In this document: one piece after another, positions 1-64,000 of the stretch | Position numbering within the stretch: position 1 is the first letter of the stretch | Layout of the letters: every line of letters begins with the position of its first letter | Assembly (NCBI GenBank): GCA_020912385.1 | Contig: CP087208.1 | Span: forward strand, 2,666,001 to 2,730,000 | Direction: 5' to 3' | DNA from: Neofusicoccum parvum | Lineage: Eukaryota > Ascomycota > Dothideomycetes > Botryosphaeriales > Botryosphaeriaceae | Length of the DNA stretch: 64,000 nucleotides | The notes under the pieces: generated by a model | What the model was told of the DNA's origin: nothing | What the model saw: the letters and a program-made list of their open reading frames with translations, nothing else | Database searches by the model: none | Translations under genes and position numbers: made by a program

Positions 1-2541
1 GAATCTTTACCCCTTGTGGTGAAGGGTTACGATTGCTCTGAGAAGTACAAGCAGGCTGCGTATTGTGTTGCGGAAGGCCTTGACTCGGCTTTCGGCCCTT
101 GTGTCCCGTGATTCTCATTAAGAAGTTTTGTATCCATGCTCTCACCATCCCGTAAGCGCCACTGTTGTTAGGATTCCCCTGAATACTGTTCTTCCGAATG
201 ATTCTTGCACCGGTAGACTCTTCGATGTGTTTCTCGAGCTGCGCGATGCCACCTTGTCTGAGCTCCATGAAATCGGAGAAGATTTCTTTCCCACATTTCT
301 ATAGCTAACGTCAGTTCCGCAAATGGCAAAGCAGGGATGGACGCTTACGCATTCCCATCTCACTCGTTGCTTTCCGGGTGAGCAGGGGAGCTCTTTGATG
401 CGAAGTCTCTCGAGGGAGGTATCAAAGACTTGAGAAAAAGCTGGGAAGATGCTAGAGGGACCTTTCCAAGGAAGTACGATTCTTGATGTGGTGGGGGGCT
501 CTACAGGAACGAGGTCGGTCTTTGATACGGGTATGGGCGCTGGCTCCGTCGGTAGTGGCGGTGCAACGAACTTCTGAAATTCAGTGCAGAAGATCACAAA
601 CGCTCTGCTTTGAAGTAGGAATTCGCTGGCTGATACTATATCCTCGGCGATACCAGAGTTGACCATGGGCCTGGATTCTTCTTCATCGGAGCTTGGATCC
701 GCATCTTCGTCTGCTGCGCTCTCCTGGGAAGGGTTGGGTCGAGGCTGGGATCCTTGGAACTTCTTCACAATGTCACGGGCAACATATTTCGCCTTATTCC
801 TTACGAGATGGGCAGCGAGGAAATCTAGGTGGTCATGCGCTTCTTCTTCCAGATCATGAGAATACTTCTTGAGAAGGCGGCGGAAGTTTCGCGAGAACCG
901 TTCCGGGCCAATGCGGTTACTTTCGATAGCAGTCTTATACAATGGCCGTAACTGCTCACAGGTAGAGAGAAGATGCACCAAATGCTGAGTTGCAGCAATG
1001 ATCTGGTCGCCTGAGTATCCACTTGCTGTTGAAAGGTCGGTTGCCGAGGATGCCAACGAGGCGACGGAAAATATCGAGGCTGCTGCATCTGAAACAATTG
1101 AACAATTATCATCGTCTTCGTTCAATTTGCGAGCAAACTCGTCGATTTGCTTTCCACCATCTGGCTTGACGTTAGACCATGTCTTGGAGCCTTCTTCCAA
1201 AGTGGGCGTGTCGGTATTGACACCATCGTTCGATGCACGAATCCGAGATTCCAATGGATTGACTTCGTCTACATGATCGTGGTGGGACGAATCTCCAGAA
1301 GGTGAATTGGCCAAAATTGGGACCGCAGATCTTGTGGAAGGCTCCTCAAGCGCCAAGGTTCCTTGTACTTGTTTTGCCGCCTCTTCTTGTTCTCTTCCTA
1401 TTCTGTCTGCTGGGTCGTGCGAGAAAGCTCTACGGCTGTGCCTGATAGACTCTTTGTTGGCGATTACCCTCAAAGCCCTTTCCCGCCCGGATTCCCTCAT
1501 GCCATTAGTGGCGCCACCCTGCTGGGAATCCGCAACAGTTATGTCGCGGCGCAGGCTATAGTCATTTCTGTGAGAAGTACCAGTATTGAGGTCGTCGTAC
1601 ACATACGCCTCGTACATGCCCTCGACAAGACGCTCACGTCGGTTGACTATACGCGCTTCAGCGTTGCGGATATCTGCCTCGGCCTCAGCGATCTGGGCAG
1701 CGAGCATGACGTCGTTCTCGTAACGCTCGCGAGCTATCTGCTGTGTCTCAAAGGCATAGAGGCGGGCACGATTGGCCTCTTCGGAGTCGACGCCGGAGCA
1801 GACATCAGGGCGGCCGGTAGTACTATTGCGGCGACGAGGAAGGGTGGTAGACCGTACGTTGTTGTTGATGTTGGCTTCATTGGTACGGTTGAGGTCAACT
1901 AGGCGGCGGCGTCCCTCTGCAAGCTGGGCCTCCCAGTCATCATCACCAGAGCCATCAGCTGGGCCAACATCGATTGTAGGATCGTGGCGGTCCTCCGGCG
2001 TGCGGGTTGCACGCTCTTGTTCTAGACGGCGTCGTCCATCTTCAAACCGAGTCTCCCAGTCGTCGGCGCTGCGCCTCTGCTCCTCGTTCTTTCTTTGTCC
2101 CTCCTCGCGGCGCTTCTCACGCTCTCTATGGTACTTTGCCCAGTATTCGTCGTCTTGTCGTTCCTTACGGAGCTTTTCGCGTTGCTCAAAGCGCTCGCGC
2201 TCGATGCGAGCTTGGCGTTCGTCTTCAGTCTCTGTAGGCCGGGTGGATTCGTTCAGTGAAGCGGAGAGCTTTGTAGCGAGCTCGCGGTCGCTTACGGACT
2301 GAAAAAATGCTTCAGATCGACTATTGTGAGACGTACTGCTCATAGGGTACGAAGCCGATGGTTGAGGCCTGTACTCGGAGCTACGAGAAGGTTGTTGAGT
2401 CACGATTGGTGGAGGGGCATTCTCATAATTCCGCCTCCGACTACGTTCTTCAGGGGAAGGCGGGTCAGCAGCGGCCGGAGGTGCCGGACTGCGTGGCGAC
2501 CTCGCGGGCTGTGAGAGGCTCCGAGGCTGTCGTAAGTACAT
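1..2541 (-). CDS. Fungal coiled-coil protein, C-terminus cut by window edge
   Basis: Two exons are seen: 349-2541 and 1-298 (incomplete). The 50-bp intron 299-348 has a GTAAGC donor, an ACTGAC branch site and a CTATAG acceptor. Splicing joins VRWEC to KCGKEIFSDF, a conserved C-terminal motif of this fungal family, and the frame then stays open past base 1. The start is the first ATG, in context GAAAAATG. The N-terminus is Pro/Ser-rich. Residues about 105-330 are very rich in Arg and Glu (coiled coil) and hold two copies of a DDWE..L..GRRRL-like motif. Residues about 512-595 form a helical block (IIAATQHLVHLL onward, with IGPERFSRNFRRLLKKY) that I recall from uncharacterised fungal proteins, often beside the CGKE motif. 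The function is unknown, perhaps scaffolding. There is no signal peptide or membrane segment. Confidence 0.85.
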
Positions 2542-4240
2542 TTTTCCTGGATGAGAGACCCTCGACAAGAATCATGGGTCTACAGTTGAATCGAGTGTTG
2601 CAATATCTGAGGTGTGACAACAGAGGCAAAAGCGTTGGAAATAGCGAATGGATGTGCTGTTCGTGAAATAGTGGAGGCAAGTCGGCGAGGTGGTCGGGGT
2701 TTGATGTGTGCTACTTGAAAGGATCACGGGTAAAGCAGAGAGGCGATAACGTTGCCGTCGTTTTGTGGGAAATGAGCGGGCTGAGAAGAAAGTGTTGGGG
2801 AGTTTTCTGACCTTCAGCCTTGTGCAAGGGCGGGGCGCAGTGTGAAATACTCGACGAGGCCATACTCAGCCTCAGCTGCAGACTGCATCACCGGCAGGGA
2901 TAGCGGGAACGTGTGCCAATAAGAAGCCAGTGTGACCCATAGCCGATACAGAGCGATCTCAGCGAACAGGCTGGTATCCTCAATATGCAGAGGGCACCAC
3001 GACGCAGTCTGGCAATTTACATCAGATGACGGGTTCTATGTGCAAATTGGTGTGTAGAGGTCAGTATAGCTCGGAGCTGCAAAGACGTGAACTGGGAAGC
3101 CGGAGTAGTGGATTGGCTCAACAGTGAGCCAGAGCGCTGGGCTGAAGAAACCAGATCTTGATTGGTGAGTGAAGGGCTAGACCATTACCGGCACCCACCA
3201 CCACAGATGGAAAAGATACAGCAGCAAACCGTGCAGATTCAGCGATACAGCACATGAAGGGTACGTCCTTTGGTCGGAAAAGAAAATGCGAGCGAATGAA
3301 ATCGGATGGCGGATGGGCAGGACCACCTGCACGACTGAGCAACCAAAAAGGAGGGATACGGGAAGCGGCGTATTTTTATCAGCGCGGCGACAAGCTTGTT
3401 GAGTCGATGGCGAGCTTGGCAGATTTAGAGGGTTCGTCTGCACGGAGGCGGAGGCGGAGGCTTCACGGGAAGTTGATGCAGGTATGGCGACAACACGGCT
3501 TCTCAGGGCCGTATTCTTCCGGCAGCTACAGCGGAAGGCGGCGCGATTGGCGTCAGCGGCGATGAAACGATGAAACGGTGCTTGAGTGCTTGAGCGGAGG
3601 AGATTGGGCGGGTGGAAGCGAAGAGACGGAGCCCGAAGCTGGTCGAGAACGGGCTAGTCAGAGCGGACCAGGGTTTGACCAGCCGAGGCGACGGAGACGG
3701 CGCGCGAAACGGGGCGGCCGTCGGGCGCCGTCTGGTGTGCGGCGCACGTGAAGGCGTTTGTAAACAGCGACGGCCCCAGACGCAGCGCGAAACACCAGCA
3801 TGCGCTGCGCGGGGCAGCCAAGGATGCGCAGCATTCCTCGCGGAGGCTTGGTCGCTGTGGAATTCACGCGCGCGGCCAGGCACCGGCCCCGGGCGCACAA
3901 GACGCGGGCGCCAATTTCGCCAAACAAGGCGGCGCCCAGGATCTCCGCCCAGCAGCACCGGGCCCGACAGAGCTAGCCCGCCAGCAGCTCTCCCTTCCCT
4001 CGCGCCCGCCCGTCGCTGCACCACTCTCCTGCTGCCAATGCGCCCTCGCTCTGCTCGCTCCTCCCACTGCATGTCCCTCGTTGCTGCTCTATCTCCACTG
4101 CGCCGGCGCGTCGACTTCGCTGCTCGCACCGCCATGAAATAGCCGCGTGTCTGGCCCGACTCCACGCACATCTCCCGCAACCGCGCATCTGCCAATCACC
4201 GCACCCGTCCTTGCCGCCTACCCGTCCGCGACTCCACACC
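2542..4240. other. Divergent intergenic region
   Basis: This 1.7-kb stretch lies between two divergently transcribed genes and should hold both promoters. Several overlapping open frames exist on both strands in its GC-rich right half (3.5-4.2 kb). They are Arg/Pro/Ala-rich, mirror each other and have no recognisable domain, so none is called. The last 60 bases are C-rich, as expected for the leader of the gene at 4241. Confidence 0.5.
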
Positions 4241-5463
4241 ATGTCTCACCCCCAAGTCCCTCGTTCGTCAGCGCTGCTGCGCCTCGTCACCGTCGCTCTC
4301 GTCGCCCTGCTCGCCCCGCGCGCCCTCGCCCAGCAGGTCGTCAACTACGACGCCCTGCCCGCCTGCGCCAAAACCTGCGAGACCCTCAGCACCGCCCAGG
4401 ACGGCTGCGTCCCGCCGCGCGCCCAGGTCACCACCCAGGAGACCTACAACTCGTGCTTCTGCCAGTCGGCCTTCCTCACCGGCTGGAAGTCGTCGTCCCA
4501 GGGCGTCTGCGACCCCTCCTGCACCAGCTCCCAGGACCAGACCGCCGTCCAGCAATGGTTCATCAACTTCTGCGAGAAGGGCGTCGGCGGCGTCACCTCG
4601 ACCGCCGCCTCCAGCCCAGGCACCTCCTCGACCGCTACCTCCTCTGCCGCCGACAGCACCTCTACCACGAGCAGCAACACCGTCATCCAAGACCCTGATG
4701 GCGACGGTGATGCGAGCAACAACTACTCTGGCAGCTGGTGAGTACTCCATATCTTGCAATAATGTCTATTTTGTTGCCCTGCCATGGCATTGCCTTGCCG
4801 TTTTCCTACCAATTTCCCACCATTGCCTCCAATTGCCCACTAACACCACGCAGGATCTCCAGCCACTGGAAGTGGGTCATCATGCTGGCCGTCATCTTCC
4901 TGGCCATGATCTTCTTCTCCGTCCTCGGCCTGTGGCTCAAGCGCCGCCACCGTGCGAAGCATGACGCTCTCCGTGCGAACCTCGCCGCCCCCGAGGCTGG
5001 CATTGGCGCTGTGCCGCCGCCGCCGCCGATGGCACACATGAAGAACCACAACGACTCGGGCACCCTCGCGTCGACGGTCGACCTGAGCTCCACAACAGCA
5101 GCAGGAACGCCAAGCCGCTCTCGCAGCAGGACCAACACCCTCACAAGATTTCCGAACGGCAGCATGAGCAACGTGGCTCCGCCGCCCGTTCCCGTCGTCT
5201 GGGGCCCGCACCAGCACCAGGCCGCCACGCGTGGATACGAGTACCACCCGTCGATGAGCAATTCTCCCGGCCCCAGCGTTCCCTCCACCCCCGTGAGCAT
5301 CCCGACGCCGAGCATGACGCCCGTCAACTACCAGAGACACTCGGGCGGCACCAACGGCAAGAACAGGAGCCAGGAGGTCATCGCCGAGGCGGCCGACGAA
5401 GACCGCATCGAGCCGATGGGCGGCAAGGAGAGCAAGCTGCGGCGGAAGCTCAGCAAGCGGTAA
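4241..5463 (+). CDS. Cys-rich single-pass plasma-membrane protein
   Basis: Exons are 4241-4737 and 4854-5463. The 116-bp intron has GTGAGT, a CACTAAC branch site and CAG; the product is 368 aa. I chose the ATG at 4241 (context CACCATG) over an in-frame ATG at 4211 because it puts the signal peptide (hydrophobic to about residue 32, ending ALAQQ) near the N-terminus. The ectodomain has eight Cys within about 80 residues (PACAKTCETL, DGCVPP, SCFCQS, GVCDPSC, FCEKG), resembling CFEM-like or DUF7707-type fungal wall and membrane proteins. A Ser/Thr-rich stalk follows, then one membrane helix starting at WKWVIMLAVIFLAMIFF with a KRRHR stop-transfer signal, and a long disordered cytoplasmic tail ending in basic residues. 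A surface sensor or wall anchor is plausible; no substrate can be named. Confidence 0.88.
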
Positions 5464-6830
5464 TCCAGCCGCCATGTACCACTCCCTACCGCACACGATT
5501 TTCCTTATCTTTTGCATCACATTCCCATCTCTTTTGGGCTGCGGCAAGCGGAACACGGTTCTCAATGGATAAATGCAGGACCGGAAGGCATTGCCGGTCT
5601 GATACAGCTATTGGATGGGCGGCGGCGTTTTGACTCGCTGTCTTCATCTCTGTCTCTCCTTGATCTTTTGGCCCCGGATAAGAGGGGAACATGTTTACAC
5701 GCGTGTTGATGTGCGAGCCAACGAGTATTGGAGGGAAAGAATGAGCGCACCAGGGACATTGTCAGGCACGATATCTCCATGCGCCACCACGGTTTTTCTA
5801 CTCTTCCATTCTAAACAGAAGAAAACCATAATCAGTTATTCTAATAGGCGCATGCATGCCCTGCCTTACGCGCGCTGCACAAAAATGAGATGTACGAGTG
5901 TATGTCTACTCATCAAACATACAACCACCAAACCTTCTTCCACCATGCGCAGCCGCTTTCATGACACCTCTTCCTCCCCGCCCGCTCCGCATCCCGCACG
6001 CAGCCCAGTCGCCCGCGTTCGACGGTACGCCGGCGGGCCCCGGTCCCAACGCGGAAAAGAAGATGGCTGGTGCTCGCGCGCAGAAGTGTGGGACCGGGTC
6101 CGCCAGCCCCAAAAAAACGCACTGACGCCCGGCCGGCTCGGATCGTCCGCGCATCATCCCCTTCTCGGACCAACCACGTCGAGGCGTCCGATCTCCCCTC
6201 GCTCCACCACTCTAAAAACTGGGGACCGCCCCCGGTCGATCGTTTCGGGTACAGGGCGACGTCATGGAGCGGCGTTGGCGGCTGCCGTGACGACGGCGTA
6301 GTGGCGCCGGGGAGCACTGCTCGGTGCGACTGATGCCTGGATGAGTGCTCGGGCGGTGCGGATGCGGCAACCCGGCGGTCGAGCGGCAGTGGGAGACTGC
6401 GCGGCGCCGGGCCGACTGGTCGAGGTCGAGACCGGTGCGGATCCGCAGCGTGGGTGACGGGCCGAATGGGGAGGAAGGTGTTGTTGTTTCCCCCGGGCTG
6501 GGGAGGCTGGTGGCGGCAATACCGGCCTGCGTGTTGGAGTACGGGTTCGCGTACGCCGTGCGACGCGAGGGACAAGGGGTGTCGCCCGCTACTGCAGAGC
6601 AACGTCAGTACATCGGTTCGAATGGGGGGTGCTGCAGTGTCACGGGAGGTTGCTGCGGGTCGAAACTGAAAATGCCGTTCAGCAGGGAATCTACGCTTCA
6701 AGCGAACGCTGTGCCAACGCCGGTCCTTCTATGAACATGAACACCACTCCAAGCTTGCCCAGCAAACCCCACAGCACCTCTGAAGCCTCACATGCTGATG
6801 CCTTTCCTCCACGCTTGCGCCCGCGCCCGG
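5464..6830. other. Convergent intergenic region, no gene seen
   Basis: This lies between the 3' ends of the membrane-protein gene and the SAT4-type gene. The longest open frame (minus strand, 5913-6701) is Arg/Pro/His-rich, overlaps frames on the other strand and has no domain, so it is not called. Two terminators are expected here but cannot be located precisely. Confidence 0.45.
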
Positions 6831-8141
6831 TCATTCATCCGGAACCTCAACACATATGCTCTTCCTGACCTTGATATCGCCCTCGCCCACAATGCTTTTC
6901 TGGCTCTCCGCATCCACATCCTCCCCTCCCTCGACCACCACCGTTCGCATCCCAATGCTCGACTCCCCACCCAGCGTCGTCTCCCAGCTATCCTGCACCC
7001 CGCGCTCCCACTCCCTACACACCTCCAACCCCACAAACCCGCCCTCCCTCACGCCCTCCTTCCCGGCCCTCCTCCTCCCGCCCCCCGCCCTCCGCGGCAC
7101 CCGCAACACCCTCCTCCACTTCTCCCTCCCACTCCAAACCCCAGGCCCCCTCTCCCCCTCCGCCCTCTCACTCCACCACTGCCGATGATACGCCCCCCTC
7201 CCCCTCCCACCCCCCTCCCCAACCAACCACCCCCCCAACAACGGCCGCAAACTCGTCAACGCCGCCGCACACAACGCCACCCCCGTCTCCAAAAACGCCC
7301 ACATCGCAACCCACCCCACATTCCACAGATACCCCTCCCGCACCGCCAGCAGCGGCAGCGCCGGGATCCGCACCGCCGTCGCCGCGCTCGCAAACACGCC
7401 CAGCCCGAGGATCGCGCCCAGCGCGACCTGGACGGCCGGCCGCAGCCGTGTCCCGCGCAGCAGGGGGATCGGCAGCAGCGCGACGCAGACGTCGACGGCG
7501 ACGGAGATGGCGGACCAGGCGCGCGCCATGGCGACCATGGCGGAGGCGGGGCGGCAGGAGGAGGAGGGCGTGGGCGTCCAGGCGGCGTGGAGGGGGCGGC
7601 AGTCGGTGAGGAGGTAGGTGAAGGCGGCGAGGGTGGAGGCGGTGTTGAGGAGGGAGAGGGTGGCGAGGAGGAGGAGGTGGGCGCGGGTGGTGGTGAGGCG
7701 GGTGAGGGTGAGGATGAGGGAGTTGCGGACGAGCAGGATGGCGGGGAGGCAGAGGGTTTGGAAGAGGAGGAAGTACTGGGGGTGTTAGTGTAGGTGGTAG
7801 AGGGGAGCGGGGGGACGGACTTTGAGGGCGGTGCTCTTTTCGGAGGGCGTGTAGTGCCCGTCGCGCATGCCGAGCCCGTTGTAGGCGGCTGGGATGAGGA
7901 GCGCGATGGAGGGGACGAAGAGCGCCTGGGGAGGGAGGTCAGCCTCGAGACGGGTTTCTGGACCGCGGAGGGCGGGAAGTATGGTGCGTACCCAGCCGGC
8001 CAGCACTAGCCAGTCGTCCCACCACCAGTTCCGGTTGCGCCACCGCACCCACAGCCGCAGCGCTACGAGGATCGTGCACGTCGGTATGAAGAACCCGACC
8101 ACGGCCACCAGCGTCTCTGCGCGGTCGTGCAGCTCCTTCAT
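6831..8141 (-). CDS. SAT4/Pth11-type integral membrane protein (rhodopsin fold)
   Basis: Three exons are 8141-7992, 7925-7821 and 7775-6831. Introns 7926-7991 (GTACGC, CTGAC, CAG) and 7776-7820 (GTCCGT, CACTAAC, CAG) are both phase 0, and the product is 399 aa. The protein opens with a membrane helix and the family's conserved WWWDDWLVLAGW signature (Asp42, Asp43), then several more helices (ALFVPSIALL, YFLLFQTLCLPAILL, LTDCRPLHAAW, VDVCVALLPIPLL, NVGWVAMWAFLETGVALCAA), giving about seven in all. The tail is hydrophilic, basic and Glu-rich. Members of this family are predicted plasma-membrane receptors or transporters; Pth11 in Magnaporthe senses surface cues. The ligand here is unknown. Third positions are almost entirely C or G. 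Confidence 0.87.
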
Positions 8142-9219
8142 CGCGGTCGAGGTGGTCGGAAAGACGTCGAGCCCGCTATGGTGTGAGTTTGTGGAGGAAA
8201 ACGAGAAACGGACGACGCGGTGCTGGAGCTAAGAAGAGAGTTTTGGGGCCAACGCGTCCTGCGGGCTGCTGCGACAGGGCCTTGGGCGCAGGGCGGATGG
8301 CATGATCGACGAGAATGGCTGTGGCCCATCGCAGATTGGGTGCCACCTCGGCGGCTTTGGCGTGAGCTTGATGGCGGGGTTGAAGACGGCTGCGGATGCG
8401 CTTTGCCACGTGGGGCGCGCGCATGGTGGCCCGGGATGGCGCGGGTTGTCGTTGGCGTATGCAGTCTTAAGGTTGGTGGACCCTGGGCGCATGCCGGCCT
8501 GGCTTACGAGGTACGAAGATTGTGGGCTGATTCGTGCATGGCGGGGGGCGGCTCGACATCTCGTTGGCTGTCCTCCAAAGATCTGACAGCGGTGGAAGTC
8601 GTCATTGAGCATTGCCTTGTTTCCTCTCTGGACATAAACTTCAGTGCAGGGGCGATCTTCCTATATGCTTCATGCTCTGAAAGAGCAGCTGGTAGACTTA
8701 TCGTTTGGGGTACAACTCACCTTAACGAGTGCGTCCAGTGGATCTTCGAAACACACGTGCTGATATGGGACAGCCTTCCTCGCGACTCCACGGCGTACAC
8801 TGTTCTTTTGAAAGGACGTCCGTCGAGCTCTATGGTCCGCCATCGGGCTGCTCGACGAACGGAAAACCCGCCAACTTACCGACCTTGACGAAGTCATGGA
8901 CACCGCTACCGCAGCCATCTTTTTCTCCGATACAAGGCTAGAGCGCTCTGAAAGGTAGGTGTGACTGACTTTTGAGTATTGGAGTCCGAAGCCTCTAGAA
9001 GATGCGTACAAGATTGTAGATGGCATATCAGAGGAAGACTTTCAGATCAGCAAAACGCCCAACTCTGCGACATCCTGAGTTTTTATCCTATATACACTGT
9101 CTTAACTAACTGGCTGGCGACGTCGATACAACACTACAAATAGAACCGTCTCGAAATCAACACTCTACGCAATCTCCCCCGTGCCCAAGAGCCTGCACTG
9201 CGCCACAACCCAGAACCCC
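8142..9219. other. Intergenic region upstream of SAT4-type gene
   Basis: About 1.1 kb separates the SAT4-type start from the 3' end of the GH5 gene. Short frames on both strands overlap each other and show no motif. No RNA gene was recognised. The sequence near 8790-8810 has a short chance likeness to a U2 segment but lacks every other U2 feature. Confidence 0.4.
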
Positions 9220-10415
9220 TTACAGCAAGTACTTGCTATAATCAAACGGACTCTCATACCCCTCCGCAGCCTTCGCCACCTTCTCAAACGTCCCCCACAA
9301 CGAATCCGTCACGCCAATCTCATAATCCCAATCATCATGAGGGTCAGCATTGGGCAGAACCTGCCAGTACAGCCACGGCAGGCCCACACCGCCAAACACG
9401 CCAGCCCAGTCCTCGACGTTGGCGCCGCGCTCGGCGTCGCTCAGCACGGCGGCGCTGTGGCAGGCGTTGTTGGCGCTGGCCCAGTAGCAGGCGCCCCACT
9501 CCTGCATCAGCAGCTTCTTGCCGGCGGCCGCGGCCCGGTCGACGAACGGCTGCAGCTTGCCCGCCGTCAGGTCGCCCGTGCCGTACGCGTGGATCGCCAG
9601 CACGTCCAGCGCCGCGCAGCTGAAGTAGCCGTCCAGCAGCGACGTGTCGACCCAGCCGCCGCCGCCGGTCGAGACGAGGATGTCGTTGTCGCCGAGCGCG
9701 GTTTTGATCGTCGACGCCATCGTGCACTGCCACTTGGGCCCGTTGGCGCGGAGCTTGGTTTCCTGTGGGTGGTTAGTCGTGTTTGGGGCGGGTGGGGGGC
9801 TGGTGCGTACGTCGTTGTTCATGGCTTCGTTCTGCGTCTCGAAGGCGAAGATGTACTCGCTGCTGGCCGCCCACGTCTTGCCGGTCTGCGGGTTGACGTG
9901 CGAGAGGACGTGCTTGATGCGGTCCTGGAACTGGCTGATGGCGTTGGCGTTCGTGTAGAAGTCGCCGGTGCCGTAGTATTTGCCGTAGAAGTCCGCGTTG
10001 GACTCCAGCGCGTTGAAGCTGTGGAGCGAGACCAGGAGCTTGATGCCATAGCTGTGCGCGTTGACCATCAGGGAGTCGAGCCGCTCCAGAACAGTTTCGT
10101 CCCAGTCGTCGGGGCTGTCGCCCTGCAGCGGCCCGTAGGGGTTGAGGTGGGTGCCTTTCTGCGTGCCTGACTGGCCTGCGGGCTTGGTCAAATAGACGGT
10201 CTTCGGCGCGTGTCTGACTGGAACCTACCATCGAGCCACACGCGGAGGACTTTGACCCCGGCGGACTGGAGCTTTGTGAAAAGGGTGTTCTGCTGATCAG
10301 TCGAGAGGCCGGCAGCGTAGTATAGGTTGCTTCCGGAGAAGGATTGGGCTGCCGAAGCTTGGTGAAAGCCGCCAAGGGCTATAACTGCGCTTGTTAGGAA
10401 AGTAAGGAATTTCAT
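9220..10415 (-). CDS. Secreted glycoside hydrolase family 5
   Basis: Exons are 10415-10229, 10175-9811 and 9762-9220. The introns are 53 bp (10176-10228) and 48 bp (9763-9810, CACTAAC-like GACTAAC branch). The second is a multiple of three with no stop, so it would be missed by simple ORF calling. The product is 364 aa with a signal peptide (MKFLTFLTSAVIALGGFHQASA). GH5 hallmarks in order are VLRVWLDG (strand 2), LLVSLHSFNAL, the acid/base Glu179 in TQNEAM, the IHAYG strand, the nucleophile Glu272 in LMQEWGACYW, and LPWLYWQV. It should hydrolyse a beta-linked glucan or mannan outside the cell by a retaining mechanism; the substrate cannot be fixed from sequence alone. Confidence 0.9.
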
Positions 10416-10473
10416 TTTGCTGTTTTGTGGAAGGCTGTGAGGTGAGTACAAACAAAAGCTGGGGGCATAGCTG

Positions 10474-10480
10474 TTTATAT
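10474..10480 (-). promoter_or_regulatory. TATA box of the GH5 gene
   Basis: ATATAAA on the minus strand lies about 60 bp upstream of the GH5 ATG, a suitable distance for a TATA-driven, regulated secreted enzyme. Confidence 0.5.
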
Positions 10481-10949
10481 GGCTTCTTGCCAAAACGCTA
10501 CCAGGACGTGGTGCTGAGACAAGACTACCTATTTACGGCAGCAGGCCCTCACACAGGACTGATGAAGCAATCAGTAGTTGCACGTACCTTCCTATAAGGC
10601 GGCCAAGACAGTATTCAAGCTTGTTGATTAGGTCGTACGAACCAGTAGAAGGCGATGATCGACTCGGCAACTCCGGGAGGATTCTTTACGCTAGAGCGGA
10701 CCGTCTTCGATTTGGTCAAGGTTCTTGTCTGACCAAGTAGGGCTGGCCTAGTTGAATGTCTAAGCCACGCCACCAACGTCCCTAAATATTAGTCTGCCCA
10801 CGAAGTCGCCTAACAATTACTACTCAATCTGGCCCACCGTCTCCTCCGTATGCGAATGGAGTAGCTGAGGCGTTCGCAATTAGTACAGACACAACTGTGG
10901 GTCAGCTCCACACCAATACAACACAAGGCGGAAATGGGGCCAAAGAAAG

Positions 10950-11810
10950 CTAATCGCTGTCGTGTTGCGAAACACCAACAGGTCTTCCAACGTAGAACAG
11001 ATCTGGTTGGTCAGCGGATCGCCCCACACCATCAAAACTCCGAACAAACCCGAACGCCTCAGGAGATAGGAACATCATCGGTGTCCTGCCTAGTAAGTTT
11101 CCATGATAGTCCACGCTCCTGAGTTAAAGGAGTTCCTGCGATCAAATGACTCCACGTATCCGTTTCGGGCTTCCACAGACTTTTCAAGAGTGTCAGTGCC
11201 ATTGTTGCCCGCAAGATCCTCAACTCCTTAATCGCTGGCTCGGAAAACTATGATCTTACCGCTTGGTCATACTTCTCCTCTTGGCTATTTTCTGTCCACA
11301 CTTACTTGGTCCAGTGTGGTGCGCAGGCTTTTTTTGTCCTCCACGACAGCTCAGTCACCGCATGATTTGGCTTCAAGATACCGATGAAGCCTTCCATTCC
11401 AATATTCGCTCTCTTCATGATCCAGTTTCCGAATACCGTACGCATCATCAAAATAATTCTTGATTTACCTCACCAGTTGGCAGGCGCAGGAAGAGGCGAT
11501 GGCTCTTCAACCGGGCTGGACACGTTGATGCGATCGAAGGCCTTGCCGTTCGTCACATTGAACGGTCTCTGCCCAGCCCAGAGTCTGGTCCAAAGGTGTA
11601 GTTCCAGGATGGTATCTCGATGGCAAATCTGTGCATGCGGGAGTCAGCATCACGGTTAAGGAGCTTCCATTTCCCCCAGTACAGAGTGGTGGCTTCAAGC
11701 TGACCGTGGCCAATACAGAGTCCCTCCATGTGAAAGCCCCATTGTCGAAACTCGGGCGGTTCTACCCTCCCTTGAGCCGTGGCAGCTATATGTGTTATCA
11801 GCTCCTAATG
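10950..11810 (-). pseudogene. Degenerate multi-exon coding region of unknown family
   Basis: Protein-like segments run in order on the minus strand. 11804-11474 starts at ELITHIAATAQG, contains TLYWGKWKLLNRDADSRMHR and ends at PAPANW. About 11440-11306 includes FGNWIMKRANIGMEG and ends at a GTAAGT donor. About 11230-11130 includes EKSVEARNGYVESFDRR. About 11110-10965 includes NLLGRTPMMFLSPEAFGF. A one-base frameshift near 11565 separates SWNYTFGPDSGLG from QRPFNVTNGKAFDRI, and stops interrupt the later parts. Some gaps may be real introns, but the frameshift suggests decay. I do not recognise the family. It lies upstream of the GH5 gene on the same strand. Confidence 0.45.
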
Positions 11811-12463
11811 CTACAAGGAATTGTGGTGCAGCGGAGCACGGATGGCAGTTGTGTGAAATGCTGGTTGGAGCCTGAGAGGTGGACATTTGGCATATGATGG
11901 CGGCGTCGCTTGTGGTTTCGGGATATACGGTGGGATGCGGGACAGCTGCAAGAAGGATGCTGTTGCTGTGCTGACCCGTGGTACAATGGAAATAAGGTCG
12001 CAGTGTGTTGGAGAGCGAGGAGCGTCCGGTACGTTTAGACGGTGTAGGAGAGGAGGCTCGCCCAACATGTTGCGTCGGACCTGGGATGAGCAGTACGTTT
12101 ATCTGTAAAAGTCAGAAGTTCATCACTCGGTGCATAGACAGTGGCTAGCGCACGGATGAGGTTGCGAAGTAACCACAGGTGGCTGTCAAAACGAATGGGC
12201 GCGCCAGGGAGGCAGTCAAAAATGATAGAACTCCGATTAGTGCCTAAGGCAGAGCATGACCTACCTACCGCCTGTAATACCGTAATACCATAATACCGCC
12301 TTCCAATTATGGATCCCTCTGGTCTCGCCTTTTGACGTCAGAGCCTCATCCTACCTTGCAATGCCTCGCCTCGCCGCGTGTAGAGCCCGCAGCACACCTG
12401 AACCTTCATCTAATTTCCCCTTTTCAAACCCCAGCATCTCAGGACTCTCCGCAGCCCGTTCCC

Positions 12464-13552
12464 TCAAACCTCCTCCCTCTCCATCCCCCAAACCCCCACT
12501 TCCTCCTCGCCCACCTCAAGCACCAACCTCCCCCTCATCACCCTCCCATAACACCTTTCCAGCACCGCAACCTTCTCCCTCACCCTTCGCACCAACCGCG
12601 CATCCGCCCCACACCCCTCCCCCCACCCATCGCACCACTCCTGAAACACCACCCGCCCCCGCACCCGCGCCCGCGCCTCCGCCCCGTCCGCCCCGTCCGC
12701 GCGCAGCGCGCCCACCACGCCCGACCCCAGCGCCATCACGCACTCGGCCACGACGCGGTCCCAGTGCTCGCGCGCGCCGCGCTGCGCGCCCACCTGCGCC
12801 GCGAACCAGGCTTGCTCGGCGGCGTCGGGCGAGCCTGTGTCGTCGCGTCCGTGGCCGGCTAGCAGGAAGCGCGCCATCTGGCGGGTGGCCAGCGCGGCGT
12901 CGGACAGCCAGCCGGCGTGGGTGGGGACGAGGAGCGTGAAGGCGCGCAGGCTGGGCAGGAGGGCGCGGGGCAGCGGCGCGGCGGCGAAGGGGGCGGCTGG
13001 GCCGTGGATGGCGAGGGCGGCGGCGGGGGTGCCGGCGGTGTGGTAGTTGATGGCGAGGTGGAGGCCGGTGCGGCTGGGGAGGAGGAGGATGGGGTTGTGG
13101 CGGAGGTGGGCGGCGAGGAGGGCGGTGCGCAGCGGGTGGGCGGGGCTGGTGAGGAGGGTGAGGAGCGGGACTTGAACGGTTAGGCGGGTGGGCGTCAGGA
13201 GGCCGATGGTGGTGGTGGTGGCGCGGTTGTAGGTGGTTAGGCCGGTGGTGGGCTTGAGGGCGTTGTTGGTGACTTTGCTGGCTGGTCTAGTGTTGGTTTT
13301 GAAGTCGTCTTCAACGTTGTCATCGGTCTCGTAGTAGTAGTCGTCTTCGCTGTTGATGCTCTCATTGTCGGTTTCGTAGATCTGGACGTCGTGCTCACCG
13401 TTGTTATGGGAGGGAGGGGTGGCGACGATGGAGGTCGAGATGCTGGTCAACTTGGAAGGTCCAATGGCATCGCTGGTGGCGGACATGGCGTCGGCATCTG
13501 CTTCACTGCGCTGCATCCCTTCGAGGATGAGGTGGGCATTGGAAGGCAACAT
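12464..13552 (-). CDS. Hypothetical protein, acidic N-terminus
   Basis: This is a single open frame of 362 aa from an ATG at 13552 to a TGA. The first 90 residues are Ser/Thr/Asp-rich with an acidic run (ETDNESINSEDDYYYETDD) typical of disorder. Residues about 120-210 are Leu/Ala/Pro-rich (LTVQVPLLTLLTSPAHPL), and residues about 215-350 are helical (RQMARFLLAGHG, EQAWFAAQVGAQRG, HWDRVVAECVMALGSG). Codons strongly prefer C/G at the third base in this frame, supporting real coding. There is no signal peptide, clear membrane helix or known catalytic motif. An upstream non-coding exon is possible because several GT/AG sites lie just before the start. Confidence 0.6.
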   Translation of the reverse strand: MLPSNAHLILEGMQRSEADADAMSATSDAIGPSKLTSISTSIVATPPSHNNGEHDVQIYETDNESINSEDDYYYETDDNVEDDFKTNTRPASKVTNNALKPTTGLTTYNRATTTTIGLLTPTRLTVQVPLLTLLTSPAHPLRTALLAAHLRHNPILLLPSRTGLHLAINYHTAGTPAAALAIHGPAAPFAAAPLPRALLPSLRAFTLLVPTHAGWLSDAALATRQMARFLLAGHGRDDTGSPDAAEQAWFAAQVGAQRGAREHWDRVVAECVMALGSGVVGALRADGADGAEARARVRGRVVFQEWCDGWGEGCGADARLVRRVREKVAVLERCYGRVMRGRLVLEVGEEEVGVWGMEREEV

Positions 13553-15468
13553 GACTACCCAAGATTAGTGGTAAACAACTGAAAAGGGGGAAGGTACGCT
13601 GTCGATCGAAGATGGTAGCGTAGTAGACGAATGGGAGCAGGAAGTGGTGTGGGCTTACTGTTGACTTCGTCTGATGGCAGCCGTGACAGACTCAGGACAA
13701 GGAGGTGGAAGAAAAGTGGGAGGGCAGCGAGGGCAGGCGGCAGACGGCAGGCGGCAGACGGCAGACCCTGAGCGAGATGACGTTATGCTGAAGCTGGGTG
13801 GAGTTTGATGCTGAAGACGTCCTGGTAGTGGCAAAGGGGTAGACGTTGCGGATCAGCAGCGGGGTTTGTGAGGTTGCAGGATTTCTGGAAATTTTGCGTC
13901 AGCTCAGAGGGTCTAGGATGACTAGCCGAGCGACAGAGGCTAGGAACGCAATGGAGGCTCACTAAGCTCAATGTCTTGTATCTGCGCCGGGAATGGCAAG
14001 GCAGGTCTGGAAAGGCCTTCTTCTGTGCTTGCCTGGAGTTATGAAGAAGAACGGAGCCAAGAGGAGGATTGAGCGGGATTTTATAGGCAGAGCACATTAG
14101 GACGTCGGGGACGGCCTCGTGCTGGTTTTCCTCCTACCTATTGTGCCGCCTATTGTCTTCGACCGGTGATGCATAGCACTGCTGGCCCTGTGACGGCTTC
14201 GAGTGGGGGTCATGGGGGAGGCGTGCGTGTGTGTTGAGGGCGGGTGAGGGCCCCGTCGTACTCCACGCCTGGCCATAAGCAGACGGAAGCACGAAGAAGA
14301 ACACAGCATGGATAGGGAAAGAGGGACCGCAGACTTGATTGCTGTCTGGAGCTGATACTTACGACTAAACGCATATGTAAGGCCAGCCCGCTTGTTTTCG
14401 CGCCCGCCGCCGTGACGAACTTACGCCCACGGAGATCAGGGGAAGGCACGCAGGCCGCGGATCCGCGCTGAAAGATGATTTGCACGGCATTGCTCTGCGC
14501 CGGGAACGGTAAATCTTGCAAAATAGGCAGTGGCAAGCGCGTAGATCCATGCGGCTGTGCGGCGGGCCGTCCTGGCGGATCGACGTAGGCTACGGCTTCC
14601 CCGGTCGTGCGCGTCGCTCGCAGCAGACGCCCGAGCAGTCTGTCCAACGCGTTGCAACCCACTGATTGCTCTGGAAATCGATAGCGGCAGCCGTGTTTGT
14701 GGCCCGAATGTGGCCTCACCTCAGCGTTGTGAAGATCTGGTCTTCTCCCGCTGTTCTTACCCGCCGCCGCAACGCCGCCGCAACGCCGCCCGCGAACGCC
14801 CGCCCGCCAGCCCACCAGACATCCCGTAGGCCCGAGGCTCTGTGGAAAAATATACTGAGACAACGTAGCGGCGGAGCGGCGTCCTCTGTAGTTGCGGGTA
14901 GGCTGTTGTTGACGGAGGAAGGCGGCGCTGGCGGGGTGCTGAAGGCCGTCCCTGAGCTCCCAGCGCAGCCCGGCCTTCTCGCCAGCTCAATGTCCTGCCG
15001 CCGCCCCTGCTGGTCTCCGAGTGCGCTTGGACGCGCTTTCCAGCAGCTGCGGGCTGTGGTAGGAATGCTGCCGCGGTGCCGGGTCGTGACATGTCAGGAA
15101 TCGTTGCGGCGGAGAGGCCAGAGCTCCCGCCGCTGTCCACGGCCTCCACGGCATCGCGCCACCAACGCACACCCCCTGTGGGGCTCTGCGGAGGGTCCAA
15201 GGGTTTCCCTGATGCCTGGAAAAGCGTCCGCCGGCAGCAAAGAGGCCAATGGCAGCATTTAGCGCCAGGGTAGCGTCGAAGGGCTGGCGGCGGTGGGCGG
15301 CGGCGGGCTCAGGGCTTGGCTGACGAATCGTCGGACGCTGCCCCACCACCCAGCTCTGCCTCTCCCACGCTCTTCTTTCCTCACCTTGCCTCGCAGTTTC
15401 CGCCCGCCAGCTTGCCCCGCCCTGCCTCCCCGCCTCTCCCTCCCGCGCATCCGCAGCCTTGCCTCGCC
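13553..15468. other. Divergent intergenic region with short GC-rich repeats
   Basis: This 1.9-kb region lies between the divergent 12.5-13.6 kb gene and the GNAT gene. It contains a short imperfect tandem repeat near 13736-13765 (units of GGCAGACGGCAGGC) and a CGCCGC-rich run near 14760-14810. Open frames on both strands (for example minus 14210-14863) show no domain and are not called. Confidence 0.4.
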
Positions 15469-16208
15469 ATGCCGCTCGAAATCCATCCGCTCGAGGAACC
15501 CGACGTGCCGACCTTCGTGTCCATCACGACCGCCGCTCTGGGCTCCTCTGGAATCGGTCGCATACTCCACGACGACCCGCCGCACCCAGCATACCTCGAG
15601 CGCCGCAAGGAGAGGGTTCGCAAGACTCTCGACAAGCCTCACATCCACAATCTCAAGGTCGTCGACACAGACAACAACGACGAGATCATCGCCTGTGCGT
15701 CCTGGGAGATTTTCGAGAACGGCCGGTCCGACGATGAGCTCAACGAGCTGGAGCAGCCCTTCGAACCCATCGAGGAGGAGCGCGAGCGCTTCGGCCAGGT
15801 CCAGCGCGACTTCTTCGCCTACCTCAACCGCGTGAGGCGTGCATTGGGCAAGACCCCACACTACTGTGAGTTGTCGATCCGTGCAAACACCGCGCTCGCG
15901 CTCTGCCTGCCCTCCTTTCAGCATTTGCTGCAAATGCTGACTCCTGATGGTGAATAGTCCTCGGCCTTCTGGTCACCCATCCAAAGCACCACCGCCGCGG
16001 AGCTGGCGCCATGCTTATCCGCTGGGGCACTGAGCAAGCTGACAAGGCTGGCCTGATCTCTTTCCTCGAAGCTACCGAGACCGGCAGACCCCTGTACAAG
16101 CGCCACGGCTTCGAAGAGCAAGAGACCTTCGTCATTGAGCTTAGCAAATACGGTGGCACCGGCGTAGAGAAGAACACAACCATGATCAGGCAGCCGGTCA
16201 AGAATTGA
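15469..16208 (+). CDS. GNAT-family N-acetyltransferase
   Basis: Exons are 15469-15865 and 15958-16208. The 92-bp intron has GTGAGT, a GCTGAC branch site and TAG; the product is 215 aa. The start is an ATG in context CGCCATGCC and gives MPLEIHPLEEPDVPTF, the usual opening of fungal GNAT proteins; an upstream in-frame ATG at 15316 would add a low-complexity Pro/Ala leader. The core is a beta strand (LGLLVTHPKHH) followed by the acetyl-CoA pyrophosphate loop RRGAGAM and the helix LIRWGTEQADKAGL, then FLEATETGRPLYKRHGF. It should transfer an acetyl group from acetyl-CoA to a small-molecule or protein amine. It is probably cytosolic and its substrate is unknown. Confidence 0.9.
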
Positions 16209-16344
16209 GGACACCGCTCCAGGATGGGACACCGCGGCTTGCCCATGGTACCAGGGTTCCGCGCGTGATTACAGTGGCGGTGGATTGCATGCAGGGCGCG
16301 CCTCCGGATACGAGTGGCTGCTGGGCCGTGATACTCTTTCCATC

Positions 16345-17960
16345 TCATGAACATCCGGTTCTCACCACCAGCTTCTCTCGCCTTCCAGTTCGCTCTGGTC
16401 TTGCACATCGTAACCACTTGCAATCAACATCGCCCTGCGACAATGCTCTTTCCATGATCAGCAACAGGTGGCATTGTCCTCTTTTTTTGCGCTCCTGACG
16501 CTTGACAATGCACTTGCCCCATTCTCGGCTGTCCATCGAATGGATTTCGTCATATCCGTGCCACGTCGCGCAATCAATGCAGGCCCAGGAAAGCCACAGC
16601 GAAAGCTGAGTCAAGTTACGATTTCCGTGACCAATCAAGTGGGTCTCAAGCGGCACAGCCTCTGCTGAGACCTTCCGGTCCTTTTCCGACGGCGGTGTCT
16701 CAATGTGGCCAACGGCGGCCATCTCTCCGGTGTATGACGGCACGCCCGATGTGGCTCGAGAAGCCACGACAAATGGTTGATATTGCCGACGGCATCTTGA
16801 CGGTGCACTTCTTCGTCCACCGCCTCTCTCCCCGAGGCTACCGAGTGAATGATTCTGGCACCGTCGATGGAGATCTGGATCCATTCAAGGCCATGATACT
16901 GGAGGTTGGTTGCACGTGCTGCATCTGTAACGTTAGATAAGGCTCCTTCACGGAAGATCGGAACGAACCATGATCCAAGGCAGGGAACTTCCATGTACCG
17001 AGGTGGACCTCTCATGACATCCGCAGGACTCTCAACTGCCGGAAACATCCCAGGCTGGACATGAAGAGTAGGCCATGGCCAACCAATATCTCCTCGTAAT
17101 GGTACCAATACACGGAGACTGGTGCTACAACGTAGGTTGTTCTCTCGTCTTCATGGCGCTTGAAGTTCAGCCTTTCTTTTTTCCTTCCACTCGATGGGTG
17201 TGTGGCGGGGCTCGTCTGTTCATTGGTTCCTCTTCCGTCAAGTCCCGGTTCTTGAGTGGTCAATCGTCCTTATCTTTCTCCCGTGAAAGGATCTTGTCTT
17301 AAGTCCTTCTCGTCCCTTCTCTCGTCTCTCTCGTATTCTATCAAGTCTTTCGTCTTTTCTCAGAACTCTGCTGCATCTCAAGTCTCTTCCGCCTCTTCAT
17401 CTTGTCATCGCTCGACCCTCCGTCTTATTCAGTCTCCAATCTCTCACTTCGTCAACTCTCGACTCTGCCGCTAGCCATGCTCTTTCTCATCTCTCATATC
17501 TCTCTTTCCGCCTCCAAAAAATCTCGAAACCCTCCTCCGGTCAAATCCATTCTGAAACACGTCGTGGCCCGTTCTTGTTCCTTTTCCTTTTCCTACGCCT
17601 CGAAGCAAATAGAGCCAGGCTCCGCGCCTTGTGGTCAAGGAGCGTTCCAGTCAAAATTTCTTCTCCGAGTCATTCATTCTTCTGCGCTCCTCAGAATCAT
17701 CATAGAGTTGAGCATTTTCTTCAGTCAAATTCAGCTCGTCCAGGAGTCTTGTTCTTCAGTCCATTTCTTCAAGTCTTCTCACGTCAAGTCTTTCCTGCAA
17801 TTGATTCGTGCATCTCCTTTTGCGAGTCTCTTGTTCTCTCTTCGCCTCGGTGTGAAGTCTTCTCTTGTCGAGTGTCTCTCTCAGCTGTCCCCTTGGTGCT
17901 CGTCATGTCTTTCTTTGTCGCCGAGCTTTCTCAAAGTCATCCAAGTGCAATCTCTCTTAA
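16345..17960 (-). pseudogene. Decayed coiled-coil gene, many stops and frameshifts
   Basis: Reading the minus strand from about 17960, one frame gives an Arg/Glu-rich coiled coil (ETLDKRRLHTEAKREQETRK, LLDELNLTEENAQLYDDSEE) broken by several TGA/TAG stops. The frame reopens at 17263-17012 (VYWYHYEEILVGHG). A second frame is open at 17108-16635 (MEVPCLGSWFVPIFREGA, LEWIQISIDGARIIHSVASG), and a third to 16345 (AAVGHIETPPSEKDRKVSAE). These neighbouring frames look like pieces of one protein separated by indels. The family is not recognised. The plus strand here is simply TC-rich; the open frames on it are the complement of the coiled-coil codons. Confidence 0.5.
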
Positions 17961-18461
17961 CGTCCTGCGAATTTGGTGCTTTTGAACGAACTTATACCGA
18001 GGTCAGGTAAGCTTAAGTTCTTCCGAAGATCATTTGATAACTCACCATGCTCTTTAATTTCTTTATCTTTCTCCATAACCCGGCATTAAGGACAACTCCG
18101 GATGTACTTCTCGGGCAGGGCACGCTCACGCCGCATGTAAGTCCCACGGATCCAGGAGGCCTTGGTCCAGGATCCTTCCACATGCCCACTGCTCAATGGC
18201 CATACTGGAATGAGGATACTAGACCTGAGTCTAAACCTATGCATACCGGAGCTGTGCTGCCGAGGACTTCCGGGATTGAATCCCACAACTTGCTTGGCCG
18301 GGGAACTTGGAAAGGCTCTCAGTCGGGAATCATGGAAGACGACAGGCTGTTACATCTGAGAATACGTGAGCACTAACTTGCAGCACTGATACCAATACCG
18401 CAAGGGAAGAAATGCCGAGAATCATTAAGCCTAGATGCTCAATGTTGTCTTGGTCCTTGTT

Positions 18462-18605
18462 CAATCGTCTTGAGGCTCAGCCGAGTTGCTCGAATGTGCT
18501 CGTGCATCGGACCTCAGCGGTGATGAGCCTTTCGCGGAGTCTGGCAGCTTTGGTTGCCAACACGCGGCGGAAGTACCGAAGACGATTGCATGACCAATTT
18601 GACAG
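18462..18605 (+). repeat. Diverged direct repeat, copy A
   Basis: It shares CAATCGTCTTGAGGCTC (18462) and CACGCGGCGG..TACCGAAGACGATTG (18561 onward) with copy B at 18740-18905. Offsets between copies are 278 bp at the first block and 304 bp at the second, so indels have accumulated. At the right end copy A reads GCATGACCAATTTG where B reads GTATAACCAACTTG: only transitions. Confidence 0.6.
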
Positions 18606-18739
18606 ACATCATGGCTTGATGAACTGGCGAAGTTTCGACACATTTACATGAAAGCCATGAAGGAGGCAGAGAACGACATCGACGACGGCGACTTATCTGC
18701 TTGGTAAGCTCTAGTGCTCGTTCTCTTTGGCTCATGGTT

Positions 18740-18905
18740 CAATCGTCTTGAGGCTCGTCTGGGCGCTACGAACAGCTCGCACGTGTGCACTGTCGAGTCG
18801 ATGGCGAGCCTTCCACGGGGTTTGACATTGGAAATTATCCTGTTGGAGAGTTTCCACTTGTCAACACGCGGCGGTGATACCGAAGACGATTGTATAACCA
18901 ACTTG
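18740..18905 (+). repeat. Diverged direct repeat, copy B
   Basis: Partner of the repeat at 18462-18605. The blocks CAATCGTCTTGAGGCTC (18740) and CACGCGGCGG (18865) match. The differences in the 3' block are C-to-T and G-to-A type. Confidence 0.6.
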
Positions 18906-20237
18906 GCGGCATGGCGGCTTGCAGATTGGATAGATTGACGACTTGACGGCTTGCCGGACTTGCCGATTTGCCAAAGTATCCGCATCGAAAAACCCAGCGA
19001 GCGTGACTTCCTGCACCTCTTGACAGAACTCGGCGAACTCGATGAAAAACTCCAGCCCTGTTCAATGATTTCGGCTCGCCTCCAGGCGTATGCCTTGCTT
19101 CTCGGCTTACGCTTCCGCAGCACTCGCTCATCCAGCTCTTCATCTGTAAAGTCGACGGCGGAGGAACGGCATCTCGGGATCGGAGATGGGTATTCGTCGG
19201 CGCGTGAGATATCGAAACGGTGGTGGTCTTGTTGGCGGGGCCGACAAGCACTCGGATAGCGGGCTTCCGTGGGCATTCAATGTGGCGGGAAGCGGACGCG
19301 GCGGACTCATCACCTCCGCACACACCCCGCCCCAGCACCTCCACGCCACGCCCTCTATACTTCGCCCCGCCTTCACACGTCGCCGCCGACGCTCGGCGCG
19401 TGGGATATGCGGACCGCAGGCCTCACGCCTCCTGAGCCGCTCCCCGACTGCGGGGATGGGGGCCTCTGCAGGCTGCTGGCGAGCGGACCTGCGATGCTGG
19501 GTGTGCCGTCGGCGCGTGGGTTTGAGGGCGGCTGGTGAGAGTTGAGGTGTTACGTGGTGTGTGATCGTGTTGAGTTGGTGGTTTGCTGCGGTGTTGAGTC
19601 TGTGGTGGTTCTGACGGCGTTGAGGTCTTGGAGAGTTGGATTCGATGGAGACTTGAGCCCGGGAAATAGGTTGCTGAGTATATTGATGCGCGTGCATGAT
19701 TTGTGCAATGTGACTTGACGGTGTTCGTGGAGATGATTGATGTCAGTGACCTCATTGGGTGTTGGAAATCTCAAGCATGATGATCTTGAAGTCTTTCTGT
19801 CTTGCTGGAAATACCGTGTTGTTGTTTGGCCATCTTGACGTCAACTTTCCGAACCCGGTACTGCTGCTGGGCGTCTCGTGTCACGCATGTGTCGAATGGC
19901 CAGCGGCCTACGGGGTAGAATAGTTAATTCAACTACGACTATCGTGACTGATCCACTTTCCTTCCTGTTTTCCATTTCAGTTCTTTCTTGATTTATTCTC
20001 TCGTTTGCTTTCCAGTTCCACCTGTCTTCCAGTCCTTCCACCAAACTATGGCCATCCACCTCTACCCAACCATCTTTCGCCCGAGTTTGACGGGCTTCGA
20101 CCACGCAAGAGTTGGTACGTGACTTTGCTGAGCGGAGGTAGAATATCGTCCATCCCATGCGATACGTCGAGAATAGCGAAAGTCCCGGCTCCAAATGCAT
20201 CTGCATTCCGCTGTGCTGGGACATAATGTTGATTTTC

Positions 20238-20357
20238 CCTGGCAATGCCACCACATTGACCATCTACACGCTCCCAATCTCGCCGCCCCTCGATCCTAAA
20301 GATCTCGCCTTCCTTCTTGAGAAGCGTATAGATGGTCAATGCAGTAGCATTGCCAGG
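20238..20357. repeat. Inverted repeat, 35-bp arms, 50-bp spacer
   Basis: Arm 20238-20272 begins CCTGGCAATGC and ends CACGCT. Arm 20323-20357 is its reverse complement at 31 of 35 positions, and all four mismatches are transitions. The pair could fold as a hairpin or cruciform, or be the remains of a small inverted-repeat element. Confidence 0.7.
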
Positions 20358-20959
20358 ATACTTATGATCTTGGCCTTGACATCTTACCAGGCCATCCAGC
20401 CCTGGTTGTTCGGGATCGGCCCCGGTCGCCCTCGTAGTTGACCGGGCACTTCCTGCAGCTCTGTATCCTCTCTTTCATTCTCCCTTTGGGAATGAAGGAC
20501 TCCTTCTCGTCGTCGTTGCTCTTATTGGTATTGTTGTCGGAGCTGGCGTTGGAGGCGCGACCGCGAGGGCACAGGGTGCCAGACTCCGTACGTCTTGGCA
20601 GATTGCTGCGGTAATTGTGGTCAGCAAGATCCTCCAAGGTGCTGGGGTAGAGACGGGAGACTGTGGCGGAGGTTTCCCTGGCCGACACAGTCAAATGCAG
20701 GAGTTTGATGGCATCTCGGCTGGCGGGGCAATGGCGTCGCCTCCACGCGTACCTGGGCTCCTCGAAGGTTTCGTAGCTCAGATTGAGATTGGGCTTGACG
20801 TCGTGCGAGCCCGCTCATTGGAGGGCCATGCGGCGGCCGTATGCTGATGCGCTGGCTGGTCTTGCAGTGGTCCTGTCTTTTGCGTCCTCTGCGCAATGTT
20901 CTGGGCCGGTGGGTGGTTTCTTGGACCGCCCACCAGCCGGGGACTTTTTAATCTTGGTC

Positions 20960-22060
20960 ATGGGCGAGGAAGACCTTGTGGTGCAGGCCAGGTGCGGCCC
21001 GCAAGGGGAAGTCTCCAAGGCCAAGGCCGTAGCCGGGGCCTTACCGTTTCCAAATGTCGTTGGCGCAGAGTGACGACACCCCAATCTCCCTGAGAATCTT
21101 GATATCGCTGCCGAAACCGCAAATTCTGGCAACAGACCGGCATCCCGCAATGTCGAGCTCGCACTTGAGCTCGTCGGGTTGAATATCCTGCTGGTAAGTA
21201 GACAGGGAGCAGGAGAAAGTCTCCGTCATGCGCTAAGATGTTCCTGAGAACTGCGTCCTCCAAGACTCTCCACTTGATGCCTGGAGAGCTGAAGTTGTGT
21301 CCACCGTAGCGGAGATCGAGAAGCAGTGGGTTATGGCGAACAGAGCCAATCGAGACCCGAAAAGTACCGTTTCCGATCGTCGCGGACTCCTGGTTCAGAT
21401 CGGACCAGAACGACAGTTTCAGGGTCGGGCACCACCGTGGTTGCCTGAGCAGACGCCGACATGTTCTACGGAGTGCTCAAGGGTTTGACCGGACATCTGG
21501 ATCTGGCGGTCTGCCATGCGCAGCTGGCGGATCTCTATCTGTTACGTGCCAAACTGTTAAGGGTGTAGTACTTCACTGCTTCCCCAAGGCAGGCAGGGGT
21601 GTTAACCTCCCATACCTCCCCACAGTATGATCTTCAGTGTGATATGGTTGCTCCAGGAGAGGAAAATGCTGCGCGATTATGGTGAAGTCGGGCTCCAGCA
21701 AAGTCGTCGAAGTACAGAATGACGGTGCCGGGAGAGAAAAGCTTCAGGAAGTCGGAAGACGCCATCTTGGAAGCTGGCGAGGGGATGAGAGCGTACGGTT
21801 TGAGAGGCGACCGTACCACAGCGGCCCAAATGAATCGGACAGCTCCTGCTGGAGCTGCAGATGGACATCTGCGTTCCGCACAACACACCCTACGTCCACG
21901 AGCACTGGCTGTCGTCTCTGCAGTAACACGGGACATGCAAGGGTAGGGCGAATGGCGGAAGACGATGCCTCGGTCTCTCCATCGTACTCCAACCATTCGC
22001 CCTACCTGACCATCGTAGAATTCAAAAAAGGTACCGTTTCCAAACGTCGTTGCCACAGAG
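20960..22060 (-). repeat. Repeated coding-like motif, two strong copies and one weak
   Basis: The plus-strand block TACCGTTTCCAAA.GTCGTTG followed by CAGAG occurs at 21042-21070 and 22032-22060 (about 26 of 29 matches). A shorter version, TACCGTTTCC.ATCGTCG, is at 21366. On the minus strand the two good copies read LCANDIWKR and LCGNDVWKR, so they look like paralogous protein-coding remnants. Surrounding frames (ELDIAGCRSVARICGFGSD near 21150) are interrupted. Confidence 0.45.
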
Positions 22061-22242
22061 AGCATGCTGCGGAATATAGTTTCGTACCATCGCGGCAAAT
22101 TGGTGATGTGGTGTAGCTTAGGAGGAATGCGACTGCCGATTTGCGCCAGGCTCGACGAAGCCTGTCTCGAGGAGCCAAAGATGGACCGCCACAGGCCTGA
22201 TTCCAGCGCAATACGAGCAAATAAGGACCTGCTAGTATCCAT
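21634..22242 (-). CDS. Possible hypothetical protein in decayed repeat region
   Basis: This is an open frame of 202 aa from an ATG at 22242 with protein-like segments (SLFARIALESGLWRSIFGSS, FFEFYDGQVGRMVGVRWRDR, SDFLKLFSPGTVILYFDDFA). It overlaps the second copy of the repeated motif, and competing open frames exist on the other strand. It may be a surviving fragment of the paralogous genes decaying around it. No family was recognised and expression is doubtful. Confidence 0.28.
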   Translation of the reverse strand: MDTSRSLFARIALESGLWRSIFGSSRQASSSLAQIGSRIPPKLHHITNLPRWYETIFRSMLSVATTFGNGTFFEFYDGQVGRMVGVRWRDRGIVFRHSPYPCMSRVTAETTASARGRRVCCAERRCPSAAPAGAVRFIWAAVVRSPLKPYALIPSPASKMASSDFLKLFSPGTVILYFDDFAGARLHHNRAAFSSPGATISH

Positions 22243-23089
22243 TGTCAGCTTTGCTTTGTGCTCTGCCTTGTGCGCGATGGTGACGTAGGTGTCGGGGGAC
22301 AAAGAACGGCGCGGCGGACATGAGCGTGCTGGTCGACAGAAGATCTTGACGCAACAACACGGGCCTTCCCATGCAATGCGAGGCACAAAAATTGCTGAGC
22401 AAGACTTAAGAGGTCTGAGAAGTCTTTTTGGGGGAAATCTCACCTGAAGCGCGGCTACGGCGCGGTGTTGAGCTGGGCTGGCGGCTGGCGAGCGAGCCGA
22501 GGCGTGTCAGACGCTGCCGAGGGGTAGGGAGGGTGAGGGCGGAGCAGAAGAGGCTCCAGAGTGGCCTCACAGCCACTGGCTGGCAGTGGAGGGTCTGGAG
22601 GGGGAGTTTCAGCGGGGTTGTGGAGTCTGGTGTTGTGTGGTGATGGAGGAAAGGTGAAGTGGCGCCCGCGGGGGAGGAAGGCACACTGACCCTCCATGCG
22701 CCGTTCGCCTGCGGAAACGCCGCCCTGAAGCTCTCAACAGTCGCATAGCACCATGAAAAAAGATTTGGGTTATTTTGAGAGGTATATCAGCCGCTGCGCG
22801 ACTCGATATGTGTTCGCGACGATGCTTGAATCTCCTGCACGACGTGCTGGCATCGGGGACCGCCGCTGGCGCCCACAAGAACCGAAATGGGCCATCCACA
22901 CCCAGGCATAGGGGTTTCCAGATCATCTAGCAAACGTAGCCATGTCTTTGCCAGGCTTTAGGGTTTATCAGGGGCTAGTTGATGCGCGAGATACCACTGG
23001 AGCCTTAAATTCGAGGTGACGTAGCCCGTGTATATCGCTGACGGTCATTCTTTGTCCTTTTAGGAACTGCGTGCGTGGACGAGATTCGC

Positions 23090-23720
23090 TCTTAGCTTGA
23101 ATCAATGTGCATTATGCACTCGTGCGCACGATCTTGTGCAGACAAACATAGAAATTCAATCGGAGTCATGTTTTGTAAAAAGTACTCCATGTTGATTGGG
23201 ATGTCATAGAGATGCACGGCTACTCTTGGGAAGTCCATCATCCTCCCGGAAGCTTGAGAAGCGTCGCGAGACCTCACACGCACTGCTGCTGCCGGAGAGC
23301 CTTACCTGGCGATCGTCTCCACAACCACTCCTATCTCCTTGTCCCATGTCTCGCTCCCCACTATCCCTCCAGGATATGCATCAGTAGTGCTTCTCGCCCA
23401 TTGTCTTCCGCCAACGAAAGCTACGTTAAGCATACTGAACGCTTCCTCCGCAATCACATCTTCGTCGACCACCGGACAAATCACGGTGATCTGACAGCAA
23501 CAACGCCGTGAAACCTCAGGCAGCTCAACTGCTCGAATCCGACAACTGCAGGGCGCTGGATAGCGGCCACCGGGGTTGCTTTTGTGTCAGGCTTAGTTTG
23601 ACAGCGGCTAGAATAGCAGATGGTGAGAGACGCGGAATACATAGCGTGCGAACAGCGATCGTGGCGGCAGCATTGACTTCAACGACAAGTCCACGGAAGG
23701 AAATGAGAAAAGGCAAGCCA
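23090..23720 (-). pseudogene. Degenerate coding region, family unknown
   Basis: Minus-strand pieces in order are PFLISFRGLVVEVNAAATIA, AVVGFEQLSCLRFHGVVA, VICPVVDEDVIAEEAFSML running on to SETWDKEIGVVVETIA, and, past a possible GTAAGG donor, MMDFPRVAVHLYDIPINMEY ending CIMHIDSS and a stop. The gaps are too short for normal introns (about 25-35 bp), so frame changes are more likely indels. I do not recognise the family. Confidence 0.4.
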
Positions 23721-24238
23721 TGGCATCAACAATTGCACGCCAATCTAGCTTTTTTCTCGCTATTCGTCAAGGCCCCAGGTGTGTGAGACGCTTGACAAGA
23801 AGCAAAGGCGCCACGATGCTCGCCCTGGCTCTCGCCTTCGTCGAAGTGGCACGGCTCAGGTCAACACCAAAAGATGAATCACTATGGTCACGGTCGAGTC
23901 GAATGCACAACGCCAGGCTAGGGGTGTGAACTTCATGAATGAATTGATGATGAATATAAATAATTATGTAGGCTTTGTAACTGACCGCGACACCGTTACT
24001 TAGGGTACGCAGCCTTCTTGCAAGCCATTCAATCTTGGCCAAACTGATCCAGCCTGTTCTTCTCCAACCACTGCAAGAGATGGAGGAACACGGCGGTGCA
24101 GGTCGCCACCAAGCTCCACTGAACAGAAGCTTGGCAGCGATAATGGCCTGAGCTAAGGATGAGCCCACTTCCTCAAGGATCTGCGCATGGCAGATCACTC
24201 GACGAAGAAAGACCAACCTTGAGATAGGAAGAGATGAA

Positions 24239-24428
24239 GGTCGCGTCAGCCAGAGGCAGTGCAATACTGGCGACACCATGAGCCGGAGTGTGAGCGAAGC
24301 TCAGTGACCACCAGCACAGTTTCCAAAAACTGGTTTAACCGCTAGTGCACCCGTAGGCACGTCCTAGAGATTAAACTAAGAAGAACAGATACTTCAACTT
24401 GATCTCAGCCAAATGGCAAGAGAGAGCT
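24239..24428 (-). ncRNA. U2 snRNA-like gene, copy 1 (variant branch-recognition site)
   Basis: This is an RNA of about 190 nt transcribed from 24428 downward. The 5' end AGCUCUCUCUUGCC leads to a small stem (GCC-AUUU-GGC), then GAGAUCAAG as in U2. The branch-recognition site, which is GUAGUA in known U2, reads GAAGUA here (24395-24390), with one extra U before it; AUCUGUUCUU follows as in U2. Then come stem IIa (CUUAG/CUAGG), stem IIb (GUGCC-UACG-GGUGC), the Sm site AGUUUUUGG, the hairpin UGAGC-UUC-GCUCA, and stem-loop IV (GCCAG...CUGGC) with loop UAUUGCACUGCCU, the U2A'/U2B'' site. U2 is the spliceosomal RNA that pairs with the intron branch site. Whether this copy is active cannot be told from sequence. 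Confidence 0.92.
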
Positions 24429-24466
24429 GAAGAAGAAAAGAGGAGCTGGGGTCGAGGGCAAAGAGG

Positions 24467-24474
24467 TTTATATA
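24467..24474 (-). promoter_or_regulatory. TATA box of U2-like copy 1
   Basis: TATATAAA on the minus strand starts 46 bases upstream of the inferred RNA 5' end. The same TATATAAACC stands at about the same distance before the other two U2-like genes. Confidence 0.75.
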
Positions 24475-25202
24475 TGCAAGGCAGTGCACTCGCCTAGGGC
24501 GTCCCCATGACACCCGTGCCCGCGCTATACCAGAAAAGGGGAGGTGTAGCAGAAACTGTCGGAAAGGGTGCAGCCTGTAGCCGCTGTGTCATGTGTCGGC
24601 GGCTGTGGCGCTGTTTTCTGTGTGGACGGGTCACCGAGGTGTTCGATGGAACTCTTGCCGTAGGGACAAGATGCGACGGCCGGGAGATTGGGATGCTGCA
24701 AGGCTGCACTTGCAAGATGTAAGGTATGATGACCGAGCCCATGATCCTTTGCTTCCTTCCGCTGCTGAATGTGTGAAGAAGATCCAAAGGCCAAATATTC
24801 CCAGCGCGGCATCCGCTCACTGCCAGCCACGGAGCAAATAACCACACGGAGCGGTGGTAGAATTCCCGACCGAGTTCCGGCTGCTGCGACGCTGAAAGCT
24901 CTGAAGGCAGCCACGGCAGCACCTGGCGCGAGCAGAACATTGTCGCCCCGACGCAGAACGTCCTCCCTCCACAGCAGTTCTCCGCCACCACTCTGAGAGT
25001 GACTGGTCTCCAAGCCACAACCCTCCAGATCGCACGATCATCGCTACGACCTGTCCTCGCACTGCGGTACCACAAGTCACCAGCCTCTCTGCTCTCCATC
25101 GCTCCACGCTCCGCATCCAGCTCCTCCAGCAGGTACATTACGCTTCCCTCGCGCTAGCAGAGCGGACTGCTCGTCGCTCGAAGCTGCGGCGCTCCGGCTG
25201 GA

Positions 25203-25475
25203 ATGGCGGCTGACCATTTTTCCGCTAGTGCTGCCTCCGAGATGCCTCCCGCGGATCGCTACCTCGCCTACGCGACCAGGCTGCAATGCCTCTGCGTCCG
25301 TCAGCACACCCAGCACCTCTTCCACCAGTGCCCTGCCCCATACTCACGCCTGCGTGAGGTTGGCTGCACCACGCGTACCTGCATCAGACCTGGCGCGTTC
25401 CCACAAGACCCGCCGCGCGATCTCACCGTGACTCGCACTGTCTTCCAGTTCCCGATCCGCAAGAACCAGCCTTGA
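25203..25475 (+). CDS. Possible small hypothetical protein
   Basis: This is a 90-aa open frame from an ATG at 25203 with five Cys (LQCLCVRQHTQHLFHQCPAP, CTTRTC) and no signal peptide. The minus strand is also open here and no family is recognised, so it is a weak call. Confidence 0.2.
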   Translation: MAADHFSASAASEMPPADRYLAYATRLQCLCVRQHTQHLFHQCPAPYSRLREVGCTTRTCIRPGAFPQDPPRDLTVTRTVFQFPIRKNQP

Positions 25476-26023
25476 ACGAGATAGCAGGAATCGACAGCAG
25501 CAGAACAATAGGAGAGGAGAACGAGTCAAGCACCATGCGTGTCATAGGAGTTCAAGCTGTCAAGCATGTGTCCATGGAGACACGAATCATTATCTGCATG
25601 TACACTCTAGAGACCGCTTTCTTGCGCAATCAAGACCCGAACAATCGATCAACTGCTTAGAGCAACTTGCATTTGTCTCACGCCGACGTCTCCTGTGATG
25701 GCACACTGCTATCGGGGCATGCTGCCTGCGTCGCCATTGCTATCGCCAAAAAGGAAGCGAGGCCGTTAGTCAGCCCGCGCCCACAGCTAGCCCATAAATT
25801 CTTCGCGGCTCCCTCTGACTGCGAGCTTCTCTCCAGCACACATCTGGCTGCTGGCCACCTGGCGCCTTGGGTGCTCCCCAACAATGTCTTAATTGTCTTT
25901 GGGCGCATCATTGTGTCCTCTTCGTGAGGCACAAAAGGTACGTGGAAGCCCGGTCAACGTCTCCTTCTATGTCACAGCCTCCACTGACACATTCGCATCC
26001 AGAGGCCTTGTGCCATCTTCGAC

Positions 26024-26345
26024 CATGGCTGCTATAACTGACATCGCGGCTTGCCCGGTCTGGGCAAAGAAGGACGTCCCGGTTGTCGAACAGCTGGAGC
26101 CGACTAAGCTGAAGGTCAGTCATTTCCCATCCTTTGAATCCGCTAGCACTTCGCTCACGTCCATCGCGCAGCAGAATACGGGTTCTCCACCTCACCCAGC
26201 ATCCTCTCGGGAGGGACTATAGCTGAACAGCTACAACACCTGGTACACTGAACAATGTAAGCATCTGCTCGGCCTCCGATACTTACTTCCTGCTTAATCT
26301 TACCGGATGAACAACAGCGAAAAGAATGTTCTCAACCTGGCAATC
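26024..26345 (+). CDS. Possible small spliced gene
   Basis: The ATG at 26024 (context CGACCATGGC) gives MAAITDIAACPVWAKKDVPV and continues to EPTKLK. A GTCAGT donor at about 26114 and a CTATAG acceptor at about 26220 would join it to LNSYNTWYTEQ. A GTAAGC donor with a CAACAG acceptor near 26318 leads to a short third exon. An alternative donor (GTACAC) would join a different frame containing NVLNLAINKSFLMITNTRIW and extend the gene to 26504. A candidate 5' UTR intron (GTACGT ... CACTGAC ... CCAG) precedes the ATG. Which form is real is unclear, and the family is not recognised. Confidence 0.3.
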
Positions 26346-26658
26346 AACAAGTCCTTTCTGATGATCACAAACACGCGAATTTGGAAGGGGTTATCGGTTA
26401 GTGCTGGCATGGCGGATTTGGTGAGGGATTTGGCGAGGGAGGTTAGGGTGAGGGGGGCGAGCAGGAGAGTGGGGATGGATGTTGTGACAGAGAGAGAGGC
26501 ATGAAGCAGTGCGTCAATAGAATAATGTTATGAAAATTTTTTGCTTGCCTCCATGACCAGCAACCCTGATGTTCGGAGACCTCACTATGCGTCATACTCC
26601 CATATTCCTCGCTGACACCTACTCTTCACCTCATCTCACCCTCACGTCAACCACAAAG

Positions 26659-26958
26659 ATGGCAGCCCAATCCAAAGTCGAATGCCCCGCGATCCTACAG
26701 CAGAACTCCTTCAAAGAGATGCTCCAAATCATTTCAGACGAAAAGGAGCGCAAGAGGGGTCGCGCCCCGGAAGGGTGCACTGGCGGGAACAGCAGCGTCG
26801 CGATCGCTGACTGCAAGTTCCGCGCCATGGGCCTGAAACACCTGGCCTCGACCGTCGACCAGGACCTCTGGAAGTGGGGAGCACCATTCCGGTGCTGTGC
26901 TGAGGGCGAGCCTTGCTATGCCCTGCGTGTTCGCGATTTGGCGAGGAGTCTAGCCTGA
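26659..26958 (+). CDS. Small Cys-containing hypothetical protein
   Basis: This is a 99-aa open frame starting at an ATG in good context (AAAGATGGC), chosen over an in-frame ATG at 26569 because codon bias starts there. It has six Cys (VECPAI, PEGCTGG, IADCKF, FRCCAEGEPCYAL), a Lys/Glu/Arg-rich stretch (SDEKERKRGR) and no signal peptide. Third positions favour C/G. The function is unknown. Confidence 0.5.
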   Translation: MAAQSKVECPAILQQNSFKEMLQIISDEKERKRGRAPEGCTGGNSSVAIADCKFRAMGLKHLASTVDQDLWKWGAPFRCCAEGEPCYALRVRDLARSLA

Positions 26959-28069
26959 GGTATGTTCATGCATCACCACATACGGCATTGCCGAAAGAAG
27001 GCAACACGCAGGTAGTTGATGGGCATCTCAGTTTCATTGGGCCGCGCTGATACAGGCACAGGGAGCGGATCTGCCGACGACAATGCTTTCCAGGCTCATA
27101 AAGCCAGACGATGGGCGAGATGACGGGCAGATGGGCACCTCTGCGAAGAACGATAGACGGGAAAGCGGCGTGCAGCTGACCTGTTGCCATATGTGTTCAA
27201 CAAATTGACATCCGCACCTTACTTCACCATGGTTCCCTTTATTGTTTCTGAAGACTCGCCAGATCTCTCAAGCGCTGGGTGAGCTTTGCGCCTGCCGCGC
27301 GTGGGTCGCTTGCGAGCGCCGTTGTCCTTGATCTGTCACCCTCCGCCCTTCTTCCTCCCTCTCCACAACAACCTCCGACCCTCAACCACGTCAGGCTGCC
27401 GCTGAAAGCGGCCCATACACCTGCATTTCCTGCAATTCTTTTTTGCCATCTCTCACCTCCAACGCGTGCTCCGCATCAGGTCTCGTCGCTCCTGATGTCC
27501 GCAGCCTGCCCTCCAACCGAGGCTCACTCACTTCACACTCGCAGCAATATACAAAGAGACCTAATGGGCTCAGAAGGCTCTCTTCCTCCGATTAAGCTCT
27601 CTAAGTCTTAACCTCTTGACCATACTACTGATACTATCACGCAGAGAGAGCCTCCTCCCCATGCCAACGCCGGCTTATCGACTCTCTCCAACGCCTCCAC
27701 CTGGTCTAGGTGGCCAACGGCCACAGATATATCACGACTGCTCCTCCCGAGACACCCTGGCTTCCGGGTGCGATCCATAGCACCCCGAAGTTTGGGCTGC
27801 AGGATCAGGCCACAAGCCCCTGCGAGTGCGTCTCTTTTGTATCCACTCAAGCTGGCTAATTCACGAGCTGACACACCAGGCACAGTGTCACAGATCTCCT
27901 CCCTCTCAATATACCCCAATAGGTCATGTGAGAGAGACTTGGGCGGGAGGCGTACACTCCGCCAGCTCCCGAGATGGGGGTGATACTGACCGCTCATCAG
28001 TAGCAATGACATCATCTATCACCAACATCATCAGGCTATCCATCGGAGTGAGTTACTAAATACTATGCT

Positions 28070-29000
28070 TGTCATACAGATCATCGGCTTCAAGTGCTAA
28101 CAGCTCCTTCGTAGCGATTACCACCGGCATCATTCGTGACAGCATCACTGCCGGTACTATTCCTATCGGTAACATCATTATCATACCCACCACTACCCCG
28201 ACGTCTCTCGCCACCGCCAAGGCAAGAATCAAACTACATACCAGCCCCAGCGGCAGCACCTGCATCCAGCTTCATCGCTCGCCCCGCTCCATGCCCGACG
28301 CCCCGGCCCTGCCCCAACGTGGAGACGTCGGGCTGGGCCGGGTCGCAACCACGCTGTCCTTCCACAGAACAAATGGCCGGCTCCGAATCCCAAATAACAC
28401 ATCTGCCTCTCGCTGGAGCGTTGCTCTAACGAGATTTCGGGACAATGGGGGTCCCAAGCTGGCGACTTGACGGCATGGGGATGGGTTGTCGTCAGCCCCA
28501 GCGCACCTCATGGGCTGCTGCCCCGCCGCCCAAGAAGAAACCAGGAGCGATGGGGTGTTTGGGATACCTCGACATCGGATGGTTGGAGACGCCGGTTCTG
28601 ATAACCCAGAGAGATCGACAACGCTGATGCTCACGCCCAGCAAGACGAGGAGCTCAATCCGTGGATTCACGAAACGTGGGCCAACGGCATGGGGACCCAG
28701 GAAAGGCCAGTCCAGCAACCTCCGCTACCGGAGGGTCTTCTATCCAAGGAGTTCGTTGATACAGAACCATCATACCTCCCCTCCGACATGTCGGGTGCCG
28801 TGTGAGAAGCAGTCACTGGGGGCCGAAAGAAGGTTGGTCAGCCTTCACAGGACGGCCCATATTGTTGGTCTTACATTCTTTACTCAAAGGCCAGCTACCT
28901 GAGTTTGCCTCTTACTCGCCAGGTCAGGAAAGCGGGCTCACTGGGGGAAGTTCAAGTGGTGCGAGAGTTGAGCCGGAGCTCGAATCAACCGAACAGCCAT
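28070..29000 (+). pseudogene. Decayed gene for a probable single-pass membrane protein
   Basis: A plus-strand frame near 28090-28220 gives a hydrophobic segment (SITAGTIPIGNIIIIPTTTP). Past a frame change it reads HAVLPQNKWPAPNP and GDLTAWGWVVVSPSAPHGLL. Past two stops it reads DADAHAQQDEELNPWIHETW and ends LPSDMSGAV. The layout (membrane helix, then a Pro-rich tail) resembles fungal single-pass surface proteins. At least four stops and a frameshift make it non-functional as it stands. Confidence 0.35.
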
Positions 29001-29399
29001 TGTGCTCGAACCACTATTCTTACGCCCATTCATATCTACCCTGTCGCCATCACCACACTACGGCGGATGTCTCCGGTCCGGAAACATCACATCGGGACCG
29101 GTTATATCTGTCGGGTGGTGGGCGCTGCGTTCGGTAGGTTTTATGAGTATCCCGACCTTTCGTTTTACTCTTACATTCAGCTGCTAACATGTCCAATCCC
29201 AGTTACTCCTTGCCACGTCGCCACGCTGCCAATGCCATGCGCCAGTACTGTGGGGGGTTTCTCCTGCCTAGCCAATGTCGAGGCTCGCTTTGTGGCGGAA
29301 TACCGACCTCTCAGTCAACTGCCGATGGTGGAGTGATGGGGATGCGTTGATGGCTCTGGAGAAACCTTGTCTCCCAACGGAGAAACTAGCTCCACTGGA

Positions 29400-32308
29400 G
29401 GAATAGTCTCAATTCCTACGGACTCAGCAGATCAACACTGAGGGTACGAAAGCGGTTGGGGAAGAACAGTGAGTGTCATATTCCCTTCCTTCAATGCTGA
29501 GACATATTCTGATAGAGAATCAGATACGGTATTGGGTCTTTGGCACGCTCAAATCAACGTGCATTTCCGCTTGTTTGAGCATCACTGATGGAGGGAGCGC
29601 AGTCAGGCCAAACACAGGGACTGTTGCCCCAGAGTGACAACTTCCAGACTACTGTGCTGTTGTTTGCTTTTCTTCATCTCCCACTGCTGGTATCATGGTC
29701 TTCCTGGAACTGCGACAACTTCCAGACTACTTGCTCTACTAGCTCTTGGGCCGGGGTCGGATATGCGGAGCATTCCACTCAATATCTTCCTTGAAGGGAT
29801 GAAATATAAGATAGGCATACTACTTGTACCTTCAGAGCTGTCCTGATAAATTCTGTGATATCAGTATCGAGATTATTCGGATGTGAAACTTTCCTCCGTT
29901 CACTTCAATGATACGATGAGCTTGAAGGGGACTTCTATCAGCTTTGCCGGTGTGAGACTTTGTGAATCATTACCTCATGGTGTAGAAATCAAGGCAGTAT
30001 CACCCTAATGCTGTTCAAATTCCCCAAGAAAACCAGGACAAATCTCAAGCATATTCAAACAGCCACCAGCTAAGCCTCAAGTCCTCCGCCTACCCAAATC
30101 AGAAGAATCAGACAGGCCAGCTCAAGGCTCAGTGAACACTCCACAGCACGCGCACCATTTGTAGCTCTACCCGCCGCATGAAACCGAAGGTAAAAACGAA
30201 CAAACCATCTGCACGCCTGCGATGATGGTTGTGCACTTGAGCTGTGTGCGAGGAGCAAAGCCACGATTCCCGATGTGGACTTTCTTACTTCTGATAGTGG
30301 CAGGCCTGTCATACCGAATGACACACTGATGGCACGAGTACGTAGACAGGAAAGCGGGTACTGATAGATGTGCGAGGACTGCGGCACTTGACTTGTTGAG
30401 TTTGTGAAGGGGCTATGAAAGGGATTGGGGAAGGGGAGGTAATCGTAGGTGATCGGCGGGCAACGATTCGGTGGCTGCTCGGGATTTGCTGGCAGAGAGA
30501 CAAAAGTTACGTCACGACCAACCTTGGGAACCCCTTGGATGGGTGGTGATGAAGCTGGATTTACTGACTAAGAATTCATGAAAAATCACACCATCCCTCC
30601 ACCTGGCCTTGCAAACCACAGTCCCGCTCATCATTCCCGAGTGGTGGGAATGGCGGTCAAGTCGTCCAGGCGAAAGAAGAAGGAAGATACTATTTCGTCA
30701 AAAGCCATGTCAGTCACAGCTCCCAGGAATGAAGGGAGAAACGAGGTTCCAGTAACCGTACAAGAGAAAGATAGCAACCAAAACTGTGGCGGATAGCAAT
30801 GAGCGGGCCAACTTCAGTGAGTAGTGGCAATCCGCTGTGTTGGTGTTGGGGGCTGCCAGCGAGAACAGTCAGCTGAGCCTGTAGTAAAATCATCGGCTGA
30901 GAGATATCTGTGAGACTCACGGTCAAGTGGTTGAAATGCAGGAAAAAGGGTTCCGAGGTAAAGATGGCCGTAGCGATGCTCTGTGGCAATGAGACGCGGC
31001 TGGGCGAATGCAAACGACGACCCCCGTCTGGTGGCTGGAAGGACAGAAGTGCAGCAGATAGGGTCAGAAAAGGCTCTCCTACAGAGACGGTGATCGGAAA
31101 AAAGCTGCGCGACTTACGATCTGTATGCCACCAGCGGGGGCCAGTGGCGCGTAGGTGGGCGAGGCCAGCTCTGCCAATTGGCGGGGCTGGGGGAGATAGG
31201 TTTTTGTTGAAGGTCGAGATCAGACAGGTCCCGATGGGAGGAGAGGAAAGGCGTGTTGGGGAGGGGAGGAGAAGCGAGAGGCGACGAGGAATATGACCTA
31301 CCCGCGGCGCTCAGTTGCCGGCGGAAAGTGCGCTGGCCACCGCCGCGCCCGCTGACGGCAAGAACACCCAAACGCCTATCAGCGTGTCGCGCGTCTGATT
31401 GCCGCTTGTGAAGGCATAGCGGGTGATCTCTGCTGTCTCCAGCTTCGCCTAGAAGGAAACGTGAGGGAAAAGCTGGCGATGTCTTCTGTCACTAGTCACT
31501 ACCGGTCCAGATTTGCGCAAGGTCTGTCACCAGTGGGCGCGGATGATGTAAGCGTTCTCAAGGCTCAGCGGCTGTGACTTTTGGACACGTGCGAATTCAC
31601 TTTGCAGATTCCTGGGCCGCGCGGGGTATCACAAGATGGTCAGCTTTCATGCGCACTCGCCGAGGCAGATGCCCGGTATTGCCATCACTCAGTCAAATCC
31701 ACCCCGCAAAATGTTTTTGCGAGCATCGAAATTCAGACACTCGACCGCGGTTTAGTGGCTTCAACCTCTAGTTCGATGGCAGCATATATGCCTAAGACGG
31801 CAGATTGTGTGTTGTGCCAATTCTCAGCGTAACGTCAGAAGGGGAAATGGTTGCTGCGCAACCACTTGACTAGTTTCAGCTCTACCCGAAGCCCGAGAGA
31901 GTGATGTTATGCTCATTGAGAATGCTGTTCAATAGATAGATGTCCAGCCACAGCAGCCCTCCCCCGTGTCCATCTCATCCACTCTCCCACATGAGCTTCC
32001 TCTTCCATCTCCAAGTCCGTCTCCCTATGTGTAGGCAACGGATCTCGTGCACAATTTCCGCACATTGTCAGCCATCTGGACACTATCGTCGTAGCTAGAC
32101 CAGATATTGTAGCGCTGCCTCCAGTATCGGAAACAAAAGCAGAGTTGCGAAGTTGTTTGGTTGAATCCACATGCTCCAAGTGTCCGAGACCTTGTTCCCA
32201 CAAAGCTACATCTTCCCAAAGAAAGAAAGCCCTATGCAATCATCAGCGCTGGCCTCTCCATCGAGCTTCCACCCAAACATACCAGAACAATCACGGGGTA
32301 GCTGTCCG
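29400..32308. other. Gene-poor stretch
   Basis: Apart from the short direct repeat at about 29.6 kb, nothing was recognised. Open frames (for example minus 30070-30387, minus 31913-32239, plus 30910-31296) are short, overlap opposing frames and carry no motif. Confidence 0.35.
29635..29735 (+). repeat. Short direct repeat
   Basis: GACAACTTCCAGACTACT occurs twice, near 29637 and 29715, about 78 bp apart, in sequence without a recognisable gene. Confidence 0.6.
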
Positions 32309-32797
32309 TCACTCGGCGGGGCAGAAGCAGCTCTTCTCGATCCACCGGGCCGCCGCTGCCCCATTGGACGTGAACGATGCCATGGTGGGCAGTGCCGTGT
32401 TCGAAGAAACAGCTGCGACCGCGTCAGTCTTGCCTCCACGAGGGACTCAGTGGGGTGAGGCGGGCTCACCGGGTTGTCCCCTCCACCAGTGCCTTTCGCG
32501 GCACCGGGGAGGGGCAGTGGTGCGAACCAGCGTGATGCTTGTGCCGCCCCTCTGGAGGGCCGGCTGCCGGTCGGGCCAGCAGCGGGAGGTGAGGGCCCCC
32601 CAGAGGACGGTGATGTGGAGGGGAGAGTGCGGCTGGTGCCGCGGTTGCGGCTGGGCCTGTGGAGCGGAGTTCAGCTGCTAGACTTGACGATAATGCCGAG
32701 AGGTGTGGTTGAGGCTGGGAGGCTGAGACACTGGGAAGGGTAGGGCGAGGGGGAGGGCGAGAAGGAGGAGGAGCAGTGACTTTGGCCCGGCTCCCAT
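32309..32797 (-). CDS. Candidate small secreted Cys-containing protein, three exons
   Basis: Proposed exons are 32797-32732, 32677-32470 and 32412-32309, giving 125 aa. Intron 32413-32469 is well formed (GTGAGC, GACTGAC branch, CGCAG). Intron 32678-32731 is weaker (GTGTCT ... TCTAG) but removes the only in-frame stop. Exon 1 is a typical signal peptide (MGAGPKSLLLLLLALPLALP). Exon 2 begins QLNSAPQAQPQP and carries HITVLWGALTSRCWPDRQPA and RCRERHWWRGQP with almost exclusive C/G third positions. Exon 3 ends WIEKSCFCPAE. Four Cys remain in the mature part. No family was recognised; size and secretion fit an effector-like or wall protein. The competing frame on this strand (32466-33017) is low-complexity Pro/Ser/His. 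Confidence 0.45.
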
Positions 32798-33017
32798 CTT
32801 CGGGCACGATCTTGTCGCTGTCGCCCTTGGGCGGATGAGAAGAATGGGTAGAAATGAGGAAGAGAGTGGGAGATGTGAAGGGTGGAATTGGAAGCGGGCG
32901 GGCTGAAATAAGTTGTGGGAGACAGCGGGCAGAAGCGAAGCCGCCGTAATCATGTAACGTGATGGCGGAGGAAGGAGCGCAGCTGCCTAGCCTCAACCCC
33001 AAGCCCAACACGCGCAC

Positions 33018-34850
33018 TAGCTTCGGGCTTGCCGCATCTGCACTGGTATGTACAGGGAAGCCAGCTATTTGGCTGTCACGGGGCTGTATCTACGCATAAC
33101 CAGTGGCCAAGCGCTGGCCCACACATACATGGATGATGCAGTGAACATTTAGGCGCCAGGTCTTGAAATCACAGCTAAGCCTCAATTTGTTCGCCATATC
33201 AGCGGAGAAGCTGTGGGTATGTTTGACTCTGGGAGTCGCTTGGTCTCATGCAATGAAATGAGGCCATCGGGCCAACGAACATTCTTGTCACATTTGTCCA
33301 CCATCCTATCTACACGCTATAGAATTCAGATTGATGGACACCCTTAAGGTTAGTAAAGGGAGTGAAGATCTGATAAGAGATGTCCAGAGACAGAAGAGGG
33401 GCTAACTCTTGGCTCAATACATGACGCCCAAGAAGGCGGACAGAGCAGGGCCTCCCTTCCGAGCAGGTCCCTTTACCTCCTTGAGCTTTCTTGAACATGG
33501 AGAAGGGTGTAGTGCATTATTCCCGGGAATCAGTGTGGTTGATGGGTGGTGAAGAGCCGCTCATCTGTAGTGCCTTGGTCTTGCATTGCCAAAGGGGAAA
33601 AGCCATTAGGTTGGCGCGTTTTGGGTTATGAAAGGGGTCGATAAGTAAACAGACAGCGCGTTGAGAGATGGGCAAATGCGCGCAAGTTCCTAGGGCAATG
33701 CTTAAATCATATCCAGAACGACGGGGCGCAGTCAACTTTCTTTACTTACTTCTATACTGTTGCTTGTTCCGTAGGGCAGTGGGGCTGACGATTTAGAAAC
33801 CTGAGAGTATCCGTAGTAAGTCCCAGATCCTCAAAACATATGAGAACTATGGTGAAAGGTAAAATGGTGTTTCAGGTTGATTCTCTATCAAAGACATTGA
33901 GCTCTCCGAGGATGCCGTGGTAAGTCACGCACGGCTAAGCCAGAGATTAACCTCCGACACTACGGCAATGCCTCAGACTTGTCTTACGTTGATCATCATG
34001 TGCGGGAAGGGACGAGACTGGGAAGAAAAGGCACATTGCTTACCTCGGTGTCGACAACTATCCTCGAGAGCTGAGAAGTAGTATCCTGGGTATTAAACTT
34101 GTTAGCTTCATATCTCTCGGAATAAGTCATTTGAAATAAAGAATTGGTATGGTGTTTAGGTCAGACTCGTGTTGTGTGCTTCACAGACAAGACCATTGCC
34201 ATCCATGCGCGGCGAAGCCGGCGGTTAGCGTCTGGTCTTGGGTTGAGGAGGGGAGGGGTCTCGGAGTTCTTGCTAGATAGGTCATCCTGCCTAACTGGTG
34301 AAGTGTTTCGCCATGCACTTACCACATAGACACTGCAGAAAGACGCGCTTCGAAAGGAACGACTGCTTTTGTGGACTTGTGTGCTTAGCCTTGGAATATA
34401 TGAAAATCAGTCTGGACTCAATAATGAGAGAAACGAAGTGCACGTGTAGACGGAGTAGCTAGGGAGCTCTCCATTTCTGGCATCAAGAGCAAAAATGTCT
34501 TTAGAAAACCCCAAGATCCGACCAAGCCAGCGGGTCCATCCAAGATCATCAATGCTCCTCTCTTTTTTATCATTTGCCAGATGAATTGAGTTTGAAAGGA
34601 GAGTTTTGTGTGCGATTTGAAATTGACTCCCTCCAATGCAGGCGGCTAGCTCGTCATGGGCACTGCGTCTCACCATGGCGAGCTGAGCTGAGGCACTGGA
34701 ATTCCGGCGGACCGGCCGTGGATGGACAGGGGCCGGGTAACGTTGCCAAAGAGCAATGCTGCTTGTATGTCATGCCGTTAGATTACTGATAGGCTAGGGT
34801 TGTGCTGATGCTGGTCGAGTTTGGCGGCCCAAAGTGATGCTGAACACAGG
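33018..34850. other. Gene-poor stretch
   Basis: No gene, RNA or repeat was recognised. GC content drops and open frames are short on both strands. Confidence 0.35.
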
Positions 34851-34888
34851 AAGGCCGCTAAAGTAGAAGATCTGGTCGACAACGCGAC

Positions 34889-35400
34889 TCACAGGAAGGA
34901 AGATGGCTGCTGAAGCTGACTGCCGAGATAGAAAGCTGTTTGGCTGTGTGGAAGATGCAGGCGAGGTACAGAGAGAGCGGGGCGGTGTTGCGGCGACGAG
35001 GAGTGCGAAAATGTGTTGAGGCGGGCGGTGTTGACGAAGACGAGGCGGCGGCCCGCGATCTTCGCCGCAGGAAACTGCACCGGAGCGACTTCGGTTACCG
35101 AACACAACCGGCCGCTCCCATAGCAATGCATCACTGTCTGGCGACCGGTAGTTTGCAGTCGGGGACTCAATCGGCTCAGCACGTCCTCGATCTTCGGATC
35201 AAGGGCAGCGGCGCGGGTCACTTCAGCCTGCATGCGCTTCTGATGCACTAAGTATAACTTCTGCAGCTGCATCTACGCTTCATCCTGCTGGGCAATACAC
35301 CTATCTCTTGTAATACTGGATGGCAGAGAGCTTCAAGTACCGCATGCAGAGATCCAGCTGCACTGTGTGCTGAAGGTATGTCAAGTCCTCGACTCTTTCT
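34889..35400 (-). pseudogene. Helical protein fragment, probably broken
   Basis: After a possible CTAG acceptor near 35400, the minus strand reads RVEDLTYLQHTVQLDLCMRY and continues LKLSAIQYYKR to a TAG. A second frame opens at an ATG at 35272: MQLQKLYLVHQKRMQAEV, then LDPKIEDVLSRLSPRL and GRRLVFVNTARLN. The two look like one helical protein interrupted by a stop and a frame change, since the gap is too short for an intron. The tail after about residue 90 of the second frame becomes low-complexity. Family unknown. Confidence 0.35.
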
Positions 35401-35419
35401 AGGTATCTGACTCAAATAT

Positions 35420-36688
35420 TTATGTTGTGTAGTTGTGAGATTAGGTTTGAATGAAGACCTGGAGTATCAACGTGCAACTGGTACGAGAGTATGCCTTTGA
35501 CAGGCCAAATATGGGGGTTTGGTGAAGGACAGGCGGCGTCGGGGCTGCTTGCCGGGGGGCTTATCTTTATCTGCGAGGAATCTAGTCAGCCGTAGATGCT
35601 CATGAAGGAGAGGTTGCGCTGAGTCTTTGTCTGTGAGACTCTGCACTACAATGCATTTCTAGTGGAGGAGGAAGCAGTGCCGAGACACATGCTGCGCAGG
35701 CGGGGCGAAGGAGTAAGGGCAGTGCGAGCCGATGCTGTGGTAGTAGTGGCGGTAAACAGATGTCGAATTCCACGAGGCAGAAGGCGCGCGCAGGTGTAAT
35801 AGCGGAAGGATCCTCGGACGGCAAGAATCTGCGGCGCCGTGACGCTGTGCTGGCGCGGCCGCTATGACCCCGTCCGCCGCCACATAAACTCGACTTCGCG
35901 CGACCTTCCCTCCACATTTCCTCAACACCCCCATCCTCCTCGTTCAGCACACTACTGGTCTCTCCTGCAGGCGCCCTGGGTACGCTGACTGCGTGCACTC
36001 TGGAAGATCTCGCGAGCTAACGACTGACAGGCTGGCTGTTTTATCGGCGAAAACAAGATTCTCAGTCTTACGACATCCCATGGCAGGTCGCCCATGGGCA
36101 GTTGAAGCATTCGTACGGACACATTTGACAGAATCGTTGCTGGACATTCCCATCCGGATGAATGCTTCAACTACCCACGTACACAGGGAAGAGCTTGGGA
36201 TTATGGGCTATTGGGTCTTTGGTTGCCCCTACAAACTGAAGACCATGTGCGAGTCAGACTCATCCGGAGTTGAAGCAGTCATCCGGACGTGAATGTGCAT
36301 CAACTCACTCACGGCGAAGTCTGCTTCCAGCCATCGAGGGTGAACTATATCGCGACGCACGACAAGTCACCCTGGCATGAATGAGCGGAAATAGCCGCAT
36401 CGCCCAGACACCGGAGAGGAAAACGGGTGGAATGGCGAACTGGACAGTCCACTTTGGGAATATGCCGGAGAAAGGTCCTGGAGTGCAGGAGCGGGGTTTC
36501 GAACTTGGGAGCTGGCCCAATCGGGAAGGGCGTTCAGGACCACTGCGGCCAGGGTGAACCGCCTCAGTCACCGGCCGGGGTCTCTATTCTTCCGGCGCAC
36601 GAGGCGTGGTGTTGGGTTCAGCTGCCTGCGCGCAGACCCCCGACCACGACAACGACAACGACAGCACCGCCGCTTCGCGCCGCCCACG
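35420..36688. other. Intergenic region upstream of RNase H gene
   Basis: No gene was recognised. A GGTTTCGAACTT-like block near 36497 recalls a tRNA B box, but no cloverleaf can be formed around it. Confidence 0.35.
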
Positions 36689-37516
36689 ATGTCCTTCTTC
36701 CCCGGCCACGTCTGGCCAATCCCAGAGACTGGCGCCAACGCCCACATCAGGGCCTCTCGGCGCATCAAGGCGCTGGCAGAAGACCCTGCGCGGCACCCGC
36801 ACCGGCTTGTCTTGTGGACGGATGCGTCCAAGGTCGGGAGCGACGTTCCCCGTGTTGGCCTTGCAGTTGCTTGGCAGGAGTACAATGAGCGCATAGGCCG
36901 CTGGGAGTGGAAGGAAAAGACATGGCTGCTGAGGGTCGACGATGATGGGAAGAAGGAAGCCACCAGGGCGGAGTTTGAAGCCATCTCCCGCACCATCTCC
37001 GACGCACTCGGAGACATCATCGTCTCATACGAACGGTCTCTCCCGCACACGGTTGCGGTTACAGAAGTCACCATATACTCGGATTGCGACGATGCGGTTC
37101 AGTTCATCAAACATCCCGAGAAGTTCTGGGTGAAGCCGAAGCCGGCGTTTGCGTCCGCCAGGAGGTCGCTCGAGACCATGAACGCGGAGGCCTGGTTCCT
37201 GAGCTACCTCGGGATCAGCATCGAGATCAACTGGATCCCCAGCGGCCACGACAAGATCGGAATACCAGGCAACGTCTGGGCCGACTGCTCGGCGCGGCGC
37301 GCAACCGGATACCGCACGGCGAACGGGAAGGAAACAACTTTCCCGGACACGCTCCAATGGCTGAAGACGGTCGAGGCGCGGAAGCACCCGGGGCAGAAAG
37401 AACTGTGGCACTGGCACTGGTACGACATGGAGTTCAACGCCATCTACCAGGCGAGGGGCGTGGCCGCGCGCAGGTTCGACGGCAAGTGCTTGCATTTGAA
37501 GGCGGCGGAAGTCTGA
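36689..37516 (+). CDS. Stand-alone RNase H-like domain protein
   Basis: A single exon of 275 aa. The ATG at 36689 (CCCACGATGTC) is preferred over 36554, whose extra residues are Arg-rich and unlike the family. An RNase H fold is shown by the four acidic positions in order: Asp45 in LVLWTDASKVG, Glu95 in TRAEFEAI, Asp132 in TIYSD and Asp199 in NVWADCSARR, with the strand INWIPSGHDKIGIPGN before the last. This is the RNase H type found in LINE polyproteins (compare FTDASK in the element at 56.6 kb), but there is no reverse transcriptase nearby and the frame is intact. It may be a captured retroelement domain acting on RNA-DNA hybrids; its role is unproven. The GH43 gene starts 450 bp downstream. 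Confidence 0.85.
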   Translation: MSFFPGHVWPIPETGANAHIRASRRIKALAEDPARHPHRLVLWTDASKVGSDVPRVGLAVAWQEYNERIGRWEWKEKTWLLRVDDDGKKEATRAEFEAISRTISDALGDIIVSYERSLPHTVAVTEVTIYSDCDDAVQFIKHPEKFWVKPKPAFASARRSLETMNAEAWFLSYLGISIEINWIPSGHDKIGIPGNVWADCSARRATGYRTANGKETTFPDTLQWLKTVEARKHPGQKELWHWHWYDMEFNAIYQARGVAARRFDGKCLHLKAAEV

Positions 37517-37967
37517 AGTTAACACAAAGTTTAGTGCCGGCGCTGGCGCCCTGAACGGCAGCTTCTCCGCCACCGCGCGCCCCGCAGCACCGCACCAGGC
37601 ACCTCTCTCCACCCGCCAAATGCCACCTTCCGCTTCCGCCACAGCCCGGCACCGCGTATTGTTCCAGCGCAGCCGGCACGCCCTCCGCCAGATGGCCCGG
37701 CCGGCGGGCCTGACCGCCGCCCATCCGCCCCGCGCTTCCCAGCTTTGCTCCGCCGAACGGTCGATCCACCGGACCCCATCCGCCCGTTTCATTGGCGCGT
37801 TTCCACCCAATACGAACCCCCACCCGCGCCATTAATACTGCTTTGCACATCCACCGGCTGAATTCAGAGCAAACAGCTATAACTGCCCGTCGATGCCCCT
37901 CCCTCGTAGATAGACCGGGCTCCCGCCAGCTCTGCACTCCCAGAATACATCTGTTGCCTCTCTCCCA

Positions 37968-39566
37968 ATGCATCTCCGTGCCCTCCTCCGCGCCGCGCTG
38001 CTCGCCACGTGCGCCCATGCCACGCTGCAGATCGTGCCGGGCGCCACCTGGACGGCGACCAACACGGGCTCGCACGTGCAGGCGCACGGCGCCGGCATCA
38101 CCAAGGTCGGCTCCACCTACTACCTGATCGGCGAGGACAAGACCAACGGCACCTACTTCCTCAACGTCAACTGCTACTCATCGACCAACCTCGTCGACTG
38201 GAAGTACGAGGGCGCCCTGCTCTCCCAGCAGACCTCGGGCGACCTGGGGCCCGGCCGCATCGTCGAGCGCCCCAAGGTCATCTACAATGATGCCACCAAG
38301 CAGTACGTCATGTGGATGCATATTGACTCGAGCGACTACAAGGACGCAAGGACCGGTGTTGCCGTGGGGTCCAGCGTGTGCGGGAAGTATGAGTACAAGG
38401 GCAGCTGGAGGCCGCTGGGATTTCAGAGCAGGGATATGGGGTTGTTCAAGGATGATGACGGGAAGGGGTACTTGATGACTGAGGATGTGAGTGCTTTTCT
38501 TTATCTTAATAGCGCATTCGGGGATTTATTTCGGCTGTCGGCTTTGGAAGAGACGTCAGAAAAGGAAGATGGATGTGGGGAGTTGGGACCTGCATCTGGA
38601 AGGGATCGAAAGGATGTTTGCCGCGTCTCCTATCCGAATAGATGCTTCCACCGCCCACAAAGCCTTTCCATGATCCCACACGCCCTCCCAGAACCACCCC
38701 GCTAACCCGCCACCCAGCGCGAAAACGGCCTCCGCATCAACGCCCTGACGTCCGACTACCTCAACACCACCGGCACGACCTCCACGCACCTCTTCGCCGA
38801 GAAATACGAATCCCCCGCCCTCGTCAAAGCCTCAGGCACGTACTTCATCTTCGCCTCGCAGCTCACCGGCTGGTCGCCCAACGACAACTACTACGCAACC
38901 GCCACCTCGCTGGCCGGGCCCTGGTCGTCCTGGAAGACCTTCGCGGACGTCGGCTCCAACACGTATTCCTCGCAGACGTCCTTCGTCGTCCCGATCCAGG
39001 GCGCCGCCGCCACCAGCTACCTGTTTGGCGGCGACCGCTGGGTCAGCACCGCGCTGTTCCGCAGCACCTACATCTGGCTGCCGCTCACACTGTCCGGCAC
39101 GACCGCGTCGCTCAAGAACTACGTCAACTGGGCCGTCGACGCCGCCGCCGGCACGTGGGCCGCCGGCCCCACCGAGACGCAGAACGAGGGCGAGGACGCG
39201 GCGCTGTCGGGCGGCGCGAAGGTTGTGAGCTGCAGTGGCTGCTCCGGCGGCGATGCGGCGGGGTATGTGGGCGGGACGAGCGCGCCGGGTGGCGTCGTGA
39301 CGTGGGCGGATGTGAGCAGCGATGTGGCGACCAGGAGCACGGTGCGCGTCAAGTATCAGAATCTGGATGGCGCGGCGCGGTTCGCGAATGTGGCGGTGAA
39401 CGGCGCGGTGGCGACGAAGGTGGCGTTTTTGCCGACGGTGCAGGGGACGCCCGGGAGCAGTGTGGTTAATGTGGATCTGAAGGCGGGCGCGGCGAATGAG
39501 GTGGTGATTGAGGGTGTGGATGGGTGGGGCCCGGATGTGGATCGGTTGATGGTGCCGCGGTCGTGA
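37968..39566 (+). CDS. Secreted GH43 (subfamily 24 type) exo-beta-1,3-galactanase with CBM35
   Basis: Exons are 37968-38486 and 38718-39566. The intron is unusually long for this locus (231 bp; GTGAGT, GCTAAC, CAG) and phase 0; the product is 455 aa. A signal peptide covers about residues 1-18. The five-bladed GH43 domain starts ATWTATNTGSHVQAHGAGI. The residues used by the GH43_24 enzyme of Phanerochaete are placed correspondingly: Glu100 (IVERPKVIYN), catalytic acid Glu204 (YESPALVK) and Gln259 (SSQTSFVV), the unusual glutamine that replaces the base. Residues from about 325 to the end form a CBM35-like beta sandwich (EDAALSGGAKVV, VRVKYQNLDG, VDGWGPDVDRLMV). It should release galactose from beta-1,3-galactan side-chained polymers such as arabinogalactan. 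Confidence 0.9.
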
Positions 39567-41560
39567 GGGTGAGGTGCGATGAGCGGGGCGGGCCGCTGCG
39601 AGGTGAGGCGGGCACGTAGGTTGGGGAGAGCATCGGCGCTGCTGGCATGGGATGGACTGGGGCACTGCAGGTGGTGTGGTGCAGGAAAGTGGCGGCGACC
39701 GAGTCGTTGCGGAAAGGCAATGCTTCCGGCGGCGGTGTTGCGCTACGTCGGCTGCCGCTGATTGAAAGTCGGAAAATTAAGAAGTGCCTACAATGCTATC
39801 AGGTCTGGGTGACGTCAGTTCGTGCTGCCTGGGGAGTTTGCCGTTTGCGCTGGACCATGCTGAGGACATGGTCGCCTTGCGGGAAGCATGCTGCTCGCGG
39901 CTGACCTGCAGGTACGGCGGCGGCGAGTGATCAGCATGACAGCCCTTGCAGTAGCGACGTATTACGCGGAATTTTCTGCGGCGAGCGCGCTGGGCGAAAG
40001 TGAGCGTTGCCGCTGCCGCGGTGACAAGACATGGGAGCGCGGCGGGCTGTCGGCAATGGCAGCTGCGGCGGCGGTGGGCGTGCGCTGAAAATGGGGCTCC
40101 GGCCGCTGATCTTGAGGTGAGGTCGCTGCCATTGGCGGGCGACATTTCCCCTTCTGCGCCTGGCGGTGCGGCCTACTGTTGCTGCGGCGTTGGCACGCGG
40201 TGGGTCGAGTTGGAAGACGTGGCCGTTGCCGCAAGGCGCGCGGGCGCAGGCAGTGCGGCGACTTGCGGGAAAGCCTGCTTGCGACCGCGCCGAGCGGCCA
40301 TGACTTTAGCCCCAGCCCCCGCCCTGCGGCCGCCGCCACAGTACCTCTACTCGAAGACTCGGGCGCGCCCTAGAAACTAAGAGCGCAAGTTGACGTCACT
40401 ACTGCCGCGATTTTGTCCGCTGCGACCACTGCTCGTTATGAAGCACCGCGGGACTGCTCTCGCACTTCACCACGGCGCACCCCTTCACGCCCAACTCTGA
40501 CCACTCACTGCGCTAATGAGATGGTGAAGATTGTCCTCACTTGTCGCTGGTCGCTTCCGGTCTCACAATCAAAGATAATCTTGAACGTCAGCTCAAGGCA
40601 AACGCTGCGCTCGCGGCTGTTAACTCATATATATCCCCAGCATGGCTTGTAAAGTCTGCCAATCTCAGCTAATTCCGATACAGTGTTCCACCAAAACAGC
40701 AGAACCCGCTCAGTTATGCTGGATAGACTTGTTACGCGTGCCCATCCCGTGCATCTTTGTCACCCAACAGTGAAGACGCCACGCTCGGCTCGGCATTACC
40801 GTGTCGATTTTTTGTCGGACGAGAGCATTCAGATGCAGCAGTATGTTCAAGGTCTTTTCAGTGTGGGAGCCTTGATCCGCACTTTCTCATCACGGAAATC
40901 ACACGTACCGAGAAGCTGTAGATTTACAGGAGAAGTGGCATTGTTATACTGCGGCAGTCCACACTAGAAATTACATGAACTACCGTAATGTATCTAGCCA
41001 CCTTCTGGAATCTCAACCACTCTGCGGTTTGCGGAAATTCTTCCAGGAGAAGGCTGTGCTGGAAAGAAACGTGCACAACATTGAGTTGATACCACTTTGG
41101 TTCAACTTTTGTACCATCTGAGCCTCGTATTTATTTCACTCTTCTTTGACTGTCAACCTTAGCTACTTGACAATCATACCATTAAGTGCAAATCCCCGCA
41201 ACATTTCGCCCATTCTCGGGAATGCTTGCCGTCAAGGCCTTCGTTGTCTACGTGAAATAACCAACAACATCGCTCCTGGAGATAGGGATCCCCTCAGCAT
41301 GACGTTATTCAGCCATTCGCGTCTGCAACACCAAGAAAGTGATGCAGTTACTCTCCGCGAGCGCGCGGTCGGGCCAGGTCGGGCCACAGATCCGCAACGA
41401 GCCGAGCCGAAGCGATCTGCTTGATCCCTGCAACACAAGTGCTGACAATCCTTCAGACACTCACATAAATACGTGCCCGACACCAGAAGACATTTCTGTT
41501 GAATCCAAGACTTTTTGCCAGCTTCCCACATTGAAGTTTCAAATTCTCACTGTGTCAATC
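39567..41560. other. Intergenic region upstream of P450 gene
   Basis: Two kilobases without a recognised gene. The GC-rich half (39.9-40.4 kb) carries overlapping Ala/Arg-rich frames on both strands, which I read as shadows. A CATATATA sequence near 40626 stands alone with no recognisable transcript after it. Confidence 0.4.
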
Positions 41561-43413
41561 ATGTTCTCGTCTCCCATGCTCCTTGACCCCTTGCCAGCAG
41601 CCCTCGCCGCCGCCGCCGTCGGGGTTTCTCTCCACCTCTGCCTCTTCATACGCGGTGAATGGGAGCGTCATGTTCCCATACTACTTGCCATCGTAATCAC
41701 CGGGCCTATCATGCTCAATGTCTTGCTCCTTGTGATATACAATCTGAGCCTGGCTCGCGCCATCGTGACCACCATTCTGCTCGTTGGATCTCTGAACGCT
41801 GGCCTCTTCACCAGTATTACCACATACCGTCTGTTTTTCCATCCGCTGAACAAGTTTCCCGGGCCAGTTGGAGCCAGGATAACGGGATTCTGGTCCATTT
41901 GGCAAAGTATTCGGACGGATTACAAGTGGCACCTCAAGGTCCAACAGTTGCACGAGGAGTATGGCGATTTTGTTCGCATTCGTGAGGAATCCCTCTCCAT
42001 ACGAGATACGAGAGTAGCTGAAAAGACCCAGGGCCAAGGGAGATATCAATCAATCATCCCGACGCCGTGCACGACATCTACGGCCTGACGACGAAGTGCT
42101 CCAAGGGGCCATTCTACGACATCAATTACCCAGCGCGGTCTCTTCAAATGACGCGGGACAAGAAGGTCCACTCTCAGCGACGACGTACATGGGATAAAGC
42201 CTTCACTGCGAAAGGTCTGCTAAGTCCAAGCTGGTGAATGGTCCCTCAACCCACATTAACCCCTCGCATCGCAGCTCTTGAAAGTTACGAGACACGCCTC
42301 CAGAGTCACTGCGATGACCTGTGCGCCCAGCTCGCCTCCTCCAACTCCACCCCCATCAACGCCACCGACCTTTGCGAATTCTTCGGCTACGACGTCATGT
42401 CCGACCTCCTCTTCAGCGCCTCCTTCCACCAACTCCGCAGCTCCACCGCCTCCTTCGTCCTCAACCAATTCAAATACGGCCGAGCGCTCTGCACGCTCCT
42501 CTGCGTCCCCTGGCTCTTCCGCCTCATCCAAACCCTCCCAATGATAAAACGCCTCCGCACCAACTGGATAGCCTGGTGCGTCCACCAACTCGAAACCCGC
42601 CTCGCCGTACGCCCTCCCCTCCCTCCCGCCCTCCTCCCACTAACCCCTCGCCCTCCCCTAGACCCCCCCTCCCACCCCGGACCTAATCACCCACCTCACC
42701 GCCCCCACCCCACCACACCCCCCCATCCCCCCCACCTCCCCCCTCGCCTTCGACGCCGAAGCCGCCATCGTCGCCGGCGCCGACACCACCGCCTCCGCCC
42801 TGGCCGCGTGCCTGCACCTGCTCGCCGCGCACCCGGCCGCGCAGTCCGCGCTGCGCGCCGAGCTGGCCCGCATCGGCGCACTGTCGCACCAGCAACTCGC
42901 CGCCGCGCCGTGCCTGGACGGCGTGCTCCGGGAGGCGCTGCGTCTCTATCCGCCCGTGCCCAGCGGCCTGCAGCGCGTCACGCCGGCGGGCGGCGCGGTG
43001 CTGGCGGGGCGCCGCGTACCTGGGGATGTGTTGGTGAGCGCGGCGGCATGGTGCACGCATAGAGGTGCGTGGATAGAGATCTGTGCGTTGGGATGGCTGC
43101 TGACGGCGTAGATCCGCGGAACTTTACGCGTCCGGATGAGTTTCTGCCTGAGAGGTGGATGGGGGAGCGGCGGGGTGCGGTGGGCGGGAAGGAGGCGTGG
43201 GCGCCGTTTTCGGTGGGGATGCAGGCGTGTGTGGGCAGGCCGTTGGCGATGATGGAGTTGAGGATGGCGGTGGCGAATGTGGTGGCTAGGTTTGAGGTCA
43301 AGTTGGAGGATGAGGTGAGGAGTGTTGAGGTGTTCGAGAAGGACCCTGGATGGCGAGACTTTTTTATTGCGGCCGTGCCGCCGGTGAGGACTGTGTTTGT
43401 GGAGAGGAAGTAA
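41561..43413 (+). CDS. Cytochrome P450 monooxygenase
   Basis: Five exons are 41561-41981, 42032-42214, 42275-42606, 42662-43064 and 43112-43413, with introns of 50, 60, 55 and 47 bp; the product is 546 aa. The N-terminus has several hydrophobic segments (to about residue 85) anchoring it in the ER, then the proline hinge FPGPVGARITGFW. P450 marks are the C-helix WDKAF, the I-helix oxygen-binding AGADTT (350-355), ExxR as EALR (403-406), PERW, and the heme loop FSVGMQACVG with ligand Cys486. The heme loop has Gln where most P450s have Arg (FxxGxRxCxG). Exon 4 opens with a Pro/Thr-rich linker that may be lineage-specific. The substrate is unknown. No other biosynthetic gene is adjacent, so a cluster is not indicated. 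Confidence 0.92.
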
Positions 43414-44357
43414 GGGAATTGCTCCTCCGTGCATTGTACACAGGAGGCGACTCCGCTCATTAGTTTTTTTTTTTTTTTTTTGCCGGAGATATGATGACTG
43501 TATTTGAAGTTGCGCCGTCGTTTGATCCAGTGTTCGATGAAATAATCGCAGTCTCTCAGAGTCCCTACAACAGGAGCAGATCTGTGGTTTGTCTCGTCTG
43601 TAGATGATTCTGCCGTAATTTGAGCTCTTGGTCTCGTACGGTATTCCGCTCTTTCCGGGAGCCGGTGCATACCGTCATTTCCAAATCAAATCCGACGGGC
43701 TACCAAAGATGTTTCCATCCTCTACAGTTCTGCAAAAGTGCTACGCAGGTTGTGTGACTCTCAGACAGCCTTTGCACCAGACAGAACGCCGATGTTCGTG
43801 CATGGCCCAATTCTTGGTGGCTTAGCGGATCTTTCTCAAGCGGGACTCAAACATTTGACTGCAAGGAAAATATCAAACGTGGCTTCGTGTTAGTTGGAAA
43901 GAAGCACGATCCGCTTGAATAAAAAGAAACCGAAGCCAATGGGGGCCGTGACACTGACTCGCTAGGTCTGTCAAACTGTACACGTAGGTTTGTTGGTGTA
44001 GATCATTCAAGCGCCGGAACGGGCCTCTCGTAGCACGTGCCGCTAACATAGAGACGCCTGAGACTAAGTGAGGTAGGTAAACCATGTTAATGTATCAGGG
44101 GTGTAGCAGCGGAACCCCTGCAATCCGAGCTAGATCGACCGCGGCGTGCCACGCCAAGCGTCGGAACATGGACCAGGTTCTTGCAAGAAACGATGATCAG
44201 CAGGATTTCGTGAGGCGCCGACCGGGCACTCGGAAGATTTCCTACGCTCTTTTGGTTGCTCGGTCCTTCACATGAAGGGGAGAATCTAGGGTGGTCGTAA
44301 GGCCTGCAGGGCTTGTGGCAGTTGTGCATCCATCCACTGCCCCCTCTTTCTGAGACA
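43414..44357. other. Convergent intergenic region with poly-T run
   Basis: An uninterrupted run of 18 T lies at 43464-43481, 50 bp after the P450 stop. Nothing else was recognised before the 3' end of the transcription-factor gene. Confidence 0.5.
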
Positions 44358-45982
44358 TTATTTAGTGTTGATCCTGACGTTCTGCAGCGCAAGCACTCGT
44401 TTAATACCGAACGGTCCGAACGAAATGCTGTCCTGGCCGGACCAGATGTGCTCCAAGACCTGCATGACCGTCCTGACGAACGACGACTTGAATTCCGAAT
44501 TCAGCAGCGCTGCTTTGAGCGCCTCCTGATGCTCCGGCTTGCGCGTGCAAGATCCAACGAGGATGCATGGCCACATAAGCGAGGCTGCAACGTTGCGGCT
44601 GCGCTGCACCGTCTTCATGTGACGGTAGAACTCATCGACGCAGGGGTCCGTTTTTGCCAGTAGTGCTGCGGTGACTGGATGTGGGCCGTGAGAAGTGGTG
44701 TAGAGGACGAGAAGGGCGGTTTGGGTGAGCATCTGAGTTGCTGTGTCGAGTAGGTGTGATATCCGTTGTTCTGGTGATGGGGAGGATCGAGGTGTGCTGG
44801 CTTTGCTCGCTTCTTCCGCCTTCACTTTCCTGTCGTTGTCATCGTCTTCGTCTTCCTCATCCACGTCCTCCCACTCGTCTTCATCTGCCAGCTCTCCCTC
44901 GTAGATGTCCGTCCCCCTGGTGGCGCTCATCCGCGCAACTTGCGGCAGTTCTGCCCGGACGGGGTAGGACAGACTGGTCTTGAAGCCGAAGCGGTTGCGT
45001 AGTTCCTCAAGAGAGTTCATGGCAGGAACAATCGACTGAGCGTCCGAGCAAATGTAGTGGCGCTGCTTGTTGATGGACACAACGCTCGTCATGATGGACA
45101 GGTACCCGAAGTAATCCAGGATGAATGATAAAAAGGTCCAGTCAGCGCTGCCCACCTTCATGTCCTTCGTACACAGCTGGATCATCTTCCTTGCCGCATC
45201 AAGATGATACCCCGACGCGCCATGCGAGTCGCCGTCATTAACCTGCCACCAATCAGCAGACGCCCATCACTTCTCAACCCTCCCAAACTTACCTCAAAGT
45301 TACACAACAACATCACCGCCAACAACGTCGCCGGCAAATCCACACTCTCCCCGCCCCGCTCCACCAACCTCAGCACCCTCGCCTGCAGCGTCTTGAGCGC
45401 CAACCCATAATGCAACCTCGCCTGCACCTCAGCGCCAGGCCACGCGCCCCTCGCACTCAGCGCCACCAGCGCATGCATCGCGGTATCGTCGCCCAGCACG
45501 AGCGGCGCCACAGCCGCGATGGCGGCGTCGCCCGGCAGCATCTCGAAGCCCTTTGACGCCAGGAAGCGCTCGAACAGCTGCGCGGCGCCGGGCATGCGCA
45601 GCGCCGCGCACGTCGCCAGCTGGCCCGGCGTCGATCGGAGCGGCCCGCCGCAGCGACATGACGCGTGCTGCCGCCGCGCCTTCGCTGATCCCCCGGCCGC
45701 GACGACCGCGACGGCGACGTCCCCCGGCTCCTTCTTGCTGTCCGGGCTGGCGGCTGCGCTGTGCGGACGCGCCAGCTTCCGTGGGCTGGCGCGCTGCGTC
45801 GATGTCGCCGCCGTGGCCGTCGTTGTCGCGTGTGCCCGGGTCGCCGTGGCCGCTTGCCACCCGCACATCGGGCACGGCGGCGGCGACGTCGCCGCGGTCG
45901 CCGCCCTGCCCAGGGCGCGGGCCTGATTGGCGGCCGGGGCCCTGATCGGAGCGGGCGCGTGCTGGGATTGCTGCGCGCCCAT
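44358..45982 (-). CDS. Fungal-specific transcription factor domain protein lacking a visible zinc cluster
   Basis: Exons are 45982-45293 and 45242-44358. The 50-bp intron (GTAAGT, GCTGAT, GGCAG) is phase 0 and the product is 524 aa. Splicing joins LLCNFE to VNDGDSHGASGYHLDAARKM, a diagnostic block of the fungal transcription-factor middle domain (Fungal_trans_2): helical scaffold from LATCAALRMPGAAQLF, through LLAVMLLCNFE, to FLSFILDYFGYLSIMTSVVS. An acidic stretch (DEDEWEDVDEEDEDDD) is typical of the linker. The N-terminal 110 residues are Ala/Pro/Arg-rich with only scattered Cys (PPCPMCGWQ, SCRCGG), not the CX2CX6C spacing of Zn2Cys6. Either the DNA-binding exon is missing or upstream, or this is a regulator without its own DNA-binding domain. 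Presumed nuclear. Confidence 0.85.
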
Positions 45983-47245
45983 TGTTTGATTCGGTGGTGA
46001 GCTTGGCAGAGCGCTATGGATCGTGTTCGGGGGGCGTGTTGAGTAATCGGGGCGGTGCGTGTGGGTTGATTGCGCTTCACGAGGCCGCTCCCGCAGTAAC
46101 CCGCGGGAGCTGCGTTGTTAAGGAGATTTTTCCCGTGCGTGGCCCCGCCGTACTTGAGTCGTGCGCGCGTGGGCTCTGATTGGTGGGTGCGTAGGAGCCT
46201 CGGACATGCAGGGGGGCGGCGGACGCCGAGAGCTTAAATGGACGTGGTGGTGGGCGGTTTGGCGTTGAGAGATTGCGTGGCGGCTGTCGTCTTCCGAGAG
46301 TTTATAAGGTCCCGCGGTCCGTTGTGTGGATGGCGTTTGCAAATTTCCGGGTATCTCCGCCCACGTCCTCTCGAACGACTGCAGAAGCGGTACGAACTGC
46401 TCTGATGATACACGTTGATGGCCAACCCGATAAGACAAAGGCGGACAAGTATCAAAACTTATCCTCTTCTTCTGAACGCCTTTTGAAGTACATCCACCTC
46501 ACACTTTGATGAAACCCACATCTATGACGGCAGCGACATCTGCGTCGGCTCGCAAACAACCTGGAAATGCGCAGGATTATTGAACACTCATGGCCGCCGT
46601 TGTGGTTCAAATGACTGAAGTGTCCTGACAGCTCTTAGAGCGAAGCGCAAGCATATTCTGGAGGTGGACCGGGCGACAGGTATTTTGATTGAACCAGCGC
46701 ATCGTGCCAATGGGCGTGGAAGCTTGCTGTCTAGATCAGTCCATCTCTATGACGTCTAGACATGTTCGATGTCGAGAATGCTGGCCAGTGGAGCGCGGAA
46801 ACGGCGACAAAACTGCTTACTGGGTCAATGATTGTGAAGCATGAGGTCAGACGTATAAACTGGAAGTGTCACTGCGCTCACAGCGGCGCATCATTGTGGA
46901 CGCCCCATTGCGGACGCCTGAGCGTCATCTGATGCTGTGCTGGATGCTACAGCAATGAGGGAATGTGCGGTGGTGGTGACATTGCCATGGAAGTCTTGAA
47001 CGAAGGCTCACGGGTCAAGAACCACAAAGTGTTTGCTTGTGCAGGTGTAGGCGTCAATAATAGATCAGGGCCACCGTGACACAAACTATATTAGAGCCAG
47101 CACCACCAAAACACAACAGAAACGGAACCGGTTGTTAGCATCAAGGTCAACACCGCTACTTCATGCTTATGGTAACTCCTTCCTTTTGTTCCCAGGCATG
47201 CTGGGCGGCAAAACGAAAGAGGAGAGAAGAGACTCCGAAGGAAGA
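45983..47245. other. Intergenic region, no gene seen
   Basis: This lies between the transcription-factor start and the second U2-like gene. Only short unconvincing frames were seen. Confidence 0.4.
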
Positions 47246-47431
47246 ATTTGCGTCAGCCAGAGACAGTGCAATACTGGCGACACCGTGGTCCGAGACATGA
47301 GCGAGCTCAGCGGCCTTGGTCCTGGTTCCAAAAATCAAGTTAATCGAGTAGCCCCCGGAGGGACCTTCTAGCGATTAAACTAAAAAGAACAGTTCACTCT
47401 ACTTGATCTAAGCCAAAAGGCAAAGAGAGCT
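47246..47431 (-). ncRNA. U2 snRNA-like gene, copy 2 (most divergent branch-recognition site)
   Basis: An RNA of about 186 nt from 47431 downward. Its first 30 bases (CUCUUUGCCUUUUGGCUUAG then AUCAAG) match the classic U2 5' end better than the other copies. The region that should read GUAGUA is instead GAGUGA (47399-47394) in UAGAGUGAAC, again one base longer than normal, followed by CUGUUCUU. Stem IIb is paired with different bases from copy 1 (GUCCC-UCCG-GGGGC). The Sm site is GAUUUUUGG, the 3' hairpin UGAGC-UC-GCUCA, and loop IV UAUUGCACUGUCU is closed by GCCAG/CUGGC. Either a variant spliceosomal RNA or a well-preserved pseudogene. Confidence 0.9.
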
Positions 47432-47470
47432 GAAGAAGAAGAAGAGTCCGGAGGGTGTGGTGGAGGGTGG

Positions 47471-47478
47471 TTTATATA
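47471..47478 (-). promoter_or_regulatory. TATA box of U2-like copy 2
   Basis: TATATAAA, followed by CC, lies 47 bases upstream of the inferred RNA start, as in copies 1 and 3. Confidence 0.75.
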
Positions 47479-47479
47479 A

Positions 47480-48266
47480 CCATGGAAGAGGAGTCCAGGC
47501 AGCCTGTGTCAGATGGCAGCTGATGTCACGAGCAACACGCACGGGTCAGGCTTTTGTGCAAGCGAGTGCTCGTGATGGAAGATGCGGAGCACTTAGGTCG
47601 ATAAGGGAGCGGCGGCCTTGCTTGTGATGGACCTAGCTAACCAGAAGAGGGCAGAGGCTAGATCAAGGCAGCGGAACCTGCTGATCTGGGCATATGTAGC
47701 AGCCATTGCCCAAACAGGTCAGGTGTGAGTTGTGGTCGTCGTTGACTAGTAACGCTAGCAATTTGAGCTGCCAAATTGGGCGCTAAGATGGGGAAGACGA
47801 GGTCTTGTTCCTCCACGGTTCCTGCTGACTGCAGACAGAAAAATGGGCGGGCGGATGAGGTAGGTGATGGCCATGATTTGCTCCAGCATGGGCGAATGAT
47901 AAATTTGCCAACGCAATGCTTGGCCATCCTGTGATGACTCTCCCAACAAGCCATTTAGGCTGAGCATCGATTGCTAGTATCGTCGAACACCTTGAAGCCC
48001 CTTCTAACAACATCTGAATAGGTAAGAGACCAGGTCGGGGGGTGCTAGCTTCGTGCGCATTCCACTCATTCATCCTGATGAGTTTGACCTTTCTTCCAAT
48101 GCTAATTGTCGTCCGGAAAAGTATTGCAACTGCTCGAATGTGAATATTATTTTATCATTGTAGCACGCCGTAGCACCTCTATAGGCCCATAGCTCTAACT
48201 CGGAAACCCTCAGTGCTTGACCGCTTGAACCCCAGTCGTTCATACTGTCGTGATGCAAATCATGCT
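47480..48266. other. Intergenic region, no gene seen
   Basis: Upstream of U2-like copy 2 and at the 3' end of the next minus-strand gene. Short frames (minus 47658-47954) have no motif. Confidence 0.4.
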
Positions 48267-49233
48267 CTACGCACCAACATCCATCGCCATGCCGATGCCT
48301 CCTCCCAAGCCTCCATCGTCATCATCACCACCGTTCTTCCTACCGCCCATCTTACCATCCACCCTGCCCGGCTCCTCCAAGCTCAGCAGTTCCATCTCGA
48401 TCATCTCATCTCCCTCCCTCTGCACATACAAGCAGAGAATACAGCACACATGGCCGCACTCACACACCTTCTCCGCCTCCCCCACAATCCTCGCCCTGCC
48501 GGCCTTCCTGCACCGACAGCACCTGAACACCACCTCCTCCCCCCTCGCCAACCTCTCCATCTGCCCATCCAAGTGCCCAAACCCCGCCGCCTCATCCCCA
48601 CCAAACGCCTCGCGCATGCCCTCCAGCTCCTCCCTCAACCGCTCCGCCCTCCCCGCAACTCCCCTCCCAGCCGCCACCATCCCATCAAGTCTCTCCACCT
48701 GTACCTTCTTCGCGTAGCACATGGCCATGCACCGCGCACGGATCGCCGCCAGCACGGCGGCCCGGCTGGACTGCGAGCGCCGCAGCCGCTCGACGATCGC
48801 GCCGAACGTGAGCTGGCTCGGCGTGCCGCGGAAGCTGAGGCCCGGTCGCTGGGCATTGCCGTTGCCGCGGCGGTTGCGGCGCTGGGCCGTGAGGCGGCGT
48901 GCGCGCACCTCCCGCGCTGTGGGGGTGGTGGGGTTGCTGCGTGCTGCGTCAGCTGGGGCGTGCTGGGAGGGGAGGACTTCGCGGGGGAGGCGGGGAGTGG
49001 GAACGGGAAGCGCTGGGATGGGTGGTATTGTTTGAGTGGGCGCGACTTGCCTGGGCCTGGACGCGCGTTCGGGATGAGAGGAGGTGACCGCGGGATCGGC
49101 ACGGGGCGGCGGGGGCGGCGGAGGGGGAAACGCGAAGTCGACGACGGTGGTGTTGGACGTACTGTGCACAGTTAGCATGCTAGGCTTGCTCAAGAGAATG
49201 GAAGTCCTACGGCTGGGGTAGAGAGGCGGTCAT
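48267..49233 (-). CDS. Hypothetical protein with Cys-rich putative zinc-binding motif
   Basis: Exons are 49233-49211 (only 23 nt) and 49161-48267. The 49-bp intron has GTAGGA, a GCTAAC branch site and CACAG; the product is 305 aa. The long frame alone has no upstream ATG before 49178; the micro-exon supplies MTASLPQP with a good start context (AAACATGAC). The N-terminal third is disordered (a run of Pro). Residues about 125-205 form an Arg/Glu-rich helical region (LTFGAIVERLRRSQSSRAAV, REELEGMREAF). The C-terminal part has FRCCRCRKAGRA and VCECGHVCCILC, spaced like a two-site treble-clef or zinc-ribbon. A Gly/Asp tail ends the protein. Function unknown. Confidence 0.75.
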
Positions 49234-50509
49234 GTTTGCCAAATTGAAGTTCGGCAAGGGCCTGTTGCCCATGACGGCGTCTTGGGGATCGGGCGGCGCT
49301 CTAGATGTCGTTGGTTAGCCTTAGCACACCAGAACTGTTGCTCGCGAGTAGCATACTCATTCATGTCGCCTGGAATGGTGAGCAGTGTTGCGCGCGAAAA
49401 GCGTCGGTGGTTCTGACGGGTTGCTCAGCGCGAGGATGCAGAGGGTTCGTGCGAAGGTGGCTGGCGCCGCGAAGATTTGTTGTGCCGCCCGCACCAGAAA
49501 ATCAAGAAGCGACCGCTCTGCGAGTGAAGCGGCCATTTTGCTGCCGAAGGTGCGACTTCAGGGTCTCCGGACACCTTACTCGACCAAGCTGCGGCTCAGT
49601 CAAAATCACTATCTCACGCAGCCGCAGCAGAGATGCAAACATCACTTTTTGATTCCTTCAGCAACAGCCACAAGCAGAATACCAAACAAAAAGACCATCT
49701 GCAAACTGTGTGCGAAGTCACCCTTAGGAGCAAAGTTGCGGAATCAGAATGAACTCGATATTGAGCCCAGCGAGCAATGCGTATATATGTACCCATGAAC
49801 GGTAAACCCCATGCGACATCGTTACTTCCCATTAACAGTCCTTTTCTTGCACCCAGCTCCTTGAATCCGTCTGTAGAGTCCTACAGTACGGATTGGATAT
49901 CTTCGTCATGTGTTGAAGAATACTGGCATTGTGTTTCGCCTTTGTCTCTCATTGGAGCGACAAATCCCGTTCAGTGACGGCCCTCTCTTGGAAGGCCTTT
50001 GTCCCAAACTCCATGGTGGCATCCTGTATACCGGCCTGTGGTTATACATTTAGTTTTAGAACCCGCTTCAAGTTTCCAGAGGAGCAAGGGATTGCCCGGA
50101 TTGCATCTATATAAGTGCAAATTCTGACCCGCTAATCCAGCGCTGATGGCTGGCCTTGGCCGCCGGCGCATGTCCAAGAGCACCACAGAGGTATGAGAAC
50201 ATTCCAGATTGGGAGAATCTAATTGAACTCTGAGATCGTATAGGAATGATAGACCATTTCATGGTGTGGAGTCTCTGAGACTTGCGACTTGAGAGATCGT
50301 ACAGCTCCATACGCATACGCAGCAGTGAATGTGAACACTTTCACGTGATCCGTACCTGACAGGAGCGCGGACTTCATCTTCGACTTCCCTCACTTTTTCT
50401 CCTCTCTACAACATCATCGCCTTTCTTCCCGCGCGCCTCCCGCAAAACCAGATCTTCTTCAAAACTCCAACACCACCAACAACACTACCACCACCACCAC
50501 ACCACCACC
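49234..50509. other. Intergenic region upstream of small coiled-coil gene
   Basis: No gene was recognised; the open frame at plus 49385-49798 lacks motifs and a convincing start. The last 50 bases are a CCA/CAC-rich leader before the ATG at 50510. Confidence 0.4.
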
Positions 50510-50845
50510 ATGTCTCCCAACACCCCCACCCGCACCATCACTCAGGAGGAGGAGCTCGAGCTCCTGTACGCCGAGCTGGAGGCGCTCCGCGCCCGCAACG
50601 ACGCCCTGCTCGCCCGTGCCAACGCCGCCGAGGCTGAGACGGCGCGCCTGCGCCGCTTCGTGGAGAGGACGATCCGGTCGTTCCTCACCCACACCTTCTA
50701 CGCGCAGGGCATCGCGCGCGAGGCGGGTGACGGTCTCGGCCCCGGCGGGCGACAGCTGAAGTTCCGCATCAGGAGTTGGGGTGAGCAGAAGCAGAGGTGG
50801 ACGGAGAGGAGGATGGAGGCGTTCCTGGCGGGTGACTGGGAATAG
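50510..50845 (+). CDS. Small coiled-coil hypothetical protein
   Basis: A 111-aa single-exon frame from an ATG in strong context (CCACCATGTC). Residues about 10-55 are a heptad-like Leu/Ala/Glu coiled coil (EEELELLYAELEALRARNDA, ANAAEAETARLRRFVERTI). A conserved-looking aromatic segment follows (RSFLTHTFYAQGIA) with a basic C-terminus (SWGEQKQRWTERRMEAFL). Codon bias is strong. No family or localisation signal was recognised. Confidence 0.7.
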   Translation: MSPNTPTRTITQEEELELLYAELEALRARNDALLARANAAEAETARLRRFVERTIRSFLTHTFYAQGIAREAGDGLGPGGRQLKFRIRSWGEQKQRWTERRMEAFLAGDWE

Positions 50846-51417
50846 GTGTAAGTCTTTTCCTTCTTTGGTGTTGGGAAGATCTGGTGGGGGGTTGAAGGAT
50901 TCGTCCGGATGGGAAAGGTCTTTGCATTTTCCTCAAGGTGGATGATTCAATCGCCTATGGGGCATGGACATACCACTTGGATACTACGACAGTAAGCTTA
51001 CTGATGATGTACATATAGCACCAACACCAGCGACAGCTTCAACAACAACACGGCGTCACGTATAGTCTGGTCGATCATAGCATCAAAATCGCATACGACC
51101 TCGTATCAGTTTCGGCAACATCCAAATCGATCATTACGACTCCAAATACAGCATTTCCGAATCCGGTCTTCCGGCTCTGAAACCAGCATTTATCCATGAA
51201 GAACAATCCAGCATCAAGAATTGTTAATGGGAGAGAGGGGCTTCAGAGGGAACAAAATTCACATCACAGATTAGCACGTCAATGAACACAAAGACCTGTC
51301 CCTTGGACTTGTCTTTTTGCCGGTCAAATCCTTTGAGCCATTGCGCGTTATTGTTCAACAAGTCCAGATATCACATTGTTTTCCTACTATTCAGCACTTC
51401 CAGGTCCTCCCACTTCA
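50846..51417. other. Intergenic region, convergent
   Basis: Between the 3' ends of the coiled-coil gene and the NmrA-like gene. Lower in GC; nothing was recognised. Confidence 0.4.
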
Positions 51418-52564
51418 TCACATCTCGTAATGCGGTTTCTCAATCTTGCCGTCTAGTAGATCCCTGAGAAAGTCCCTGAACTTGATTGGCTGGAAGTCTG
51501 GGAAAAGTCCCTGGGCGTCAAGGTAACCAAGATACTTTGCGTACTCGATCTGATTATCCCCTCGAACATACTTGCTGTACTGATAGTCAGTGAACTGCCT
51601 CATCCCAAAGTTCGCATTTGTCGGATCCCGCTCATAGTTTGCTCTGGCCTCGCTTCGTTGAGTTTCCAGCTCGCCGTAGGACACCTGCCGCAACAGCATT
51701 AGCCAGAAGTCTTGATTGCACTATGCTATTCAGTACCGTTTGCTTTTCGAGTTTCTCCCCAGTCACATCTTCCACAAGGGAGAATATCTCATTTTCGCTG
51801 AGACTGTCACTCCAAGCCACCACGTATCTATTCATGGTGCGCTCATCATCCAGAATGCGCGCAGTCCAACGCCCGATATCACGCCAGTCTCCGAGAACAG
51901 TCTTCCGTTCTCCATCTCCATGGAAGATATTCACCGGCAGCATTGCCGCGTAGTCGAACCTACCCGAGGGCAGTACCGGTGGGAAAGAGACTTGGTGCCA
52001 GAAGCCAACATCGATCACCGTGAAGGGAAGATGCAGCTTCTTGATGTGATTGTAGACGTCCTCCTTCTGATTCAACTGTCAGCCAGGATTGCCTCGAATG
52101 CTACTGCCATCCACTTACATGATCTCGTGTCACCATGACACCTCCCGCTGGCGCCACCGTGATCCAGGCGCATGGCACGAATCGCTTCACACCTGCTTCC
52201 TTCGCAGCCGTGGCGAGATTCTTCTGTGCATGAATCGAGCCGGCGTCAATTGCGCTGATGGTCACATCAATGCCCCTTTGGATCTCGACGAGGTCCTCGG
52301 TCGGACCGTTGATGTCGGCGATGACAATACTGACTCCCCGCTCGACGAGCTTCTTCACCTCTGGCTTTTCGGCTGAAGATGGCCGAACTAGCGCTTGGAC
52401 TTCCTGATGCCCGCCGCGTTATTACCTCGCTTGAACAGCAGTCGTGTTCGAGAGTTGAGTGGCCAACTTACGTATTTTCCATATTCGAGCAATCCGTCAA
52501 GGATAGATCTGCCAGTGTGGCCAGTAGCTCCGAGAAGGAGAACTCTCTGCTTGTGGCTTGCCAT
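51418..52564 (-). CDS. NmrA-like / isoflavone reductase-type NAD(P)-binding oxidoreductase
   Basis: Four exons are 52564-52472, 52403-52119, 52066-51737 and 51684-51418, with introns of 68, 52 and 52 bp, all phase 0; the product is 324 aa. The start MASHKQRVLLLGATGHTGRS carries the Rossmann nucleotide-binding motif GATGHTGR (12-19). Then come the second strand VSIVIADINGP, the conserved VTISAIDAGSIHAQ, FVPCAWITVAPAGG, HLPFTVIDVGFWHQ, an extended domain with DIGRWTARILDDERTMNRY, and a C-terminal substrate lobe. In this atypical short-chain family, members are either reductases of phenylpropanoid-like compounds or redox-sensing regulators like NmrA. The usual catalytic Lys/Tyr cannot be assigned with certainty. 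Presumed cytosolic. Confidence 0.9.
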
Positions 52565-53266
52565 TGATCGGTTTCTGAAGCTCGGGATGACTGGCTCAGA
52601 AATCAGTGAAAGAATGCATAGAAGAGTCTCTACATTCTTAATTATAATCAGTTCTAGGTTGTACTCAACCCCTTGTGGTATGGCGATTGTTAAGCAAGGA
52701 ACGGGCTCGGGGAAGTCGGCTTTCCGAGGAGACCAATCAGGCAGCGAAGGATCAATAAGGATCTTACGGGAAGACGCAATCGGTGGCGACAATCATGCGA
52801 CGGCCTTGCGGTTTTGTTCCGATGCTTAACAATCAACCAATAGAAGTTGGGTATACTTTCCGCGTTGATGTAAGCAGGTCCCCGGCTGGTGTGAGAGATA
52901 AGCAGATCCGTCTTGACTTCACAATTCCCACAGGCTGGCTCACGCAACATGGCTGATACATCTACCATCACGCAGTCTGAAGACTCGCCTTTTATTGTTT
53001 ACTTCCAGCGGAGCCAACGGCAATCTGTGAGTGGTGCTACACATGCGATGTTCTCCTTAGTTTGATCCTCGGCAGCCCAGGTCTTGCCTGGCTTTCTTTC
53101 TGTCCAAGGTGAATCATGAATCCCTCGAGACCGTTTACCATGATCGTAGAAGCACATAATCTCGCCAAAAGTACCATTTGCCCAACCCATCCAAAAGCAG
53201 ACTTTTATCCCCCATCCGGATTCCAAAGCACCGCGCAGCCGCGCGGTTGCGCTCCGCCTCTCCTCC
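52565..53266. other. Intergenic region upstream of NmrA-like gene
   Basis: Contains the NmrA-like promoter; TTTTATT near 52990 is the only TATA-like sequence noticed. No gene was recognised. Confidence 0.4.
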
Positions 53267-53722
53267 CTACCCCGACCGATAGTCCTTAAACTTCTTCAAA
53301 ACCTCCCTCCCCTTCTCCGCCTGCTGGCTCCCCATCCCGACCAGCTCGGCCAGCCACTTGGTCTGCGCCTCGAGCTCTCTGTACATCTGACGCACCGCGA
53401 TCGCGTTGTTGGCGTTCTCTTCGCCCTGCTTCTCGCAGCGGTCACTGAGTGCCTGGATCGTCTTCTTCTGCGTCGCGGCTGTCGCTTCGAGCTCTTTGAT
53501 GCGGGTCCGCGCGGCCTTGAGCTCGAGGTTGTTGGTCTGGCGCGACGGGTCGCTGCCCGAGATGCGGGGTGAGGCGCGGTAGGACTGGCTGGTGCTGGGC
53601 GTGCTGTTGCTACTGGGCGTGGTGGCGGTCGTGTTGGACGAGGTGATGCGCGAGGAGGGGTGGATGGTCTTGTCGTCCGGGCCGCCGGTGAGCTTGTCGA
53701 GGACGCCTTGGAAGCCGGGCAT
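53267..53722 (-). CDS. Small coiled-coil hypothetical protein
   Basis: A 151-aa single-exon frame starting at an ATG (GGCATGCCCGG on its strand gives MPGFQGVLDKLTGGPDDKT). A Ser/Thr-rich disordered segment (residues about 25-60) precedes a coiled coil of about 80 residues (LELKAARTRIKELEATAATQ, LSDRCEKQGEENANNAIAVR, MYRELEAQTKWLAELVGMGS). The N-terminal 20 residues and the coiled coil suggest a structural or adaptor protein. No membrane or targeting signal. Confidence 0.72.
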   Translation of the reverse strand: MPGFQGVLDKLTGGPDDKTIHPSSRITSSNTTATTPSSNSTPSTSQSYRASPRISGSDPSRQTNNLELKAARTRIKELEATAATQKKTIQALSDRCEKQGEENANNAIAVRQMYRELEAQTKWLAELVGMGSQQAEKGREVLKKFKDYRSG

Positions 53723-54096
53723 GGTGAGAGTAGTGGAAGTGGATTTGTGTTGGTGTGGTTTAGTGCTTTTCGTGATGCTTGTGTTGCGAGATTGTGACGT
53801 CGCTGTCGATGTGCGGCGGCGTTGCCGATGATGTTGTGTTGGGTGTTGTAGTGAGATGAAGAACGGCGGAGAAAGATGACGGAGGATGCCTTTTTATGCT
53901 ACGCCCGGGCGCGAGACTGCGCACACCATCCTGCTGCTACCAATACGCAGGCTCTCCGTAACCGCATGCCATGCAGATGTGTTTGTACAGGAAGAGAGGA
54001 TGCCAAAGTCAAGAAAAACTCCAAACGCACTTGCTAAAGAGGAACCCAAAACCAACATTCCCAACATGAAATTCAAAGCAGAGCAAGCCCACCACC

Positions 54097-54960
54097 CTAC
54101 TCATCCACCGGCAACGGCGGTAACGGCTTCTCCAACCGCGCCGCCTTGTCCACCAGCGGCCACGCCGCAAAACCCCAACCGCGTCCCGTATCGAGCATTC
54201 CCCGCTCATCCTCAAACGCAACCAACACCTCCGCCTCCACCTGTTCCCACGGGCCAGACACCGCAACCCCGACAGGTCCCGCCGGCCCCACCGGCAACGA
54301 CGAGCTGCGCCGCGGCCACGGCACGCCGCGCCCGCGCCTGGGCAGCGGACGCGAGAAGTTAACGACATCGGCGCCGCCGCCGCGCCGAACCGGAGCAGAC
54401 GAGACGCGCAGAGCGCCGGCAGGGAGGTAGGCGGCCGCGGGCGGCGCGGGCGCGGCGCGCTTCGGCGGCGACGGGAAGGCGGAGATGAGCTCGGGCGTGG
54501 AGAGGTCGCGCTCGCGGCCGACGGCGGGCTTCTTGACGGGGCTGCCGGTCGGGAGGACGGACGTGCGGCGCGCCGGCGACAGCGCCAGGGCGCGCAGCGG
54601 CAGGCGCGGCAGCGGGCGCGTGGACGTGGGCGACGGCGACGGCGCGAGGAGGTTGGCGGATGAGGTGTTGAGGAGGCGGAGCTTGCGGAGGCCGGACGCG
54701 GCGGCGAGGGTGAGCGGCGCGGCGGTGACGGAGATCTTCGGTGGACTGGGCATCTTGATGGGCGTGTTGTGGTGCGGTCCGGCTTGGGCGAGGCTGGCGG
54801 GTAGGTGGGCGCCCGGCGCGGTGGTGCGCTGGGGGATGAATTTGAGGCGTGTGAGGGGCGCTGGGAAGGACTTGCGCGGTAGCGAGATCTTTGGTTTCTT
54901 GGAGGGAGACGAGGAGCGGGAGCTGTTGGAAGCAGTGTTGTTGGAGGAGAGGAACACCAT
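54097..54960 (-). CDS. Disordered basic Pro/Ser-rich hypothetical protein
   Basis: 287 aa from an ATG at 54960 (context CACCATGGTG on its strand would be NCACCATCATGG; the codon gives MVFLSSNNTASNSSRSSSP). An in-frame start at 55119 is rejected because the added residues look like 5' UTR translation. The protein is rich in Pro, Ser, Arg and Ala with short SP/TP motifs (SPSKKPKISLPRKSF, LSPARRTSVLPTGSPVKKPA) and ends with an acidic-aromatic segment (GPWEQVEAEVLVAFEDERGM) and PLPPLPVDE. Probably a phosphorylated, disordered fungal protein. No domain was recognised. Confidence 0.6.
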   Translation of the reverse strand: MVFLSSNNTASNSSRSSSPSKKPKISLPRKSFPAPLTRLKFIPQRTTAPGAHLPASLAQAGPHHNTPIKMPSPPKISVTAAPLTLAAASGLRKLRLLNTSSANLLAPSPSPTSTRPLPRLPLRALALSPARRTSVLPTGSPVKKPAVGRERDLSTPELISAFPSPPKRAAPAPPAAAYLPAGALRVSSAPVRRGGGADVVNFSRPLPRRGRGVPWPRRSSSLPVGPAGPVGVAVSGPWEQVEAEVLVAFEDERGMLDTGRGWGFAAWPLVDKAARLEKPLPPLPVDE

Positions 54961-56225
54961 GATGGAGAGGCGTTGGAGGGCGAGATGGAGAAGTCTGGCT
55001 GATGTTTGTAGAGAAGATCTGGATAGAGTGCGGCCGAGAAGAGAAAAAGGTAGTGGTGTTGAAGAGAAAGGGAGAAGTGGGAACGGGTAGTAGCAGAAAT
55101 GCTGGCAGCGCACTTTCACAGCACTGCCTCACTGACCATCACAAAGTACAATAGCTGGTTGCAGTCACTTGGGACCGCAGCGAGCAGGGAATTTCGATCT
55201 ACATGGGAATGATATGGTCACCTTTCAGCAGCACTGATGACAGGCTGAAGAGTCCCTGCTCGACATGAAAGTCTTCCCCACGTATAGAAGCTCAGATAAC
55301 TCTCGGATGATTGAGCTACCAGCTATTGCAACACCGCATGGCTTCGTGAATGAATCATCTGGAAACAAACAAAAGTTTGTAATCGGGCAAAAGCCAAGTT
55401 GGAATCTTTGCTGAATGTCAAATAGGGCCACTGGAAACCGCCACCTGAGGAGAAAAACGAAAGCCCCATATTTCCGACGACGGTGACATTTGATATATTA
55501 AGACACGCTCTGTGCATTTTGACTCCAAGCCGTTGACCCAAAGCGACGTCACTGTGTAAGATAATTCGAATAATCGTAATCTCAAACAGTGTCCTTACAT
55601 GGGGAGCTGAAGCAACCGCGTGGGCGGTAGGATTGCTGCAGATATGTAACATAGCTGTCCCGACGAGCACATCAACTCTTCATCGACAGAATATGCACAC
55701 CGCCAATGGCAAGTATTGACCCGTGATGGGCCATACTCCTTCTGCATGCTGGATCCTTTCTGGTAACCCATATATTGCATGGCAGACTTTCTTGGCCAAG
55801 TAGCCTAACTTCTCAATGCATCTTATCTGCCCCTGCGGTGGTCGAAAAGTATGAAATCATTGTTCACGAGATTCGTTCTCACCAGGTCAATATGAACGCC
55901 CGGTAGACGGCGAGCAGAGAGCACTGCTGCGGAGCTTCACCCCATGATCTCTTGCTCGTGAAATATGGGCCAGCCGTGTCCGCCATATCAGCGAAAAAGG
56001 CTGCCCAGAGCCGACAGCAGGTCACAGCAGTGCTAGAAGCAGCTATGCAACGATTGACGCTTACCTCATTCACTTCTGCCAGGCCCCATTCCGAAAACGT
56101 CTTTCCATCACCCCGTTCCAACTTCGCTTGTTTGTGTCAGCAAGCGAGTGTCCATCGCCCAGGGCAATTCCCTGAACAGTCAGCAGCCGCTGCAAGCGAG
56201 ACGCCGGCGCGCCACCTCCTCCACA
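54961..56225. other. Intergenic region before U2-like copy 3
   Basis: No gene was recognised. The sequence becomes AT-richer between 55.2 and 55.8 kb. Confidence 0.4.
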
Positions 56226-56234
56226 CATATAAAC
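56226..56234 (+). promoter_or_regulatory. TATA box of U2-like copy 3
   Basis: CATATAAAC lies 44 bases before the inferred RNA start, followed by the same pyrimidine-rich tract ending CTTCTTCAGCTCTC that precedes copies 1 and 2. Confidence 0.72.
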
Positions 56235-56269
56235 CCCTCTACCCCTCTGCACTCCGTCTTTTCTTCTTC

Positions 56270-56458
56270 AGCTCTCATTGCCTTTTGGCTTTGATCAAGA
56301 TGCAGTAACTGTTCTTCTTAGTTTGATCGCTAGGACGTGCCTACGGGTACACTACTGATTAACCCCATTTTTGGAGACCGGGCTCTGGGCGCTGGGCTTG
56401 CTCATCTCAGAGTCCACAGTGTCGTTCCTATTGCACTACCTGGTCCTGACGCGAAAAC
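56270..56458 (+). ncRNA. U2 snRNA-like gene, copy 3 (branch-recognition GCAGUA)
   Basis: An RNA of about 189 nt. The 5' stem is GCC-UUUU-GGC, then UUUGAUCAAG (U replaces the usual A of UAGAUC). The branch-recognition element is GCAGUA (56302-56307) instead of GUAGUA, with one extra base before it, followed by ACUGUUCUU. Stem IIa is CUUAG/CUAGG; stem IIb GUGCC-UACG-GGUAC shows a U-A pair where copy 1 has U-G. The Sm site is AUUUUUGG, the 3' hairpin UGGGC-UU-GCUCA, and loop IV UAUUGCACUACCU. The stem IV base (GUUCC/GGUCC) has two mismatches, so this copy may be the least stable. GCAGUA would pair perfectly with a CUGAC branch site. Confidence 0.88.
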
Positions 56459-56605
56459 CTTTCATTATTTTTCGTTGACTGCTTCAGCATGTCTGGGGCG
56501 TTGAGGAAGAAGTTGTTCTCTCGGTGGTTTAGCAGTGCGGCGAAGTGAAGTGAAGAGCAAATGGAAGCGGCTCTGGTCTCCAAGTCTTCGGCGAGAGGAG
56601 CACAA

Positions 56606-56618
56606 TCATAGTAGTAGC
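56606..56618 (+). repeat. Target-site duplication, left
   Basis: TCATAGTAGTAGC, identical to 57860-57872, flanks the LINE insertion. Confidence 0.8.
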
Positions 56619-57859
56619 CACTACCACCATGGCAACCGCTCGCGGTAGAAAGAATTCAACTAGAGCCTCCCCATGTGAACGACACAGCAGTCCTCAATCA
56701 AGAGCTACAGGAGGACCCTACTATAAAAGTATTCACGGACGCATCAAAAGTAAAGGGTCAACTAGGAGCAGCAGCAGTAATCCTCAATCAGGTCCAGAGA
56801 GTCCATATGAAGACCCAGAAAGGAATAGGCTCCAGCAGATTTTACAGTGTCACAGCTGCAGAACTCATTGCTATCAATATCGGTATGAAACTGGCAGCCT
56901 AGTAACAGCTTGAGGAGAACAGCCAAGGACCCAGCATCTACACAATCTACAGTGACTCTAGAGCAGCGCTCCAAGCGTTGGCTAGCCCTTATAAGCGAAA
57001 GACAGGACAAAGCCTGGTTAGATCTATCCTGACAACAGCCCAGTCTCTAAAAGAAAGCCTTCAGATCACCTTCTCCCTCCAATGGATACCAAGCCACACC
57101 GGAATTCGAGGAAACGAAGAAGCAGACAAGCTAGCTAAGGCTGCAACTACACGCCTCAGGGAACACGACCACCAACCGCTAGCACATCTCCAGGTCCAGG
57201 CGGCCAAGGAAGAGGCACATAGACAATGGATATCACAGTGGGAGAACTTAGAGAAAGGCCAGCACCTCCGCAACATCGACACAGCACCCCCAGGGCCCCA
57301 CGTCCGTCACCTGTATGACAAACTCCCACGGAACCAAGCCGGCCTTCTTGCCCAACTACGCACCGGCCACTGCTGGCTCAATCAACACCGTAGGCGGATG
57401 GGCCGGATAGACAACGATAAGTGCGAATGTGGAGAAGCCGAATCAGTCTCTCATGTCCTACCTCGAATGCCCGTTGCTACAACAAGGCCGACAAAAGATG
57501 TACGAAGATAGTAGACTTGAGAAGAACAGCTTGTCAGCCTTACTGGGCGGGAAGCCTCCAAGAAAGCCAGATCTAATACAAGGAAAAGAGAAGAAATGGA
57601 AGATATCTGGTAAACAGCTACAGGCCGTGCTAAGCTTTGCAAAAGAAACAAACCGGTTTATAAACAGAGATGAAGCCACGGAGTAGAGAACTCCCTACAA
57701 ACAACCCTTTCTACCTACTATCCGCCCTCCCTATTCATCCTTCTATCCTCCCAATTTGTCACACACCAATGTACCACTAGAGAAACACTTTGAATAGTCT
57801 GTAGCCTGCATATCGCTTAGGGCGACGGGTCAGGGTAAATGAATTCAACTCAACTCAAC
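56619..57859 (+). mobile_element. 5'-truncated LINE (Tad1-like) retrotransposon
   Basis: A 1.24-kb element bounded by a 13-bp target-site duplication. It keeps only the end of ORF2: an RNase H domain with its acidic positions (VFTDASK, TAAELIAI, IYSDSRAAL, GNEEADKLA) and a C-terminal Cys/His motif (CECGEAESVSH ... LECP). Two adjacent stops (TAG TAA, near 56900) and a one-base insertion near 57456 break the frame. The 3' end is a short CTCAA tandem tail (57842-57859) rather than poly-A. The missing 5' end, tail and duplication are the signature of target-primed reverse transcription. The clade call rests on the domain order and is an inference. Confidence 0.88.
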
Positions 57860-57872
57860 TCATAGTAGTAGC
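57860..57872 (+). repeat. Target-site duplication, right
   Basis: TCATAGTAGTAGC directly follows the CTCAA-repeat tail of the LINE and is identical to 56606-56618. Confidence 0.8.
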
Positions 57873-59342
57873 ATAATATGTGTATCACGATGCCCCGCAA
57901 GCTGTTGCTGACCTAGTCATAGTTTTCTGCCATACATCGTGACGTGTCGCGCTCAAGTCGCGTGTTGTCGCCCTCAGCGTCCCAATGCGCTCGCCCTGGA
58001 ACAGCAGCCGACGCGCGCGCATCGACCTGCTCGTCGGTTGCACATGCAGACCACTGCACATCGCGATCTTCGCCCGTGATACCCAAAAGACTGCGCCTTT
58101 GTTCGCGGGGCCTGACAGCCCGCGATAGCGGTTGTGGTGTTGTACACAACCAACAGCGACCGGCGAGCAGGACCCTCGCCATCGCAGTGGCACATAAAGT
58201 CCCAAAGCGCGCACCGTCGCACTAGCAAATGGTGAGCAAACGTGTCCCCATCAGCCATTTTCATGGGTCTCCGCCGTCCCTTACCTACGACTGAACCGCA
58301 GGGCGAGTGTCTTCGCCCGCTGCCTCCCGCACGAAAGTATCGCGCGCGGCGGGGCCGTGGCAAGATAGATGCAAGCCCAGCAACGCGCAATTCTGCCTCG
58401 GGAGATGGTCCTCTGCATCTCACAATACATCCGCTGCACTCTGTGTAGGCGGAAGTCTGCGCCATCTCCATTTCTCCCGCTTCACTGTCCTCCGGACGGG
58501 TGCGACCCAAAAGCTCTGCGCTGCCCAGCCAGCCCCCTCGACACTCACCAGTCACGCCGAAGGTGCGTGAACTGTCTCAGCGGTGAGGAAGCGCCATTTC
58601 GTGAGCTGCGGAGTCCGCAACACTGAGCCGCGCTCCACGAGGGCCGCTCCTGCGTCTCTCACATGGATTACGCACCAGCGGAAAGGTCTCAGGAGTACAG
58701 CAGAAAGCGTTGACGGAGGGACAGCGGATGAAGTCCATCTTACCTGCTGTCAGGCTATAAACTCCCCGGGGAAGGTCAGGAGCAGTGAGCACCAGGCGCC
58801 GTCGCGCAACTCCAGAATGGCCCACTGGCTGTGCCATCGGTACGAAGTCAGCACTGTGGGTGATCCAGACTCTCTGCAGTAAATATTTGAATCACGAAGA
58901 ATAGAGATCAGAGGGTGAGATATAATACACAGCTCAGGCTCCCAAGATGTCGTAGAATATGGCAGTGAGGAATCACAAGTGGATCCCAGATTTCATGATG
59001 GACGAGAATACTATGGAGAACGGAGCATATTTCACAGGGTGAGAGACTGAGGGGCCAATCGGCTTCTCAAACTTGCAACACAGAAGTACTGAAGTCCCCC
59101 ATCATGCTTCTATTTTTCGTATATATACTTGATCGTTGCCATGCTGCTATCACTTGCCAAATTGCCCTCCAAAGGCTGTGCCTCAAGCCCATAATTTCTG
59201 CCGTGCCGTTGAACCCGATGTTTGATTTCGTATAGCAGTGGAAATCCCCAAAAGACTATGAAAAACGCCGTTCGCTGCGGAAGCAGCTTTCCGCCATCCC
59301 ACCCAGCCCAAAACCAACGAAGCTCTATAAGTCAACCAATCG
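57873..59342. other. Intergenic region, no convincing gene
   Basis: The longest frame (minus 57974-58555) is Arg/Cys/Gly-rich, overlaps plus-strand frames and has no motif. Confidence 0.4.
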
Positions 59343-60536
59343 TTACCCTGTATGCCACCCTTGGTACATTCGAAGCACTTCCAGGACTCGCCCATCCATC
59401 GTCTCGATCTTGTAATGGCAGCCCCGCATCGGCTTGCTGGAGTAGAGCCGGCGCCGGCAGGTGGGGCATCTACTATGGTCTTGCAGCCATCTCATGGAGC
59501 AGTCCCTGCAAAACAGGTGGCCGCAAAGCAACTTCACACCTTGCTGAAGCGTGATCGTGTCTGTGCAGATCGGGCATTCTGGTGTTGTCTGATGCGAGGA
59601 ATTGTGAGGGGCAGACGGCTGGCTGGTGAAGGGTGAGTGATTGCCTTCTTTGCAGCCGTCGCTTGGTTCGCTGGAGTCGCTGCTGCAAAGATTGCTAGGT
59701 GCCTGGGCGTCATCCGGTACGAAGATTTTGACACATTCTTCCGAGTTCTCGAGTAGATAGGTCTCAATTTGTGCAGTGGTCTGCATGTCTGCGACGTCAA
59801 CCATTTTGAAGCCTTCCTCGACCTCGATGTTCGTCTCATCTAGTAGAGGCAGGTTGATTTTGCTCCACGGGATGTCGCCGAAGCGAGGAACTGCGACGAC
59901 GGCCTTCTTAATTTGCTCCTGAAACGGAAGCTCGTCCAAATCCGCAACGCTGTCCTCCGGATAGTGCAAGTGGGCACAGAATGGCAGCTCCGCAAGGTGC
60001 GCAGTGGTGATTGCCGAATCCTCCAAGTCAACCTGACGACAGGGAACCCAAAGCTGAGAAACAAGGCGCGGTTCCGAAATGGGGTAGTATACCACATTGG
60101 TAAGCACCCTTGCTTCAATGGGAAACCTGGCGATGCTAGTGATAAGGTATGCTTCGAAGGCTTCCCTTGCAAATAGATCAACGTCAGATAGGGTGTTGGA
60201 GAACTCATAGGCATCCTTTCGGAGATGCTTCAAGTTGAGTGGCGGGTGCAGGAAAAGAGGGAGCTGGTTTCTCCAGTGCGCTTCGATTCCGAGGAGCCCC
60301 AGGCAGTGCCTAGTATACCAGCGCGGCTTATAGGAAGGAAGACGGCCCAGTATGCGGTCATATAAGTTCATGGCCCGGTCATACTGGTCGTAGGCATCTT
60401 TCATGTGGCTGACCTCGGCGATGCGGTCGATCTCGAGGACTGGGACGCTAGAAAGGGAGATGTACTCAAAAGTGCGGGATGGTAAGGTAGATATTGCCGA
60501 GATCGATATTCCGCGGCGAAGTGCAATTGCTGACAT
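59343..60536 (-). CDS. RING-finger protein, putative E3 ubiquitin ligase
   Basis: A single exon of 397 aa from the ATG at 60536 (AACAAGATGTC); the frame extends further upstream but without an ATG. The first 270 residues are helical with no known domain (AYDQYDRAMNLYDRILGRL, YTRHCLGLLGIEAHWRNQLP). A Ser/Pro-rich linker leads to a C-terminal C3HC4 RING: Cys321, Cys324, Cys338, His340, Cys343, Cys346, Cys357, Cys360 (CPICTDTITLQQ, LLCGHLFCRDC, CPTCRRR). RING domains of this spacing bind two zinc ions and recruit E2 enzymes, so ubiquitin ligase activity is likely; the substrate is unknown. It shares an upstream region with the divergent gene at 61151. Confidence 0.88.
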   Translation of the reverse strand: MSAIALRRGISISAISTLPSRTFEYISLSSVPVLEIDRIAEVSHMKDAYDQYDRAMNLYDRILGRLPSYKPRWYTRHCLGLLGIEAHWRNQLPLFLHPPLNLKHLRKDAYEFSNTLSDVDLFAREAFEAYLITSIARFPIEARVLTNVVYYPISEPRLVSQLWVPCRQVDLEDSAITTAHLAELPFCAHLHYPEDSVADLDELPFQEQIKKAVVAVPRFGDIPWSKINLPLLDETNIEVEEGFKMVDVADMQTTAQIETYLLENSEECVKIFVPDDAQAPSNLCSSDSSEPSDGCKEGNHSPFTSQPSAPHNSSHQTTPECPICTDTITLQQGVKLLCGHLFCRDCSMRWLQDHSRCPTCRRRLYSSKPMRGCHYKIETMDGRVLEVLRMYQGWHTG

Positions 60537-61150
60537 CTTGTTCTGCGGTGGAGCTGAAGTTGGAAGCGGAGGGAGATGCAGTGACTGGCTGGAGCAGAGC
60601 GTACAGCCATTTGTCAATAGTACAAAGTGGACGATGTGGAGTACAGCAGGTGGAATTGTTTAAAAAAATGCGTTGTGGTAAAGGCTGAGGGATGTGTGAA
60701 GGGACCGCCGTGTTCTCCGGTAGCGAAGACCCTGGACAAAAATTTCACCACTGGGAGGGTCGAGCGAGGCGGAGTGTGGATTTTGCCTGAGAGAATGACA
60801 GTATGCTCCAACAGTGCAATGGTATCGGGCCGAGCTGCGGGTTGGTGCGATAGAACGCGGCCTTTTGGCAGGCGCGAGCCCGCGGTGACTTTGTGTTACG
60901 GCGTTGGGGCCAGGCGAGAAGACATACTGCCCCAGGCCTCCACTCTCAGTCCCTTCCTCCATACCAAGCTCTCCCTATTGTTCTTCCCCGTTCTCTTCAT
61001 CGACTACACCACCTACTGCGATCCTCGCTGCTTGTTTCCCTCATACTCTGCGCAACACGAATGCCAAGTGGCTCTACCCAACTTCAGACAGATCAGTATG
61101 GTCGCCGCTGGGAACATCAATGGAACTTGCGCTGACGCGAATAGTAGACA
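60537..61150. promoter_or_regulatory. Bidirectional promoter region
   Basis: 614 bp separate two divergent starts (RING gene minus, 61151 gene plus). The right part is CT-rich, as in fungal 5' leaders. No specific operator was identified. Confidence 0.5.
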
Positions 61151-62227
61151 ATGGACTCCCACGACAACGACATTGTCATGTCCGATTCTCCCAACAATGG
61201 CACTGCCAACCATAGCTTGGCAGACTTCTATCGCGCGCGTTTGGACTTGTGCCCTGTTCCGCGCATAGACAGCATGGAAAACAACGATCAGAATTCCATC
61301 ACGAGCATGATCACCGATGAAGCCACTCTGCCAATCACTGGTGACGCTGCACTGTCCGTTGCCGCCAAGGCTAGCGACAACGCCATGCACGACCTGCACC
61401 AACACCGCACGGCTGCCTTCATCGCCACCTCGACACTGGAAGGGCACACGGGAGAGACCGGCAGCATCAGCTCTGGCATGCGCCCGGATTACGCGGACCA
61501 TGTCATCAGCGATCTGACTGCAAGTATGAGTCTTCCGTCAAGTGCCCAACATCAGCCGGCGAACACAGCGACGGCTGGCAGCAGCAAAGACTTCCCCAGC
61601 AAATTCCAAACGGTTTCAAGCTCTCACAACAGTCCTGAACCAGCAATCGGTGTGAACAGTACCACGGATGACTGGGAGGTAAACAGCACATCCTCCTCTT
61701 TGGTATCTATGCACTCTGCCAAGGCGTCCGTTTCGCAAGCGGTCAACTCTGTGTCGCGACCAACTGCTACAAATAGCTCTGGCTTGACAGGCAAGCATCT
61801 GCAAGCTGAAAGGGCGAAGAAGGCCAAGAGCCACCTTGACGAGGCTCGCGACATGCTCAACGAGACTCTGATCAGCCGCAACACAGCGCCAATCTTGCCG
61901 CCCTCGCTCACTTCCTCCGCACAGCAATTCAGATACCTGGAGGGCATCAAGGTATCGATCGTAAGGAACAAGGCCGCAAGGCAGAGGGAGGAGGAGACGT
62001 TGTTCAACGAGATGCAGGAGATGGTTAAAGAGGAGGTGCGAGACCTGGAGGTTGTCCGCGTACAGAGCAGCAGCCTGGGCTGTTCAGTTAGCAAGGGTTA
62101 TCTTCTGGGGCAATGGCAGGCCTACGAAGAGATCAAGGACCAATTGGACTGCCCTAGCGCTAATGGCTTGCTGGAGCCGATATTCAGCAAGCTCAGGATA
62201 ATGCTCAAGGAGTGTTCGGAGGTTTGA
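61151..62227 (+). CDS. Hypothetical Ser/Thr-rich protein with helical C-terminus
   Basis: A single exon of 358 aa from an ATG at 61151 (GACAATGGA). Residues 1-200 are disordered, rich in Ser, Thr and Asn (MDSHDNDIVMSDSPNNGTAN, SSSLVSMHSAKASVS). Residues about 215-358 are predicted helical (KHLQAERAKKAKSHLDEARD, RNKAARQREEETLFNEMQEM, VKEEVRDLEVVRVQ). A KHLQAERAKKAK basic patch could be a nuclear signal. No catalytic motif. Divergent from the RING gene. Confidence 0.75.
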   Translation: MDSHDNDIVMSDSPNNGTANHSLADFYRARLDLCPVPRIDSMENNDQNSITSMITDEATLPITGDAALSVAAKASDNAMHDLHQHRTAAFIATSTLEGHTGETGSISSGMRPDYADHVISDLTASMSLPSSAQHQPANTATAGSSKDFPSKFQTVSSSHNSPEPAIGVNSTTDDWEVNSTSSSLVSMHSAKASVSQAVNSVSRPTATNSSGLTGKHLQAERAKKAKSHLDEARDMLNETLISRNTAPILPPSLTSSAQQFRYLEGIKVSIVRNKAARQREEETLFNEMQEMVKEEVRDLEVVRVQSSSLGCSVSKGYLLGQWQAYEEIKDQLDCPSANGLLEPIFSKLRIMLKECSEV

Positions 62228-62971
62228 GTACTAGCAGTATTGTGGAAGGAGCAGAAGACGGGGGAAATCATGGAGATTGTGCGGCAGGAAGTTTATCATG
62301 GTCGGAAGTGGAGGACAGTCGCTGAGGCCAGACAGTAAAAAGGGGCACTACACCAAACTCACGCGGCGAGCTGGGAAAACTGTATTGTCATTGGAGTGAT
62401 ATATAATGCCATTGCGAAAAATATCTAGAAAGGATTGATAGTCGTAGCTCCAAGTATTGAACCTGCTGCTTGACCATGAGGCAACGCCACGGAAATTTCC
62501 AATCAAGCGCCTGGTCAGGTGCTCGCAGTACTTGAGTTTGTGTGCTGTTACTAACTGTTGGAACGGAGCAAAAGGACGGATCTCGTCCAATTGCTCCTGG
62601 AGGCTTGACAGCCCCTTATACCCCCCTCCCTGGACCACGGGAGAGAGGACACGGCGTGTAAAATCCAACACTAACTACCAGGGAGTGACCAAGGAAGCAA
62701 TCACTGGAGACGCTTAAGTAGTCTGGCGTCGCCAAACTGCGACCTCGAGGCTTTGCGCGGCCTCAGCAGCCTCAAACCTTTGATAGTCTGACTCCTGAGT
62801 TGCTAGGTATGGTTTCTGGCGACGTCGATGGTGGCCAGCACACACAGTGATTGGCAAGACATAGCGCGTTTGAGCCTTCCCCGTCTGCCTTACCAACACA
62901 CCCTGCACATGTTTTACTGTAATATTCCTTTCGATCAGCATCCAAAAAGCTTCTCGATTGTTCCTGCGGCA
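62228..62971. other. Intergenic region with weak coding traces
   Basis: The minus strand near 62350-62560 reads protein-like (HLTRRLIGNFRGVASWSSSR, WSYDYQSFLDIFRNG), but no start, stop and splice set could be built. Confidence 0.3.
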
Positions 62972-63280
62972 CTAGAGAACTATGCAAATCAAAGCGAAAA
63001 TGCGCAGGATGCTCTCGACCGTCTCCAACGTCTTTGCGCCTCGCCAAATATTCGATCCCAGGATCAGGACTGGCCCTGTGGGCCGAAACGCTATCCAAAT
63101 CAGCAGCATTGCCGTACTCCTCTTGTGTGCCCTTTCAGGTCTCTGCTGCATGCGGCGCAGGGTCGGCTCCGTGGACTCTACAGTAGGCGAAGACTGCGGA
63201 GTCTCGCTTGACCACCGAGCACGATCCTCGTCGAGGTCCACTCCATGCGCGAGAACGTTGCGTCCGCCAGATGTAGCCAT
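62972..63280 (-). CDS. Possible small protein with C-terminal hydrophobic segment
   Basis: A 102-aa frame from an ATG at 63280 (AAGATGGC): a polar N-terminus (MATSGGRNVLAHGVDLDEDR) and a hydrophobic stretch (STAMLLIWIAFRPTGPVLIL) in the second half. The opposite strand is open too, and a downstream exon is possible. Family unknown. Confidence 0.3.
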   Translation of the reverse strand: MATSGGRNVLAHGVDLDEDRARWSSETPQSSPTVESTEPTLRRMQQRPERAHKRSTAMLLIWIAFRPTGPVLILGSNIWRGAKTLETVESILRIFALICIVL

Positions 63281-63804
63281 CTTTGAAGAACTCTAAGGGC
63301 GTAAATCATCGCCGGAAGGCCCTCGCCGTCTTGTGGGGTCCTGCGAAGCCCTTCGCCATCGCGTGCTGCTGCGACTTCCGCCGCGAACGTCGAGCCCCAC
63401 CTTAGCGAGTAAGTGGCAACCGCGCCCCCTACCTTCCCTTGCGCTACTCACGCTCACCTGCCCAGATCTTCCGCCTGCCTGCCAGTGCATGTTGCCGAAG
63501 ACCTGCACCTCTTTCCACCGAGCCCCGCCTCTGTGCAGACAGCCCCGTCCACCACGCCACAGGTCTCTTGCTACCTCGACGAGCTCGCCGCTCTGAGCTT
63601 ACCATGCTGCTCCAGCGTGGCCATCAGAACAATTCTTCCTTGGATCGATGGCGGCCTTTGCGCCTGCCCGCACAACTCTCTCCCGCATCCGGGCATTGCA
63701 CCTGAGGCGCACCGCTCGGTCTGCCGTCTGTCCGCCACCTCGATCCCGTCTACAATATGGCCACAGCGAAGGTTCTCGAGCAACGTGCGGAGGCCAGCTT
63801 CTGA

Positions 63805-64000
63805 CTGGAAGACGACGGATTCAGGATATGCGCACTGTGTTTCCCTGCGTTTACGGAGGAGAGGGAGATCCAGCCGCCGCTGGTTGATCGTGAGGAGCCC
63901 TACCCACTCAGCTGGACTCGCATCCTCTGCTCCCGCACCATCGCCAGCTTGACCGCCAATCCCGTACTCATCAAACCCTGGAAACACCAGATGTCATCCG
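63805..64000 (+). CDS. Possible partial gene at right edge
   Basis: An open frame without stop to the end of the window, starting after a TGA at 63802. It reads LEDDGFRICALCFPAFTEER, EIQPPLVDREEPYPLSWTRI and TIASLTANPVLIKPWKHQM with good codon bias. The start exon cannot be identified; an upstream ATG at 63648 gives an Arg-rich, mitochondrial-presequence-like peptide in another frame. Frames on the minus strand compete. Confidence 0.3.
   Translation, partial: MEDDGFRICALCFPAFTEEREIQPPLVDREEPYPLSWTRILCSRTIASLTANPVLIKPWKHQMSS

Follow-up and report, generated by a model that had tools for sequence, protein, structure and literature searches.

A large and diverged U2 snRNA gene family in Neofusicoccum parvum includes copies with altered branch-recognition sequences

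The branch-recognition sequence of U2 snRNA is, to our knowledge, generally treated as fixed. The pseudouridine at position 34 (Psi34) is conserved among other U2 RNAs. Several U2 genes with sequence variants reportedly occur among the snRNA isoforms of Bombyx, as in Drosophila and mouse, developmentally regulated U2 variants are said to have been described in Dictyostelium by Hinas in 2006, and Takahashi reportedly found, in 1993, an mRNA-type intron inside the U2 gene of Rhodotorula hasegawae. In yeast, engineered second copies of U2 have reportedly carried a substituted branch-recognition sequence paired with altered branch sites. According to the excerpts consulted, the six U2 paralogues of Drosophila vary at four positions and snRNA genes present in several copies are described as evolving in concert (PMC4291461), and loss of a paralogue among the human variant U1 snRNAs alters splice-site use (PMC13172311). 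Among the matches listed in our literature search, which covered titles and the starts of abstracts and left most subscription journals outside its coverage, we found no report of naturally occurring U2 copies in which the branch-recognition bases are changed, a result that is not proof of absence.

In the window, the whole 64-kb stretch of N. parvum DNA that was analysed, Rfam cmscan returned exactly three U2 (RF00004) matches above the gathering score of 46 bits, all of them full-length (model positions 1-192), which confirms the three U2-like genes proposed by a first-pass annotation. They are listed here with their shorter elements, the latter located by direct reading:

24235..24428, minus strand: L020, U2 snRNA paralogue of the A34 type (RF00004, 108.7 bits)
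24390..24395, minus strand: L020 branch-recognition sequence GAAGUA
24322..24331, minus strand: L020 Sm site AGUUUUUGGA
24467..24474, minus strand: L020 TATATAAA box
24168..24209, minus strand: L020 snRNA 3' box (TTCTTCGTCG...GAGGAAG)
47242..47433, minus strand: L012, U2 snRNA paralogue (RF00004, 118.2 bits)
47394..47399, minus strand: L012 branch-recognition sequence GAGUGA, AGU core retained
47328..47335, minus strand: L012 Sm site AUUUUUGG
47471..47478, minus strand: L012 TATATAAA box
47179..47218, minus strand: L012 3' box with the variant end AAAGGAAG
56268..56460, plus strand: L013, U2 snRNA paralogue of the C34 type (RF00004, 116.8 bits)
56302..56307, plus strand: L013 branch-recognition sequence GCAGUA
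56367..56374, plus strand: L013 Sm site AUUUUUGG
56228..56233, plus strand: L013 TATAAA box
56470..56509 (C3:2722470-2722509), plus strand: L013 3' box TTTCGTTG...GAGGAAG

GUAGUA is absent from all three window copies, and both the sequences that stand in its place and the extra base in each copy are as the earlier annotation had read them. The extra base is a U preceding the recognition loop in L020 and an A preceding it in L013; in L012 the loop, one base longer, reads AGAGUGA. The counted stem pairs are formed to 91% in L020, 97% in L012 and 94% in L013. The GCU and AUC segments, which we take to be the partners of U6 in helix I, are present in all three copies, and AUC is intact in 34 of the 37 rows of the family alignment, the other three carrying U for C. 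Judged from these parts, the window copies are U2 in build, with an at most putative role as ordinary branch readers. A Pfam scan of 20 window ORFs gave only three matches, so that no functional neighbourhood can be named.

Across the genome, whose pheromone receptor is 97% identical to that of N. parvum, the RF00004 search returned 37 U2 matches above the cut-off on ten contigs, a 38th copy was recovered by pattern search, and three further U2-derived genes score below the cut-off or give no match; the same genome yielded one match for U4, one for U5 and three for U6, all of these search counts being lower bounds. The expectation of many copies genome-wide was therefore borne out, and the window genes belong to a U2 snRNA family of unusual size and divergence, whose copies within this one genome have a mean column identity of 69%. 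That all copies are non-canonical holds within the window but not beyond it, since 17 of the 37 keep GUAGUA and 20 do not (canonical copies and base-34 types were assigned by hand, the former assignment being confirmed by string search). The three genes are real, but calling them unlinked was misleading: they all lie in one 0.31-Mb island around the window (C3:2.63-2.94 Mb), where 14 of 14 U2 copies are non-canonical versus 6 of 23 elsewhere (Fisher p 6.5e-6, a value to which relatedness may contribute and which depends on island borders drawn after the copies were seen). In 11 of the 37 copies, all non-canonical, the loop region is one base longer. Homology between copies mostly stops near the promoter and the 3' box (median left end -42), leaving a larger transposed unit unsupported; a few pairs share more, among them L005/L007 and L008/L028 with more than 500 bases in common. 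Two of the 37 copies, L031 and L035, contain intron-like inserts.

The suggestion that the copies had been released from selection only at the recognition site came fairly close, but the real pattern is sharper: within the loop U34 and position 39 vary most, and none of the 37 copies lacks the AGU core, A35-G36-U37. On a tree that excluded alignment columns 46-55 and is weakly supported (16 of 34 inner branches are open and the bootstrap had not settled), U34 has 13 inferred changes, a number that falls to 12 once two misaligned rows are corrected by hand, the automatic alignment having misplaced L012 and L034 in the loop; positions 33, 35, 36 and 37 have 2, 1, 1 and 0, position 39 has 11 and position 38 five. 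Without the five most diverged copies, U34 retains nine changes versus none at each of 33, 35, 36 and 37. Gene conversion could mimic such repeated change. At position 34 the copies carry U, C or A, A being present in 9 of 37 and G in L012 alone. In the part of a published modelling study that we consulted, A35-G36-U37 is the toehold, U34 faces intron position -1, and Psi34 is named, position 34 being a pseudouridine elsewhere (PMC13167188). The C34 and A34 copies cannot carry pseudouridine at this position. Some members of the family no longer read branch sites, as indicated by the recognition hairpin being rebuilt in L036, L037 and L118 and the recognition loop being lost in L116, L117 and L135.

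Our working hypothesis, which we hold at slightly less than even confidence, is that the variants are transcribed U2 snRNPs with a shifted branch-site preference, coexisting as a mixed pool in one cell. The variant genes would be transcribed and assembled into Sm/U2 snRNPs, and these particles would still use the A35-G36-U37 toehold to probe branch sites. Base 34 would tune the preference among CUNAY sequences, U34 favouring CUAAY (with a G-U wobble to CUGAY), C34 favouring CUGAY and A34 favouring CUUAY. The cell would then contain mixed U2 particles, an idea resembling that of isoacceptor tRNAs, with the non-canonical ones encoded mostly in gene islands.

Branch sites of the genome bear on this proposal. 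Motif-based ab initio introns in the window were uninformative (23 candidates versus 19 in the reversed control), and introns located at the breaks of kinase and P450 matches were used instead; 36 of 59 stretches gave confident introns and 23 were dropped under a custom, uncalibrated scoring. The base preceding the branch base is G in 20 of these introns, A in 14, U in 2 and C in none; branch sites here are CUGAY, CUAAY and rarely CUUAC. The altered branch-site specificity put forward in the first-pass annotation is plausible and well placed. The intron survey supports it for C34, which fits the common CUGAC, and weakly for A34: the sole motif that suits A34 is CUUAC, which occurs in 2 of 36 introns, and in one of these (L066) rival branch motifs are present. 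This is a real weakness of the tuning reading, since with A34 in about a quarter of the copies the supply of variants does not match the demand. Moreover, ordinary U2 works on CUGAC branch sites in other fungi, so that reading them does not require C34. In duplex energies computed without forcing the branch A to bulge, C34 prefers CUGAC over CUAAC; the same calculation ranks CUCAC high with U34, C34 and A34, and CUCAC is absent from the introns.

Tolerance instead of tuning would make these working U2 genes that escaped homogenisation, in which U34 and position 39 matter little and drift while the toehold is kept, an explanation that we regard as rather unlikely. It accommodates the location of the two most variable loop positions, beside the AGU toehold and position 38, the mismatch of A34 to common branch sites, and the equal constraint on canonical and non-canonical copies elsewhere in the RNA (mean stem pairing 94.4%, n = 17, versus 94.3%, n = 20). 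Free drift, however, predicts G34 about as often as A34 or C34, and G34 was seen once, in L012, where the loop register is uncertain; if each change had a one-third chance of giving G, 12 changes would yield none with a probability of 0.008, an approximate value given that the changes are themselves inferred. The non-canonical loops are also clustered in the C3 island, within its post hoc borders, rather than scattered. At positions 38 and 39, the variability could nonetheless reflect tolerance instead of tuning. Duplicates of U1 and U2 might alternatively feed a supply of Sm RNAs that act outside splicing as regulators or competitors, their biogenesis module preserved and their pairing part altered, with the window copies as early steps. 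Several genes are consistent with such a course: L117 retains only a short 5' leader, the Sm site and U2 stems III/IV, the 5' domains are replaced in L116 and L135, L133 is U1-like with an altered 5' end (BLAST 74.5% over 102 bases to the U1 copy L044; no Rfam match), and the short units L121, L134 and L137 combine an Sm-like site with a 3' box. For the window copies themselves we consider it distinctly unlikely, given that all three keep the AGU core and the presumed U6-pairing segments, which would be superfluous in a non-splicing RNA.

A family of recent, dead and decaying duplicates is very unlikely, even though some copies are clearly more diverged (71% of cells paired in L036, 76% in L037). 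Standard pairs occupy 94.3% of 1255 pair cells (34 pairs, stem I excluded, in 37 copies), double changes occur in 18 of the 34 pairs, and both-side changes number 127 cells versus 35.2 in shuffles, none of 500 shuffles reaching 127. The Sm core TTTTTGG is present in 37 of 37 copies and the TTYGTY of the 3' box, an element common to U1, U2 and U4 genes, in 36 of 37. By a strict count, 33 of the 35 contiguous copies, all 20 non-canonical ones among them, have a TATA box between -58 and -30; a weaker T/A-rich run takes its place in L002 and L003, both canonical, and in the two intron-bearing copies TATA lies upstream of the first exon. These elements are retained although the flanks are mostly unrelated, and loop change is restricted to particular positions. 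The family has thus not lost promoter, Sm site or stem pairing, change over the stems and the Sm site is constrained and not neutral, and for the family as a whole we reject the pseudogene reading on the compensatory change and the kept TATA, Sm site and 3' box. An assembly or contamination artefact, for a genome checked by internal evidence only, is hardly conceivable, since the copies lie on ten contigs in mostly unrelated flanks and differ too much from one another to be duplicated reads.

We thus retain a mixed pool of U2 snRNPs with shifted preference as our working hypothesis. A more ambitious form, possible if on balance doubtful, is a family of branch-site "decoders", encoded largely in islands, in which selection would have diversified base 34, set between a toehold that never varies and a conserved scaffold for particle assembly, and which would feed the birth of further Sm RNAs. 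With 20 of 37 U2 genes non-standard at the recognition sequence and the rest under visible selection, the genome offers a natural experiment on the share of U2 in branch-site choice. Should the variants prove to be expressed, each would serve directly as a test of how base pairing works at position -1; should splicing not use them, the family would show how U1 and U2 genes turn into new Sm RNAs.

The family resembles canonical U2 (RF00004) in its full-length match, Sm site, stems IIa, IIb, III and IV and AGU toehold, and differs from it in the copies that lack GUAGUA or carry the extra loop-region base. Like the snRNA isoform families of Drosophila and mouse, it comprises several variant U2 genes in one genome, whereas, compared with the Drosophila paralogues as the excerpt presents them, the copies here have diverged strongly and vary in the recognition loop itself. 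The variants reported from Dictyostelium would be a further case of U2 variants in a microbial eukaryote, and the inserts of L031 and L035 recall the intron reported in the fungal U2 gene of Rhodotorula hasegawae. The human variants, in the part of that study available to us, concern U1, whereas the family described here is U2. Finally, the second-copy U2 genes of yeast are laboratory constructs, whereas the variants described here are natural.

The genome comprises 44.0 Mb in 18 contigs, with the window at C3:2666001-2730000, and an Rfam scan of the window's 64 kb returned three U2 genes and no other RNA family above cut-off. These are the three copies called in the first-pass annotation, with coordinates that agree within a few bases, and reading them upheld the recognition sequences reported there (GAAGUA, GAGUGA, and GCAGUA) as well as the extra base in the loop region of each copy. 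The accompanying guess that U2 copies would be numerous genome-wide also proved right, as a search with the Rfam U2 covariance model gave at least 37 matches that exceed the gathering threshold, scoring between 58 and 155 bits, a lower bound given that 46 of 464 first-look candidates were scored. As for protein-coding genes, the STE3 pheromone receptor has a single match in the genome, full length and 97% identical to a Neofusicoccum parvum protein, which places the source as N. parvum itself or a near relation in the Botryosphaeriaceae. Two adjoining ORFs at 44358-45982 of the window (- strand) match Fungal_trans_2 and may both belong to a single transcription factor gene.

A pattern made of the Sm site and stems III/IV occurs at 39 places genome-wide and at none in the control; 36 were already among the 37 copies and three are new. 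For one of these three, L117, Rfam gives no match at E values up to 0.1. The two others, and a locus found independently of this pattern, are as follows:

L118: new by the pattern; U2 match above cut-off (56.2 bits)
L116, C2:1736300: new by the pattern; U2 match below cut-off (36.5 bits), 5' pairing part replaced
L135, C8:1457430: found via its 3' box; sub-threshold U2 match (35.5 bits), 5' pairing part replaced

Among the other snRNAs, U4 and U5 have one match each and U6 has three. U1 may have multiplied as U2 has, since it has eight matches at E up to 0.001, none of them above cut-off. One U1-like gene (L042, C3:2631462) and the U2 gene L014 lie about 0.7 kb apart on opposite strands, and a divergent U6 gene (L039, C5:766338) has two U2 genes (L018 and L024) no more than 50 kb away.

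The U2 genes are real, constrained, and U2-built. Over 34 pairs in the alignment of 37 copies, 94.3% of the cells are paired, changes on both sides occur in 18 pairs, and 127 cells are compensatory versus 35.2 by shuffling (0/500 shuffles reach 127), while control structures slid along the alignment pair in 30-47% of cells; the structure came from RNAalifold on the same alignment with manual edits, which favors it somewhat. Pairing is equally good in canonical (GUAGUA) and non-canonical copies. Of 11 regions compared, variability is lowest in the Sm region (mean entropy, 0.11 bits) and highest in the linker preceding it (1.26 bits). Among the 35 contiguous copies, 33 have a TATA box between -30 and -58, the exceptions being L002 and L003, both canonical. 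Downstream, at varying distances, lies a 3' box (TTTCGT, a hairpin, and GAGGAAG), whose TTYGTY is present in 36/37 copies and which also follows U1 and U4 genes. Its exact pattern occurs at 34 places versus 2 in the control (by coordinates, 18 at U2 genes, 5 at U1, 1 at U4, and 10 elsewhere), and a looser pattern at 62 versus 16.

GUAGUA is found in 17 of the 37 copies and another sequence in 20. All 14 copies at C3:2.63-2.94 Mb are non-canonical versus 6/23 elsewhere (Fisher p 6.5e-6, with borders set after the copies had been seen), and the extra base occurs in 11/20 non-canonical versus 0/17 canonical copies (p 0.0002); both p-values overstate independence because the copies share kinship.

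The variation centers on position 34, in a numbering that, like the definition of the toehold (A35-G36-U37), we take from PMC13167188. This position carries U in 17 copies, C in 9, A in 9, and G in 2, whose rows are both misaligned at that point. On a tree that excluded alignment columns 46-55, it requires 13 changes (12 once the misaligned rows are corrected), among the highest of 191 columns, and positions 33, 35, 36, and 37 require 2, 1, 1, and 0; the toehold AGU is kept in 37/37 copies. Such a pattern could reflect a tuning of branch-site preference by base 34, which faces the intron base preceding the branch A (base -1), or a tolerance of loop changes that matter little. On the same tree, positions 38 and 39 require 5 and 11 changes and the two columns directly before GAUCAAG 11 and 6, and the value for position 34 falls inside the range of the last five 3'-tail columns (10 to 18). 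Removal of the five most diverged copies leaves 9 changes at position 34, none at 33 and 35-37, 2 at 38, and 7 at 39. The recognition hairpin averages -1.3 kcal/mol in canonical and -2.1 in non-canonical copies, the latter including L037, a copy with a rebuilt hairpin of -8.1 kcal/mol.

Introns were sampled as 59 short stretches where a kinase or P450 match breaks or ends, of which 36 gave an intron above our own score threshold, base -1 not being scored, and 23 were dropped. Among the 36 introns, base -1 is G 20 times, A 14 times, U twice, and never C, a distribution consistent with a U2 pool in which position 34 is U, C, or A. A34, present in 9/37 copies, far exceeds the share of CUUAC among introns, and for this reason we put the probability of tuning near one half, with tolerance as its main rival. 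The full mechanism, in which variant U2 genes would be expressed and would alter branch-site choice, has, judging from sequence, slightly less than an even chance.

Two U2 genes are interrupted at the identical site:

L031, C4:297415: intron-like insert between GGCUUAG and AUCAAG
L035, C1:2977548: intron-like insert between GGCUUAG and AUCAAG

Each has a TATA box and the first 26 U2 bases, then a donor (GTACGT or GTACGC), a branch-like CUAAC or CUGAC, and CAG, after which U2 resumes at AUCAAG; we infer that the inserts would be spliced out. A U6 copy (L040, C2:2956570) shows an apparent break after CACUAAG, with an insert starting GTTCGT, an interruption that seems similar.

Nine genes with an snRNA-type 3' box (L119-L121, L123-L126, L134, and L137) have no Rfam match; six have a TATA box and Sm-like sites can be read in L120, L121, L126, L134, and L137, and several 3'-box genes lacking a match in Rfam look like further Sm-type RNAs. 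A U1-like gene (L133, C3:2619390) has its 5' pairing part replaced. Finally, L117 (C2:1741008) is U2-derived without the 5' domain, consisting only of a short leader, the Sm site, and stems III/IV, a layout resembling that of U7.
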